Source of the DNA: Akkermansia muciniphila
GTDB taxonomy: Bacteria; Verrucomicrobiota; Verrucomicrobiia; Verrucomicrobiales; Akkermansiaceae
Direction of reading: 5' to 3'
DNA length: 54,080 nucleotides
Assembly: GCA_945883695.1 (NCBI GenBank)
Contig: CAMCYK010000010.1
Coordinates: 1 to 54,080, forward strand
Shown here: in pieces, positions 1-54,080 of the stretch
Layout: every line of letters begins with the position of its first letter
Numbering within the stretch: the stretch's first letter is position 1
Notes under the pieces: model-generated
Seen by the model: the letters and a program-made list of their open reading frames with translations, nothing else
Databases searched by the model: none
Told to the model about the DNA's origin: nothing
Made by a program: the position numbers and the translations under genes

Positions 1-189
1 GGGCGGGGATGCTTGGCGGTGGCGGTCGAGAGCGCGGGACGCACCCTCTCCGGATGCTTTGATTGGACGCTCGGGGCGGGAGGAGATTATGCTTTCGACA
101 GCGCTGATGCTTGGCGATCGGCTTCCGCGGGCACCTGCCGGCTGAAGCCGGCGCTCCCCGAGCCGGCTTCCCCTCGACCTCCCCTACCT
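1..189. repeat. Leader with a GCCGGC hairpin
   Basis: The window opens inside this stretch. It contains a short GC-rich inverted repeat (GCCGGCTgaAGCCGGC, about 140-155) followed by a related GAGCCGGCTT stretch, resembling the small interspersed palindromes elsewhere in the window. A reading frame continuous with the next gene runs through it from position 13, but the encoded residues look like translated repeat, so I treat it as non-coding leader. Confidence 0.4.
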
Positions 190-1185
190 ATGGACAACCT
201 CGTCAACTCTCTCGAAGCCTTGGTTCCCGCGGAACTTTTGGAACGGCTGGGCCGCCATTTCGATGCCGACGCGGCGGCGGTCGGGAAGGCGGTGACGGTT
301 CTGAGCGGCCTTGCCGTGGCCGAGCTGGCGCGGCGGGCGGCGACGCCGGACGGGGCGACGGCGACCTTGCTGGCGCTGCCGCAGAAGGACGAGCCGGGCC
401 TGCTGGCGAGCCTGATGGCCGCGCTCAAGGGGAAGATCCCGAGCGAAACGCCGGCCGACCGGATGCAGGCGCTGTTCGGCGGCGGGATCCACTCGATGGT
501 GGCCGCGCTCAGCCGCAGGCTGGGCTTCGACCTCGGCCCGCTGGCGGCGATGCTGACGCCGATGATCGGCCAGCACCTCGCGAAATCGGCGAAGAAAGAA
601 AATCTCGATGCGGCCGGCTTCGCCAACCTTTTGCTCTACGGCAGCGAGGAGTTCCTGGCCGCGCCGGAGAACGCGGAGGCCGCGGCGATGATCCGCGAGA
701 CGCTGGCGATCGGCGGCCAGGCGGAGCTGCTGCTGGCCGGGTTCACCCCGGATGAGTTGGAGCGGATCCACACCGCGCCGATGGCGGCCTACGCGATCAT
801 TGCCAAGGCCTCGATCTCGGGGATCCGCAGCACGGTGGCGGAGATCAAGGCGGCCCACCAGACGGGGCTCGAGTTGCTGAAGAAGGCCGAGCCGACCTCC
901 CTGCTGGGCGCGGTGTTCGGCGCCTGCCTGAGCTCGAGCGAGGCGGCGGAGTTGAAACAGGAGATCGCCGGCGACGGGGAGTTGATCGAGACGATCCGCG
1001 GCGCGACGGCGATCCTGAAACGGAAGGCGCCCGGCGAGTTGGAGGATTTCCGGAGGCTGGTGCTGGAAGTCGCCCAACGGGTCGCGGAAGCCGGCAAGGA
1101 AGGCGGTTTCCTCGGCATCGGCGGGGTGAAAGTGAGCGAGAAGGAGAAGGTGGCGATCGGGCAGATCACGGCGGCGCTGGAGTAA
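190..1185 (+). CDS. DUF937-like helical protein
   Basis: A 331-residue, alanine- and leucine-rich, mostly helical protein without a signal peptide. The first 55 residues (LLERLGRHFDADAAAVGKAV and the following ARRAATPDGA) match the pattern of DUF937 proteins. The C-terminus (FLGIGGVKVSEKEK) resembles the end of TerB-like or DUF937-linked proteins. The ATG at 190 was chosen because the open frame upstream runs through a repeat hairpin and lacks family-like sequence. No Shine-Dalgarno is present; the leader is pyrimidine-rich. The TAA stop is the first three bases of a perfect 15-bp palindrome (1183-1215). The gene converges on trpC. Function is unknown; the family call is from pattern memory. 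Confidence 0.72.
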   Translation: MDNLVNSLEALVPAELLERLGRHFDADAAAVGKAVTVLSGLAVAELARRAATPDGATATLLALPQKDEPGLLASLMAALKGKIPSETPADRMQALFGGGIHSMVAALSRRLGFDLGPLAAMLTPMIGQHLAKSAKKENLDAAGFANLLLYGSEEFLAAPENAEAAAMIRETLAIGGQAELLLAGFTPDELERIHTAPMAAYAIIAKASISGIRSTVAEIKAAHQTGLELLKKAEPTSLLGAVFGACLSSSEAAELKQEIAGDGELIETIRGATAILKRKAPGELEDFRRLVLEVAQRVAEAGKEGGFLGIGGVKVSEKEKVAIGQITAALE

Positions 1186-1215
1186 GGAGTGTCGACCGCA
1201 GGTCGACACTCCTTA
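1183..1215. repeat. TAAGGAG palindrome, copy 1
   Basis: A perfect inverted repeat: arm TAAGGAGTGTCGACC (1183-1197), loop GCA, and its complement (1201-1215). The first three bases are the stop codon of the upstream gene. It could act as a bidirectional terminator-like hairpin, but there is no clear T-tract. It belongs to the same family as 1303-1359, 12338-12364 and 20379-20404. Confidence 0.85.
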
Positions 1216-1282
1216 AGGGTCGCCAAGTGCCGGCGGCTTGAAGGAGGCTTCGAGTCTGCAGGCCGTCTGAAGGAGCGGGACA

Positions 1283-1359
1283 AGATCACGGCGGCGCTGG
1301 AATAAGGAGTGTGGACGTTCCGTCCACACGGGGTGTCGACCGCAGGTCGACACTCCTTA
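1283..1359. repeat. Duplicated gene end and TAAGGAG palindromes, copies 2 and 3
   Basis: Bases 1283-1312 repeat the last codons, stop codon and hairpin start of the first gene (ATCACGGCGGCGCTGGA then TAAGGAGTGT). Two adjacent hairpins follow: GTGTGGACG-TTC-CGTCCACAC (1309-1329) and GTGTCGACC-GCA-GGTCGACAC (1333-1353). The second ends in TCCTTA, whose complement TAA is the trpC stop codon. The duplication suggests that the element spread together with flanking sequence. Confidence 0.8.
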
Positions 1360-2145
1360 GAGTGCCCGCAGCTCGAGGTAGGCCTCGATTTCTTCGGCGG
1401 GGTTGTGGGCGCGCATCAGCGACTCGCCGATCAGCACGGCATTCGCGCCGGCATCGAGGGCGCGCTGGACGTCTTCCACGGTGCGCAGGCCGGATTCGGA
1501 GACCAGGATGACGTCGTCGGCCACCTCGTCGGCGAGGATTTCGGTGGTCGCGAGGTCGATCTCGAAGGTCTTCAGGTTGCGGTTGTTGATGCCGATCAAA
1601 TCCGCGCCGAGTTCGATCGCGCGATCCATTTCCGGCAGGTTGTGGACTTCCACCAGCACGTCGAGCTGGAGCTCTTTGGCCTCGAAATAGAGGCGTTTGA
1701 GCAAGTCGTCGTCGAGCGCGGCGACGATCAGCAGGATGGCGTCGGCGCCGGCGACGATGGCCTCGTGGATCTGGACCGGGTGGATGGTGAAGTCCTTGCG
1801 CAGCAGCGGCGCGTCGGAGAACTCGGAAATCTTGGTCAGGTAGCTGAGCGAGCCCTGGAAGTATTTCTCGTCGGTCAGGATCGACAGGCAGGTCGCGCCG
1901 CCGTCGAGGTAGCGCTTCGCCTGGCGGATCGGGTCGAAGTTCGGATCGATCAGCCCGACCGACGGCGAGGCCTTCTTGACCTCCGCGATCACGGCGAGCC
2001 GGTCCGGCCCGAGGTCGAGGGCGGCGCGGAAGCCGCGGAAATCGTTGCGTTGGAGGGCGGCGGCGCGCAGGTGGCCGGCGCGGGGCAGCAGCGCTTCCAC
2101 TTCCAGGCGCTTGGTGGCGATGATTTCGGCAAGCTTGTCGGACAT
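1357..2145 (-). CDS. trpC: Indole-3-glycerol phosphate synthase
   Basis: A TIM-barrel enzyme of tryptophan synthesis that closes CdRP to indole-3-glycerol phosphate in the cytoplasm. The 262-residue length is normal. Signature blocks are present: AVIAEVKKASPS (substrate-binding loop with the catalytic Lys), LSILTDEKYFQG, PLLRKDFTI (general-acid Lys), ILLIVAAL, LVEVHN, GINNRNL and VSESGL. The start MSDKLAEI at 2145 fits family N-termini; an ATG at 2166 is possible. There is no Shine-Dalgarno. It is a lone trp gene here, in tandem with the IspH-like gene 107 bp upstream. The stop codon lies within a palindrome shared with the convergent gene. Confidence 0.95.
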   Translation of the reverse strand: MSDKLAEIIATKRLEVEALLPRAGHLRAAALQRNDFRGFRAALDLGPDRLAVIAEVKKASPSVGLIDPNFDPIRQAKRYLDGGATCLSILTDEKYFQGSLSYLTKISEFSDAPLLRKDFTIHPVQIHEAIVAGADAILLIVAALDDDLLKRLYFEAKELQLDVLVEVHNLPEMDRAIELGADLIGINNRNLKTFEIDLATTEILADEVADDVILVSESGLRTVEDVQRALDAGANAVLIGESLMRAHNPAEEIEAYLELRAL

Positions 2146-2210
2146 TCCGGAGGGAGGTGACGCCATGGGAGGGACGTTCCGCAAGGCGGAAAGGCATCGG
2201 GGACGGTGGA

Positions 2211-2239
2211 ATAGGTCCTATATGACCGATAGGACCTAT
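2211..2239. repeat. ATAGGTCCTAT hairpin
   Basis: A perfect 11-bp inverted repeat, ATAGGTCCTAT (2211-2221) and ATAGGACCTAT (2229-2239), with a 7-nt loop. It lies 13 bp beyond the stop codon of the IspH-like gene and upstream of trpC. Each arm is itself nearly palindromic. It could be a terminator or processing hairpin, but no T-run follows; a dispersed repeat is equally possible. Confidence 0.6.
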
Positions 2240-2252
2240 CGTGAGCCGCACC

Positions 2253-3119
2253 TCACCGCTCCGTCTCCACCCTCGCCGCGATCGCTTCAACCACCGCATC
2301 CGGCGAGAATTCTCCGGCGCTGAGTCCGATACGGGCGGCGCCGGCTAGGACGCCGTGGTCGAGCGCGCCGGCGTCGGCCACGGGAAAAGCGGGGAGGCCC
2401 AGCCGCCGGGAGGCATCCACGAGGGCGCGGACGGAGGCCTCCCCGGCCTCCCCCGCGATCAGGATGACCTCTGCCCAGCGGCTGAGCGCTTCCACGGACC
2501 GCTCGCGCTCCAAGGCCGCGGGCGAGGTCGTATCGAGGAAAACCATGCGGCAGTCCGGGTGCCGCTGGCGCAGCGCCTCGGCCACCACGCCCGCGCGGCG
2601 GCGGGAAATCCCGGTCTGGCAGACCATGCCGAATTTCGGCGCGAAGGGCAGCAGTGCCGCCTCGTCGGCGTCTTCCACCACCGCGGCGCCGGCGACTTCG
2701 CCGGCGATGACCGCGCTTTCGGCGTCGTCGTGGAAGCCGCAGACCAGCGGCCTGGCATGCTCCAGGGCGAGCAGGTTGAGCGCGGTCTGGGCGCGGCGGA
2801 TGGCGGGCAGCGTGAGGTCGAGCAGCTCGTGGCCGCTTTCCTTCCAGCGGCGGCGGCAGGACTTCGGCAGACCGGTCAGCGGGATCACCACGGTGCGGGT
2901 CGGCGCGCGGAACTCGCCGGGCGAACCTTCCAAAGCGCCGCGCCGCCGGAATTGCTCGCACAGGGCGGCATCGGGCGCGAGCGGACCGAGCACCGTGACG
3001 GCCCCGCGTTTCAGCCGGGTTTCCAAGCGGGCCAACGCGGCGCGGGTTTCGGCACCCTGGCCCAGGGTCATCGCCCGGCGGAGCTGCGGGCGCAAAAGAA
3101 CCGGAAAACCGGGATTCAT
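2253..3119 (-). CDS. IspH/LytB-like protein lacking Fe-S cysteines
   Basis: A 288-residue protein that aligns by eye along the whole length of IspH (HMBPP reductase of the MEP isoprenoid pathway). Conserved structural blocks include EQFRRRGAL, LPFAPKFGMVCQTGIS (canonical QTTLS), EALRQRHPD, WAEVILIAG, GLPAFPVADAGALD and IGLSAGEFSPDAVVEAI (canonical TAGASAP). The residues that make IspH work are gone. The first-cysteine GFC region is absent, DATCP is DLTLP (101-105), DDICYAT is replaced around DTTSPA (196-201), the HGV histidine is absent (LTGL 81-84), and the SxN phosphate site is GEAGEAS (223-229). A 4Fe-4S cluster and reductase activity are therefore not expected. The fold is probably kept for another role, or this is a decaying paralogue. 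The coding frame is intact. Confidence 0.75.
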   Translation of the reverse strand: MNPGFPVLLRPQLRRAMTLGQGAETRAALARLETRLKRGAVTVLGPLAPDAALCEQFRRRGALEGSPGEFRAPTRTVVIPLTGLPKSCRRRWKESGHELLDLTLPAIRRAQTALNLLALEHARPLVCGFHDDAESAVIAGEVAGAAVVEDADEAALLPFAPKFGMVCQTGISRRRAGVVAEALRQRHPDCRMVFLDTTSPAALERERSVEALSRWAEVILIAGEAGEASVRALVDASRRLGLPAFPVADAGALDHGVLAGAARIGLSAGEFSPDAVVEAIAARVETER

Positions 3120-3120
3120 A

Positions 3121-3196
3121 AGCTTTGTTCGGCAAAGTGATGGGGTATGGATCGAGGCGGAACGAAGGGAACAGCCTCACTTTGCAAAACAAAGCT
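3121..3196. repeat. Inverted repeat AGCTTTGTT...
   Basis: Arms AGCTTTGTTCGGCAAAGTGA (3121-3140) and the complement of AGCTTTGTTTTGCAAAGTGA (3177-3196) match at 18 of 20 positions, with a 36-bp spacer. It starts one base upstream of the IspH-like start codon, so it lies in that gene's 5' region. It may be a small non-autonomous element or a regulatory stem. Confidence 0.6.
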
Positions 3197-3244
3197 AACG
3201 CGGCAAGCGCGAAATCGGGGAATCGCAGAAGCCGGGGAATCCGG

Positions 3245-3673
3245 TCACTCCCCGGGGGATCCGGCCGGGTCGGCCTCCGCCTTTCTCGCGGCTTTGACGA
3301 TCTCTTCGAGCAGTTCGTCGCGGTCTGGGCCGGCGGGCAGGGTGCGCGCCCATTGTTCGGCGGCGGCGGGATCGTAGGGGGCGACGGTTCGCGCGTAGGA
3401 TTCCACCGCGGCCTGCTTGCCGGGACCCTCGGCGGCGCCGCTGAGCCAGACGCCGGCGGCCTGGTAGTCGGTGCGGGTCCAGTGTTCCATCAGTTGCGGC
3501 ACCTTGGTATCGAGCGATTCGGCGGGTACTTTGGTGGCCATCCATTCGATCCACTTGCCGGTGTCGGCGCCGGTCTGCCAGGGATGAATGCCATCGGTGA
3601 AGGCCTTCGCTTCGGCCTCGTCCAGGCCGGCCCCGTCGAACCACGCGGCAGCACTTTCGAAGCCGTCCTTCAT
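3245..3673 (-). pseudogene. C-terminal remnant of a helical-repeat protein
   Basis: The frame encodes 142 residues of Trp/Ala-rich helical repeats (AAAWFDGAGL, AGVWLSGAAEGPGKQAAVESYARTVAPYDP, AEQWARTLPAGPDRDELLEEI). This recalls long secreted repeat proteins of Verrucomicrobiota in which each repeat carries a W-x-x-x-L-P motif. Protein-like sequence in the same frame continues upstream of the ATG at 3673 (STITSLGQGA) until a TGA near 3712. The real 5' part therefore appears to be missing, and an unusually AT-rich stretch begins just there. I read it as a truncated gene. A short intact gene starting at 3673 cannot be excluded. Confidence 0.5.
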
Positions 3674-3881
3674 GGCGCCTTGGCCGAGCGAGGTGATGGT
3701 GGAGTCTATTCGTCAGACATTAAGTTTCAAAATCGTCTTGAAGAGTGCGGCAAGCCAATGGTTATAAATCATTTGCGGGGCCTCAACGGCTGGCGAAGCC
3801 CGGGGCGGATCGCCGTCGCGAATTTACCGCGAACCCAGTGGGGCAGGGATCCGGCGGGTCACGGGGGAGTTTGACAGAGTT
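3674..3881. other. AT-richer gap upstream of truncated gene
   Basis: About 200 bp without a convincing gene. Bases 3715-3775 are clearly AT-richer than the surroundings (GTTATAAATCATTTGCGG and similar), which may mark foreign DNA or a deletion junction that removed the front of the 3245-3673 gene. No tRNA fold or insertion-sequence ends are recognisable. Confidence 0.35.
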
Positions 3882-4562
3882 TCAGGCATTAAAATTCGCC
3901 TCCGGCCACGAGAAGGAACCGTCACCGGCGAATTCCAGCGTGACGGTCTCCAGTTCGGCCAGGCAACGGAAGCGGGTTTTCCTCAGATAGAAATCCCGGC
4001 TCACGTGATGATGACCGAAAATCCAGGCTTCCGGCCGGTGCAGGTCGAGCATCGCCTGCAGCAGCGTGGTGGTCGCGGACGACTGGTAACCGCGAATTTG
4101 CATCGGGCCTCCGGCGACGAACAGGCAGGCCGGGCCGTCGTGGGTGATCATCAGCCGCGGCCGCGCCTCGGCGTAGGCGTCGAAGGCATCGCGCATCCGC
4201 GGCGCATCCAGTTCCTCGTCCGGCCACCAGTCCCGGTCTTCCACCCGCCACGCGCGGTCGATGCTCCACGCGCCGGACACCCAGAACATCGCCCCGCCGC
4301 CGCCCCAATCGCCGAGGTAGCGCGGGTCCTTCCGGCAGATCGCCGGGTCGTCGTGGTTGCCGCGGATGAAGCGGAAGTCCTCGCGGTCGCTGACGTTCTG
4401 GCGGAAGTCGCCCGCCGAAACAAATCCCGCGCCCAGGTCGCCGACCTGCACCACCGGATGCCCCGGCCGCGCGAGCCGCGCCAGCTTGCCATGGGCGTCG
4501 CCTTGGAAAGTGACCGGCCCGCTTAAAGCGCGGGCCCATGCGGCAGGGTCGGGGGCACTCAT
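3882..4562 (-). CDS. Calcineurin-like metallophosphoesterase
   Basis: A 226-residue cytoplasmic phosphoesterase. The dimetal-site motifs appear in the expected order: GDAHG (residues 21-25, the D-x-H block), GDLG, GNHDDP, THDGPA and GHHHVS. The size is that of a single-domain Metallophos protein such as Ser/Thr phosphatase or nucleotide phosphodiesterase homologues; the substrate cannot be told. The ATG start at 4562 has a pyrimidine-rich leader with no Shine-Dalgarno. It reads away from the repeat-rich gap at 4563-4981 and is not obviously in an operon. Confidence 0.85.
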   Translation of the reverse strand: MSAPDPAAWARALSGPVTFQGDAHGKLARLARPGHPVVQVGDLGAGFVSAGDFRQNVSDREDFRFIRGNHDDPAICRKDPRYLGDWGGGGAMFWVSGAWSIDRAWRVEDRDWWPDEELDAPRMRDAFDAYAEARPRLMITHDGPACLFVAGGPMQIRGYQSSATTTLLQAMLDLHRPEAWIFGHHHVSRDFYLRKTRFRCLAELETVTLEFAGDGSFSWPEANFNA

Positions 4563-4594
4563 CGGATGGGGAGAATGAGTGTTCGGCGGCGGGA

Positions 4595-4706
4595 GATCAA
4601 CCGGGGAGGTTGGGGATGACGGGGAGGCAAGGGATCAGCCGGGGAGGTTGGGATGACGGGGAGGCAAGGGATCAGCCGGGGAAGTGGGGTCGGGACGGGC
4701 GAAGGT
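4595..4706. repeat. 37-38 bp tandem repeat, about 2.9 copies
   Basis: Direct repeats start with GATCARCCGGGGAGGTTGGG at 4595, 4633 and 4670; the third copy is divergent at its end. The array is immediately upstream of the metallophosphoesterase start and abuts the inverted repeat pair at 4708-4944. It contains no open reading frame of interest. Confidence 0.8.
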
Positions 4707-4707
4707 T

Positions 4708-4944
4708 CGATGTCCCAACGGGACTCCATCCCAAAGCCCGGGGTTGCGAGGCACGAGCTACCCCGGGGTGGTTCCGGATTTGAAAGCCTACCTCAACGAG
4801 GTTGCGGAGGGGATGGTGCCGCGACATCCCGGGGACCGCTCCTCCGCAACGCCCTTGGGGTAGGAATGCCAATGGCCGCAGCCCGGGGTAGCCCGCTTGG
4901 GCTCGCAACGCCGGGCTGGGTGATGTCGTCCCTTCGGGACATGG
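4708..4944. repeat. Head-to-head pair of ~103-bp interspersed repeats
   Basis: Unit 1 (4708-4810, minus orientation) and unit 2 (4841-4944, plus) are diverged copies of the same sequence facing each other. Each reads CCTCCGCAAC..., then GGTAGG, then CCCGGGGTAGC, then CTCGCAAC..CCGGGCT, then a GTCCC..GGGAC hairpin ending in ACAT. Together with the 4595-4706 array they fill the 418-bp gene-free stretch between the metallophosphoesterase and the 530-residue membrane protein. The units resemble dispersed repeats I recall from PVC-group genomes; this was not checked. Confidence 0.75.
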
Positions 4945-4981
4945 CCGCGCGGCCAAGCCTGATGAGAGCCATCTGACCGAG

Positions 4982-6574
4982 TCACCTCGCGGCCGGCAAT
5001 GTCGCCTGGACCCTGCCAAGGGGACGGCTCTCGATGAGGAAAAGCCGCGATCGCAGGATTTCCTCGGGGGGCCAATCCGGTGCCGCCGCTGTCGGCAACG
5101 TGGATTGGAGCATGGCATTGAAGCTCCGCCACACCGAGCCGAAGGCCCGGCGGGCGTTCCCGGGACTTTGCAAGAGCAGGACCGCTTTCGTCTGGCTCTC
5201 GTTCACCAGAAACATCCAGGTTTGGAATTCCGTCCGATACGGGTCGCTCCAAGGTTCCCCCGCCCGATAGCCGGCGGCCGCTTCGGTCGGATCGGGAGTG
5301 ATCAGGCGGAACCCCAGGGAGATGCCATGCGGGCTCCTCCGGATCGGCCACACCCGTGCGACGCCACCTCGCGGGAGCCGATGGATTCCGTGCCCGGCAA
5401 CCGGAAAAGAACCGAGGGGTTCGATGCGGAACAGCACCCCGTCGATCGCCCAGTCCATGGCATCGAGGTCCGGCATAGCCCTGCCTTCTTGAATCGCGAC
5501 CACGTTGTTGAGCTTCATGCCCCAGAGATACCCGGATACGGCGGGGTTGCCCGGCAGGCGGCTTTTCAAATGGGCGAGCAGGGATTGATGGCCGCTGTCG
5601 AAGCGGGAATCGTTGGTCCGCAGGATTCCGTCGGCCGCACTCCACCCGAAACGGTTCTCGCTGAAGTGACCGAGGCCCAGGCGGATGTCATGCCGTCCGC
5701 CGATGATCCGGGACACGGCGACAAACTCGTCATCCCGCAGCCCTTCGGCGATGAGGCGACCTTCCACGCGGCGATACTTCATCTCCCACTCGTCCATGTC
5801 GCGCCGGGCGGAGCTCCGGCCAACCGCGGGATCCTCCTTGGAGCCCGGAAGCCGGATGAGTTTCACGGGCACCACCGGCATTTTCCCGGGCCGGATCACC
5901 GCTCCTTGGCTGCGCAGTAAGGGAAGGCAAGCCGCGGTGACTCCGGCGAGCATCAAGCCCGCGAGCCAGCGCCGTCGTCCGGCCGCCACCCACCAGGCGA
6001 AGGAGAAGCCCGCCGCTCCCGCCACGCCGGACCAGGTCAGCTCGGATTGCCAATCGCTCCGCCACGCCGGTGCGAGGAAGCGGTGGAGTCCCGGCACCGC
6101 GGTCGGTGCCAGATAGAGAGCCGCGGGGATCGCGATCAGCGTCACCACCACGACCTTGACACTCCGGCCCCGTTGCAGCGCGAGGGTGAAGCCGGTGGCA
6201 AGCGCCGCGGTCACCCCCAGCAGCGGCACCAAGACCACCACGGCTCCCTGCACGGCCGAGCGCACTCCCAGGTGAAAGTACAGGCAGCGGAGCGCCGGCA
6301 TCAGTGAGACGACGACGACGATGCCCAGCAGGATGCCCGAGATGCGGCGGAAAGCGCGCCGCTCGCCGCCGGGAAGGGTGCGGTGGAAGGCCCGGTCGTC
6401 GAAGGCCGAGCCATCGCGGATCAGAAGGAAGACCGCCGCGACCAGCAGGGAGAGCGAGACGCCGGTCATCGTGGCCGACTTCCGCCCGCCCTCTTCGTCC
6501 AGCCAGACGAAGATCCACGGGAAGGCCAGCAGGGTGAGCGCGATCAGGATGCGGGTGGCGGGGGAAAGCGGCAT
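4982..6574 (-). CDS. Seven-helix membrane protein with soluble C-terminal domain (ABC-2 permease-like)
   Basis: A 530-residue protein, last gene of the GntR-ABC operon. Seven hydrophobic segments lie at about 8-25, 37-53, 79-95, 108-133, 139-157, 181-198 and 203-220. A soluble domain of about 300 residues follows without an obvious family. Topology, and the stretch between helices 2 and 3 (DRAFHRTLPGGERRAFRRISG), parallel the upstream 718-residue protein (ERFLATRPIAPRPQFFAKLSA), so the two look like diverged paralogues that may form the permease heterodimer. It starts 3 bp after the upstream gene ends, implying translational coupling. The substrate is unknown. Confidence 0.75.
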   Translation of the reverse strand: MPLSPATRILIALTLLAFPWIFVWLDEEGGRKSATMTGVSLSLLVAAVFLLIRDGSAFDDRAFHRTLPGGERRAFRRISGILLGIVVVVSLMPALRCLYFHLGVRSAVQGAVVVLVPLLGVTAALATGFTLALQRGRSVKVVVVTLIAIPAALYLAPTAVPGLHRFLAPAWRSDWQSELTWSGVAGAAGFSFAWWVAAGRRRWLAGLMLAGVTAACLPLLRSQGAVIRPGKMPVVPVKLIRLPGSKEDPAVGRSSARRDMDEWEMKYRRVEGRLIAEGLRDDEFVAVSRIIGGRHDIRLGLGHFSENRFGWSAADGILRTNDSRFDSGHQSLLAHLKSRLPGNPAVSGYLWGMKLNNVVAIQEGRAMPDLDAMDWAIDGVLFRIEPLGSFPVAGHGIHRLPRGGVARVWPIRRSPHGISLGFRLITPDPTEAAAGYRAGEPWSDPYRTEFQTWMFLVNESQTKAVLLLQSPGNARRAFGSVWRSFNAMLQSTLPTAAAPDWPPEEILRSRLFLIESRPLGRVQATLPAAR

Positions 6575-6577
6575 GAT

Positions 6578-8734
6578 CTAACGGAGTTGGAATCGCCCGA
6601 GTGCGGGATCGAACACGAAAGCGGCGGGATCCCGTGCCATGAACCAGTCCACGACTTCGGCATGGCTCTTGAGTTCGGTCGGAACGACGAAGGCATCGCG
6701 AACCGGTTCCACCCACCAGACGGCGTGGTAGTTCGCATCGTCCTCCTGATTGCGGGTGATCGCTTCCTTCAGGCGGCGCGGCGCCTCGGCCTGTCCGCGG
6801 GCCAGCGCGAGTTCCAGGACGGGGTCGATGAAGATGCGCGGGATGCCATGCGGATTTGGCAAGCGGACCGCATCGCCGGCCAGCCACCGGTCGACTTCCC
6901 GCTCGAGGACCGGGCGCGGGACGAAGCCGGCCGCCAGCTGGCGGTAGCGCCTGGCCGTGGGCTCCAGCCGCAGGAAGGCGATCCATTCTTCTTCCGTGAG
7001 CACCTTGGCACCGGGGTCCTGGAAGAGGAGATCCTCGGTCAACCATCCCAAGCCATTGCGGGTGACCGCGGCGGCGTCGGACGTGGTGACCAGCGGCGGA
7101 TCGATCGCGCGGACGGACTTGAGCGGATCGATGGAAGGCTGGCGCAGCCACTTCGACGGATAGAGGACCGGACCGGCGCTACGCCAATCGTAGTAGATCG
7201 TGTTCTCCTCCTCCAGTCGGAGAATCAGCAAGCGGTGCGCGGGCGACCATTCGACCTCCCGGATCCGATTCCCCGTCCGGATCATTTCGATGGGGTCCGA
7301 GGGGTCGAGCGAGCAGGAGATCCTCCGGCTGAACAAGCTTCTGCGCCGATCATCACCCGCGAGGCGTCCGCTTCGGATCTGCATGAACCGAAGTTCTCCG
7401 GTCGAGGGGTCCAGAAGGAACGCGAGGTCGCTGAAATGTGGGTTCGTTCCCGTTGCCGCGCGCTTTCCAAGCCAGAGGTTCGGGAAGGTCACGAGGAAGG
7501 CCACGGACAAGCCAGGTCCACCGCTGTCGTTGGGAATAATGTCGGAGATACGACGCACGCGCCAGCGGTGGTCGCCGTGAACCGCCGTGGCCCCGACGCG
7601 CAGCGGCAGGTCGGCGACCACCTGCCAGCGGTAGTTCGTTTCCTGGATCCGGGCGGAGATCTCAATAGGGGGATCCGGCGGAAAGGCGTCGTCGATCAGC
7701 GCTGCGCCGGGTTCGTCTTCGGGGTGGTAGGCATCGGGCAATTGAACGGCGGGGCCAAGGTGCTGCCTCAGGGCATGCTGGACGGGGTGGCTCTGGATCG
7801 AGCCCTCACGGCGGCCTTCCCATGGGGTGTGCCAGCGCAGGGCGTCCCGGCCGTTGACGCGGATCCGGGTGAACTCCCGGATCCGGACGATCGAGGCGTC
7901 TCCCGGTTCTGACGGAGGCGTGAGGTCGAGGCGTGTTGCGAAGCCATCGGCCGAATGAAAGGGCGTGTATTTCAATGAAACCAGCGCGGCCTTCACGGCG
8001 GCCTGCGACGTCCGCGGCCGGGTTCTCAGAACGAGCGCGCCTTGCAGGGCGAGGCAGATGCCGGTGGCAAAGACCGCGATCCGGAGCAGGCTGCCCGCCC
8101 TGCGGCGGAGCAGCCGCAGCGAAAGTTCGGAGAGGAATCCCGCCGTCGCCAGCGAGACGAGCAGGACCGGAGGCGTGAGCAGGTAATCGAGCGCGATCCA
8201 GCGGGGGCCGTCCGCGTTCAAGGGGTGGTTGCCGAACAGGCGGAGCACCAGCGCCCCGGCGAAGAACGCGACCCCCAGACCACTGAATGCGACGGGAGCG
8301 CTCCGCCAGAAGCCGACCAAGGGGAAGGCCGCCAGCACCGCCACTCCGGCGAAGAGGGCGGTTTGGGCGGTGCCCAGGAACAGGATGCGCGCGGATTGTT
8401 CCGCCCAAAGCAAGGTGCCGAGGTCGACGGCGGCGAAAGGGAGGGCGACCATCAGCAGCAGCGCCGAGAGCTTGGCGAAGAACTGCGGCCGCGGAGCGAT
8501 CGGCCGGGTGGCGAGAAAGCGCTCCGGACGGGACGGCGAGTCCTGCCAGATGCTTCCGATGAGAACCAGCAACGCCAGCGAGCCCGTGGCCCACCCGACG
8601 ATGCCCGCGACCGGCGGCGTCACCTCGTCCGACCAGCGGGTGCGCAAGCCGAGCGTGATCGCGTGGCAGCCCAGCAGCCACGGCAGCAGCGGCAGGGCGC
8701 GGCGGAATTCGGCGCGGAAGATGGCGGCGGTCAT
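6578..8734 (-). CDS. ABC-2-type permease-like membrane protein, long C-terminal domain
   Basis: A 718-residue protein. Seven hydrophobic segments lie at roughly 13-30, 42-62, 87-109, 118-140, 146-165, 181-205 and 217-236, followed by about 480 soluble residues. The N-terminus is typical of ABC-2 permeases encoded beside a GntR/ABC pair. The soluble part (for example residues 300-700) is unlike standard ABC-2 permeases and I do not recognise it; it is probably extracytoplasmic because it follows an odd number of helices, assuming the N-terminus is inside. The start codon overlaps the ATPase stop codon (ATGA, 8731-8734), so the two are translationally coupled. Confidence 0.75.
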   Translation of the reverse strand: MTAAIFRAEFRRALPLLPWLLGCHAITLGLRTRWSDEVTPPVAGIVGWATGSLALLVLIGSIWQDSPSRPERFLATRPIAPRPQFFAKLSALLLMVALPFAAVDLGTLLWAEQSARILFLGTAQTALFAGVAVLAAFPLVGFWRSAPVAFSGLGVAFFAGALVLRLFGNHPLNADGPRWIALDYLLTPPVLLVSLATAGFLSELSLRLLRRRAGSLLRIAVFATGICLALQGALVLRTRPRTSQAAVKAALVSLKYTPFHSADGFATRLDLTPPSEPGDASIVRIREFTRIRVNGRDALRWHTPWEGRREGSIQSHPVQHALRQHLGPAVQLPDAYHPEDEPGAALIDDAFPPDPPIEISARIQETNYRWQVVADLPLRVGATAVHGDHRWRVRRISDIIPNDSGGPGLSVAFLVTFPNLWLGKRAATGTNPHFSDLAFLLDPSTGELRFMQIRSGRLAGDDRRRSLFSRRISCSLDPSDPIEMIRTGNRIREVEWSPAHRLLILRLEEENTIYYDWRSAGPVLYPSKWLRQPSIDPLKSVRAIDPPLVTTSDAAAVTRNGLGWLTEDLLFQDPGAKVLTEEEWIAFLRLEPTARRYRQLAAGFVPRPVLEREVDRWLAGDAVRLPNPHGIPRIFIDPVLELALARGQAEAPRRLKEAITRNQEDDANYHAVWWVEPVRDAFVVPTELKSHAEVVDWFMARDPAAFVFDPALGRFQLR

Positions 8735-9642
8735 GGCTGCGGCTCGCGTTGCCCGCGGTACGACTTCGCCAGGGCGACGAAGATCTCGCGGAGGTTCATC
8801 GGGCGGACCTGGCGGCTGAGGACGCCGGGGAGGAGGGACTGGCAGTCGGCGATGCTACGGGATTCGTCGTAGTTGGAATCGGTGAAGCGGGCGGCGCGGC
8901 CCTTGAGCTGGAAATTCAGCCACTGCGGCGGCAGGGCGGCGGGGATGGGGATCTCGTTTTCAAGCACCAGCTCGACCGCGCGGAAGCGCGCCTGGATGGC
9001 CTCGACGTCGTCCTGCAGGTCGATGCGGCCGTTGTTGAGGATGGCGACGCGGTCGGCGAAGCTCTCGACTTCCTCGATGTCGTGCGAGGAGATCCAGACG
9101 GTCCAGCCTTCGGTCTCGGTGAGTTCCAGCAGGCCGGTGAGGAATTCGTCGCGGACCAGCGGGTCGAGGCCCGAGAAGGGTTCGTCCAGCACCACGAGTT
9201 GCGGCCGGTAGGCGAGGCTGGAGACCAGCGCGGCCTTCATCGCCTGGCCGCGGGACAGCGAGCGGAGCTTGGTCTTCAGCGGCAGGTCGAACTCGGCGAG
9301 CAGCTTCTTCTCGAAGTCGCGGTCCCAGTGCGTCCCATACATCGGGCGCACGTAGTCGAGCAGTTGCGGGACGGTCATCCAGCCGGGCATCTTCTGGTTT
9401 TCCGAGACGTAGCCGATGCGCTGCCAGTGCTCCGGCTTCAGCCCGCGCGGATCACACCCGAGGACCTCGATGCTGCCGGCGTCGCGCTCCAACAGGCTCA
9501 TCGCGCACTTGATGGTCGTCGTCTTGCCGGCGCCGTTCGGGCCGAGGAAGGCGGTGACTTTTCCCGTGGGGACATCGAGGTCGACGCCATGGAGGGCGTC
9601 GGTGCCCCGGAAGCGTTTTTTCAGGCCGCGGATGGTGATCAT
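8731..9642 (-). CDS. ABC transporter ATP-binding protein
   Basis: A 303-residue nucleotide-binding subunit. Walker A is GPNGAGKTT (34-42), the Q-loop region is YVSENQKMP, the signature is a slightly degenerate LSRGQ, Walker B is LVVLDEP, the D-loop is SGLDP and the H-loop is SSHDIEEVE. About 80 C-terminal residues lie beyond the ATPase core, as in many ABC-2 efflux or YtrB-like ATPases. It is cytoplasmic and expected to pair with the two downstream membrane proteins. It starts 6 bp after the GntR gene and overlaps the next gene by 4 bp. This gene order fits ytrA-like cell-envelope stress operons, although the substrate cannot be inferred. Confidence 0.93.
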   Translation of the reverse strand: MITIRGLKKRFRGTDALHGVDLDVPTGKVTAFLGPNGAGKTTTIKCAMSLLERDAGSIEVLGCDPRGLKPEHWQRIGYVSENQKMPGWMTVPQLLDYVRPMYGTHWDRDFEKKLLAEFDLPLKTKLRSLSRGQAMKAALVSSLAYRPQLVVLDEPFSGLDPLVRDEFLTGLLELTETEGWTVWISSHDIEEVESFADRVAILNNGRIDLQDDVEAIQARFRAVELVLENEIPIPAALPPQWLNFQLKGRAARFTDSNYDESRSIADCQSLLPGVLSRQVRPMNLREIFVALAKSYRGQREPQP

Positions 9643-9648
9643 GGGGTC

Positions 9649-10026
9649 TCAGGATTCGGGGTTCTGGAGGCGGCGGAGCAGGAGTTCGAGGTCATCGGCC
9701 GTGAGGTGGAGCGCGCGGGCCTCGTCGAGGAAGCGGCGGGCGGAGGGCTCCATCAGGGCGAGGCGCTGGTCGAGCGAGGGGAGTTGCGGGGCCTGGACGA
9801 CCATCCCGATACCGGGCCGGCTGACGAGGAAGCCGAGGTCCTTGAGTTCCTGGACGACCTTGAAGGCGGTGGTGGGTGAAATCCGGAGCTCCTGGGCGAG
9901 GACGCGGACCGAGGGAAAGAGGTCGCCTTCCCGCAGCTCGCCGCTGGCGAGGGCGCGGTGCGCGGCGCGGACGATTTGGTCGGAGACCGGTTCGCCATCG
10001 CGGAGCTGGAACGAGAAGGGGAGCAT
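9649..10026 (-). CDS. GntR-family regulator, YtrA type
   Basis: A 125-residue DNA-binding protein. The N-terminal winged helix (PVSDQIVRAAHRALASGELREGD, then LFPSVRVLAQELRISPTTAFKVVQEL, then GFLVSRPGIGMVV) is typical of GntR. The short C-terminal tail of about 50 helical residues with no ligand domain is the YtrA subfamily architecture. Such regulators usually sit first in ABC operons and repress them. A perfect inverted repeat, GTGTTAC-N9-GTAACAC, at 10042-10064, 16 bp upstream of the start, is the likely operator. The inducer is unknown. Confidence 0.9.
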   Translation of the reverse strand: MLPFSFQLRDGEPVSDQIVRAAHRALASGELREGDLFPSVRVLAQELRISPTTAFKVVQELKDLGFLVSRPGIGMVVQAPQLPSLDQRLALMEPSARRFLDEARALHLTADDLELLLRRLQNPES

Positions 10027-10041
10027 CGCGGGGTGTGGGAG

Positions 10042-10064
10042 GTGTTACAGTGTGCATGTAACAC
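10042..10064. promoter_or_regulatory. Putative GntR operator
   Basis: A perfect 7-bp inverted repeat, GTGTTAC and GTAACAC, around a 9-bp spacer, 16 bp upstream of the GntR start codon. On the minus strand a weak promoter reading is TTGTAA (10073-10068), 17 bp, TAACAC, which would place the palindrome between and over the promoter boxes and fit autorepression. The promoter boxes are tentative; the symmetry is exact. Confidence 0.55.
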
Positions 10065-10424
10065 TTACAAGGAAATTCCGGACAGGCCGTTTGGCGGGGA
10101 ACCAGCAAGCCAGCAGATAAAGTCTGCCTGGGCTCCCGCCGATCCGCCCCGGAATTGGGGCGAATCGGTGGCGATCAGAATCGCTGAAAATCAATCGGTT
10201 ACGGGTTAAAAGATTTGATTGAATGTCTGGCGATCAGTTTGGCGGGCGGAAGCCCTTTGGACTGCGTGCAGCCTGCTGCCGCTTTCGTCCGCCAGCCTGC
10301 TGGCGAGTCCCGACCCGACTCCACAGCAGGCTGTGGCAACTGAGCGGCAGCGGGCTGCACGCAGTCCAAGGACCGGCGCGACCGCCGGTCGTTTTCCTGC
10401 TTCGCACCTGGGGCCCGAAGACCC
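10065..10424. other. Gene-free stretch holding a cruciform repeat
   Basis: Between the divergent GntR operon and the RsmC-like gene. Apart from the operator next to it, the first 190 bp show nothing clear. The second half holds the three-stem inverted repeat at 10257-10369. Translations across it give only the low-complexity peptide typical of this repeat. Confidence 0.6.
10257..10369. repeat. Three-stem cruciform repeat
   Basis: The outer arms are TTGGACTGCGTGCAGCCTGC and six more bases (from 10257) and their near-perfect complement ending at 10369. Inside are two independent perfect hairpins: CGCCAGC-CT-GCTGGCG (10290-10305) and CCACAGC-AG-GCTGTGG (10321-10336). The predicted fold is a three-way junction. 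It lies 55 bp upstream of the RsmC-like start. It is not a tRNA: it has no T-loop or anticodon arm signature. Confidence 0.8.
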
Positions 10425-11492
10425 ATGGTCCGCGGCGTGAGCCCGGCTTTGGAGACCCTGTTGCTGCCTTTTGAACGCGGGGAGATCGCGATCCCGCGGC
10501 GGGCGCTGTTGCTCGGGGCGGAAGTGCATCCGGCGTTCCGGGAATGGCCGCACGTCACCGGCTGGCAGCCTTTCAAGCCGCTGGCCGACGCCTGGGAAAA
10601 GGCCGGCCACCCGCGGAGCGACGCGCCGGCCGGGACCTGGCCGCTCGTCCTGCTACTGCCGGGGAAGTCGCGCGACGAGGCGCTGGCGGCCTTCGCGAAG
10701 GCTTATGATTTGTTGGAAAACGGCGGCACGCTGGTGGTGGCGATGGCGAACCTGGCCGGGGCGCAGCGTTTCGAGAAGGAACTGGAGCGCGCGGCCGGGA
10801 AGGTCGGCTCGCTGCAGAAGCACAAGTGCCGCGCCTTCCACGCGGTGAAGGACGGCGGTTGGGACGCGGCGCTGCTGGCGGAGTGGCGGCAGCTCGGCGA
10901 GCCGCGCGAGCTCGACGGCTTCACGGTGGAAGCCGGGATTTTCAGCGCGGACCACATCGATCCCGGCTCCGCGCTGCTGGCGGAGCACCTGCCGAAGAAC
11001 CTGCGCGGCCGCGTGGCGGACCTCGGCGCGGGCTGGGGCTTCCTGGCGCGGGCGGCGCTGGAGAAGAATCCGGATTTGAAGGAGATCCACCTGTTCGAGG
11101 CCGATGCCCGCGCGCTCAACTGCGCGCGCAAGAATCTCACGGAGCCCTTGTTCCATTTCCACTGGCACGATGTCGCGACCGGCCTGCCGGACAAGTTCGA
11201 GAACGTCGTGATGAACCCACCCTTCCACAGCGGGCAATCGACGGATATCGGGCTGGGCCGCGCTTTCCTGAGATCGGCGGCGGGCTCGCTGCGGATGGGC
11301 GGCCGGATTTTCCTCGTGGCGAACCGCCAGCTCCCCTACGAGGCGGAGCTCGACGCGCTCGGGCTGGTCTGGCGCAAGCCGGTCGAGGACGCGACCTACA
11401 AGCTGCTGTTCGCGGAGAAGCGCTTGGACCGGCCGCTGCTTCGCCCCGGCTTCGAGGAACGAACCGCGGAGTCGCAGAGATCGCGGAGGTGA
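10425..11492 (+). CDS. RsmC-like class I methyltransferase
   Basis: A 355-residue SAM-dependent methyltransferase resembling RsmC/RlmG (guanine-N2 methylation of rRNA). The N-terminal half (to about residue 170) is the degenerate methyltransferase-like domain of that family. The C-terminal half carries motif I DLGAGWGFLA (about 199-208), an acidic motif II (LFEAD) and the catalytic NPPFHSG (about 265-271) diagnostic of N2-guanine and N6-adenine rRNA enzymes. The ATG at 10425 has no Shine-Dalgarno. The end (TAESQRSRR) runs into a repeat-like sequence and may be slightly extended. An rsuA-like gene follows 52 bp downstream on the same strand, so this is probably a two-gene rRNA modification unit. 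Confidence 0.85.
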   Translation: MVRGVSPALETLLLPFERGEIAIPRRALLLGAEVHPAFREWPHVTGWQPFKPLADAWEKAGHPRSDAPAGTWPLVLLLPGKSRDEALAAFAKAYDLLENGGTLVVAMANLAGAQRFEKELERAAGKVGSLQKHKCRAFHAVKDGGWDAALLAEWRQLGEPRELDGFTVEAGIFSADHIDPGSALLAEHLPKNLRGRVADLGAGWGFLARAALEKNPDLKEIHLFEADARALNCARKNLTEPLFHFHWHDVATGLPDKFENVVMNPPFHSGQSTDIGLGRAFLRSAAGSLRMGGRIFLVANRQLPYEAELDALGLVWRKPVEDATYKLLFAEKRLDRPLLRPGFEERTAESQRSRR

Positions 11493-11544
11493 ACGCGGAG
11501 GTTTTCCTCTGGCACTTGGAACTTCATCCTTGGAACTTCGGTCT

Positions 11545-12246
11545 ATGAAACTCGTCAAACTCCTCGCCAACCTCGGCTACGGCTCGCGCAGCCAGGTGGA
11601 GCGCTTTCTCCGCCAGGGCGCGGTCACCGATGCCGACGGCAAGGTGCTTGGGTCGCGGGACTTCCCGCCACACGCGGCGATCCGCTTCAAGGGCGAGCCG
11701 CTCGACGCGCCGGGGCCGCTGACGCTGATGTTCCACAAGCCGGCCGGCTACACGTGCAGCACCGACGACCCGGGCGACACGATCTACGACCTGCTGCCGG
11801 CGCGTTTCGCCTTGCGCAACCCGCTGATGAGCCCGGTGGGACGGCTCGACAAGGACACCACGGGCTTGCTTTTGATGACCGACGACGGCCAGCTGCTACA
11901 CCGGCTGATCAGTCCGAAGCATCATGTGCCGAAGACCTATCAGGTCACGCTCGACCGGCCGCTGGAAGGGCACGAGGGCGAGCTGTTCGGCGGCGGCACG
12001 CTGGTGCTGCGGGGCGAGGAAAAGCCGCTCCTGCCGGCGAAGCTGGAGGTGCTCGGCGGGCAGGAAGCGCGGCTGACGATCGAGGAAGGCCGCTACCATC
12101 AGATCCGCCGGATGTTCGCCGCGGCGGGCAATCACGTCGTCGCTTTGAAGCGGGTGGCGATTGGCGCGTTGGCGTTGCCGGGGGATCTGGAGGAAGGCGA
12201 GTGGCGGGTGCTGGCGGAGAAGGAGCTGGGCAAACTGCGGTCTTGA
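11545..12246 (+). CDS. rsuA: 16S rRNA pseudouridine synthase, RsuA/RluB/E/F family
   Basis: A 233-residue protein that isomerises a specific rRNA uridine to pseudouridine. An N-terminal S4 RNA-binding domain (MKLVKLLANLGYGSRSQVERFLRQG region) is followed by the catalytic core with GRLDKDTTGLLLMTDDG, whose Asp after GRL is the nucleophile. The family motif RYHQIRRMFAAAGNHVVALKR lies near the C-terminus. The start at 11545 was chosen because S4 domains begin at MKLxKLL; five in-frame residues upstream look like leader. Which of the RsuA-family sites it modifies cannot be fixed from sequence alone, so the symbol is tentative. Confidence 0.88.
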   Translation: MKLVKLLANLGYGSRSQVERFLRQGAVTDADGKVLGSRDFPPHAAIRFKGEPLDAPGPLTLMFHKPAGYTCSTDDPGDTIYDLLPARFALRNPLMSPVGRLDKDTTGLLLMTDDGQLLHRLISPKHHVPKTYQVTLDRPLEGHEGELFGGGTLVLRGEEKPLLPAKLEVLGGQEARLTIEEGRYHQIRRMFAAAGNHVVALKRVAIGALALPGDLEEGEWRVLAEKELGKLRS

Positions 12247-12337
12247 GTCGTCCCGGGTGGGCCGGTGGAGGGCAAGGATTCAAGGTGGGGGTGAGGGGGA
12301 AGACGGGATTGGGGTGCGGCGACGTGCCGTCGCCGCC

Positions 12338-12364
12338 GTGTTGACCACAGGTCCACACTCCTTA
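12338..12364. repeat. TAAGGAG palindrome, copy 4
   Basis: GTGTTGACC (12338-12346), ACA, GGTCCACAC, then TCCTTA. The arms match at 8 of 9 positions, a diverged copy of the element at 1183 and 1333. Here the TAAGGAG end (minus strand) is not a stop codon; it lies 88 bp beyond the stop of the oxidoreductase on the same strand and between two convergent genes. Confidence 0.7.
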
Positions 12365-12388
12365 TCGCCGGACGGCGGGCTCATCCGC

Positions 12389-12451
12389 CATCTCCCATCT
12401 CCCATCTCCCATCTCCCATCTCCCATCTCCCATCTCCCATCTCCCATCTCC
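12389..12451. repeat. 7-bp tandem repeat (CATCTCC)n, 9 copies
   Basis: Nine near-perfect copies of CATCTCC directly abut the stop codon of the convergent oxidoreductase gene (CTA at 12452-12454 on the plus strand). On the minus strand it reads GGAGATGGGAGATG. The same GATGG/CCATC sequence appears as in-frame insertions inside pbpC at 52.0 and 52.5 kb. Confidence 0.9.
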
Positions 12452-13828
12452 CTACCAACCGGCGCGGTTGGTGCGCTTCACGAACTGCGCGGCTTCGGGG
12501 CAGTTGGGGGATTTCATGCCGGGGCCGTCCCACTCCATGCGGACGCCTTCGCCGACCCGCAGGGCGATGCAGCCGAGCAGGATGATCTCGGTGAGGTAAC
12601 CGGCGATGTCGAAGTTGGAGTAAGCCGGGGTGCCGTTCTTCATCATGTCGAACCACTCCTGGTTGTGGCCCGGCGAGCGCGGGATGGTGACGGGCACGGC
12701 CTTGACCGCTTCGTGGTCATCACCCTTGGTGAAGGTCTTCTCGTCCTTGAGCTGGATGAAGAACTGCGAACCGTAGTCGTCGGGCGAGAACAGGATGCCC
12801 TTGTCGCCGATGATCAGGCAGCCGCTGTCGGGCAGTTTGCCGTTCATCGCGACCACGTCCTTGACGATGTTCGGGTAGGGGCGCAGCGGCTTGAACTCGT
12901 TGTTGGGCGCGCCGTCGTACCACCAGAACTTGAGCGGCGGCAGGCCGTCGCGCTCGGGGAATTCGAAGCGGATGCGCGAGGTCAGCGGGTAGCTTTCGCT
13001 GTAGCTGCGGGAAGCCATCTCGCACTCGACCACGGTCGGGTAGCCGAGCTTGAGGGCGCGGAACGGCATGTTGACGGTGTGGCAGGCCATGTCGCCGAGG
13101 GCGCCGGTGCCGAACTCGGTCCAGCCGCGCCAGGCGAAGTCGTGGTAGGCGCCTTCCGCGAAGGGCCGCTGGGCGGCGGGCCCGAGCCAGAGGTCCCAGT
13201 TGAGGTGGGCGGGCACCGGATTCTCCGCGGCCGGGCGGTCCATGCCCTGTTTCCACACCGGACGATTGCTCCAGACGTGGAGTTCCAGCGGCTTGCCGAT
13301 CACGCCGGCCTCGATCACCTCGACCGCGCGCCGCAGGCCGTCGGCGGCGCTGCCCTGGTTGCCCATCTGGGTGGCCAGCTTCTTTTCCGCGGCGATCCGT
13401 TTCAGCTCGCGCGCCTCGAAGACCGTCTGGGTGAGCGGCTTCTGGCAGTAGATGTGCTTGCCCATGCCCATCGCCATCATGGCGGCGTGGCCGTGCATGT
13501 GGTCGGGGCCGGAAATGGTCACCGCGTCGATCGAGTCCTTCATTTCCTCCAGCATCTTCCGGTAGTCGGCGAATTTCTTCGCCTCCGGAAACTGGCCGGC
13601 CTTCTTGTCGAGGAAGCGGGTGTCGACATCGCAGAGGCCGACGATGGTGCCGCCGCACTTCGCCGCGTCGTTCACGTCGCTGTCGCCTTTCCCGCCGACG
13701 CCGATGCAGGCGATGTTGAGGCGGCTGTTGAGGTTCTGGCCGCGCACGATGGCGGGGAAGCCGAGGAAAAGACCGCCGGCGCCGAGGCCGGTCTGTTGGA
13801 GGAATTTGCGGCGGTGGAGCGAGGACAT
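12452..13828 (-). CDS. Tat-exported GFO/IDH/MocA-family oxidoreductase
   Basis: A 458-residue NAD(P)-dependent oxidoreductase of the secreted type common in PVC bacteria. A Tat signal RRKFLQQTG (residues 6-14), then a hydrophobic stretch and a probable cleavage site before QNLNSR. The Rossmann fold is marked by IACIGVGGKGDSD, GLCDVD and the family loop YCQKPLTQT (canonical EKPL). The C-terminal domain contains the WDLWLGPA and FGTGALGDMACHTVNMPF blocks characteristic of this subgroup, which probably acts on sugars or sugar acids in the periplasm. The ATG at 13828 is set by the Tat motif; in-frame codons upstream to 13972 translate a repeat. Substrate unknown. Confidence 0.9.
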   Translation of the reverse strand: MSSLHRRKFLQQTGLGAGGLFLGFPAIVRGQNLNSRLNIACIGVGGKGDSDVNDAAKCGGTIVGLCDVDTRFLDKKAGQFPEAKKFADYRKMLEEMKDSIDAVTISGPDHMHGHAAMMAMGMGKHIYCQKPLTQTVFEARELKRIAAEKKLATQMGNQGSAADGLRRAVEVIEAGVIGKPLELHVWSNRPVWKQGMDRPAAENPVPAHLNWDLWLGPAAQRPFAEGAYHDFAWRGWTEFGTGALGDMACHTVNMPFRALKLGYPTVVECEMASRSYSESYPLTSRIRFEFPERDGLPPLKFWWYDGAPNNEFKPLRPYPNIVKDVVAMNGKLPDSGCLIIGDKGILFSPDDYGSQFFIQLKDEKTFTKGDDHEAVKAVPVTIPRSPGHNQEWFDMMKNGTPAYSNFDIAGYLTEIILLGCIALRVGEGVRMEWDGPGMKSPNCPEAAQFVKRTNRAGW

Positions 13829-13839
13829 GGGATTGGGTA

Positions 13840-13961
13840 TTATTGAAGTGGAGAGCTGGAAGCGAGCCGGAAGCTTGCCGGCAACCGGCAGGATACCCGC
13901 TTCTCCGGGGGGCTCTTTCTTGGATTCGATCCCTTCCGCTTCCGGAAGTAGCGGCGGGCGG
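13840..13961. repeat. Spacer with TGCCGG hairpin repeat
   Basis: Between two minus-strand genes. It contains TGCCGG-CAA-CCGGCA (about 13876-13890) within a longer imperfect inverted sequence starting GGAAGCTTGCCGG and ending in CCCGCTTC. It resembles the other small palindromes in this window. In-frame translation from it should not be taken as the N-terminus of the oxidoreductase. Confidence 0.5.
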
Positions 13962-14939
13962 TCATTTGGCATCTCCTTCGGCGGCGTCGTCTTCTTCGCC
14001 CTCCATCATCTTCTCCGCCATTTTCATGCCCATCAGCTGCATTTCCTTCATTTGATTGCGGTATTCGCGGAAGGATTCCAGCTGGGCCGGGTCGAGGATG
14101 GTGCCGGCTTCCTTCATGAGCGCCTCGTTTTCGAGCGCCCAGCGTTGCTCGAAATGCTGAAGGGGGTCGGCGGTTTGGGCGAAGGCGCCGGGACCGGTGG
14201 AATCCGGGGTGTTGGCGGTGGTCCGGGCCTGGTACATCGCTTCCACCAGCCGCTCCTCGGTGGCGGTGTCGAGCGGGGTCTCCAGGGCGGCGAAGGCCGC
14301 GCGGACGCCATCGAGCTGCTGGCGCTCCGGCAGCCGGTCCTGATAGGCGGTGAAGCGGGCGTGGTCCTCGTCGTTGTTGAGGAAAGCCTTGATCGCCTCC
14401 TCGCTCTCCCGCTTGCGTTCTTCGAATTCCGCGCCCAGTGCCAGGCGTTCTTCCGGGGTGGCGCTCATCATTTTCATGCCGAGCTCCTGCTGGTCGGCGA
14501 TCCCCTTGCCGAGCAGGGTCTTGAAATATTCCTGCTCCTCGCCGGTGAGTCCGAGGCTTTGGACGAAATCCCCGTACATCATCCCGACCGCCATTTTCAC
14601 GCCCTGGTTCATCATCGCCTTGCTGGCGGGATTCTCCCACATCTTGCGGACGGTTTTGCCGAGCGACTCGTCCATTTCCTGGTCGGCCGCCGGCGCGGTC
14701 CGGCCCGCGGGCGGGGCGGGGCGGTCGGCCGCCTTCGCCCGGGCCGGCCGGGCCGTTCCGGCGTCCGTTCCGGAGGCTTCGCGGGCCTTTCCGGATTTCC
14801 CGGGGGCGGGCGACCGGGCGGCAGCGGGGCCAGTGACGTCTGCCAAGCTCCGGCGCAGGGACGCGATCCGGGTTTCCTGGATCGCGAAGGTGATCGCGAC
14901 GGCCGCAGCGACGAGACCGGAGGTCGGGAGGGTTTTCAT
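13962..14939 (-). CDS. Secreted or anchored helical protein, unknown function
   Basis: A 325-residue protein. An N-terminal hydrophobic segment (residues 7-22) acts as a signal or membrane anchor. An Ala/Pro/Lys-rich linker to about residue 85 is followed by an all-helical charged domain (blocks such as SLGKTVRKMWENPASKAMMNQG and LTGEEQEYFKTLLGK). The LTxEQ-like phrase and repeated Met-rich helices faintly recall CpxP/Spy-type periplasmic helical proteins, but this is not a firm match. The C-terminus is acidic (EGEEDDAAEGDAK). It is upstream of and co-directional with the Tat oxidoreductase, 133 bp apart. The ATG at 14939 has no Shine-Dalgarno. Confidence 0.75.
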   Translation of the reverse strand: MKTLPTSGLVAAAVAITFAIQETRIASLRRSLADVTGPAAARSPAPGKSGKAREASGTDAGTARPARAKAADRPAPPAGRTAPAADQEMDESLGKTVRKMWENPASKAMMNQGVKMAVGMMYGDFVQSLGLTGEEQEYFKTLLGKGIADQQELGMKMMSATPEERLALGAEFEERKRESEEAIKAFLNNDEDHARFTAYQDRLPERQQLDGVRAAFAALETPLDTATEERLVEAMYQARTTANTPDSTGPGAFAQTADPLQHFEQRWALENEALMKEAGTILDPAQLESFREYRNQMKEMQLMGMKMAEKMMEGEEDDAAEGDAK

Positions 14940-15054
14940 GGCAGCATGCTGAAGGAGCGGAGAGCGGGAGACGACTAGAATCTCCTGGCTTTCCAGCAGG
15001 CGGTTCCCGCGCTATCCAATTCAGTCGCACCCGGACCTTTCCGCAACACCGACC

Positions 15055-16044
15055 ATGAAATCCCTGCCGCTCCCGGGTTTGTCCCTCCTTCGGCTCTGCA
15101 CCGCGGTCCTCGCGATGGGGATTCTTCTCTCACCGGCTCGCGCCGACGAGAAGGTCCATGGCTGGCAGACGGTCGAGGTCGGAGGCCGCGAGTATCTGTC
15201 GGTCGAACAGATCGGCCGGTTTTACGGACTGGACCGCCTTCGCCGCGAAGGGGAGAAGGTCGTCCTCGAAAACCCCAAAGTCGTCGTGAAGATGGAGGTC
15301 GGATCGCCGGTGTGCCTGATGAACGGCCTGAAGTTCATCTTTGAAGCGCCGGTGACCGAGGCGGATGAGCGGGTGCTGGTGTCGCGGGCCGATCTCGTAA
15401 AGATCCTGGATCCGGTGTTGAGGCCGAAAATGATCGAGAAAACAGGCCCCGTCGGGACCGTGATCCTCGATCCCGCCCACGGCGGCGGGGACCGCGGGGC
15501 CGCCAGTGAACTCGGCAATGCGGCGGACTATGCGCTCAAGATCGCCAAGCTGGCGGAGAAGGAGTTCAGGGACAAAGGCTTCGAGGTGGTGCTGACCCGG
15601 ACGGAAGATGTCGAGGTCTCGCCGGAGAAGCGCCTGGAGCTGGCGAACGCGGTGAAGGACGGGGCCGTGTTCGTCGGGATCACCTTCGGTAATCCTGAGG
15701 ACGACGAGCCGGGAATTGGCACCGCTCCATTGGAGGTATACGAGATTCCGGTCGCGGATGAGGAGCCGGTGCCCGCGAATTTCGACCGGGCCAGCCTGGC
15801 CCTGGCCAGCGCGATCCACGGCACGCTCCTAGGGCGGCGCGGCAAGCATTCAACCGACCGCGGAATCAAGCCCGCCCATCGCCCGGACTTTGCCATGCTG
15901 GCGCATCCGGCGGTGTTCCTGGATGCAGGTAGTCTGGGCGACCCCGCTGAAAGCCGCCTGATTGACAACGATGCATATCAGAAGGCGGTCGCGAGCGCGA
16001 TCTGCCTGGGGGTCTTGAAGTATCGGAACGCGGTTGAAAAATAG
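15055..16044 (+). CDS. N-acetylmuramoyl-L-alanine amidase-like protein, degenerate active site
   Basis: A 329-residue exported protein. Signal peptide ends at ARA (30). Residues 35-125 look like a stalk or substrate-binding domain (REYLSVEQIGRFYGLDRL, VLVSRADLVKILDP). Residues 134-325 align with the Amidase_3 zinc amidase fold: VILDPAHGGGDRGA, LAEKEFRDKGFEVVLTRTED, RLELAN, PAVFLDAGSLGDPAESRLI. Only the first zinc ligand (H142) is evident. The Glu expected near 156 is Ala, the His of the SIH motif is Thr (FVGIT, 206-210), and the catalytic Glu of the VExGF motif is Asp290. Peptidoglycan hydrolysis is therefore doubtful; a regulatory or peptidoglycan-binding role is possible. No Shine-Dalgarno. 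Confidence 0.8.
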   Translation: MKSLPLPGLSLLRLCTAVLAMGILLSPARADEKVHGWQTVEVGGREYLSVEQIGRFYGLDRLRREGEKVVLENPKVVVKMEVGSPVCLMNGLKFIFEAPVTEADERVLVSRADLVKILDPVLRPKMIEKTGPVGTVILDPAHGGGDRGAASELGNAADYALKIAKLAEKEFRDKGFEVVLTRTEDVEVSPEKRLELANAVKDGAVFVGITFGNPEDDEPGIGTAPLEVYEIPVADEEPVPANFDRASLALASAIHGTLLGRRGKHSTDRGIKPAHRPDFAMLAHPAVFLDAGSLGDPAESRLIDNDAYQKAVASAICLGVLKYRNAVEK

Positions 16045-16117
16045 CCGTCCGGCGGGCAAGGCCCGATGGCCGGGAAGCAAGCCGCCGCCACCCGGCGGTC
16101 GCGGCCGCGGGGGGTGC
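16045..16117. other. Short spacer before the tandem array
   Basis: Part of the 520-bp gene-free stretch between the amidase-like gene and the zinc-ribbon membrane protein. It includes a GGCGGGC/GCCCG-rich segment but nothing that can be named. The rest of the gap is the 146-bp repeat array. Confidence 0.4.
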
Positions 16118-16505
16118 GAGTGGAGTGTCGCCTTGCAGGCGACATGACGATGGTCAGGCGGCATTCCGCCGCCTTGACCTCGGATGGTGCCGACGGGCGG
16201 CAGACTGCCTGGCATGGGGAGTGCCCCCGTGTAGAAATGCGCGTCCTGACACCGCGGGGTTTCGAGTGGAGTGTCGCCTTGCAGGCGACATGACGATGGT
16301 CAGGCGGCATCCTGCCGCCTGGACCTCGGATGGTGCCGACGGGCGGGCAGACTGCCTGGCATGGGGAGTGCCCCCGTGTAGAAACGCGCGTCCTGACACC
16401 GCGGGGTTTCGAGTGGAGTGTCGCCTTGCAGGCGACATGACGATGGTCAGGCGGCATTCTGCCGCCTGGACCTTGGATGCTGCCGACAGGCGGCAGACCG
16501 CCGCC
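16118..16505. repeat. 146-147 bp tandem repeat, about 2.6 copies
   Basis: Copies start with GAGTGGAGTGTCGCC at 16118, 16264 and 16411; the third is truncated. Each unit contains a GGAG-footed hairpin (GGAG TGTCGCC TTGCA GGCGACA), a second hairpin (AGGCGGCA-TTC-TGCCGCCT, with small changes between copies) and a GGGG-AGT-GCCCC hairpin. The copies are highly similar, so expansion was recent. It is not a CRISPR array: there are no unique spacers, and the period is far too long. Confidence 0.9.
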
Positions 16506-16565
16506 GGGATCTGACCCGCAGGGCCGCCGGATCACGGCGTGCGGGCGAGTCCGGTCGAGCCGTTC

Positions 16566-16970
16566 TCAGACCGATCTCGCCTGGCGAAGCGGCTTGAGCC
16601 GGAGCACCGTCGGCTCGTTGCAATAAGGGCAGCGGAACCTTCCTTTCAGCAGGATGGAAAGGGCGACCCGGAGCCGGTAGCTGCCAAGGAGGCGCTTGGC
16701 GTTCCGGTTTCTGGAGCAGCCCTTGCGGCCCAGCGGTGGCATCATGCACAGCGGGCATTTCGCACTGGCCGAGAAGATCCATTGGACCAAGGTGACGAGC
16801 CCGCTGAGCCCGAGGACGCCCAGGCCGCCGACGACCCATCGGGGATCCTGCCGCAGGATGGAACCGATCGGCAGGACCACCGCGACCGGGATCAGCAAGC
16901 GCTTGAAGCACAGAAGGAAAGCGGCGATCCGCAGGTTCCAGATGGTGAAGGCGTGTCTCGGATGATGCAT
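16566..16970 (-). CDS. Small membrane protein with two CPxC zinc-ribbon motifs
   Basis: A 134-residue protein. Hydrophobic segments lie at about 10-35 and 44-70. A cytoplasmic-looking tail carries two cysteine pairs, KCPLC (about 75) and RCPYC (about 117), separated by basic residues, suggesting one bound zinc. The ATG at 16970 (MHHPRHAF) is preferred over a TTG 12 bp upstream. I do not recognise the family. It is isolated: the tandem repeat array lies downstream and the PQQ gene is divergent upstream. Confidence 0.65.
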   Translation of the reverse strand: MHHPRHAFTIWNLRIAAFLLCFKRLLIPVAVVLPIGSILRQDPRWVVGGLGVLGLSGLVTLVQWIFSASAKCPLCMMPPLGRKGCSRNRNAKRLLGSYRLRVALSILLKGRFRCPYCNEPTVLRLKPLRQARSV

Positions 16971-17021
16971 GGCTTTCCACAAAGTTGACGGCCTTGTGAG
17001 GGAGGTAGTTACAAGAGGACT

Positions 17022-17100
17022 CCGGGAGCTTCCGGAGTTAAGGCAAAGGGATCAAATAAAATTACATGAAAAATTTATCATGGCAGATGATGGGAAGTGG
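17022..17100 (+). promoter_or_regulatory. AT-rich intergenic segment, candidate promoter
   Basis: A hairpin ACTCCGG-gagctt-CCGGAGT (about 17020-17040) is followed by a clearly AT-rich run including TAAAAT (17057-17062) and AATTTAT, in otherwise GC-rich DNA. It lies about 100-180 bp upstream of the PQQ dehydrogenase. This is the only AT-rich DNA in the divergent gap, so I take it as the likely promoter zone; exact boxes are not assigned. Confidence 0.35.
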
Positions 17101-17202
17101 GCAGGGGTGGCAGGGCAAGGGGGATTTCGCGCGGATCGTTGAAAGACGCAACCCATCAAACAGGTTTGAATCCGGATCGACACGGTTGCCCGTTTTTTCC
17201 CG

Positions 17203-19296
17203 ATGAAAGGCCTCGTCATTCTCTGTTCGGCCGCCGCCTTGCACGCGGCGGATGTCGGTTGGCCCGTCTATCTGGGCGACGCGTCGAGCAGCCAGTATTC
17301 GGCGCTGGCGCAGATCACAGCGGAGAACGTGGGCGATTTGAAACCCGTTTGGAGTTTCGCGTCGGGCGGGGTGGACGGCCAGAACCGTTCGCAGATCCAA
17401 TGCAACCCGCTGGTAATCGGTGGCACGCTCTACGGGACCTCGCCGGATTTCCAGCTGTTCGCGGTGGATGCTGCCACGGGGGTGGAGCAGTGGCGCTTCG
17501 ATCCGGCGAAAGAAGGCCTGCCGAAGGGCGGGGTGAACCGCGGGCTGGTGCACTGGGGAACCGGGGACGACGCGCGGATTTTCTACGCGAACGACCATTT
17601 CCTGCACGCGATCGACCCGCGCACCGGCAAGCGGATCGGATCCTTCGGCAAGCAGGGGAGCGTCGATCTGAAAGAGGGCCTGGGCCGTGACACGCGCGGG
17701 CTTCACGTCGGGGCGAATACTCCCGGGGTGATTCACGGCGAGCTGCTGATCATGGGCATGCGGCTGGGTGAAGGACCGGCCCCGGCCGCGCCGGGGGCGA
17801 TCCGCGCCTACCATGTCCGGACCGGCGAACTGGTCTGGCGCTTCAATACCATCCCGCAGCCGGGCGAGCCCGGTCATGAAACCTGGCCGCCGGAAGCCTA
17901 CCAGTCGGTCGGCGGGGCGAACGTGTGGGCCGGCTTCGCGCTCGACGAGGCCCGCGGGCTGGTCTTTTGCCCGACCGGCTCGGCGGCTTTCGATTTCTGG
18001 GGCGGCGACCGCACCGGGCAGAATCTCTACGCGAACTGCCTGATCGCGCTCGATGCCAAGACCGGCAAGCGGGTCTGGCATTTCCAGTTCGTCCACCACG
18101 ACCTGTGGGACCGCGACCTGCCGGCCCCGCCGAATCTGGTAACCGTGACGCAGGGCGGAAAGAAGATCGACGCGGTGGCGCAGGTGACGAAGTCGGGCCA
18201 CGTCTTCGTGTTCGAGCGGGAGACCGGCAAGCCCTTGTTCCCGATCGAGGAGAAGCCGGTGCCGCCGTCCGATCTGCCGGGCGAGTCCGCCTGGACGACC
18301 CAGCCGTTCCCGCTGAAGCCGGCGCCCTTCGCGCGGCAGGTGTTCTCGCGGGACCTGATCACCGACATCTCGCCGGAGGCCCACCGGAGCGTTTTGGAGC
18401 GCTACAACCAGGTGCGGCCGCACGTCCCCTTCGACCCGCCGAGCGAGCGGGGGACGATCGTGTTTCCCGGCTTCGACGGCGGCGCGGAGTGGGGCGGCGC
18501 GGCGGCGGATCCCGACGGCGTGCTTTACGTCAATGCCAACGAGATGCCGTGGATCCTGACCATGGTGCCGACCCGGGCGGAAGGCGCGGCGGGCGGCGCG
18601 GCGATCTACGCCCAGCTCTGCGCGGCCTGCCACGGGGTCGATCGCAAGGGCAACGTGGCGCAGAACGTGCCGGATCTTTCCAACGCGGCGGAGCGCCTCA
18701 AGAAGCCGGACGTGGTGGCGATGCTCGGGGCCGGCAAGGGCGTGATGCCGTCGTTCGCTTTTCTAACAGAAGTGCAGCGGCGGAAGGTGACCGACCATCT
18801 GTTCGGCGAGGCCGCCGCCGATCCCGCCGGCAAGGTGGAGCCCGCCGGCGAGGGCGGCTTCGGGGCGATCCCCTACACGACGACCGGCTACAACCGCTGG
18901 CTCGATCCGAATGGCTATCCGGCGGTGAAGCCACCGTGGGGGACCTTGCACGCGATCGATCTCAACAGCGGCGAGTATCGCTGGAGCGTGCCGCTCGGCG
19001 AGTATCCGGAGCTGAGCGCGCGGGGGATTCCCAAGACCGGCACCGAGAACTACGGCGGGCCGGTGGTGACCGCCGGCGGGCTGGTCTTCATCGCGGCCAG
19101 CCGCGACGAGCACCTGCGCGCCTTCGACCGCAAGACCGGCAAGGAGCTGTGGAAGGCCAAGCTGCCGGCGGCCGGCTACGCGACGCCGGCGGTGTATTCC
19201 GTGAACGGCCGGCAATTCGTTGTCATCGCCTGCGGCGGCGGGAAGATCGGGACGAAGAGCGGGGACGCGTACGTGGCGTTCGCGTTGCCGGAGTGA
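17203..19296 (+). CDS. PQQ-dependent dehydrogenase with inserted cytochrome c domain
   Basis: A 697-residue periplasmic quinoprotein of the glucose/alcohol dehydrogenase type. Short signal peptide ending AALHA. An eight-bladed propeller is indicated by repeated W-motifs (LFAVDAATGVEQWRFDP, IALDAKTGKRVWHFQ, HAIDLNSGEYRWSVPLG, AFDRKTGKELWKAKLP). Family blocks include SSSQYSALAQI near the N-terminus and HHDLWDRDLPAPPNL. A monohaem cytochrome c domain is inserted around residues 465-545, with CAACH at 473-477 and a likely Met ligand in KGVMPSF. The haem would relay electrons from PQQ to a periplasmic acceptor. PQQ biosynthesis genes are not in the window. The substrate is not predictable. Confidence 0.92.
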   Translation: MKGLVILCSAAALHAADVGWPVYLGDASSSQYSALAQITAENVGDLKPVWSFASGGVDGQNRSQIQCNPLVIGGTLYGTSPDFQLFAVDAATGVEQWRFDPAKEGLPKGGVNRGLVHWGTGDDARIFYANDHFLHAIDPRTGKRIGSFGKQGSVDLKEGLGRDTRGLHVGANTPGVIHGELLIMGMRLGEGPAPAAPGAIRAYHVRTGELVWRFNTIPQPGEPGHETWPPEAYQSVGGANVWAGFALDEARGLVFCPTGSAAFDFWGGDRTGQNLYANCLIALDAKTGKRVWHFQFVHHDLWDRDLPAPPNLVTVTQGGKKIDAVAQVTKSGHVFVFERETGKPLFPIEEKPVPPSDLPGESAWTTQPFPLKPAPFARQVFSRDLITDISPEAHRSVLERYNQVRPHVPFDPPSERGTIVFPGFDGGAEWGGAAADPDGVLYVNANEMPWILTMVPTRAEGAAGGAAIYAQLCAACHGVDRKGNVAQNVPDLSNAAERLKKPDVVAMLGAGKGVMPSFAFLTEVQRRKVTDHLFGEAAADPAGKVEPAGEGGFGAIPYTTTGYNRWLDPNGYPAVKPPWGTLHAIDLNSGEYRWSVPLGEYPELSARGIPKTGTENYGGPVVTAGGLVFIAASRDEHLRAFDRKTGKELWKAKLPAAGYATPAVYSVNGRQFVVIACGGGKIGTKSGDAYVAFALPE

Positions 19297-19303
19297 GGGG
19301 GCA

Positions 19304-20296
19304 TCAAGCTTCCTCCGGTCCGGCCAGCGCTGGATCCGCATGCTTCTTCTTCACGAGCCTTGAAAGGGTGACCGCGAAGAGGGTCATCAGGATCGCGCAG
19401 AAGATCACCGAGGCGACGAACTTCTCCATGCTCGGCTTGTTGAGGTTGAAATAGGCGAGCTGGCCGATGTTCAGGATGACGATGCCGCGCAGCATCCACT
19501 CCACGTTCATTCGCTGCAGGATGTAGGTGCCGAAGGGTGCCATGAAGAGGACCACCGGATAGGCGCAGAGCCAGGTGCGGAACTGGTCGGGAGCCAGGCC
19601 TGCATCGACGAAGTGACGGTAGGCGTAGCCGAGCACGCTGATCGAGGCCATGAGCATGATGCTCATGTGGGTGGCGATCTTTTCGTTCATCGTGAAGCGG
19701 GTCACGAGGAGGGTGTAGAGGATGATGTCCGCGCCGGTGCCGAAGAGGCTGGCGCACATGCCGCCGAGGATGAGGATCACCAGCAGCATCATGTGGTCGC
19801 CCGGGCCCCTGGCGGTCAGCGACGGCAGGTCGCCGCGGTGTTTGCTGTAGAAGTAGGCGATGGCGAAGGTGGTGATCAGGCTCAGGAACAGCGCCTGGAT
19901 GATGAAGACCGGGATGTTCTGGAGGAGCAGCATGCCGAGGACGAAGCCGGCGAAGCAGACAGGAATGAACCAGAGGAGCGGCTTGTAGGTGCGCAGCGTG
20001 TTCGCCTTGTTCGTGAGGACGAAGATGCTCGCGCTGGTCATCCCGATGCTCTGGATCATCAGGCTGAAATCCCGGGCCAGGACGCGGTCGACATTGAAGA
20101 AGACGCTGAGCACCGGGAAGGCGACCGCGCCGCCGCCTTCCGGCGTGAGGCCGGCGACGAAGGCCCCGAGCACCATGATGGCGGGGTAGTGCCAGTGGGA
20201 GCCGAGGAAGGCGAGGTCGCTGAAGTTGGCGAAAAGAAAGACCCAGACGACGAGGGCGCTCACAAACCAAGTGGTGAAGATCCGGCTTTGAAACAT
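19304..20296 (-). CDS. TauE/SafE-family membrane permease
   Basis: A 330-residue integral membrane protein with about eight hydrophobic segments in two similar halves. The half-repeat signatures are AFVAGLTPEGGGAVAFPVLSVFF in the first half and ILGGMCASLFGTGADIILYTLLV in the second; both fit the G-rich re-entrant motif of sulfite or organosulfonate exporters in the TauE/SafE/YfcA family. The start at 20296 (MFQSRIF) is preferred; eight more in-frame residues reach an upstream ATG. It converges on the PQQ gene with 7 bp between their ends. The transported anion is unknown. Confidence 0.85.
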   Translation of the reverse strand: MFQSRIFTTWFVSALVVWVFLFANFSDLAFLGSHWHYPAIMVLGAFVAGLTPEGGGAVAFPVLSVFFNVDRVLARDFSLMIQSIGMTSASIFVLTNKANTLRTYKPLLWFIPVCFAGFVLGMLLLQNIPVFIIQALFLSLITTFAIAYFYSKHRGDLPSLTARGPGDHMMLLVILILGGMCASLFGTGADIILYTLLVTRFTMNEKIATHMSIMLMASISVLGYAYRHFVDAGLAPDQFRTWLCAYPVVLFMAPFGTYILQRMNVEWMLRGIVILNIGQLAYFNLNKPSMEKFVASVIFCAILMTLFAVTLSRLVKKKHADPALAGPEEA

Positions 20297-20378
20297 GGCG
20301 TCGCGCGGACTTTGCCTCACTCGCGGCTACGTGCCAGCGGGATTTGGGGGAATTGGGGGCCTGTCGGGAGGCCCGGCT

Positions 20379-20404
20379 CACGACAGGAGTGTCGTGGCTC
20401 CTTA
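20379..20404. repeat. TAAGGAG palindrome, copy 5
   Basis: CACGACA-GGAG-TGTCGTG (20379-20396), then GCTCCTTA. On the minus strand the element begins TAAGGAG, and this TAA is the stop codon of the desaturase, as with the first gene and trpC. The loop and stem sequence differ from the 1183 copy while the TAAGGAG foot is kept. Confidence 0.75.
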
Positions 20405-21457
20405 ATGGCGTGCGGCTTTTTCGCGCCGTTTGTCTTTCAGCACCCGGTAGCCGGTCAGCTGGCGCTTCTCCTCGTCCCACAGGCGGAAGTTCAGCGACTT
20501 GATACTGCCGCGGACCGTCAGTGGCTCGACCTGCTGGAACATCGGCTCCGACTCGTGGGCCCGCTCGAGCTGGTAATTCGGGATACGCGGGCTGAGGTGG
20601 TGGATGTGGTGGTAGCCGATGTTGCCGGAGAACCACTGGAGGATCTTCGGCAGTTTGTAAAACGAGCTGCCGGCGAGGGCGGCGCGGGCGAAATCCCAGT
20701 CTTCCTTCCGCTCCCAACTGACGTCTTCGAACTGGTGCTGGACGTAGAACAACCAGACGCCGGCGACGCTGGCCACCGCAGTGACCATCAGCTGGATCAG
20801 CAGGTAGTTCATGGTGCCGAACACGAGGCTCAGGCCGACGGCCATCAACACGATGCAAAGGTTCGTGACGTGCACCCAGCGCCGCACGCTGCGGTTGGCC
20901 TCCTTCACCGGGATGCGGTTGACCACCAGGAACAGCGTCAGCGGGGCGAAGCCGAAGAGGATGACGGGATTGCGGAAGAAGCGGTAGGAGAAGCGCTTCC
21001 AGCGGGAGGATTCGAGGTATTCCTGGACAGTCAGCGTCCAGACGTCGCCGATCCCGCGGCGGTCGAGGTCGCCGGCGGCGGAGTGGTGGACGGTGTGCTC
21101 CATCCGCCACTGGTGGAAGGGCGTGATGGCCAGCAGGCCGGTCAGGAAGCCGGTGATCTCGTTGGCTCGCTTCGATTTGAAAAAGGAGCCGTGGGTGCAG
21201 TCGTGGAAAATCACGAAAATCCGGATCAGAAAGGCCCCGGCCAGCACGGCGAGCGGGACCACCAGCCACCAGGAGACTTCCAGCGCGAAAAACATCGCGA
21301 CCCAGAGCAAGGCGTAGGGAATCAGGGTGTTCGCGAGCTGCCAGGCGCTCTTGCGTTTCGAGGGCTGCTGATACTTGCGGACGACTTCCTTCCAGCCGGT
21401 GGTGACCGGCGGGACCTTGCTGCCATCGACCGGCCCTGTTTCATGCCCGTTCTCCAT
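20402..21457 (-). CDS. Membrane fatty acid desaturase (delta-12-type)
   Basis: A 351-residue integral membrane di-iron desaturase. Three histidine boxes are present: HDCTHGS, HQWRMEHTVHH and HHIHHLSPRIPNY, in the order and spacing of FA_desaturase proteins of the DesA/omega-6 type. Four or more hydrophobic segments flank the boxes (for example LIPYALLWVAMFFALEVSWW and NYLLIQLMVTAVASVAGVWL). The ATG at 21457 (MENGHETG) is preferred; the 29 in-frame residues upstream are Arg/Pro-rich and unlike the family. It probably introduces a double bond in membrane acyl chains and so tunes fluidity. The stop codon forms part of a palindrome. Confidence 0.9.
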   Translation of the reverse strand: MENGHETGPVDGSKVPPVTTGWKEVVRKYQQPSKRKSAWQLANTLIPYALLWVAMFFALEVSWWLVVPLAVLAGAFLIRIFVIFHDCTHGSFFKSKRANEITGFLTGLLAITPFHQWRMEHTVHHSAAGDLDRRGIGDVWTLTVQEYLESSRWKRFSYRFFRNPVILFGFAPLTLFLVVNRIPVKEANRSVRRWVHVTNLCIVLMAVGLSLVFGTMNYLLIQLMVTAVASVAGVWLFYVQHQFEDVSWERKEDWDFARAALAGSSFYKLPKILQWFSGNIGYHHIHHLSPRIPNYQLERAHESEPMFQQVEPLTVRGSIKSLNFRLWDEEKRQLTGYRVLKDKRREKAARH

Positions 21458-21828
21458 GGCGGGCGGGACATTGAGGCCGCTGCGGCCGCGGGCAACCGGA
21501 ATTTTGCGGCGGACGGGAGAATGACGCGGATGGCCCGCTTGCAACTGCAGATCAACCGCGGATCAGCGCCGACCGCGCGTCGGCCTCACCTTCATTCGCG
21601 TTCATCCGCGGTTCGGTTCTCCTTCACTCCACGCTCGGCCACGCGGGTGCGGATCCATTTCTCAAGGCCGACGGCTCCGAAGGCGACCAGGCCGACGGCG
21701 AAGATGAGCAGCCACGAATCGAAGCGGAGCGGCGCGCTGTGGAAAAGGCAATAAAAACGCCATGCATTCAGTCGTAGACAAGGGTCGCTGGATCTGCTTT
21801 GCTTCCTTTCAAGCTCAGACTTCCTCTG
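21458..21828. other. Gene-free divergent region
   Basis: About 370 bp between the divergent desaturase and transposase genes. On the minus strand, bases 21592-21745 read as a plausible membrane-peptide C-terminus (FDSWLLIFAVGLVAFGAVGLEKWI, given here in parts: FDSWLLIFAV and GAVGLEKWI), but no in-frame start codon was found, so it may be a remnant. Bases 21745-21780 are slightly AT-richer. No repeat arms flanking the transposase were recognised. Confidence 0.4.
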
Positions 21829-23127
21829 ATGAAAACCAACGAATTGAAGGAACTCGCAGCTCTTGAAAAGGTCACCCTCCCGACCGCTGCCATGCCGGGG
21901 CGGATGGGCAGCCTCGGGCGGTCGATGAAGCGGCCGCCGCGGCGGATTCTGGGCCAGTTCGGCGGGGAGCACGCCGGCGGCCAGGCCTACCACGTGATGA
22001 GCCGCACCGCCGGCGGCGCGAAGCTGTTCGGCGACACCGAGAAGGAGGCCTTCCTCCGGCTGATGTGGCGGATGGCGAAATTCTCCGGCGTGGAAATCCT
22101 CACCTACGCGGTGATGGCCAACCACTTCCATATCCTGGTGAAAGTTCCGGAGCGGGCGAAGTTCCTGAAACGCTTCGAAGGCGAGGGCGGCGAGGCGAGG
22201 CTGCTGGAACACCTGACCCTGCTCTACTCGAGAGCCTTCATCGCGGGAGTGAAAGCGGAACTCGCCCGGGTCCGGGAGGCCGGGCGGGAGAGCGAGGCGG
22301 AGGCCATTCTCGACACCTTCCGCAAGCGCTTCTGCGACTTGTCGATCTTCGTCAAAGAGCTCAAGGAACGCTTCAGCCGTTGGTTCAACAAGCACCACGA
22401 GCGGCGCGGGACCTTGTGGATGGAACGCTTCAAGAGCGTGCTGGTGGAGGACGGCGAGGCGCTGCGGACGATGGCGCTCTACATCGATCTGAATCCGCTG
22501 CGCGCCGGGCTGGTGGAGGACCCGAAGGACTACCGCTGGACCGGCTACGGCCAGGCCACGGGCGGCAGCAAGCGGGCGCGGCGGGGGCTGTGCAAGGTGA
22601 TGGAAGCGCCGCTGGACTCGTGGGAGGAGCGGCGGGGTGCGGGCACGCCGGCGGAGGCGTATCGCTGCTGGTTGTTCGGGGAAGGGCTGGAGGCGGGGCG
22701 GGCGGAAGAAAATGCCGGGGGAGATGCGGCGGGGGTGGACGCAGGGGTGGAGCGGAGCGGCTTGGAAGCTACGGGCGGACTAAAGTTTGACCGCGGAATT
22801 GAGAATGAAGTCGCGGTCCATCTCCGCGTTGCTCCGGTTGCGGTCCCGGTCACGCCCCGGTCGAGGACGGGCTTTTCGAAGGAACGGGTGGAGGCGGTGC
22901 TGCGGAGCGGCGGGAAGCTGTCGCGGGCGGAGTTGCTGCTCTGCCGGGTGCGCTGGTTCAGCGACGGGGTGGCGATCGGCAGCAAGGGCTTCGTGGAAGG
23001 GGTGTTCACGAAGTGCCGGGGACACTTCGGGGCGAAGCGCAAGGACGGCGCGCGGAAGCTGCGGGAGGACGCGGCGGGCGGTCTGCACGCCTTGAGAAAC
23101 CTTCAGCTAAGGTCCGTCGACCCCTGA
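21829..23127 (+). CDS. REP-associated / IS200-like Y1 transposase
   Basis: A 432-residue protein. The Y1 HUH core covers about residues 50-250: YHVMSRTAGG, the metal-binding motif HFH (99-101) in ANHFHILVKVP, then FNKHHERRGTLWMERFKSVLVE and YIDLNPLRAGLVEDPKDYRW. These are hallmarks of the RAYT/IS200-like group that handles REP palindromes. In the helix that normally carries the catalytic Tyr, the sequence is ERFSRWFN, with no Tyr at the usual sites (RRYxxYFN-like in relatives), so activity is uncertain. A long C-terminal extension (about 300-432) is poorly conserved. ATG at 21829; an upstream ATG at 21799 is possible. It is a single gene with no IS ends, as expected for a RAYT. Confidence 0.8.
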   Translation: MKTNELKELAALEKVTLPTAAMPGRMGSLGRSMKRPPRRILGQFGGEHAGGQAYHVMSRTAGGAKLFGDTEKEAFLRLMWRMAKFSGVEILTYAVMANHFHILVKVPERAKFLKRFEGEGGEARLLEHLTLLYSRAFIAGVKAELARVREAGRESEAEAILDTFRKRFCDLSIFVKELKERFSRWFNKHHERRGTLWMERFKSVLVEDGEALRTMALYIDLNPLRAGLVEDPKDYRWTGYGQATGGSKRARRGLCKVMEAPLDSWEERRGAGTPAEAYRCWLFGEGLEAGRAEENAGGDAAGVDAGVERSGLEATGGLKFDRGIENEVAVHLRVAPVAVPVTPRSRTGFSKERVEAVLRSGGKLSRAELLLCRVRWFSDGVAIGSKGFVEGVFTKCRGHFGAKRKDGARKLREDAAGGLHALRNLQLRSVDP

Positions 23128-23261
23128 CTTGGCTTGGCGGTGCCTGAACTCCCGGAAAACGAGAACAGAGGCAGAATTGCCGCCCCGGGGAGCCGACCGG
23201 ATTATCCCGACTTCCCTCGGGCAGTCCATGTTCGCGATGACGAGTTTGATCTCAGCGGTCC

Positions 23262-23621
23262 TCACTCGCCCTTCACCGCAAGAACGTACGAAAGCACCGC
23301 CTTTTCATCCTCGGGTGCCAACCCGGCGTGGCGAATCATTTTGGGCATGGCGTCTTCCCATTCATCGACGTCGACCTGCTGGGGCAGCATGTAATTGTGG
23401 CACTCGCCGCACTTCAGCATGTACGTGACGTGACCGTGCTGGAGGGTGGCCAAGGGCGTGCCGCTCCTGGCCGCCATCGCCGCGTTGGGGTTGGGCACTT
23501 CGGAAATTCCGCCTTCCGCCGGCTCGGCCCCGGTCTGGATGTTCCCGTCCGCGGGGATCCCGCTTCCGCCGCAGCCGGCAAGGATCGCAGCAAGGCCAAA
23601 AACGCCGATCAGGTTTCGCAT
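23262..23621 (-). CDS. Cytochrome c lipoprotein (monohaem)
   Basis: A 119-residue exported protein. A lipobox ILAGC places the lipidated Cys at 17. A flexible Gly/Pro/Asn-rich linker leads to a single haem-c site CGECH (71-75), and Met92 or Met95 (AMPKMIRHAGL) is the likely sixth ligand. The short C-terminal helix (EDEKAVLSYVLAVKG) is typical of small class I cytochromes. It is probably an outer- or inner-membrane-tethered electron carrier and could accept electrons from quinoproteins such as the one encoded at 17.2 kb, which is an inference. The start at 23621 is set by the signal sequence. It is divergent from the giant-protein cluster. Confidence 0.82.
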   Translation of the reverse strand: MRNLIGVFGLAAILAGCGGSGIPADGNIQTGAEPAEGGISEVPNPNAAMAARSGTPLATLQHGHVTYMLKCGECHNYMLPQQVDVDEWEDAMPKMIRHAGLAPEDEKAVLSYVLAVKGE

Positions 23622-23760
23622 GGCGGAAGCTAGGAGAGCCGGGCTGAGCGTGAAAAGATCCAAGTTTCGGCCGCGCTCCGAGAACCCCGGGACGGGATCG
23701 TCCGGGTCGTACCCCATCCGTTCCGGCCCGGCTTCCGGGCGAGTGCCTCGAAGGCGCACT

Positions 23761-23850
23761 TTCCTTCACTTATAGTGATAAAAACGTAAGAATTGAAGTT
23801 TAATATCAAAAGTTCTTTAGAATCCGTGTGAATCTTCGTAAGACCATTCC
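23761..23850 (+). promoter_or_regulatory. AT-rich leader, probable promoter of the giant-protein cluster
   Basis: This 90-bp stretch is strikingly AT-rich for the window and ends at the start codon of the first cluster gene. It has a symmetric TCACT-TAT-AGTGA site (23766-23778) and a TTGAAG at 23793-23798 followed by a weak TTTAGA 17 bp later. It also separates the divergent cytochrome lipoprotein gene. The promoter boxes are tentative; the composition change is plain. Confidence 0.5.
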
Positions 23851-24885
23851 ATGCTTCCTTTGAAGGCGGGATTGGTCCTGCGATGCTTGTTCGGAATTGC
23901 CATGATCCTCGCGGTGCCGCCGGCCTTGGCCGGCAGCGGTCACCACCGGGTGCAGGACATTCCCTTGAAGGCCGGCTGGAACGCGGTTTTTCTCGAAGTC
24001 GAGCCTTCCGATCCGGCACCGGCGAAAGTCTTCGCGGGCTTGCCGGTGGACAAGGTGGCCACGCTGTTCCAGAGCCCGGTTACCAATCAATTCGTCACCG
24101 ACCCGGGGGTCGAACTGTTCAAGGGACAGGGCTGGGGCGTCTGGTACGCGCCTGGCACCCCGGAGGCATTCCTCAAATCGCTGGATGCCATCAACGGCAA
24201 CCGCGCCTACCTCGTTCACGCCAAGTCAGCCTGCCAATGGCGTGCAGCGGGCGACGCGCTGCCGCCGGCGGTCGAGTGGCGGGCCGGCGCTTATAATTTT
24301 GTGGGATTCCCGGTGAGTCCGACCGGCGGCCCGACATTCAGCCAGTTTTTCGCGGGTTCGAAAGCCCACAAGGACCAGGCGATTTACCGGCTGGTCGACG
24401 GCCGTTGGAAGAAGGTGCTGCAAGCGTCCGCGGAAGCGATGAGATCGGGCGAGGCATTCTGGGCCTACTGCAAGGGGCCATCGGATTACCAAGGCCCGGT
24501 CCGGATCGAAACGGATACCCGCAACGGCTTGATCCTCGGCGCGAAGGGCAGCCGGCTGGTGATTCGCAACGAAAGCCCTCATCCCCTCACTCCGGAAGTC
24601 CATCATCTTGCCGGCGACGGGCCGGCCCTGCCGCTTTCGATCATGATCCGCAGCTTCGGCGATCGCGCCGCTCCGATCCGCTCGGTGCCCGCGGAAATGC
24701 CGGCCGGCCCTTGGCAGCAGCCCCTGCCGCCCTTGGAGCTCGGCGGCTCGATGGCCGTGCCCTTCGAGTGCCGGGCCGCCGCGATGAGCCGGCCGCGCCA
24801 GACCTCCCTGCTGAAAATCACCACCGATCTGGGAACCGAAACCTGGGTTCCGGTGGTCGGATTCCGCGATGACCTCGCGAAGTGA
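23851..24885 (+). CDS. Secreted beta-rich protein, first gene of giant-protein cluster
   Basis: A 344-residue protein with a signal peptide cleaved after ALA (27). The mature N-terminus (VQDIPLKAGWNAVFLEVEPSDPAPAKVFAG) has the LxxGWNxVxLxVxP look of a block I recall from uncharacterised secreted proteins in planctomycetes and verrucomicrobia. The rest is beta-rich, with a second related phrase (WRAGAYNFVGFPVSP) near residue 148, suggesting an internal duplication. There are no enzyme motifs. It is followed 51 bp later by the 860-residue gene; an AT-rich promoter region precedes it. It may be a small structural or adaptor part of the assembly made by the cluster. Function unknown. Confidence 0.78.
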   Translation: MLPLKAGLVLRCLFGIAMILAVPPALAGSGHHRVQDIPLKAGWNAVFLEVEPSDPAPAKVFAGLPVDKVATLFQSPVTNQFVTDPGVELFKGQGWGVWYAPGTPEAFLKSLDAINGNRAYLVHAKSACQWRAAGDALPPAVEWRAGAYNFVGFPVSPTGGPTFSQFFAGSKAHKDQAIYRLVDGRWKKVLQASAEAMRSGEAFWAYCKGPSDYQGPVRIETDTRNGLILGAKGSRLVIRNESPHPLTPEVHHLAGDGPALPLSIMIRSFGDRAAPIRSVPAEMPAGPWQQPLPPLELGGSMAVPFECRAAAMSRPRQTSLLKITTDLGTETWVPVVGFRDDLAK

Positions 24886-24936
24886 CCCGCCGTGCTGCCC
24901 GACCATCGCCCGCCCGCATCCCTTCTTTTCCCGCGC

Positions 24937-27519
24937 ATGAAATCCTCCGCTTTCGCCCTTCCGTCGCTACTGCTGGCGATCACCGCTTCCACCGCGCCGC
25001 TGTCCGCGCAATCGAATCCCTACCGCGGCTTGTGGGTGGGCGAAGTGGTGCTCGGCGCGGTGAATGAAACGACGGTCGCGCTCGACGAGGACAATGTCCC
25101 GCGCGCTTCCGACCCCAATCTCCCGACCCCGACCTCGGACGCGGCGAACTTGCGCCTGATCCTCCATGTGGATGCCAGCGGCCGGACCACCTTGCTCAAG
25201 CAGGTGGCCTTGCTCGCGCGGAAGGCAGGGCTGCAGGAAAGCGAAAACGACATGGCGCTGGTCACCGACGAGCGGCTCTACGGGGCCTTTCCGCCCCAGC
25301 CGGCCCAGCGGATTTCCAGCGTGGTTTTCGACTACGGCGACGCCAAGGCGACGGCGGCGATGGACACCCTGGTCGAAGCCGTCGCGGCGGAAGCGGCCCG
25401 GGCGGCGCAAGTCGGCAGTCCCAGCGCCGCCAGCGTGAGTGCGCTGGCCCAGGCCAAGGGCGTGGCCGCGGTGAACTCCTCGGACGCCAGCGCGGCCTTC
25501 AACACCTTCATCAACAGCAGTGCGGTCAACCCGACCGCGGTGAAAGCCATCGCCAACGGCGGCTCCGATGCCGCCGCCCGCGCGGCCGCGACAAGCCTCA
25601 GGAACAGTTCCTTCTTCGGCGACACCCGCGGGATCGAGATGCTCGACGCGATCGCCGCGGCCATCGCGTCGCTGCCCGCCGGCGCGACCCAGGCCCAACG
25701 CGAACAGCTCGCCATCAACACGGCCGCCGCCTTCGCCGAAACCGATCTGGGTTACGACCGCTTCCTTGCCGGCGAAGTGTTCGGCGACCTGATCTCGCTG
25801 TCGTCGGAAGCCGCCGCCACCGCCGCCCAGGGAGTGCCGCTCAATTCGATTTCCGCCTTCCAAGCGTCCGCCAGCGGACCGCTGGTCACCGTGCTCGCGC
25901 CGGCCCACGCGCTGGCAACCAACGACGAGATCGCGATCCAAGGGGCCGCCCTGGCGGCTTACAACGGCCTGCACAAGATCGTGCGGATCGATGACGGGGC
26001 TTTCCAGCTCCAGGCGAAGCATGTCGCGGGCGGGGCGATCGCCGGCTACGCCGCGCAAACCGGGCTCGGCCCGCTGACCATCACCTCGCCCGGCCACGGG
26101 CTCGGCAGCAATGATTTCGTGACGCTCCGGGACTCGCTCCCCGCCTACAACGGCCGCCACCTCGTGACGGTGCTCGACGCGGACCGCTTCACGATCGACC
26201 TGCCTTTCGCCACGGATCCCGCCGAGCGCGGCGTGTGGTTTGCCCGCTCCGGCGCGATCGCCGGCTACGAGGGAACCGGCGATGGCGGGGCGGGGATCCA
26301 GATCACCGCGCCGGGCCACGGCCTGAACAACGGCCAGAAAATCGAGATCCGCGGCGCGGGCGCGCCTTCCTACAACGGGCTCAAAACCATTACCCGCATC
26401 AACGCGGACGCCTTCACGATCGCCCAGGCTTTCGGTGGAAATCCGGTGGTCAAAGGGACCTGGGACCTGCCGGTGCCGGTCAGCGCGTTCGCCGGCCCGG
26501 CGAACGTCCCGAGCGTGGTCACCGCGACCGCCCACGGTCTTTCCGATGGCGACCGGGTGGTGATCTCCGGATCCGGCCACGTTCCCTACAACGGCACCTT
26601 TGAAATCACGGTGGTCGATGCCGATCGTTTCGCGTTGCCGGTGGATTTCGCGGCCGCCGGCGGGAACCCGGCGGTCAAGGGCAACTGGCAACCGGCGGCC
26701 GGCGGCCAATGGCGCAAGGCCGGCCCGGTCCGCGCTGCCCTCGACGCCCTCGCCAAGGTGGACGAGGCGCGCACCGCGGCGCTGGGGCTGAGCCCGTCGG
26801 TATACGACGACAGCCGCGCGCCGGATGCCGTCGAGGTGGTGCTCGACGCGATCGTCGAGACCGCCGCGACCTCCAGCACCTCGCTCGCCGCCCAGATCGC
26901 GGTCCTTGCCGCCGAGTCCGGCCGCGAAGCGCTGCGTTCCTCGGTGATCCGCTACCCGCGGCCTTCCACGGTTCCGTCCACCGACTACGATGCCTTCGTC
27001 CGCTCCTCCGGCTTCAGCGGCGCGCCGAAGCTGGCGGCCGACGCGGCCGCCGAAGCCGCACTCAAGGAAAAGGCCGACCTCCTCGCGACGTCCGATTCGA
27101 TCAAGGACAAGGCGCTCCAGGCGGCGATCAACGTCCTCAACCCGGTCTTTGCCACCGCGGCGCGCTCGCTGCTGACCGAGTTGCCGATGAGCGGGAGCTT
27201 CGGTCCCGGCGGATCGGGTCTCACCACCGAGATCATGCTGCCGGCCAACCATCCGACCAATCCCTTCCGCCACCGCCGCCATCCCGACCACACCGTCGGT
27301 TTCAACATCACCCGCGAGATCTCGCTCGGTTTCGATGCCGCCGACCTCCAGCCGCTCGGCGGCGCGAACTACGGCATCGACCGTATTTCCGGCAGCTACG
27401 ACGAGGAAATCTTCGGCCTCCACAAGCCGCTCGGCCCGCAGCAAGACATCGGCCTCAAGGTCCGCGGCACCTTCCTTCTCAACCGCATCAGCCTGATCGA
27501 CACCCTCAACGGCCGCTGA
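24937..27519 (+). CDS. Secreted protein with four FCCH-like repeats
   Basis: An 860-residue exported protein (signal peptide ends near LSAQ, 25). Three parts are visible. Residues 25-110 carry NPYRGLWVGEVVLGAV and LRLILHVDASGRTTLLKQVAL, an N-terminal block seen, as I recall, in other uncharacterised secreted proteins. Residues 110-310 are helical and Ala-rich. Residues 314-593 are four tandem copies of a 70-residue module (pattern HGLxxxDxVxIxG...YNGxxxITxxDADxF, often ending GxW). The C-terminal part includes NPFRHRRHPDH (775-785), a His/Arg-rich block that could bind metal. The module recurs in two later cluster genes. The start at 24937 is set by the signal peptide. Function unknown. Confidence 0.8.
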   Translation: MKSSAFALPSLLLAITASTAPLSAQSNPYRGLWVGEVVLGAVNETTVALDEDNVPRASDPNLPTPTSDAANLRLILHVDASGRTTLLKQVALLARKAGLQESENDMALVTDERLYGAFPPQPAQRISSVVFDYGDAKATAAMDTLVEAVAAEAARAAQVGSPSAASVSALAQAKGVAAVNSSDASAAFNTFINSSAVNPTAVKAIANGGSDAAARAAATSLRNSSFFGDTRGIEMLDAIAAAIASLPAGATQAQREQLAINTAAAFAETDLGYDRFLAGEVFGDLISLSSEAAATAAQGVPLNSISAFQASASGPLVTVLAPAHALATNDEIAIQGAALAAYNGLHKIVRIDDGAFQLQAKHVAGGAIAGYAAQTGLGPLTITSPGHGLGSNDFVTLRDSLPAYNGRHLVTVLDADRFTIDLPFATDPAERGVWFARSGAIAGYEGTGDGGAGIQITAPGHGLNNGQKIEIRGAGAPSYNGLKTITRINADAFTIAQAFGGNPVVKGTWDLPVPVSAFAGPANVPSVVTATAHGLSDGDRVVISGSGHVPYNGTFEITVVDADRFALPVDFAAAGGNPAVKGNWQPAAGGQWRKAGPVRAALDALAKVDEARTAALGLSPSVYDDSRAPDAVEVVLDAIVETAATSSTSLAAQIAVLAAESGREALRSSVIRYPRPSTVPSTDYDAFVRSSGFSGAPKLAADAAAEAALKEKADLLATSDSIKDKALQAAINVLNPVFATAARSLLTELPMSGSFGPGGSGLTTEIMLPANHPTNPFRHRRHPDHTVGFNITREISLGFDAADLQPLGGANYGIDRISGSYDEEIFGLHKPLGPQQDIGLKVRGTFLLNRISLIDTLNGR
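25876..26715 (+). repeat. Four tandem copies of the HGL-YNG-DADxF module (coding)
   Basis: In-frame tandem modules start near 25876, 26062, 26280 and 26500. Conserved landmarks in each are a PGHGL/TAHGL-like opening, an xxIxG strand, YNG, a VxxxDADxF or INADAF strand, and, in three, a GxW ending. Similar modules lie at 28815-29025, 44024-44250, 44527-44743 and 45676-45893 in other genes. The motif resembles what automated annotation often calls an E1 FCCH-like domain in phage tail and surface proteins; this is from memory. Confidence 0.8.
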
Positions 27520-27556
27520 TCCGCGCCGCTCCGCTCCCACGACGCTCCCTCTTCCC

Positions 27557-30500
27557 ATGAACCCTTCCCCGAGCTTCCGCTCCCGCTTCGCCGCTCTCCT
27601 GGTGGCGCTGTTCGCCGCCACCCCGGCCTTCGCCAATGTCTCCGATCTCCTCTTCACCGTGGCGATCGACGGCAACACGAACACGCCGACCTTCACCGTG
27701 ACGAACAACTCGCCGAACTTGGAGATCACCGGCTTCAACTTCACCATCGGCAACACCGCCTACGAATTCGATGGCCGCGATGTCACGCTCACCGCGCCGC
27801 CCGGGGTCGGGATCGCCATCGTCACCCCGCTCGGCGATGTGAGAACCAACAACTTCCTGGTAGGCCTGAGCGGCTTCGGTCCAGGTGAGTCCGTCAAGAT
27901 CCGCATCGACGTCGATACCGACGGCCAGAATGACGGAGTCGGCAACCCCTCGGTGTTCTTCAACAACGGGGCAGCCCCCAATTCCGTCGCCACGGTGTAT
28001 GCCGGACCCGCGAGCGCCTCGATCGTGCTGGAGGACAACGCCCCGCAACCCTACGTCTTTCGCGGCCCGAACCGGATCCTGCGGGTGAGCAGCAAGACCG
28101 AAACGCAGACCGGCGACGAAGGCGAACTGGTCCGCGGCATCACCCTGCTCCGCAACGGCACGCCGGTGAACCTGCCCCTGCTCGGCAAAGACGACGCCGA
28201 TTTCGAAATCCTGGTGGCCCATGGCGACCGGATCCAGATCAAAGCGCCGCAAGAGGTGTACAAGGACATCAATTCCAACTATATCACCGGCAGCGATGGC
28301 GGCGACACCAGCCAGATCAGCGAGGACGCGGAGGAACGCTTCGTCGCGATCGGGATGTCGGTCAACGACATCGCGCAAACCGCCGACCCCACGAACTACA
28401 ACTTCGAGATCACCCAGAACACCGAGGTCGACGTGAAGTGGCAGCACTTCTACGCGCTCACCATCTCCCACGACTTCAGCAAGACCCGCAGCCAGGAAGT
28501 CCTCGCCGGCACCCCGTGGGCCGGTCCGCTGGAGTCGAACGCCGCCGGCAATCCGAACCCTCCGGTCAGCAAGCAGTGGGTCCGCCGCGGCACCGAACCG
28601 GTGGTCCAGGTCGACGGCCAGTCGATCGACAACTTCAGCCATCCCGGCCTCGACCTCCGCTACGTGGTGAAAGGTTTCCGCGCCTACGGGCCGCCGAACA
28701 AGGACGTCGGACTGACCGCCAACGCCGCGCGGATCACCGGCGGCATTGACATCCGGAATCCCGAGACCGGCTCCGTCTCTACCTACACCGCCGATCCCAG
28801 TCCGCTGAGAAGCGGGTGGACGTCGATCACCACGGTCGGGACCACCGGCACCAGGCCGCACGGATTGCCCGTTGGCAGCTCGCCCGAGATCACGATCAGC
28901 GGCAGCAGCCATGCTCCGTTCAACAAGCCACACGTCGCGTTCGTCGTCGACGCGAACACCTTTTCCATCCCGGTGGCCAACCCCGGCACCGCGCCCACCG
29001 CGAAGGGGCAATGGCTGAACACCACCTACGTGCGCTTCTTTTCCTTCGACACCGTCGAGCCGCGGCAGCAGGTGAAACCGAACTTCAACATGTACGGCCC
29101 CGGCGGCATCAAATTTGTCTGGCAGATCCAGTACGGGGTGCGGGTCAACGCCGACGACGCCGACCGGATCCAGCTCGCCCGGGTGTACGAGGTGGTCAAC
29201 GGGGCGGATGTCGACCGCACCGTCCAGGACGGCGTCTCGTGGTTCGACCCCGGCGCGCAAGTCAAGGTCGTCGGCGGCATCCAGGAGCCGGGGCCGGAAG
29301 GACAAACCCTCACCGGCTGGGTCAACGGCGACGGCTATTATTTCGCGACCCTCGGCCAGATCGATCCGGCCACCGGGCAGCCGACGACCGGGGCACCGGC
29401 GGTGGTCAACGGGAGTCCGGTCGCGACTTGGCTGCCGAGTGGTCCTTCGGGCAGCCGCGGTTACCTGATTCCCAACCTGCAGCGGCCGGTGAGGGCGGTC
29501 TGGCGCTATGGCGCGGACGCGATCCTGATCAACGTGACGATCGGCAAGCATCTCTTCGAGGACTACCCGCAGTATGCCGCGATGTTCGTCCGGCCGCCCG
29601 AGCCGGTCTCCGACGCCCGCCCGGACGCGATCGCCAACAGCGCCGACGGCACCGCTCCGGTGGCCGGCCTGATGGCCGAGTGGGATCCGGTCGCCGGCCG
29701 CCTGTTCCCGACCCTTCCCGGACGCTTCACGGTCCCGTGGAAACCGGGCACCGAAAGCAACCTGGCGGTCGAGGTCCGGGTCACCGCCACCTTGCCCTTC
29801 GATGCCGCGCGCCAGATCCGCGGCCACTACCCGCACATCCACAACACCCCGGCGGTGGCGCTGGATCCGGATCCCGACGACGAGTTCAGTTTCAAGTCGA
29901 TCAAGTACACCAACGCCGGCGGCACGGTCGACGGATCGAAGCGTTTCACCACGACCCGCGCCGGTCTTTCGGTGCTCCTGTTCTCGCAGATCCAGCGGGT
30001 CGGCCGCGGCCAGCCGCGCGAGTTCCTGCAAGTCCGCGTGGTCGATACCCGGGAGTGGGACGATGTCCTGCCCGGCCTGCCGACCAACGTGCCGGTGGGC
30101 ACCAAGATCCTCGACCCCGCGGCGGACGCGGCGGGCCTCGGCACCGGTTTCCTGTTCGGTCCCACCGGCCGCGCCCGCTACAATCCCCTCATCTACAACG
30201 TGGCCAAGCTCGAGGGCCTGGCGGCACGGGACATCTACGACATGGCCTTGCTGCGCGCCGACAGCTCGTCGCTGGTGGTCGTGAACAAGAACGCGCTGCC
30301 CGGCCCGGTCATCCCGGTCAACGAGCACCCCGGGGCGGACAAATCCGAGCTGCCGGTGATCGTTTGGTACGACGATCCTCGTAGGAACGACACCCTGATG
30401 TGGCCGAACGCCGTGCGGAACTACAACCCCGCCTGGCCGGCCGCCAACAGCGTGCCGCAGATCGTGATCGCCAGCCAGTTCGGCAGCGAGGGCAAGGGGC

Positions 30501-33500
30501 CGACCGGCCTCGACCAGATCGTCGCCCCGGCGGTCGGTGCCACCCCGCAGGCGACCACCTACGATCCCTCGCGGCTGCAAGCGGTGCAGATTTACCAGCA
30601 GCCGGATCCCGACGCGCCGGGCTACAACCCGAACGAGGAGCACGCGCTGGTCGCCCCCTCGCTGCGTTTCGCCGCCGTCTCGCCGCGCCCGCCCGCGATC
30701 TACGCGCTGCGCACCGGCGACTTGAACAACGTCAACCGGACGATCACCAGCGGTTCCAACGGCTACACCTCGCATCCCTTCGTGCTGGCGCAGTTTTTCG
30801 ATGTCGCCGCCGACGAGATGAAGATGAGGATCTACTCGGTGAAGAAGGAAAGCGCGACCAGCGACACGCCGCTCTACCGCTTCGCCAACAACTTCACCGC
30901 GACGACCACCAGCCTGAGTACCCAGCCGTTCGTCAGGATGCGGGCGGGCGAGCCGGTCATCCCGTTCTACCCGCTCGGAGTGGCCATCGGCGCCAGCCCG
31001 GCGCCGCAGACCTTCGGCAACAATTTCTTCCCCCAGGAAACCTACTGGGAGGATTGGCGGGGTTCCTACTGGTCGATCTCCGGCGGCGACAGGGCCTGGT
31101 TCAACGTCTCCTTCTACTACCCGCTCGCCCCGGACTTCTGGTGGCCGGCGGGCCTGGCGACGCCGCCGGTGAAAGTCGTCAAGAGCGGGGCGACCTATAC
31201 CGCGACCTACGACAGTTCCCGTAATCCGAAGGTCCCGCTCGTTGGCGATTCGGTCGCCTTCCTTCCATCGGAGATCCGCCTCTCGCCAAGCGCGCAGAAC
31301 CTTCCTTCCCATCTACCGACCCGGGTGATTTTCAAGTCGGAGTGGCCGGTGAATCCCGCCGTGCTGAAGGCCGGCGAAACGCTGACCTTCTCAGGCGGTG
31401 AATTCCGCGCCGACAAGCCGACCCAGACAATCGTCCGCAACGGGGTGGCGGAAACCGTGGAGACGCCTGGCCTGCCGCAGTTGACCGCCTTCGCCTCGGC
31501 GGAGGTGGTGTTCGATTCGCTGAATGCCGAGGCCGTGCCCGAGCAGTTGAAGTCCCGCTGGACCGCGCGGGTCGTCCAGGCGCTCGACAAGCGCAACGCC
31601 GCGCTGGCGACCACCAGCTTCCCGCCGGAACTCCAGCCCGCCAGCGGCCGGACCACGGTGAAGCAGGGCAAGTATGTCTTCAACGAACTGCCGGCCTCGC
31701 TCCAGCGGCGGCTGCGCTATGACCCGCTCGCGGTGGTCAACGTGACCAGCGCCGGCGTGACCACCCAGGTGGCCGGCGCGCTGGAGTTCAGCGGGCTGCT
31801 CAACGACAAGGACATCGGCGATCCCACCCTGACCGCCTCGCCGCCGGCGGTCTACGTGCTGGAACCCAACATCCTGACCGACGCGGAACGGGACGCGATC
31901 CTCGCACTGGTCGACACCGGTTCGCCGGTCCGCGCCGCCTGGGTCACCGCGGTGACCGCCCTCTACAACGTCACCCGCAACCCGGAGACCGTGCCCGGCA
32001 ACGCCGGCGAATACCTCACCGGCCTGATGCGGCTGCCGCTGCTCGGACCGGACGGCGCGATCGTCAAGGACCAGCTCGGCAACGTCCGGTATGCCACGCC
32101 CACCACCCCGGCGCCGATGCGTGCCTACGGTCCGGGCCTCGCGCTGGTCCCGAACGCCGGCTTCCTCGATCCGCGCGGAACCTTGGCCGACGGCTCCAAC
32201 TATCCCGACGAAAGCTGGGTCACGGTGGTGGAGAACAACGACCCCTCGCTCGGCGGCTCGCCGATCACCCCGCACATCATCAAGGTGGACCGCCGCCAGC
32301 GCTACCGCGGATCGATCCAGACGATGCTTTCCGACAACGTTTTCGACGAGAACATCGAGCTGCGCTCCACCGGCGACTTCGGTGCCAACGCCAAGGACCT
32401 GGTCTTCGAGTGGTGGTACCGCCCCGACGACGGCAGCCTCAACGTCCCGCCGCCCGACCTGATTCCGGCCGGCAAGGTCAACCCGTGGAAGTTGTTCCCG
32501 GATCCCAGCGGCAGCGCGGGGCTCGGCCGCTACCAGATGACCCTCAAGGGCAATCCGAACGCGCCCGAAGCGCTGCTTGCCGACACCTTCTGGTTCCTCC
32601 GCTACCGCCACAAGAACGACAACGCCAGCGGCACCAACTGGAAACTCCAGCAGCCGAACGGCAGCCAGGGCGTGAACTTCACCTGGGCCGGCGCGGGGAA
32701 TTCCCAGCCCTTCGTCGATGCCGACCTCGACGGCTTCAAGGACTTCCGCGCCCAGCTCGCCCAGGGCTGGATCAAGCGCGTGCTCGACGCGGTGAACCCG
32801 TACGAGGCGCGGATCCGTGACTTCGAGGGCGACAGCCCGTCCACCCTGGCCAGCATGATCTCGCAGTTCGGCGCCCGCTATGAAGGCCCGGTCGCGCTCA
32901 ACCCGTCGAAGAACGTCATCGAGAACGTCGGACTGATCGAACTCTACGAGACCGTCCTCAACCGCGGCCGCAGCCTCAGCATCGACCTTTCGCGGCCGGT
33001 CTCCACGCCGGCGATTTCGAACGCCCTGCAGCTCGCCTCCACCCGGATCTCGGACTTCTACATGCTGCTCGGCAACGAGGCCTACGGCGACGCGGTGGAT
33101 CCGACCATCGGCCACGGCAGCGACAGCGTCGAATACGGCAGCCTCGCGACCTCCGTCCACTCGTTCCAGAACCAGATGTCCTCGCTGATCGAGGAAGAGC
33201 TGGGCCTCCTGCGCGGCGTCGACGACTTCTTCGCGCGGCCGGTCTACAACCGCCTGTTCTGGAATTTCACCAAGGGGGAAGGGGAGGCCGCCTACGCGAC
33301 CAACTACAACCTGACCGACATCAACGCGGACGGCTTCATTGACGAGGACGACGCGATGATCCAGTTCCCGCAAGGCCATGGCGATGCCTGGGGCCATTAC
33401 CTGACCGCGGTGCGCAACCAGTACGAACTGCTGCGCCATCCGTTCTTCAACTGGGTGTCCCGTTCGGAGAGCTACAACTTGCAGGATATCGTCATCACCG

Positions 33501-36391
33501 TGGATTTCCTCGACGAGCGGAAGTTCGCCGCGGCGGCCGCGACCAAGGCGAAAGCCGCCGCGGAGATCGTGTCGCTGACCTACCGGGACCGCTACGTCGC
33601 CGATCCGAAGGCGCAGTGGCAGGGCTACACCGATTCGAATCCCGACCGCGCGTGGGGTGTCGACGAATGGGCCCGCCGTTCCGGCCAGGGATGCTATTTC
33701 GACTGGGTCACGGCCAACGCCCTGCTGCCTTCCGAGCACCCGAATTCCGAGCTCGAAGGGATCCGCAAGGTGGACCGCACCACCAACGGCGACATCGCGG
33801 TGGTGTCGGCCAACCTCAATGCGATCCAGCGCACCATCGACCAGGCCGACCGCGGCCAGAACCCGCTCGGACTTGCCCGCGGCGCCCAGGTCTTCGACAT
33901 CGACCCGCTGTTCGAGTACTTCGGCGAACATGGAGCCGGCACCTTGGGCAAGATGCATTTCGACCAGATCCACGAGCGGGCCGGCAACATGCTCGAAAGC
34001 GCGACGAAGGTCTGGGACCAGGCGAACGAGAGCGGCAAGATGATCCGCCAGATCGGCAACAGCGAGGCGGACTTCCGCAACTCGACCTTCCAGGAGGACC
34101 TGTCGTACCGCAACCGCTTGATCCAGATTTTCGGCAAGCCGTACGCGGGCACCATCGGGCCGGGCCGTCTCTATCCCGCGGGCTACGAGGGTCCCGACAT
34201 GGCCCTTTACATGTATGTCCCGGTCCGGCAGGTGAGCCGCGACACCGTACCCGGCCCGGCGGCAGGGTATGCCGCCTTCGACGCCAGCGGGAACCTTTCG
34301 GGTGGCGATCTTTACAATGCCTTCCTCGCGAGTTCGCCGTCCGGCAGCGGGTCGAGCATCCTCGGCAAGGAGACGGCTCTCAAGGACGTGGACGAGGACA
34401 TCCGGCTGCTCTTCAACTCCAGCTTCGCCAGCGCCAGCAACGCGCTGACTTACGGCAGCGGCACCACCAGCGGGATGTTCGCGGTGAACTACACGGATCT
34501 CGTCACCCCGAAGGTCGGCCTTGAGAACTTCACCAGCCAGATGCCGATCACCGCGGCCGGTTATACCTTCCAAGCCCCGGCCACCTGGGGAGCCCGCGGT
34601 GCCACCGGCGAGTTGCAAGGCTTGATCCAGCAGATGATCCAGCAGGAAGCCGAGATCGCCAAGGCCGTCGGTGCCTGGGACGCGCTCAGCGGCGAAACGG
34701 TCCGCATCCTCCGCCTGATCAACGCCCGTCTCACGACCAGCGGCCGCAGCCAGGGCCGCAACGAGATCTTCAGCCGGGTGAAACTGGCGGTGAACGACGT
34801 GATCAAGATCATCGAGACCGGCCGCGAGATCAACGAGTCGGCCCAGAAGCTGACGACCAAACTGACCGAAGCCACCAGCGAAGGGATCCCGCTGAACCTG
34901 CCGACCGGCGGTCTGTCCGTGTCGCCCGGCGACGCCCTCTCCCTGGCACGTCTTGGCATCGGCGTGGGAGGCACGGTCGCGGCTACCGGGTTTGACGTGA
35001 TCGACGACACCCTGAAAATCGCCAAGCTGGTCGCCGAGATTTCGCTGGAGATCGCCGAGAACGAACTGGCGATCACCAACGCCGACGAAGCCCGCAAGCT
35101 CGAGATCCGGGAGTGGATCAAGGAGCTGGAGGACAAGGTCGGCGACGAACCGGTGCTGCGGATCGCGATCTTCAAGGAGATGCAGGCCCTGCGCGAGTTG
35201 TCCGACCGCTATCGGACGCTGCTCGACGAAGGCGGACGCTTGGTGGATGAACGGGCCGCGTTCAACAAGCGGGTCGCCGCCCAGACCCAGCGCAACCGCT
35301 ACCAGGACATGACCTTCCGGGTGTCCCGCAACCACGCGCTCCAGACCTACCGCAGTTCCTTCGACCTCGCTTCCCGTTACTCCTTCCTCGCGGCCTCGGC
35401 CTACGACTACGAGACCAACTACGCGATCTCCGATCCCGCGTCCGCGGCCGATGCCTATGGCGAGATCATCCGGGCCCGCTCGCTCGACGCGCTGAACAAG
35501 GCGATGATGCGCCTCAAGCAGAACTACGACTCGCAGCGCGGCCAGCTTGGTTTCAACAACCTCCAGCGGGAGACCGGCGAGATCTCGATGCGCCGCGAAT
35601 TCATGCGCATCCTGCCGTCCGAGGAGGTCCAGCCGGACGAGCCCGCCAACGAGTTCCCCTCGCCCGGGGAAGACTCCGACACGGTTTGGAAGCAGGCCCT
35701 GCAAAAGGCCCGCGTGCCGGACCTCTGGCAATTGTCCGAGTTCCGCCACAACTGCCGCCCCTTCGCCGCCGCGACCGACGCAGCCGGCAAGCCGGTGCCG
35801 CAGCCGGGCATCGTGCTGCGCTTTTCGTCTGACATCAGCACCGGCAAGAACTTCTTCGGCAAGCCCCTCAGCGGCGGCGACCAGGCCTACAGCACCAGCA
35901 ACTTCGCCACCAAGATCGTGGGTGTGGGAGTGGCCTTCGAAGGCTACCAGACCGACGACGTGGTCAACGACCTCGCCGCCGCGCCACGGATTTACTTCAT
36001 CCCGACCGGGATGGACATCATGCGGGTCTCCCGCACCGACGATCCGAACGAACTGCGGATGTGGAAAGTGGTGGAGCAGGCGATTCCGGTGCCGTTCCCG
36101 GTCACCAGTTCGCAAATCCAGAAGAGCGGCTACATCCCGCTGCTGGACGGCTTGAACGGGCGGCTCGGCGACCAGCGCCGGTTCTCCGACTTCCGCGCCT
36201 ATCCGGAGGAACTCGGCGACGCGGTCAAGGACACCCGCCTGGTCGGGCGTTCGATCTGGAACACCGAGTGGTTGCTGATCATCCCGGGAGCCACGCTGAA
36301 CGCCAATCCGGAGGTCGGGCTCGACCGCTTCGTCGACCAGGTTTCCGACATCAAGCTGATCTTCGACACCTACGGACAGAGCGGCGGCTGA
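27557..36391 (+). CDS. Giant secreted protein, 2944 residues, unclassified
   Basis: An exported protein (signal peptide ends at ATPAFA, 26). The N-terminal third is beta-rich and includes one FCCH-like module (about 420-490). The middle is rich in Tyr/Trp/Pro. A calcium-loop signature DINADGFIDEDD (1921-1932) fits an EF-hand or dockerin loop and precedes MIQFPQGHGDAWGHYL. A helical section follows, with an Ile/Glu/Ala-rich probable coiled coil at about 2490-2590. The last 215 residues (from about 2728) form a beta-rich domain with SIWNTEWLLIIPG near the end. I recall similar C-terminal text in other huge uncharacterised bacterial proteins but cannot name the family. No protease, glycosidase or toxin motif was seen. 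It is 37 bp from the previous gene and 40 bp from the next. Confidence 0.82.
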   Translation: MNPSPSFRSRFAALLVALFAATPAFANVSDLLFTVAIDGNTNTPTFTVTNNSPNLEITGFNFTIGNTAYEFDGRDVTLTAPPGVGIAIVTPLGDVRTNNFLVGLSGFGPGESVKIRIDVDTDGQNDGVGNPSVFFNNGAAPNSVATVYAGPASASIVLEDNAPQPYVFRGPNRILRVSSKTETQTGDEGELVRGITLLRNGTPVNLPLLGKDDADFEILVAHGDRIQIKAPQEVYKDINSNYITGSDGGDTSQISEDAEERFVAIGMSVNDIAQTADPTNYNFEITQNTEVDVKWQHFYALTISHDFSKTRSQEVLAGTPWAGPLESNAAGNPNPPVSKQWVRRGTEPVVQVDGQSIDNFSHPGLDLRYVVKGFRAYGPPNKDVGLTANAARITGGIDIRNPETGSVSTYTADPSPLRSGWTSITTVGTTGTRPHGLPVGSSPEITISGSSHAPFNKPHVAFVVDANTFSIPVANPGTAPTAKGQWLNTTYVRFFSFDTVEPRQQVKPNFNMYGPGGIKFVWQIQYGVRVNADDADRIQLARVYEVVNGADVDRTVQDGVSWFDPGAQVKVVGGIQEPGPEGQTLTGWVNGDGYYFATLGQIDPATGQPTTGAPAVVNGSPVATWLPSGPSGSRGYLIPNLQRPVRAVWRYGADAILINVTIGKHLFEDYPQYAAMFVRPPEPVSDARPDAIANSADGTAPVAGLMAEWDPVAGRLFPTLPGRFTVPWKPGTESNLAVEVRVTATLPFDAARQIRGHYPHIHNTPAVALDPDPDDEFSFKSIKYTNAGGTVDGSKRFTTTRAGLSVLLFSQIQRVGRGQPREFLQVRVVDTREWDDVLPGLPTNVPVGTKILDPAADAAGLGTGFLFGPTGRARYNPLIYNVAKLEGLAARDIYDMALLRADSSSLVVVNKNALPGPVIPVNEHPGADKSELPVIVWYDDPRRNDTLMWPNAVRNYNPAWPAANSVPQIVIASQFGSEGKGPTGLDQIVAPAVGATPQATTYDPSRLQAVQIYQQPDPDAPGYNPNEEHALVAPSLRFAAVSPRPPAIYALRTGDLNNVNRTITSGSNGYTSHPFVLAQFFDVAADEMKMRIYSVKKESATSDTPLYRFANNFTATTTSLSTQPFVRMRAGEPVIPFYPLGVAIGASPAPQTFGNNFFPQETYWEDWRGSYWSISGGDRAWFNVSFYYPLAPDFWWPAGLATPPVKVVKSGATYTATYDSSRNPKVPLVGDSVAFLPSEIRLSPSAQNLPSHLPTRVIFKSEWPVNPAVLKAGETLTFSGGEFRADKPTQTIVRNGVAETVETPGLPQLTAFASAEVVFDSLNAEAVPEQLKSRWTARVVQALDKRNAALATTSFPPELQPASGRTTVKQGKYVFNELPASLQRRLRYDPLAVVNVTSAGVTTQVAGALEFSGLLNDKDIGDPTLTASPPAVYVLEPNILTDAERDAILALVDTGSPVRAAWVTAVTALYNVTRNPETVPGNAGEYLTGLMRLPLLGPDGAIVKDQLGNVRYATPTTPAPMRAYGPGLALVPNAGFLDPRGTLADGSNYPDESWVTVVENNDPSLGGSPITPHIIKVDRRQRYRGSIQTMLSDNVFDENIELRSTGDFGANAKDLVFEWWYRPDDGSLNVPPPDLIPAGKVNPWKLFPDPSGSAGLGRYQMTLKGNPNAPEALLADTFWFLRYRHKNDNASGTNWKLQQPNGSQGVNFTWAGAGNSQPFVDADLDGFKDFRAQLAQGWIKRVLDAVNPYEARIRDFEGDSPSTLASMISQFGARYEGPVALNPSKNVIENVGLIELYETVLNRGRSLSIDLSRPVSTPAISNALQLASTRISDFYMLLGNEAYGDAVDPTIGHGSDSVEYGSLATSVHSFQNQMSSLIEEELGLLRGVDDFFARPVYNRLFWNFTKGEGEAAYATNYNLTDINADGFIDEDDAMIQFPQGHGDAWGHYLTAVRNQYELLRHPFFNWVSRSESYNLQDIVITVDFLDERKFAAAAATKAKAAAEIVSLTYRDRYVADPKAQWQGYTDSNPDRAWGVDEWARRSGQGCYFDWVTANALLPSEHPNSELEGIRKVDRTTNGDIAVVSANLNAIQRTIDQADRGQNPLGLARGAQVFDIDPLFEYFGEHGAGTLGKMHFDQIHERAGNMLESATKVWDQANESGKMIRQIGNSEADFRNSTFQEDLSYRNRLIQIFGKPYAGTIGPGRLYPAGYEGPDMALYMYVPVRQVSRDTVPGPAAGYAAFDASGNLSGGDLYNAFLASSPSGSGSSILGKETALKDVDEDIRLLFNSSFASASNALTYGSGTTSGMFAVNYTDLVTPKVGLENFTSQMPITAAGYTFQAPATWGARGATGELQGLIQQMIQQEAEIAKAVGAWDALSGETVRILRLINARLTTSGRSQGRNEIFSRVKLAVNDVIKIIETGREINESAQKLTTKLTEATSEGIPLNLPTGGLSVSPGDALSLARLGIGVGGTVAATGFDVIDDTLKIAKLVAEISLEIAENELAITNADEARKLEIREWIKELEDKVGDEPVLRIAIFKEMQALRELSDRYRTLLDEGGRLVDERAAFNKRVAAQTQRNRYQDMTFRVSRNHALQTYRSSFDLASRYSFLAASAYDYETNYAISDPASAADAYGEIIRARSLDALNKAMMRLKQNYDSQRGQLGFNNLQRETGEISMRREFMRILPSEEVQPDEPANEFPSPGEDSDTVWKQALQKARVPDLWQLSEFRHNCRPFAAATDAAGKPVPQPGIVLRFSSDISTGKNFFGKPLSGGDQAYSTSNFATKIVGVGVAFEGYQTDDVVNDLAAAPRIYFIPTGMDIMRVSRTDDPNELRMWKVVEQAIPVPFPVTSSQIQKSGYIPLLDGLNGRLGDQRRFSDFRAYPEELGDAVKDTRLVGRSIWNTEWLLIIPGATLNANPEVGLDRFVDQVSDIKLIFDTYGQSGG

Positions 36392-36431
36392 GCCGGTAAC
36401 CGCCGCAACTTCACCTGAAACTCCGATTTCC

Positions 36432-39062
36432 ATGAACTCCCGGAATCCTATCTCTCCCGCCCGGCCGGCCGTCGCGGCCGTCGTCTGGCTGATGGCGGCG
36501 CTGTTCGCCGCGCCCGCCGCCAGCGCCGCCATCGGCGAACCGGAAACGCTGGTCTACGGCCGCATCCTCAACCGCCAGAATCCGAACGCCGAACAGCTCG
36601 TCACCGAAGGCGAGCTGCGCTGGACGATCCGCAAGCCGGACGGCTCGACGATCCTGCTCTCGGGCGAGGTCGACGCGCTCGACGACGGCAATCAATCGTA
36701 TTTGCTGCGGATCCCGCACCAGGCGGTGATGCTCGGGCTGCCGCCATCGTCGCAGGCGGTCCCGCTCGGCACCACCACCGCGACGGCCTTCCACACGGCG
36801 ATCACGCTCGACGGGGCGCCCGCCGGCATCCTGCCGCCGGCGACCTCCGGCTTCGATCTCGACCAGTTGCTCCGTGCCGGCGCGCTGCGGCTCGACCTTG
36901 AAATCAACGCCGCGGCCCAGGACAGCGATGGCGACGGCCTCCCCGACTGGTGGGAAGACGAGCACGGCCTCGACAAGCAGAGCGCCGGCGACGCGCTGGC
37001 CGACCTCAACGGCAACGGATTGAACAACCTTGCCGAGTATCTCGCCGGCAACGATCCCGCCCGCGACCCGGTCAAGCCGCTGCTGCTGACCCGCGAGGTG
37101 ATCGCCTACGCGGACGCCGGATCGCTGGTGCCGCTCGAGGTCGCCGACAGCGACAGCACGCCGGCGCAGCTGGTCTTCACGCTTCACTCGCTGCCGGAAG
37201 GCGGCCGGCTGCTCCTCCGCAACGCCGCCGCGCTGCCGGCGGAAACCGGCCGCGCGCTCGCCGCGGGCGCGACCTTCACCCGCGCCGACGTGCTGGCGGG
37301 CCGCCTGGTTTTCCACCACGAGTCCGGCGCCACCACCGGCTTCTTCGAGGTCGGCGTGCGGGACGAAAATCCGGCCCACGAGGAATCCCGCGGCGAGGTG
37401 CTGGTGCGCCTGTTCGAATCCGATTCCGGCACGCCCGCGATCACCGCCGTCGAAAGCCTGCGCTACGAGGCCCACCGGCTGGCCCGCGAGCACGGTCATC
37501 TGGTCGCCGACTTCGGCGCGACCGCCGGACCGCATCGCCAGTCCGCCCCGAGCGCCGGAATGTCCGCCGCCGCCTACCAGGCCCACTTGCAGACCTATGG
37601 CGCGGAAGTCCCGCATATCCTGTTGGGCGGCCCGTCCGCCGACCTTTTCACCGGCGGTCAGGCCGATGATTTCCTGCACGGCGGCGAGGGCGCCGACACG
37701 CTGACCGGGGGTGCCGGCCGCGACACCTTCCTGTTCGCCGCCGCCTCGGCCACCGTCGACGTGGTCACCGATTTCAATCCGGCGCAAGGCGACGTGATCG
37801 ACCTGGCCGGCGTGTTGAACGGAAGCTCCGTCCTGCTCACCGACTATGTCCGGATCCGCCGCAGCGGCAGCGATGCCTTGTTGGAAGTCTGCGCGAACGG
37901 CACCCGGACCGGCTTCACCGACCTGGTGGTCCGTTTGCAGGGCTCGGCACTCCAGCCGGCGGACCTCGCCAACCTCCACTACGCGGGCAACCTGGAAAGC
38001 GGCGCCATCGGGCTGCCGCCGCGCCTGAGCGTGGTGGCCACCGCGCAGGCCAGCGAGAACGGACCGGCCGACGGCCTGTTCACGATCACCCGCGAAGGCA
38101 GCGTCGAGGATGACCTGACGGTGAACCTCCTCATCACCGGCAACGCGACCAACGGCGTGGACTACCCGATGATCCCGGCTTCCCTGATCATCCCCGGGGG
38201 ACAAACCTTCGCCACGATCGCGGTCCGGCCCTATGTCGACGCCTCGGTTGAGTTCAACGAAGTCGTCCAGCTGTCGTTGATGAGCTCCGCGAACTACCTG
38301 CTGGCGACCGCGTCCACCGCGCAGATGGTGATCGAGGACCTCAAGCCGCAGATCCGCCTGGAGGTGCTCGAAGGTCTGGCCAGCGTCGCCGACGGGGCGC
38401 CCGGGGCCGTGTTGCTGCGCCGCGGCGGCTTGACTTCGCCGGAGGTGTTCGTCCAGTTCACCCTCGCCGGAACCGCGGTCAACGGGGTCGATTACAACTA
38501 CATCACACCCTATCTGACGCTCGCGCCGGGCCAGACCACCCGTTTGATCGAGTTCGTCCCGAAGGCCACGGTGAATTTCGGCGCCGCCGAGGCGAAGAAC
38601 ATCCGGATGACGGTGAAGGCGGACGCCGCGTATGCCGCGCCCGCCCCCGTTGCCCACCTGATGCTGGTGCCGAGGAAGCTGAGCTACCCCGGCTGGCTCG
38701 CCGAGCACGGGTTGGCCGGCGACTCCGACGAGCTGCTGGCGCGTTACGGCTTCAGCCTCGATCCGCAACGGCCGTGGGGTCCCGCCTCGCTGGCGCGGAT
38801 GCCGCGGGCGGTCACCCAGAACGGACACCTGATGCTGCATTTCCGCCGCAAGCCGGGCGTCACCGATCTCCAGTACCAGGTCGAGTATTCGAACGATTTC
38901 CTCAACTGGACCAGCGGTCCGGCGGTGGTGGAAGACATCACCGCGCAAGCCGCGCCCAACGATCCCGGCGCGGCCGTGTTCCGCGCCACGCGCCCGATCT
39001 CCGCTGCCGACAAGGCCGCGATGCGCGTGCGCCTGGTCCTGCCCGAAGCCTCCAACGATTGA
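36432..39062 (+). CDS. Secreted RTX/Calx-beta multidomain adhesin-like protein
   Basis: An 876-residue exported protein (signal peptide ends ASAA). Order of domains: N-terminal beta domain; paired calcium loops DSDGDGLPD (164-172) and DLNGNGLNN (TSP3/dockerin-like); a CSPG-type repeat (about 213-326: LPEGGRLLL, FTRADVLAGRLVFHHE); RTX nonapeptides (about 399-435: GGPSADLFTGGQADD, GGEGADTLTGGAGRD); two Calx-beta domains (about 530-636 and 639-746, each with GxxxNGVDY). A C-terminal module (751-876) contains YQVEYSNDFLNWTSGP, also found at the end of the 3832-residue protein. It is strongly calcium-dependent by design and resembles surface adhesins. RTX usually implies type I secretion, yet an N-terminal signal peptide is present and no type I genes are nearby. 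Confidence 0.88.
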   Translation: MNSRNPISPARPAVAAVVWLMAALFAAPAASAAIGEPETLVYGRILNRQNPNAEQLVTEGELRWTIRKPDGSTILLSGEVDALDDGNQSYLLRIPHQAVMLGLPPSSQAVPLGTTTATAFHTAITLDGAPAGILPPATSGFDLDQLLRAGALRLDLEINAAAQDSDGDGLPDWWEDEHGLDKQSAGDALADLNGNGLNNLAEYLAGNDPARDPVKPLLLTREVIAYADAGSLVPLEVADSDSTPAQLVFTLHSLPEGGRLLLRNAAALPAETGRALAAGATFTRADVLAGRLVFHHESGATTGFFEVGVRDENPAHEESRGEVLVRLFESDSGTPAITAVESLRYEAHRLAREHGHLVADFGATAGPHRQSAPSAGMSAAAYQAHLQTYGAEVPHILLGGPSADLFTGGQADDFLHGGEGADTLTGGAGRDTFLFAAASATVDVVTDFNPAQGDVIDLAGVLNGSSVLLTDYVRIRRSGSDALLEVCANGTRTGFTDLVVRLQGSALQPADLANLHYAGNLESGAIGLPPRLSVVATAQASENGPADGLFTITREGSVEDDLTVNLLITGNATNGVDYPMIPASLIIPGGQTFATIAVRPYVDASVEFNEVVQLSLMSSANYLLATASTAQMVIEDLKPQIRLEVLEGLASVADGAPGAVLLRRGGLTSPEVFVQFTLAGTAVNGVDYNYITPYLTLAPGQTTRLIEFVPKATVNFGAAEAKNIRMTVKADAAYAAPAPVAHLMLVPRKLSYPGWLAEHGLAGDSDELLARYGFSLDPQRPWGPASLARMPRAVTQNGHLMLHFRRKPGVTDLQYQVEYSNDFLNWTSGPAVVEDITAQAAPNDPGAAVFRATRPISAADKAAMRVRLVLPEASND

Positions 39063-39072
39063 TCCCCGCCTG

Positions 39073-40065
39073 ATGTCCCGTCGCCTGTTCATGTTGTTCT
39101 GCCTGCTCGCTGCCGTCGGCCTGGCGAGCCAGTGCAAGAAGGCGCCCACCGCCACCACCGCGCCTGCCCCGGACGCGCTGGCGGTGGTCGCGGGACAGGC
39201 GATCACCAAGGCGGACCTGCTGGCCGAGGCGCAATGGCGGCAATCGAAGCGCCAGCCGGTCCCCGCGCCGGCGGAACTGCTGCAGGAAATGGTCAACCGC
39301 CTCGCGCTGGTCGAGCGCGCGCGGCAGGCCGGCCTGGCCGACGAACCCGCGACCAAGCGGCGGCTCGAGAGCGTGCTCATCGCCCGCCTCCGCGAACAAC
39401 AACTCGACGCCGAACTCGCGAAGATCGCGATCTCCGAAGAGGAGCTGGCGGCCGCCTATCAGGACCGCCTCGCCGAGTTCAGCCAGGCCGCGCTCGACCG
39501 CTTCGCGATGCTTTTCCAGGAGGTCGATGCCAAGGCCTCGGAAGCCCGCCGCGCGGAAGCGCGGCAACGCCTTGAAGGCGGTCTCGCCCAAGCGGCGGCC
39601 GCCCCGGCAGCCGGAGGCCGCGGCCCCGCGGCGTCGGGTTTCGGCGCGGTGGCGATCGAATTCTCCGACGACCAGATCAGCCGTCACCGCGGTGGCGACA
39701 TCGGATGGCTGGCGGAGGGCATGGAATCCGCGCGGGTTCCCGCCGAAGTCCTCGCGGCCGGCCGGCCGCTCGAGAAGGGCGCGCGCAGCGGCGTGATCGA
39801 GACCGCCCGCGGCTACTACGCCATCATGAAAACCGACTCGCGGCCCGGCGGTGCCCGGCCGCTGGAGCAGGTCGCCGGCGACTTGAAGCAGAAGCTGCTG
39901 CAGGAAAAGCGGCGCGCGATGGAAGAGCGCTTCCTCGCCGAGGCGATCGGCAGCGCCGCCGCCACCCTCGACACCGCGGCCGCGAGCCAGGTCGAGCTCC
40001 CCGTTTCTCCGCCGGCTCCACCTTCCGAAGACGCTCCTCCGTCCTTCCCGGCCGCCTCCCGCTGA
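39073..40065 (+). CDS. SurA/PpiC-type peptidyl-prolyl isomerase
   Basis: A 330-residue periplasmic foldase. The N-terminal signal is followed by Cys21 (LASQC), a possible but atypical lipobox because Gln precedes Cys. Residues 35-140 form the helical SurA_N-like chaperone region (VVAGQAITKADLLAEAQWR, EEELAAAYQDR). Residues 150-250 form the parvulin domain with GGDIGWLAEG (from 207), SGVIETARGYYAIMK and a helical end. A Pro/Ala-rich tail follows. It is the fifth gene of the cluster, 10 bp after the RTX/Calx-beta gene and 23 bp before the 3832-residue gene. Its position suggests a dedicated foldase for the giant beta-rich exports. Confidence 0.87.
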   Translation: MSRRLFMLFCLLAAVGLASQCKKAPTATTAPAPDALAVVAGQAITKADLLAEAQWRQSKRQPVPAPAELLQEMVNRLALVERARQAGLADEPATKRRLESVLIARLREQQLDAELAKIAISEEELAAAYQDRLAEFSQAALDRFAMLFQEVDAKASEARRAEARQRLEGGLAQAAAAPAAGGRGPAASGFGAVAIEFSDDQISRHRGGDIGWLAEGMESARVPAEVLAAGRPLEKGARSGVIETARGYYAIMKTDSRPGGARPLEQVAGDLKQKLLQEKRRAMEERFLAEAIGSAAATLDTAAASQVELPVSPPAPPSEDAPPSFPAASR

Positions 40066-40088
40066 ACTTCCCCATTTCCCGCCCACTC

Positions 40089-43000
40089 ATGGAATTCCCA
40101 AGCCGCCTCCTTCCCCTGATCTTCGGGCTGATTCTCGCCGGTTCCGCCGCCGCGGCACCGACGCTGACCAACATCACGACGATCTCCGGTCCCGACGTCC
40201 AAGAGGACGCCGCGATCCCGATCTCCTACGACCGGCTCGCCGCCGCCGCCAACGAGAGCGGCGACACGACCTCCTTCCGTCGCAAGACCCTGTTCGCGGG
40301 AACCCTCACCAAAAACGGCGAGAACGTCCCGCTCAACGGCACGCTCGGGGTCGGTGAAACCTGGATCTGGACGCCACCCGCCAACCAGAACGGCAACAAC
40401 TTCGTCGCCTTCTCGGTGGTAGCCTTTGCCGCGGGCGAGGAGTCGGCAAGCGGGGAGATCGTACGCTTCGACGTAACCGCCGTCCCCGACGCGCCGGTCC
40501 TCGGCGGAGCGATCCTGGGCACCCTCGCCACCCCTTTGACCGATGTCGGCACCGATTCCGCGGACCCGTCCTACCTGATCTTCGGCAACCTCACGATCTC
40601 CGACGCCGATTCGGATAACCAGAGCGTGGTCGTCACCATTTCCAAGGAAGCGGACGACTACGGCAGCTTCGAATTGCCGGGCGCGAATGTGACGGATAGC
40701 GTGGACCAGACCTCGCGAATCCACACCCTGAGCTTCCGTTCGCCTGCCAATGCCCAGACCGCCCTCCGGCTGGGGAAATACACGGTGAACCGCAACCGGG
40801 TGCCCGTGGCGCTCCGCGACTTCGCGATCGAGGTGAAAGTCATCGACACGACCCTCCTGCAGGACACGGAAAGCAGCACCGTCCACGTGCGCTCGGTGAA
40901 CGACGCGCCGGTGGTGACGGCAACGATCACTCCCGCCGCCGTCCCTGATACCGCGTCGGTCGCGCCGTTCCAACTGACGCTCACCGATCCGGATGTGGGC
41001 GAGACCTTCGAAGTGACGCTGGCGGAAACCAGCGCCACCCCGCGGGGCACGCTGAGCCCGGCGAACTTCTCGGTCACCGGCGACGCGGCCGCCGTCGCGG
41101 CCGGGGTGGGCGGAGTCTCTTATCTCCCCGCACAACAGTCGAACAACGTCACCGCGACCTTCCGCCATTCGATCGTCCAGATCCATCCTTCGGGCGTGCG
41201 CGAGGACGCCGTGACCGCCGACCGCAATCTCTCGATTCAGTTCATCAACGACGCAACAGAGCTCGCGGGGCTCACGGTGGCGCTGATCCGCACCACCGAT
41301 GATCCGTCCGAAGCCAAGGTGTTCCCGTTTTCCACCGTGACGGTGAACGATCCCGATCCGGGCCAGACCTTCACGGTCACCATCGCCCTGGACGACCCGG
41401 CGAAAGGCAGCTTCGTCAAAGGCGACGGCACCTCCCTGGGATCCATCACCGGCACCGCGGCCGCCATCACCGCGCTGCTGCGGGACGTGGTCTTCGTGCC
41501 GGCCCCGAACCGCATCGCGGTCAACCAGAGCGAGACCGCGACGATCACGTTGACGATCGCCGATACCAGTTCAAGCCCCCTGACCCGGGTCAACAACCAG
41601 ACCCAGATCGAAGTGACCGCGGTGAACGGCGCGCCGCGGGTGCTGTGGACGCTGGCCAGCGACGACCGCTTTCCGACCAGCGACGAACCGGCGCAGATCG
41701 ATCCCACGCCGTTCCCGCTGCCCTTCGCTCCGGTGGAATTCAAGGACGACAGCGAACTGACGGTCACCATCACCATTGACGATCCGGACAAGGGCGTCTT
41801 GGGGACCGTCGCGGGGAGCGGGTTCCAGCCCACCTCGGCGGGTTCCGGGGTCTACGTTTTCAGCGGTGACGAGGACGAGGCGACCACCGCGATCCAAGGG
41901 CTCAAGTTCATCGTCAATCCCGATTTCATCTTCCCGCCGGATCTTCCTGGCCGCACGGATTTCACGATCAAGGCGGAAGATGCCGCGCTCAACCGGACGG
42001 TCCGCGTGCTGCCGATCGTTCTGGTCAGCGAGAGCCGGAGTTTCATGGTCACCCAGTTGATCGATGACGAGTCGGTCGTCGGCTCGCTGCGCAACGCGAT
42101 CGCCGCGGCAGCGGACAACGACGTGATCGTCTTCGCGCTGCCGTCGTATCCGGCCACCATCCGGCTGACCGAGGGACCGCTGGTGCTCAACAAGCACCTC
42201 AGCTTCCGCGGTCCCGGGGCGGACAAGCTCGCGATCAGCGGGGATTCGAACGCGAACCTGCTGGCCGACGCGGCGGACACCCGCTTGTTCGAAGTCTTCA
42301 CCCGGGTCCGGATGAGCGGGCTGAGGCTCGAGCGCGGCTACGCGGCCGCGGGCGGCGCGATTGCCGTGGCACGCCGCGAGCCGGGCCTGCGGCCCGGCGA
42401 ACTGGTGCTGGAAGATTGCACCATCGCCCGCTGCGTGGCCACCCAGTGGGGCGGCGCGGTCGACGTCTTCGAGGGCTCGCTGCGGGCCGAGCGCTGCTTG
42501 TTCGAGGGCAACTCCCTGCTCGCCTCGTCCGGCCAGGGCGGCGGCGCGGTCTCGCTCTTCACCGAGCTGCCCTGCTTTTTCATCAACTGCACTTTCTCCG
42601 GCAACTCGCAGTCGTCCCCGGTCGGCCTCGGCGGCGGCGGGATCTACGCCGAGAACCACGAGCCGAGCCGTCCCTTCGACGTCACCGTCACCCATTGCAC
42701 TTTCAGCGGAAACCTCGATGCCTCCAATAAGGGCAGTTCGATCCACTCGAACGTCGCCAACACCCGGGTCCGGGTGACCAACAGCATCTTCGCCGACTTC
42801 ACCGGGCGCAATCTGGGCGTCTCCGGGGCGGGCGAGATCCTTTCGGGCGGCGGCAACCTCTCGAACGACAACACCGCCACGACCTCGATCCAAGGAGGCG
42901 TTCCGCAGCTCGCGACCCTGCTTAACAATACCACTGGCACCAAGCCCGACCAGCGCAACATCGACCCCAAGCTCGGACCGCTCGACTTTGTCGAAGGCCG

Positions 43001-46000
43001 GGTCAAGGCGCACCGCCTGCTGGCCGGCAGCCCGGCGACCGACGCGGCCGTGTCCGGCAAGGCGGCGGTCGACCAGCGCGGCGTGGTCCGCCTATCGCCG
43101 CCGGACAGCGGCGCGCTCGGCACCGACCGTCCCGGCCGGCTGGTGATCCACGAGATCCGCACCGCGGCCCCGCAGTTCATCGAATTGTTCAACCCGCGGG
43201 ACCAGGCCACGCTCCAGCTCAACGGCTGCGAGTTGTGGATCGACGGGGAACGGCTCCACACCTTCGGGTCCGCGGACAAGATCCTTTCCGGTTCCGGCCT
43301 GATCGTCGCCAGCGGGGCCTTGGCCACCCTTGACAGCTCGGTCCCGGTGATCGTCCCGCTCGCCCTGAACCCGCGCGGCCGGATCGAGATCCGCCGTCCG
43401 TCGGGCATTACCCTGACCAGCCCGCAACCGCCTTCCGAGCAGACCCTGTTGGCCGGTGTGTCCTATGTCTCGGTGTTCGCCCAAGCCTTCACCGATCCCG
43501 CAACGACGCCGGCGGTGACCGTCGGCTACGGCAACGATTCGATCACCCTCGCGCCCCAGCTCGGCGGCACCGCCTTCGTCCCCCACCGCCTGGTGCTGCC
43601 TCCGCCTGCCGGCGTCAATCCGGTCGGGACCGGTCCGGCCGCTTCTCCGGGTGGCTACTCCCTCACCACGCCGTTCGGTCTGCCCAACGCCTTCCCCTTC
43701 GCCGCGCTGGACCGCTTCGAGGTCACCGAGGACGAACTGGCCACCCTGAACGTGCTGGCGAACGACCTCGACCCGGACGGCGCGGACCGGGTCTTCCTGG
43801 TGGACCTCAATCCGGCGCTCTCCGGGACGCCTCCCGCTTCCAACAAGTCGTCGATCCTCACCAACGCCGGGGCTGCTGTCTCGATGACGCCGGCCACGGC
43901 ACCCTTGCGCGGCACCGCGCTGGGCTTCGATCCCCGCACCGCCTTCAACCACCTGCCGGCCGGGGCCCGCGTCACCGACACCTTCGCCTATTCGGTCATC
44001 GATGTGGGCAGCGGAGCGGTTGGCGGCTACGCCGACGGCCTCGCGGGGACCACCCTGGTCACCGCCTTGTCCCACCGCCTGAGCTCCGGCGAAACGGTGG
44101 TCATTTCCGGTTCCGCCACCGCCGCCTACAATGTCAGCCGCGCCGTCACGGTGGTCGATGCCGACACCTTCCGCATTCCGGTGACTTTCGCCGGCAATCC
44201 CGGGCCGCTCGAACGGGGAAGCTGGCAGACGGCCGTGCCACGCTCGCCCTCCGCCCGCAGCGAGGCGCTGGTCGAAGTCACCGTGCTCGGCCGCAACGAT
44301 CCGCCGACCCCGGCGGCCAACACGGTGGCGGTCAACGAGGACACCGTCCTGCGGATCTTCGGGGATCCCGTGGCGGCGGCTCCGGTCCTGGACACCGATG
44401 GCCTCTATCCCGTGCCGCGGACTTTCAATGGTACCGGCCTGCTCGCGAACGACAGCGACCCCGACACCAATGACCAGCCCTTCACCAAGCTGCGAGTCGT
44501 CGGCGTCTGCCAGGCCCGCGCGATCGGCGGCTTCAGCGGCAGCCCCGGCCAATCCCCGGTCACCGTGACCAGCACGGCCCACGGCTTGGAAGACGGCACC
44601 ACCGTGCTGGTCTCCGGCTACGGCGGGCACCCCTCTTACAACGGCTACCACCTGGCCACGGTCACCGGCGCGAACACCTTCACCCTGCCGCTCGCCTACT
44701 TCGACAACGCCGCGACCAAGGGCCTCTGGACGGTCCTCAACGACAGCAACCGGCTCGCCACCACCAGCTTCCACGGCGCGGCGGTCAGCTTGGAAATCCG
44801 CGCGAACCGGGCCCAGACCAACGTGGTCTTCAACCCCCGTCCCTCGACCCTCCTCAACGGCCTCGCCAACGGCGAGTCCGCGAACGACACCTTCCACTAC
44901 GCGGTCGAGGACCAGGCCGGCGCGGTCTCGCTGGCACCGGTCACGGTGAACGTCGGCGGCGTGAACGACGCGCCGGTGCCATCCGACAATCCGCCCGGCC
45001 TCGCCGTCCTGACGCCGCTGCTGCCCCCGGGCCAGAGCTTGGCCCAGTTCACCGCCGCGTCGGAGGTCCTCTACATGCTGCCTTCCGGCGGCTCCCCCGG
45101 CACCGTCAATGCCGCCCTCCGCCCCCCCGGTGGCGGACCGGACGACGTGGTCGTCGTCGCCGGCATCGACTGGACCCACGAGGACGCCCCGCTCGCCCTC
45201 GCCAGCGCCGGCCTGCTCGCCAACGACCAGGATGTCGACCGCAGCGACCTGCTCCGCTTTGAAATCGGCGCCGGCCAGAATCTCAGCCGCGAAGGCGCGG
45301 CGATCAGCCTGGGTGCCGGCGGCTCGCTGCTGAACTACAACCCGACCGCCGCCCCGAAACTGCAGGCGCTCGCGTTCAAGGAGCGGGTGATCGATACCTT
45401 CGTCGTGACCGTCTTCGACGGCATCGCGCGGGTCAACACGACGATCGCCGTTCTGGTCGAAGGCCGCAACGACCAGCCGATCGCCTCGAACACGGGCCTG
45501 ACCACCCCCGAGAAGACATTCCTCGAGGTCAAGCCGCCGGGCCTCCTGCTCAGCGGCCTGGAGATCGACCAGAACACCCGCTTGCCGGACAACCGCAAGT
45601 TCTTGCTCCCGACCCGGGACTTCGCCACCACCGTTTTCGGCGCGAAGGTGAATGTCCTGCTCGAAGCCCGCGAAGGCGTCGTCAACGATTTCGCCGCCGG
45701 CGCGCCGGGCACGACGGTCGTCCTCTCGCCAGGACACGGCTTGCAGACCGGGCAAGAAGTCGTGCTGCCCGCCAGCGGACCGCTCACCGGCCAATACGTG
45801 CTGACCCGCATCGACGCCGACCGTTTCTCCGTTCCGGTCGCCTACGACGCCGCGTTCTCCTCCGTCGGCGGCATCTGGCAGGTGCTCGCCAGCACCCTCC
45901 AGTATGATCCCACCGCGTCCGTCTTCCCCGGCCCGACCGGTGGTCCGGCCTTCACCCTGCAAGGACTCGGCCAGGGTCAGAGTTATGTGGACACTTTCAC

Positions 46001-49000
46001 CTACACCTTGCTCGACGGCAGCTACCTCTTCGCCAACGACGACATCTATCGCGTCGAGGTCGACCGCGGCGAGATCGAGCTCCGCGTGCTCGACAACGAC
46101 ACCAATCTCGACGGCGTGGCGGTCGGCCGCCGCATCATCGCCGTCGGCCCGCCGAGCGGCGGCGGCAGCGTGGCGCTGAACGGCGACGAATCGATCCTCT
46201 ACACGCCGGAGACCTCCTTTGTCGGCGACGAGGTCTTCACCTACACGATCGAAGACGACCTCGGGAACCGCGACACCGCCCTGGTGACGGCGCGCGTCAC
46301 GGTCGACCGCCTCAACGGCAACCTGCGGGCGAATGCCGACCGCTTCACCGTGGCCGCCGGCCAGGGACCGCTGCTCGACGTGCTCGCCAACGACAGCATC
46401 ATCCCCGCGACCGGTGCCCCGCTGGCGCTGGCCGGGATCTCGACGGCTCCGGACCAAGGAGGGACGGCGGTCATTGAAAACGGGCGGATCCGCTACACGC
46501 CTTCCGCCGCCGCGGTGGTGTTCCCGTACACCGAGAATTTCGCCTACACCATGTCGGGCGGAGGGACGGCGACCGCGTCGGCCGTCGTCACCGTGGTGGT
46601 CGTGAACCGCGCCAACACCCTCAACGTCCGCGCCGACAGCTTCGGCGTCCCGGCCGGCAGCAGCGAGGTCACGCTGAACGTGCTGGAGAACGACAACATC
46701 CTGCCGGGCACCGGCGAGGACCTGGTGATCACGGCCGTGGGCACCCCGCTCCATGGTACGGTAACCATCGTGGATGGGGTCGCGCTCGCCTACTCCCCGG
46801 CGGCCGCCTTCCTGGGCACCGACACCTTCTCCTACACCGTGGGCGACGGCTTCGGTGGCACCGGGGTCGCACAGGTCACGGTGAAAGTCGGATATCTCAC
46901 GACCAACACCGACATCTTCAGCGTCCGCTTCGACGATCCCGGAAAGACGGTTGACGACGGCTTCACCACGCTCGACGTGCTGGCCAACGACAACGTGCTG
47001 CAAGGCGGCGCCGGCGCGGTGACCCTCACCGCCGTGACGCCGCTGTCGCCCGCGCTCGGCCAGATGAGCGTGGCTCCCGACGGGAAGTCGCTCCGCTTCG
47101 ACCCGGCGGTCGGCGCGACCGGCCAACTGGATTTCACCTACACCATCACCGACGTCGGCGGCCGCAGCGCCACCGGGACGGTCACCGTGGTGGTCATCGC
47201 CAGCGGGATCCGCGCCAGCAGCGATTTCTTCACCGTCCAGACCGACAGCCAGAGCAACGAGCTGGGCGTGCTGTCGAACGACCTGCGCATCTCCGACCTG
47301 CCCGGCCAGTTGTCCGTGACCTCGATCGGCATCGGCGTCGACGGGCCGGACCAAGGCGGCTCGGTGGAAATCAGCGAGGACTTCAAGAAACTGGTCTACA
47401 CCCCGGCTCCCGGCTTCCGCGGCACCGAGTCGTTCACCTACACGGTGACCGATGGCGACAGCACCGACACGGCCCGCGTGTCGGTCCGCTCGACCATCGG
47501 CGAGATGGTCGCCGGCGAGGACGAGTTCTTCGTTTACCGCGGCAGCGATGACAACCGCCTGGCGGTGCTCGGCAACGACCGGATCATTCCGGATGGCGGC
47601 CAGTTGCTGGTCATCACGGCCATCAGCAACGATCCGGGCAATCCGTCGAACCCGCTCAACCGGGGCAGCCTCGCGATCATCGAGGACGGCGCGGCGCTGA
47701 GCTACACCCCGTCCCCCGCCAACACGGTCTTCCCGTATGTCGAGACCTTCACCTACGAGATTTCCTCCGGCGGCACCGCGCGCGCCGCGGGTGTGATCCG
47801 GATCGAGGTGCTGGACCGGATCGGCGCCCGCAATCTGGAGACCAACCACGATGTCTTCGCGGTGCGCAGCGATTCCCCCGGCACCGTGCTGCCGGTCCTC
47901 GCCAACGACAGCGTCCTGCCCGCCAGCGCCGCGGATTGGATCATCACGGAGGTCTCGGTGCCGACTTCGAACGTCTGCTCGCCCTTCCTGACCGCCGATT
48001 TCCTCGCTCCGCGCGCGCTCGCCACGACCCTGGCCGCGCAGGGAGGGCCGCTAGCCCAGTTCCTCTGGGCACGCTTCACGCCGGCGTCCCGCGCCTTGTT
48101 CGCGAATCCGGCCGCTTCCGAACTGCAACTCCGCGTCGCCCTGGTTTCCGAGTTCAACGGCGTGGTCCGGGCCGGCACCTCGATCCACGATCCCGCGCGA
48201 TTTGCCGGGATCACCCTGCGCGAGGCAACCCAAACGCTGCTCGCCCAAGGCGCGACCGGTGAGCAATTGATCGTCCTCAACCGCCTGCTGCTCGAAGACG
48301 CGTTCCCCGCCGGACTCCGGCAAGCCGCGGGCGGCGGCTCGGTGGCCATCGTCGGCACCGACCTGATCTACGTGCCCCAGCCCGGCTATGTCGGCAGCGT
48401 GCGCTTCACCTATCGCGTGTCCGACCGCCTCGGTGGCACCGGCTTCGGCGAGGTCACGGTCAAGGTCGGCGACGTGAGCGTCAGCGACGATGTCTTCACG
48501 GTGCTCGCCGGTGGCGGCCCGGTGGCGCTCGATGTCACCGCGAACGACGGCATCCTCCGTACTTCGTTCCCGGCGGCCCAGCAGGCGGCCCAGGCCGACT
48601 TCACCCTGACGGCGTTGAAAGCGATCACGATCGTTCCGCCCGCCGCCGGCAGCGCGGTGGTGGCCGGCGAGGTGGTGAGCTTCACCCCGGCGGCCGGCTT
48701 CCAGGGCAAGGCCACCCTGACCTACTGGGTCGAGGACGACGGGGGCTGCACCTTCCCCGGCACCGCGGTGATTTCCGTGATGCCACCCGGCGGCGACCGC
48801 GACACCGCCGTGGCCTCGATCACCGTCACCGGCATCAACGACCCGCCGCAACTGCTGGGGGTCGGGCCGACCGCGACCTCCGACACCAACCCGCTGCAAC
48901 CTTTCGCCAACGCGACGGTCGTCGAGTTCGATGAACAACGCCAGCAGCTCGTCACGCTGACGATCACCTATCCGGCCGGCCAGGGCGTGCTCGGCGGCGG

Positions 49001-51587
49001 CTTCACCGTGCTCTCGCCCGGCGTGTTGCGGTTCCAAGGCACCGCCGCGCAGGTCACCGCCGCGCTGCGGGCGCTGGTCTTCACCCCGGTCCCCAACCGG
49101 ATCCCGATCGGCCAAACCGAGAACACCGCCTTCACGCTGAGCCTGGACGACGGCTTCGTGGCGTCGCCGGTGATCATCGCGCCGGCCGTCACCACGGTGA
49201 CTCCGGTCAACGACCTGCCGGTCATCACCGGCACCGTGGCCGCGCAGAAACTCTATCAGTTCTCCTCGCTGCGGCCTTTCGCCGGGGTGAATATCACCGA
49301 CATCGATAACCTCGGTGCTCAGCCGCAGACCTTCGAGGTGCGGATCGACAACGCGATCAAAGGCGGGTTCTCGAACCTCGGCGGCTTCGTCCAGCAGCCG
49401 GCCGGCAGCGGCATCTACCTCTTCACCGGCGCCCCGGCCGCGGCTTCCACCGCCCTCCGCGGCCTGCTCTTCACGCCGTCTCCAGGCAACCGGGTGACGC
49501 CCGTCTCGCCGGAGGTCGCGGGCTTCACCATCACGATCACCGACGGCTTCGGCCCGCCGGTGGTGGATGCCGTGACCAGCGTGCAAATCCTTCATGGAGA
49601 AGTGGACCGCCTGCTTTCGCTCGGCACCACCGGTCTCGATGTCAGCCAGATCGCGGCCGCCTTCGGCACGGCGGTCGCCATCAGCGGCGATACCCTGGTC
49701 GTCGGCTCGCCCTTGCGCGACCTGCCGGCGGTCGATGCCGGCCGCGTGTTCGTTTACGAACGGAATGCCGGCTTCGGCGCTCCGTGGGGCCAGGTCGCGC
49801 AGGTCGCCGGATCGGACACGGTGGCGGGCGACCGCTTCGGTGAGTCGGTCTCGATCGACGGCAACTTCATGGTCGTCGGCGCGCCCGGTGCCGACGCGGC
49901 CGCCAGCAACGCGGGGGCCGCCTACGTGTTCCAGCGGAACCCCGGCAACCCCAACGCCTGGACCCAGGTCGCGAAGCTGCTGCCCCCGCTCACCAACGGT
50001 GCCGGCAACGACGCTTTCGGCACGGCGGTGGCCATCCAGGGCAACACCATCCTGGCCGGCGCTCCCAACGCGAATCTCCCCGGCGCGCCGCGTTCCGGCC
50101 GGGTCTTCGCCTACCGCTCCGCCGCCGGTGCCTGGTCCCACGTCCAGACCCTGGTGGCCGCCGACAACCGCACCACCGGGATCGCCGGCGACAACGAGGA
50201 CTTCGGATTCTCGCTCGCCTTCGACGGCAACACCGCGGTGATCGGTTCCCACGGTGCCAACCTCGGCGGCCAAACCAGCCAGTGGAACTACGGCGCGGCC
50301 TACATCTTCACCCGCGGCGGCAGCGAGCTGCCCTGGGCCGAAATCAAGCGGCTCGACGAGTTTGCCGATCCCACCGCCACCTCGAACTCCGGCTTCGGCT
50401 ACGCGGTGGACATTTCCGGCGACCGGATCGTCGTCGGCGTCCACTCCGGCAACTCTCCTTTCGGCGTGTTCAAGCCCGGTGGCGCGCGGATCTACGAGCG
50501 CGATTTCAACGGCACGAACCAGTGGGGCGAGGTCGAACGGATCTCCCCGGCGGACGGGATTCCCTCGGACTATTTCGCCACCTCGGTGGCGATCAGCGGC
50601 GACCTCGTGCTGATCGGTTCACCGGGTCCCGGCCAGGCATCGACGGTGGTCCGCGGCTACATGGAAGTCCATCGCCGGGCTTCCTCCGCCCCGGTCTGGA
50701 GCCTGATCGACCGCCTGCCGCCGGGTGCCGACACCGCATTCGATCGCTTCGGCCAGGCCGTGGCCATCGACGGCTTCACGGGGGTCTCCGGCGCGCCGGG
50801 CGACAGCGTGAACCTCCTCGGGGCCACCACCGCGGGCAGCGCCCGGGTTTACCAGTTCCAATACGACCTCGGCCCGCGCCTCGCGCTGCCGGTTCCCGAC
50901 CAACTCGCCCGGCAGGACACGCCCTTCCAGTTCGCGGTGAATCCGGCGACCTTCAACGACCCGATCTATCCGGGTCCGCTGACCCTCTCGGTCGCGCTGT
51001 CGAACGGCAGTCCCTTGCCCGCCGGTGCCTGGCTGACCTTCAATCCGGCGACGGCGACCTTCGCGGGAACCCCGGTCGCGGCGAACCGCGGCGATTACAT
51101 GCTGGTCTTGACCGCCACCAACCCGCTGGGCAGCAAGAGGGTCTCGAATCCTTTCCTGATCAGCGTCAGCGGCGGTGGCCTCGACTCCGCCTACGCCGCC
51201 TGGGCCGCCGGCCAATTCACCCCGGCGGAGCTCGCCGATCCGGCCTTGGAAGCCAGCGTCTGGGGGATGAACGCGAATCCCGAGGGGGACTCCCAATCGA
51301 ACCTGCTCGAGATGCTGTTCGGCCTGAATCCCAAGCTGAGCGATCAAGCGGACCTCGTGTTCACCCGGCTCAGCAGCACCCTTTCGACCCTGAATTTCCC
51401 CCGCTCCACGGCGTTCCCGGCGGACGAGGCGGAGGTCGAATGGTCCACCGATTTGTTGACCTGGTCCACCACCGGGGTCGGGCTGACCCCCGCGGCGGCG
51501 GTCGGCGGCATCGAACGGGTCACCGCCGTCATCACCTCGCCCGTCCCGCGGACCCGGCTCTTCGTCCGCATCGTGGCCGGCGAGTGA
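40089..51587 (+). CDS. Giant secreted multidomain surface protein, 3832 residues
   Basis: Signal peptide ends GSAAAA (about 22). The order is: cadherin/Ig-like beta repeats (about 25-650); a right-handed beta-helix region (about 653-910; DNDVIVFALP, then GGAIAV, GGAVDV, GGAVSL, GGGGIY turns); a lamin-tail-like domain (about 1017-1110; IHEIRTAAPQFIELFNP); a long array of cadherin-like/tandem repeats (about 1209-2914) with eleven LxVLxND-type motifs (LNVLANDLD, LDVLANDNV and similar) and three FCCH-like modules (about 1312, 1480 and 1863); more Ig-like repeats; FG-GAP beta-propeller repeats (about 3190-3590; VVGAPGAD, FGESVSIDG); a putative Ig domain; and a C-terminal EVEWSTDLLTWSTTG module shared with the 876-residue protein. 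It is probably a cell-surface adhesin or matrix protein. The ATG at 40089 was chosen for the signal peptide. Confidence 0.88.
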   Translation: MEFPSRLLPLIFGLILAGSAAAAPTLTNITTISGPDVQEDAAIPISYDRLAAAANESGDTTSFRRKTLFAGTLTKNGENVPLNGTLGVGETWIWTPPANQNGNNFVAFSVVAFAAGEESASGEIVRFDVTAVPDAPVLGGAILGTLATPLTDVGTDSADPSYLIFGNLTISDADSDNQSVVVTISKEADDYGSFELPGANVTDSVDQTSRIHTLSFRSPANAQTALRLGKYTVNRNRVPVALRDFAIEVKVIDTTLLQDTESSTVHVRSVNDAPVVTATITPAAVPDTASVAPFQLTLTDPDVGETFEVTLAETSATPRGTLSPANFSVTGDAAAVAAGVGGVSYLPAQQSNNVTATFRHSIVQIHPSGVREDAVTADRNLSIQFINDATELAGLTVALIRTTDDPSEAKVFPFSTVTVNDPDPGQTFTVTIALDDPAKGSFVKGDGTSLGSITGTAAAITALLRDVVFVPAPNRIAVNQSETATITLTIADTSSSPLTRVNNQTQIEVTAVNGAPRVLWTLASDDRFPTSDEPAQIDPTPFPLPFAPVEFKDDSELTVTITIDDPDKGVLGTVAGSGFQPTSAGSGVYVFSGDEDEATTAIQGLKFIVNPDFIFPPDLPGRTDFTIKAEDAALNRTVRVLPIVLVSESRSFMVTQLIDDESVVGSLRNAIAAAADNDVIVFALPSYPATIRLTEGPLVLNKHLSFRGPGADKLAISGDSNANLLADAADTRLFEVFTRVRMSGLRLERGYAAAGGAIAVARREPGLRPGELVLEDCTIARCVATQWGGAVDVFEGSLRAERCLFEGNSLLASSGQGGGAVSLFTELPCFFINCTFSGNSQSSPVGLGGGGIYAENHEPSRPFDVTVTHCTFSGNLDASNKGSSIHSNVANTRVRVTNSIFADFTGRNLGVSGAGEILSGGGNLSNDNTATTSIQGGVPQLATLLNNTTGTKPDQRNIDPKLGPLDFVEGRVKAHRLLAGSPATDAAVSGKAAVDQRGVVRLSPPDSGALGTDRPGRLVIHEIRTAAPQFIELFNPRDQATLQLNGCELWIDGERLHTFGSADKILSGSGLIVASGALATLDSSVPVIVPLALNPRGRIEIRRPSGITLTSPQPPSEQTLLAGVSYVSVFAQAFTDPATTPAVTVGYGNDSITLAPQLGGTAFVPHRLVLPPPAGVNPVGTGPAASPGGYSLTTPFGLPNAFPFAALDRFEVTEDELATLNVLANDLDPDGADRVFLVDLNPALSGTPPASNKSSILTNAGAAVSMTPATAPLRGTALGFDPRTAFNHLPAGARVTDTFAYSVIDVGSGAVGGYADGLAGTTLVTALSHRLSSGETVVISGSATAAYNVSRAVTVVDADTFRIPVTFAGNPGPLERGSWQTAVPRSPSARSEALVEVTVLGRNDPPTPAANTVAVNEDTVLRIFGDPVAAAPVLDTDGLYPVPRTFNGTGLLANDSDPDTNDQPFTKLRVVGVCQARAIGGFSGSPGQSPVTVTSTAHGLEDGTTVLVSGYGGHPSYNGYHLATVTGANTFTLPLAYFDNAATKGLWTVLNDSNRLATTSFHGAAVSLEIRANRAQTNVVFNPRPSTLLNGLANGESANDTFHYAVEDQAGAVSLAPVTVNVGGVNDAPVPSDNPPGLAVLTPLLPPGQSLAQFTAASEVLYMLPSGGSPGTVNAALRPPGGGPDDVVVVAGIDWTHEDAPLALASAGLLANDQDVDRSDLLRFEIGAGQNLSREGAAISLGAGGSLLNYNPTAAPKLQALAFKERVIDTFVVTVFDGIARVNTTIAVLVEGRNDQPIASNTGLTTPEKTFLEVKPPGLLLSGLEIDQNTRLPDNRKFLLPTRDFATTVFGAKVNVLLEAREGVVNDFAAGAPGTTVVLSPGHGLQTGQEVVLPASGPLTGQYVLTRIDADRFSVPVAYDAAFSSVGGIWQVLASTLQYDPTASVFPGPTGGPAFTLQGLGQGQSYVDTFTYTLLDGSYLFANDDIYRVEVDRGEIELRVLDNDTNLDGVAVGRRIIAVGPPSGGGSVALNGDESILYTPETSFVGDEVFTYTIEDDLGNRDTALVTARVTVDRLNGNLRANADRFTVAAGQGPLLDVLANDSIIPATGAPLALAGISTAPDQGGTAVIENGRIRYTPSAAAVVFPYTENFAYTMSGGGTATASAVVTVVVVNRANTLNVRADSFGVPAGSSEVTLNVLENDNILPGTGEDLVITAVGTPLHGTVTIVDGVALAYSPAAAFLGTDTFSYTVGDGFGGTGVAQVTVKVGYLTTNTDIFSVRFDDPGKTVDDGFTTLDVLANDNVLQGGAGAVTLTAVTPLSPALGQMSVAPDGKSLRFDPAVGATGQLDFTYTITDVGGRSATGTVTVVVIASGIRASSDFFTVQTDSQSNELGVLSNDLRISDLPGQLSVTSIGIGVDGPDQGGSVEISEDFKKLVYTPAPGFRGTESFTYTVTDGDSTDTARVSVRSTIGEMVAGEDEFFVYRGSDDNRLAVLGNDRIIPDGGQLLVITAISNDPGNPSNPLNRGSLAIIEDGAALSYTPSPANTVFPYVETFTYEISSGGTARAAGVIRIEVLDRIGARNLETNHDVFAVRSDSPGTVLPVLANDSVLPASAADWIITEVSVPTSNVCSPFLTADFLAPRALATTLAAQGGPLAQFLWARFTPASRALFANPAASELQLRVALVSEFNGVVRAGTSIHDPARFAGITLREATQTLLAQGATGEQLIVLNRLLLEDAFPAGLRQAAGGGSVAIVGTDLIYVPQPGYVGSVRFTYRVSDRLGGTGFGEVTVKVGDVSVSDDVFTVLAGGGPVALDVTANDGILRTSFPAAQQAAQADFTLTALKAITIVPPAAGSAVVAGEVVSFTPAAGFQGKATLTYWVEDDGGCTFPGTAVISVMPPGGDRDTAVASITVTGINDPPQLLGVGPTATSDTNPLQPFANATVVEFDEQRQQLVTLTITYPAGQGVLGGGFTVLSPGVLRFQGTAAQVTAALRALVFTPVPNRIPIGQTENTAFTLSLDDGFVASPVIIAPAVTTVTPVNDLPVITGTVAAQKLYQFSSLRPFAGVNITDIDNLGAQPQTFEVRIDNAIKGGFSNLGGFVQQPAGSGIYLFTGAPAAASTALRGLLFTPSPGNRVTPVSPEVAGFTITITDGFGPPVVDAVTSVQILHGEVDRLLSLGTTGLDVSQIAAAFGTAVAISGDTLVVGSPLRDLPAVDAGRVFVYERNAGFGAPWGQVAQVAGSDTVAGDRFGESVSIDGNFMVVGAPGADAAASNAGAAYVFQRNPGNPNAWTQVAKLLPPLTNGAGNDAFGTAVAIQGNTILAGAPNANLPGAPRSGRVFAYRSAAGAWSHVQTLVAADNRTTGIAGDNEDFGFSLAFDGNTAVIGSHGANLGGQTSQWNYGAAYIFTRGGSELPWAEIKRLDEFADPTATSNSGFGYAVDISGDRIVVGVHSGNSPFGVFKPGGARIYERDFNGTNQWGEVERISPADGIPSDYFATSVAISGDLVLIGSPGPGQASTVVRGYMEVHRRASSAPVWSLIDRLPPGADTAFDRFGQAVAIDGFTGVSGAPGDSVNLLGATTAGSARVYQFQYDLGPRLALPVPDQLARQDTPFQFAVNPATFNDPIYPGPLTLSVALSNGSPLPAGAWLTFNPATATFAGTPVAANRGDYMLVLTATNPLGSKRVSNPFLISVSGGGLDSAYAAWAAGQFTPAELADPALEASVWGMNANPEGDSQSNLLEMLFGLNPKLSDQADLVFTRLSSTLSTLNFPRSTAFPADEAEVEWSTDLLTWSTTGVGLTPAAAVGGIERVTAVITSPVPRTRLFVRIVAGE

Positions 51588-51595
51588 ACCGTCCC

Positions 51596-53983
51596 CTATC
51601 GCTGTTCGACGCGGATGGTCACGTCGCGCTTTCCGCCGTTGCGTTTGTCGGTCGCGGTGAGGACGTGGCTGCCAGGCTTGAGGCGGGCCAGCGCTTCCAC
51701 CCCGCCGGCGCTCACCTCGAGCGTCGCGCTGGACCACTCGGCCTGCCCCGGCAGGTTGGTGGCCAGATGCAGCACGCCGCCGTTCGGCAGCTCGGGATCG
51801 AGGATATAGGTCGTGCCGTCGCGCGGGGCGAGGATCCGCAGCGGGATCTCGGCCGGCCGGCCGGTCGCGAGGGCGAATTCGGAGCGACGGCGGTTGTGCT
51901 CCGAGGCGAACCATTCGGCGTACGAGGAATCCAGTAGCACGCGGCCGGAAGCGTCCCGGTCGGCGGGCGAGGCGGGCAGCGGCAGGCGGTCGGCGGGGAG
52001 ATGGAAGAGCGTAGATGGTGGATGGGGGATGGTAGATCCCTCGTTGTCTTTGGTATTTTCATCTACGATCTGCCATCTGCCATCTCCCATCCTCTTCCCC
52101 GTCAAGGGGTCGATCACGACCTGGACCAGGCCCTCCGGCCGTTCGAGCCACTCCGGCTTCGCGTCGCGGTGGAGGCGGAGCATCGTGCGGTGGAAGACGG
52201 GGCCCGCCCCGGCGACGCCGGAGAGGCCCTTCATCGGGGAGTTGTCGAAATTGCCGGCCCAGACGCCGACGGTGAACCTGCCGGTGAAGCCGAGGCACCA
52301 GTTGTCGCGGAAATCGGAGGAGGTGCCGGTTTTCGCGGCGCAGGGGAAAGGCAGTTCGAGCGGTCCGCCACGGCCGAAGGACGGCGCGCGGGCGACGGGG
52401 TCGGCGAGGATGCCGGCGATGAGATAGGCGGAGGAGGGGGAGAAGATGGTAGATGGTAGTGGGTGGATGGTAGATGGCGGGGCGGCGCTGGCTTTGGCAT
52501 TCTCATCCGCCATCTGCCATCTTCCATCGACGATCTCCGATCTACCATCCGCCATCCAAAGCCGCACCTCCCGGTGCGTGCCTCCCTCCGCCAGCGTGGC
52601 GTAGGCGTTCGTGAGATCCAGCAGCCGGACCGGGGCGTTGCCGAGGGTCAGGCCGAGGCCGTAGGGCGCGGGGTCGGGGCCGATGGTGTCGAGGCCGAGC
52701 TCCAACAGGAGCTGGTGCAGCGGCCGCGGGCCGCCGAGGTCGTTGAGGGCGCGCATCGCCGGGACATTGAGCGAACAGGCGAGGGCCTCGCGGACGGTGA
52801 CGGGGCCGCGGAAGGTCCGGTCGTAGTTTTCGGGGGCGTCGAGGCCTTCCTTGGTGCGGAAGCGGGTCGGGATGTCGGCGACGATCGATCCCGGATGCAA
52901 TCCGCCCTTTTCGAAGGCGAGCAGCCAGGTGAAAGGCTTGAGGGCGGAGCCGGGGGAGCGCGGGGCCAGCGCGCCGTTGATTTGTCCGCCGTTCGGGTCG
53001 CGCCAGTCGCCGGACGAGACCAGGGCGAGGATCTCGCGGGTATCGTTGTCGAGCACGACCACCGCGGCGTGCTTGAGGTTGGAGGCGGAGAGCTTGGCGA
53101 GTTCCTCGCGGACGATCGCCTCGACGTCGTGCTGGAGCGCGGCGTCGATCGAAGTCCGGTGCCCGGAGCCCGGGCGCTGGAGGGGTTCAAACGCGGGCAG
53201 CCACGGGGCGACGGGTTTTTCCGGGAGCGGCCGGAGCTTCAGCGGTTCGGCGCGGGCGGCGGAAATACGGGAGGCATCGTAGGTCTTGGCGAGGCGGTCG
53301 AGCACGACGCCGCGGCGGGCGAGCGCGCGGGCCGGGTGCTTGAGGGGATCGAGCCGGCTGGGGGCCTGCGGGAGGCCGGCGAGCAGGGCGTTTTCGGCGA
53401 GCGAGAGGTCGGCGAGCGGTTTTTGGAAGTAGAAGCGGGCGGCTTCGGCGGGGCCGCTGCGATGGTTGCCGTAGGGCAGGCGGTTGAGGTAGGCGACGAG
53501 GATCCGGTCCTTCGTCCATTTCATCTCGAGGTGGCGGGCGAGCAGGGCCTCGCGGAGTTTGGTGCGGAGCGTCCGCGGGGCGGGGGGCGAAGAGAGTTTG
53601 ACCAGCTGCTGGGTGATGGTGGAGGCGCCGGAGACGGAGCGGCGGTGGCGCAGCGCGTCCTTCGCGGCGCGGGCGGTGGCGAGCAGGTCGATCCCGCCGT
53701 GGGAGCGGAAGCGCTTGTCCTCCGCGACGAGGGTGCAGGCGACGAGGTCGGCCGGGATTTCACCGAGGGCGACCGGCGCGCTGCGGGTGAAGTCGGGGAG
53801 GACGAGGTGGTGGAGCGGCTGGCCGTGGCGGTCGAGCAGAACGGGCGAGGCGGACGGGTTTTCGACGAGGCCGGCGGGCAGCGGGAAGAAGAGCGGGAGG
53901 AGGAACCAGCCGAACAGGGCCGCCGCGAGCGCGGCCACCGGGAGGAGGACGCGCTTGCGGCGGAGCGGACGACGGGGTTTCAC
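51596..53983 (-). CDS. pbpC: Penicillin-binding protein 1C with in-frame repeat insertions
   Basis: A 795-residue bifunctional peptidoglycan synthase. Membrane anchor about 12-34. The GT51 glycosyltransferase is shown by AEDKRFRSHGG (catalytic E88) and GASTITQQLVKL. The transpeptidase motifs are SALK (346-349), SLN (404-406) and KTGTS (551-555). The C-terminal domain (from about 700; PLRILAPRDGTTYILDPE) matches the BiPBP_C domain of PBP1C. The start is GTG at 53983; no ATG fits. Two foreign segments interrupt it in frame, at about 477-513 and 631-661. Both encode DGRWQxxDENxK...PST and come from GATGG/CCATC minisatellite-like DNA. They sit between domains or motifs, so activity may survive. 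It converges on the giant-protein gene with 8 bp between their ends. Confidence 0.92.
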   Translation of the reverse strand: MKPRRPLRRKRVLLPVAALAAALFGWFLLPLFFPLPAGLVENPSASPVLLDRHGQPLHHLVLPDFTRSAPVALGEIPADLVACTLVAEDKRFRSHGGIDLLATARAAKDALRHRRSVSGASTITQQLVKLSSPPAPRTLRTKLREALLARHLEMKWTKDRILVAYLNRLPYGNHRSGPAEAARFYFQKPLADLSLAENALLAGLPQAPSRLDPLKHPARALARRGVVLDRLAKTYDASRISAARAEPLKLRPLPEKPVAPWLPAFEPLQRPGSGHRTSIDAALQHDVEAIVREELAKLSASNLKHAAVVVLDNDTREILALVSSGDWRDPNGGQINGALAPRSPGSALKPFTWLLAFEKGGLHPGSIVADIPTRFRTKEGLDAPENYDRTFRGPVTVREALACSLNVPAMRALNDLGGPRPLHQLLLELGLDTIGPDPAPYGLGLTLGNAPVRLLDLTNAYATLAEGGTHREVRLWMADGRSEIVDGRWQMADENAKASAAPPSTIHPLPSTIFSPSSAYLIAGILADPVARAPSFGRGGPLELPFPCAAKTGTSSDFRDNWCLGFTGRFTVGVWAGNFDNSPMKGLSGVAGAGPVFHRTMLRLHRDAKPEWLERPEGLVQVVIDPLTGKRMGDGRWQIVDENTKDNEGSTIPHPPSTLFHLPADRLPLPASPADRDASGRVLLDSSYAEWFASEHNRRRSEFALATGRPAEIPLRILAPRDGTTYILDPELPNGGVLHLATNLPGQAEWSSATLEVSAGGVEALARLKPGSHVLTATDKRNGGKRDVTIRVEQR
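52000..52092. repeat. GATGG/CCATC inverted repeat element inside pbpC, copy 1
   Basis: AGATGG-type repeats (52000-52038) and CCATC-type repeats (52062-52091) face each other around a short spacer that on the coding strand reads GATGAAAATACCAAAG. The whole lies in frame within pbpC and encodes residues about 631-661 (KRMGDGRWQIVDENTK and following). It is homologous to the copy at 52444-52557. Confidence 0.82.
52444..52557. repeat. GATGG/CCATC inverted repeat element inside pbpC, copy 2
   Basis: AGATGGTAGATGG repeats (52444-52480) face CCATCTGCCATC repeats (52508-52557), with a spacer that on the coding strand reads GATGAGAATGCCAAAG. It is in frame in pbpC, residues about 477-513 (MADGRSEIVDGRWQ and following). 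The two copies share the spacer core GATGARAATRCCAAAG, so they derive from one element. Confidence 0.82.
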
Positions 53984-53995
53984 GGGAGATGACCG

Positions 53996-54075
53996 GGACC
54001 GCGGACTTTTGTCCGATTGAATCTGGGTGGGGCCGACTGCTGGAGGAAACTCGAGCGGACTAAAGTCCGCGGTCC
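53996..54075. repeat. GGACCGCGGACTTT inverted repeat
   Basis: Arms GGACCGCGGACTTTTGTCCG (53996-54015) and CGGACTAAAGTCCGCGGTCC (54056-54075) are complementary except for one base, with a 40-bp spacer. It starts 12 bp upstream of the pbpC GTG start, so it lies in the pbpC 5' region. A related ACTAAAGT..GACCGCGG sequence occurs within the transposase gene near 22780. Confidence 0.75.
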
Positions 54076-54080
54076 AGTAC

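What the first reader, a model, noticed from the sequence alone, without database searches (positions are those of the whole stretch)
23851..51587. A 27.7-kb six-gene cluster encoding giant exported proteins with its own foldase
Six co-directional genes with gaps of 51, 37, 40, 10 and 23 bp encode exported proteins of 344, 860, 2944, 876, 330 and 3832 residues. All have N-terminal signal sequences, and the only recognisable enzyme is a SurA/PpiC foldase. Shared modules tie the large members together, and the only AT-rich promoter-like DNA is in front of the first gene. This looks like a dedicated operon for one extracellular or surface assembly whose function is not known to me. Export of the first five as accessories to the 3832-residue protein is an inference.
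Basis: partly seen in the sequence, partly recalled or inferred. Interest (0 to 1): 0.88.

Follow-up and report, generated by a model that had tools for sequence, protein, structure and literature searches.

The report
Exported toxin-pore-like giant protein operon
A six-gene bacterial operon appears to export giant proteins, and the conserved one at its centre is predicted to end in the same kind of needle-like pore that insect-killing Tc toxins use to inject proteins, although the Tc toxins' usual payload-carrying partners were not found beside it.

The parts
23731..23850 (.). AT-rich stretch before gene 1, possible promoter region
   Evidence: 80-bp windows at 29-41% GC against 67% for the window; AT-richer stretch near the start of gene 1 in 9 of 9 relative regions; no sigma-70 consensus site found
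23851..24885 (+). P0001, 344 aa, signal-like N-terminus; 'GWN' domain, N-terminal half of the conserved upstream partner
   Evidence: no Pfam or NCBIfam match; fold inferred from the fused relative L128
24937..27519 (+). P0002, 860 aa, signal-like N-terminus; its ends carry the 'LWVG ... HPTNPFRHxxHPDH' partner domain, its middle 4 FCCH-like repeats (res 311-366, 376-434, 454-510, 521-585)
   Evidence: domains of P0001 and P0002 are one protein in 23 fetched genes
27557..36391 (+). P0003, 2944 aa, signal-like N-terminus; the conserved centre of the cassette
28850..29014 (+). FCCH-like repeat in P0003 (res 432-486)
32789..34228 (+). P0003 res 1745-2224 (model 1-480): conserved, mainly helical core
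   Evidence: mean share of the commonest residue 0.65 over 80 sequences
34241..34528 (+). P0003 (model 485-580): variable Gly/Ser-rich, mostly low-confidence stretch, in the place of the TcA linker
   Evidence: 34-107 aa in 80 sequences; pLDDT 40-71 over most of it
34610..34837 (+). P0003: first long helix (model 608-683)
34838..34996 (+). P0003: loop between the long helices (model 684-736) with a P...GLA.D-like motif, candidate membrane tip
   Evidence: pLDDT under 50 over most of it
34997..35416 (+). P0003: second long helix (model 737-876, 140 residues)
35558..36379 (+). P0003: C-terminal beta-sandwich (model 924-1197) like the TcA TcB-binding domain
36432..39062 (+). P0004, 876 aa, signal-like N-terminus; conserved N-terminal domain, Cadherin_3, RTX nonapeptide repeat with a type I secretion target-like region (res 443-507), Calx-beta
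39073..40065 (+). P0005, 330 aa, PpiC-type peptidyl-prolyl isomerase
   Evidence: Rotamase_2 E 3.2e-10, 41.3 bits, cut-off 27
40089..51587 (+). P0006, 3832 aa, signal-like N-terminus; Big_9/cadherin/VCBS repeats, choice-of-anchor Q region, 3 FCCH-like repeats, FG-GAP_2, He_PIG
   Evidence: homologue in 9 of 9 relative regions, partial in G030
49764..50888 (+). FG-GAP_2 repeat region of P0006 (about res 3226-3600), probable beta-propeller
   Evidence: 6 stretches, E 3e-56; found in 8 of 9 relative regions

Best explanation
The cluster encodes an exported assembly built round a giant Tc-toxin-A-like protein (P0003). Shown by computation: the C-terminal 1200 residues are predicted to form a helical core, a variable linker, a hairpin of two very long helices of almost fixed length and a C-terminal beta-sandwich, in the order and fold of the pore and TcB-binding part of TcA; the P0001/P0002 family and the P0004 type are nearly always adjacent. 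Inferred: the proteins leave the cytoplasm through Sec; P0005 helps the giants fold; P0003 forms an oligomer whose helix pairs line a channel, and the loop at the hairpin tip enters a target membrane; P0001/P0002 and P0004 (and in this lineage the probable propeller of P0006) dock on it in place of TcB/TcC. Whether a cargo is translocated or the pore itself is the effect is open.
Confidence: 0.6

Rival explanations
1. P0003 shares the TcA C-terminal fold, but the assembly is no weapon: it is a structural surface or matrix apparatus (adhesin, biofilm or capture structure) whose long hairpin is a stalk.
For: The recognisable domains of the partners are of adhesion or matrix type: cadherin, Calx-beta, RTX, FG-GAP, Big_9. 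The partner model is Ig/PapD-like, with the RbmA biofilm scaffold first among its Foldseek hits (E 7.4e-5) next to many other Ig-like proteins. No toxin model was over its cut-off in the six proteins (RTX_toxin matches P0004 by its RTX repeats at 30.6 bits, cut-off 1000).
Against: The long helices are of almost fixed length and joined by a loop with a conserved motif, which a stalk does not need; the sandwich is the TcA docking fold.
Confidence: 0.25
2. A pore-forming killer without cargo, used in predation or competition, where the channel alone permeabilises the target.
For: A TcA-like pore part without an RHS-repeat gene nearby: 0 of 553 ORFs in 80 loci, 0 of 949 ORFs in 40 stretches, none in the window.
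Against: The sandwich is conserved (mean commonest-residue share 0.55) and partners are kept, which suggests that something binds it.
Confidence: 0.2
3. The TcA match is an artefact of a long-helix hairpin model; P0003 is an unrelated giant surface protein.
Confidence: 0.1
4. A giant degradative or substrate-binding complex for polysaccharide use.
For: PA14, LamG and GLEYA modules in 1 of 3 further giants scanned, L110; PMC12057145 (section 13 read) discusses such roles for other giant PVC proteins.
Against: No glycoside hydrolase, lyase or peptidase model over its cut-off in the six proteins.
Confidence: 0.08

Closest known systems
Tc (ABC) toxin A subunit (TcdA1, XptA1/A2, YenTcA)
   Same: Predicted fold and order of the C-terminal part: helical core, linker, pair of very long helices, C-terminal TcB-binding-like sandwich
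   Different: Not recognisable by sequence; signal-like N-terminus; other partner genes; no RHS-repeat gene nearby; no TcA Pfam domain seen in the N-terminal 1744 residues
TcB/TcC (RHS cocoon) proteins
   Same: P0006 has a probable FG-GAP propeller; TcB has a beta-propeller that binds TcA (PMC9935623 passage)
   Different: No ORF with 4 or more YD repeats in the loci searched; TcdB_toxin_midN is absent from 53 of 57 genomes, the window's own among them
SurA/PpiC/PrsA foldases
   Same: P0005 has the Rotamase domain over its cut-off
   Different: Encoded inside the cassette; far below the cut-offs of the named NCBIfam equivalogs, best 56.4 of 493 bits
Tandem-95/VCBS/cadherin-repeat surface proteins
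   Same: P0006 has Big_9, Cadherin_4/5, VCBS and FG-GAP_2 repeats
   Different: Sits in a TcA-like cassette and shares FCCH-like repeats with P0002 and P0003

Membership tests
Tc toxin A subunit (TcA) | C-terminal TcB-binding beta-sandwich | tested here: met
Tc toxin A subunit (TcA) | Pore domain of two very long antiparallel helices joined by a loop, before the sandwich | tested here: met
Tc toxin A subunit (TcA) | Disordered linker between helical shell and pore domain | tested here: inconclusive
   Variable Gly/Ser-rich, mostly low-pLDDT stretch in that place; disorder itself not shown
Tc toxin A subunit (TcA) | Sequence match to TcA_TcB_BD (PF18276) over its cut-off | tested here: not met
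   0 of 57 and 0 of 20 genomes
Tc toxin A subunit (TcA) | TcB and TcC (RHS) partner genes | tested here: not met
   No ORF with 4 or more YD repeats among 553 ORFs of 80 loci, 949 ORFs of 40 stretches, or in the window; midN family absent from the window's genome
Tc toxin A subunit (TcA) | No established secretion signal (as nearly all proteins of the YenTc-containing secretion, PMC10847048 passages) | tested here: not met
   Signal-like N-terminus by a simple, lax rule; literature passages
Tc toxin A subunit (TcA) | Neuraminidase-like and receptor-binding domains | tested here: inconclusive
   No such Pfam hit in P0003; residues 1-1744 not modelled
Tc toxin A subunit (TcA) | Pentamer, membrane insertion, translocation | not testable with these tools
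   needs protein work
PpiC/SurA foldase (P0005) | Rotamase (PPIC-type) domain | tested here: met
   PF13145 E 3.2e-10, 41.3 bits against cut-off 27
Verru_Chthon cassette (NCBI families recalled from memory, considered) | NCBIfam match of a cassette protein | tested here: not met
   No such family listed at E 0.1 for the six proteins

The most novel reading that the evidence does not exclude
A new class of TcA-type injection or pore machine: Sec-exported, folded by its own PPIase, with RHS-free partners (an all-beta docking protein and Calx-beta/RTX or beta-propeller proteins) in place of TcB/TcC, spread over Verrucomicrobiota and several proteobacterial lineages and present in up to six copies per genome.
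Probability: 0.45. Interest if true: 0.9.

Novelty: new variant of a known kind. Interest (0 to 1): 0.78.

Why it matters
Tc toxins are among the best understood protein injection machines. In a published survey TcC proteins lie mostly in Proteobacteria (96.4%) and Firmicutes (3.2%) (PMC7861908, passages), and YenTc is released by cell lysis (PMC10847048, passages). A TcA-like protein with a signal peptide, a fixed set of non-RHS partners and a home in many environmental lineages would suggest that this pore is more widespread and versatile than the toxins, and would give hundreds of giant proteins without a Pfam or NCBIfam family a testable function.

Tried and rejected
Baseplate gp25 (PF04965) in P0003, E 0.2: chance; the P0003 C-terminal 1200 aa has no match in 50,697 phage records. 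Plasmid carriage: the same query has no match in 72,556 plasmid records. PDB searches by sequence profile: mostly designed or coiled-coil helices, one chance hit for the partner family. Pfam and NCBIfam scans of 27 homologues: no family in more than 2 members; of 78 C-terminal pieces: 38 scattered families, 25 shown, none in more than 2 members. A PsbP_2 match in the Marinicella giant, in the region of the first long helix, is below its cut-off (24.9 of 27 bits). Partner fold: Ig/PapD-like, not diagnostic; the VIA rows mostly test residues 220-340 only. A universal beta-propeller partner: models seeded on FG-GAP, RCC1 and lactonase propellers hit 14 of 80 loci, 4 of 19 paralogous and 8 of 9 orthologous regions; many loci end before the place where it would lie, so this is suggestive, not general. 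Greedy gene picking first gave 49 of 55 and 63 of 75 for the two neighbours; all ORFs gave 55 of 56 and 70 of 74. Promoter and terminator scans uninformative. Literature: in seven searches no listed title or abstract start describes this family. Read: passages of PMC7861908, PMC10847048, PMC6486591, PMC11435725, PMC12057145 (also its section 13), PMC9935623, PMC6425310 and PMC10790787; the last three do not describe it either. Preprints and most subscription papers are not held, so earlier description is not excluded.

Full report
Observation. Six co-directional frames lie at the stated coordinates with the stated lengths and gaps. The window is contig C10 of a 6.3-Mb draft genome, G000. Two genomes that the tool calls same-genus have contigs of the same lengths as named records that carry the matching locus: Luteolibacter marinus (G012, 47,575 bases) and Haloferula sp. 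BvORR071 (G015, 199,490 bases). So G000 is probably a Luteolibacter/Haloferula-type member of the Verrucomicrobiota (inference).

Conservation of the cluster. I took regions round the eight same-genus full-length orthologues of P0003 and one from another genus (G030). Homologues of all six proteins lie in the same order in 9 of 9 regions; in G030 those of P0002 and P0006 are partial. dN is well below dS for all six genes against two orthologues (P0003: 0.18 against 0.73, and 0.20 against 0.98).

Which protein is central. P0003 has matches in 25 of 57 genomes, many of them paralogues; the window's own genome has four giants of the family. In 19 paralogous regions I found P0001/P0002-like genes in 14, P0004-like in 14 and PpiC-like in 9, and no full counterpart of P0006; several regions are cut short. 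Their records range from Verrucomicrobiota, Kiritimatiellae and Lentisphaerae to Deltaproteobacteria, Geobacter, an Acidobacteria MAG, Marinicella, Wenzhouxiangella, Lysobacterales and Catenovulum; many are MAGs whose labels may be wrong. Of 387 genomes drawn from the phylum 56 have it, in 38 of 197 genera (at most two candidates scored per genome).

Partners. Among 57 genomes (own included) 24 have the giant's C-terminal family and all 24 have the P0001/P0002 family; of the other 33, one (G016) has a fragment. In the 80 loci a partner ends within 4 kb upstream in 55 of 56 with room to see it (median gap 12 bp, largest 3879), a P0004 N-terminal domain begins within 4 kb downstream in 70 of 74 (median gap 2 bp, largest 1062), and a PPIase lies on the same strand somewhere in 49 of 80. 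The models for this count were built in part from the same loci; the 57-genome count is the more independent one. In 23 fetched genes the P0001 and P0002 domains are one protein. That of L128 is predicted with confidence (pLDDT 87, pTM 0.73) as all-beta with Ig/PapD-like sandwiches, a common fold. Of 57 P0004-type proteins 29 match Calx-beta, 26 RTX, 26 Cadherin_3, 12 TSP3 and 6 a lactonase-type propeller. P0004 itself has a region matching the type I secretion target domain TIGR03661 over its cut-off (30.7 of 17.6 bits, res 443-507), although it lies inside the protein and P0004 begins with a signal-like sequence.

Sequence features that fit a channel. Over 80 aligned sequences helix columns 608-675 hold 68 residues in every row and 741-805 hold 65-66; columns 806-876 hold 64-71; the linker columns vary from 34 to 107 with a mean commonest-residue share of 0.17. 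Whole helices measure 73-76 and 133-141. The loop between them has a P...GLA.D-like motif, and its best 19-residue hydropathy runs from 0.5 to 2.2. A review gives the same order for TcA: helical domain, linker, antiparallel pore helices with loops at the tip, C-terminal TcB-binding domain (PMC11435725, passages); PMC6486591 (passages) describes a pair of extended helices per protomer that widens into the sandwich.

Against membership in Tc toxins. PF18276 is over its cut-off in 0 of 57 and 0 of 20 genomes; 4 of 10 sub-threshold hits in the 57 do fall in P0003-family giants, none in the 20. No ORF with 4 or more YD repeats was found in the window, among 553 picked ORFs of 80 loci or among 949 ORFs of 40 stretches (flanks at most about 10 kb in the 80 loci). 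TcdB_toxin_midN is absent from the window's genome and present in 4 of 57; 3 of these 4 also have a giant, on another contig. The giants look Sec-exported: 46 of 55 pass a simple signal rule, against 62 of 172 background genes. Nearly all proteins of the secretion that contains YenTc lack an established signal (PMC10847048, passages). So I call it TcA-like and do not file it as a Tc toxin.

How it may work. Export through Sec, folding helped by P0005, assembly into an oligomer with a helical channel, membrane insertion by the hairpin tip, and docking of partners on the sandwich are inferences from the TcA comparison. What replaces TcB/TcC is the main open point: P0001/P0002 and P0004 are the constant candidates. 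Propellers recur without being universal: FG-GAP in P0006 (8 of 9 regions), RCC1 next to some short-class giants (4 of 19 regions), lactonase type mostly in P0004-type proteins (14 of 80 loci have a hit of any of the three). TcB binds TcA by a propeller (PMC9935623, passage). Passage across the outer membrane is unexplained.

Verdict. A widespread exported TcA-like family without a Pfam or NCBIfam name and with its own set of partners is a new variant of a known kind, of high interest, with function still to be tested.

Noticed in passing
G000 C214, C3, C34 (L039, L040, L041): The window's own genome has three further giants of the P0003 family; the C214 frame runs to its contig's start.
   Followed up: partly
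L057:2677-16554, L060, L041 (short-class cassettes): Giants of about 2600-2800 aa are flanked by 'YQGR' proteins; of those scanned, two carry RCC1 repeats plus Peptidase_S74 and two Peptidase_S74 alone.
   Followed up: partly
BFVD A0A481Z1I0: An uncharacterised Mimivirus LCMiAC02 protein is the only viral fold match of the P0003 C-terminal model at E 0.001 or better (4.2e-7).
   Followed up: no
L128:3-2390 and L128:13561-15831: In Marinicella the P0004-type protein and an upstream DUF11/propeller protein share a C-terminal end of the form IFxxGFE, possibly a sorting signal.
   Followed up: no
L049 (G010 C185): One paralogous giant is split by a TAA stop into two adjacent frames.
   Followed up: no
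L110:2171-13447: The Catenovulum giant carries PA14, LamG and GLEYA modules, lectin-like insertions in the same family.
   Followed up: no
window 36432-39062 (res 443-507 of P0004): A type I secretion target-like region (TIGR03661, over cut-off) lies inside a protein that also begins with a signal-like sequence.
   Followed up: no
window 51596-54079: A gene with Transglycosylase and Transpeptidase domains (PBP1C-like) converges on P0006 with an 8-bp gap.
   Followed up: no
window 17203-23127: Upstream lie a PQQ dehydrogenase-like gene with a cytochrome c domain (17203-19296) and a Y1_Tnp (IS200-like) transposase gene (21799-23127).
   Followed up: no
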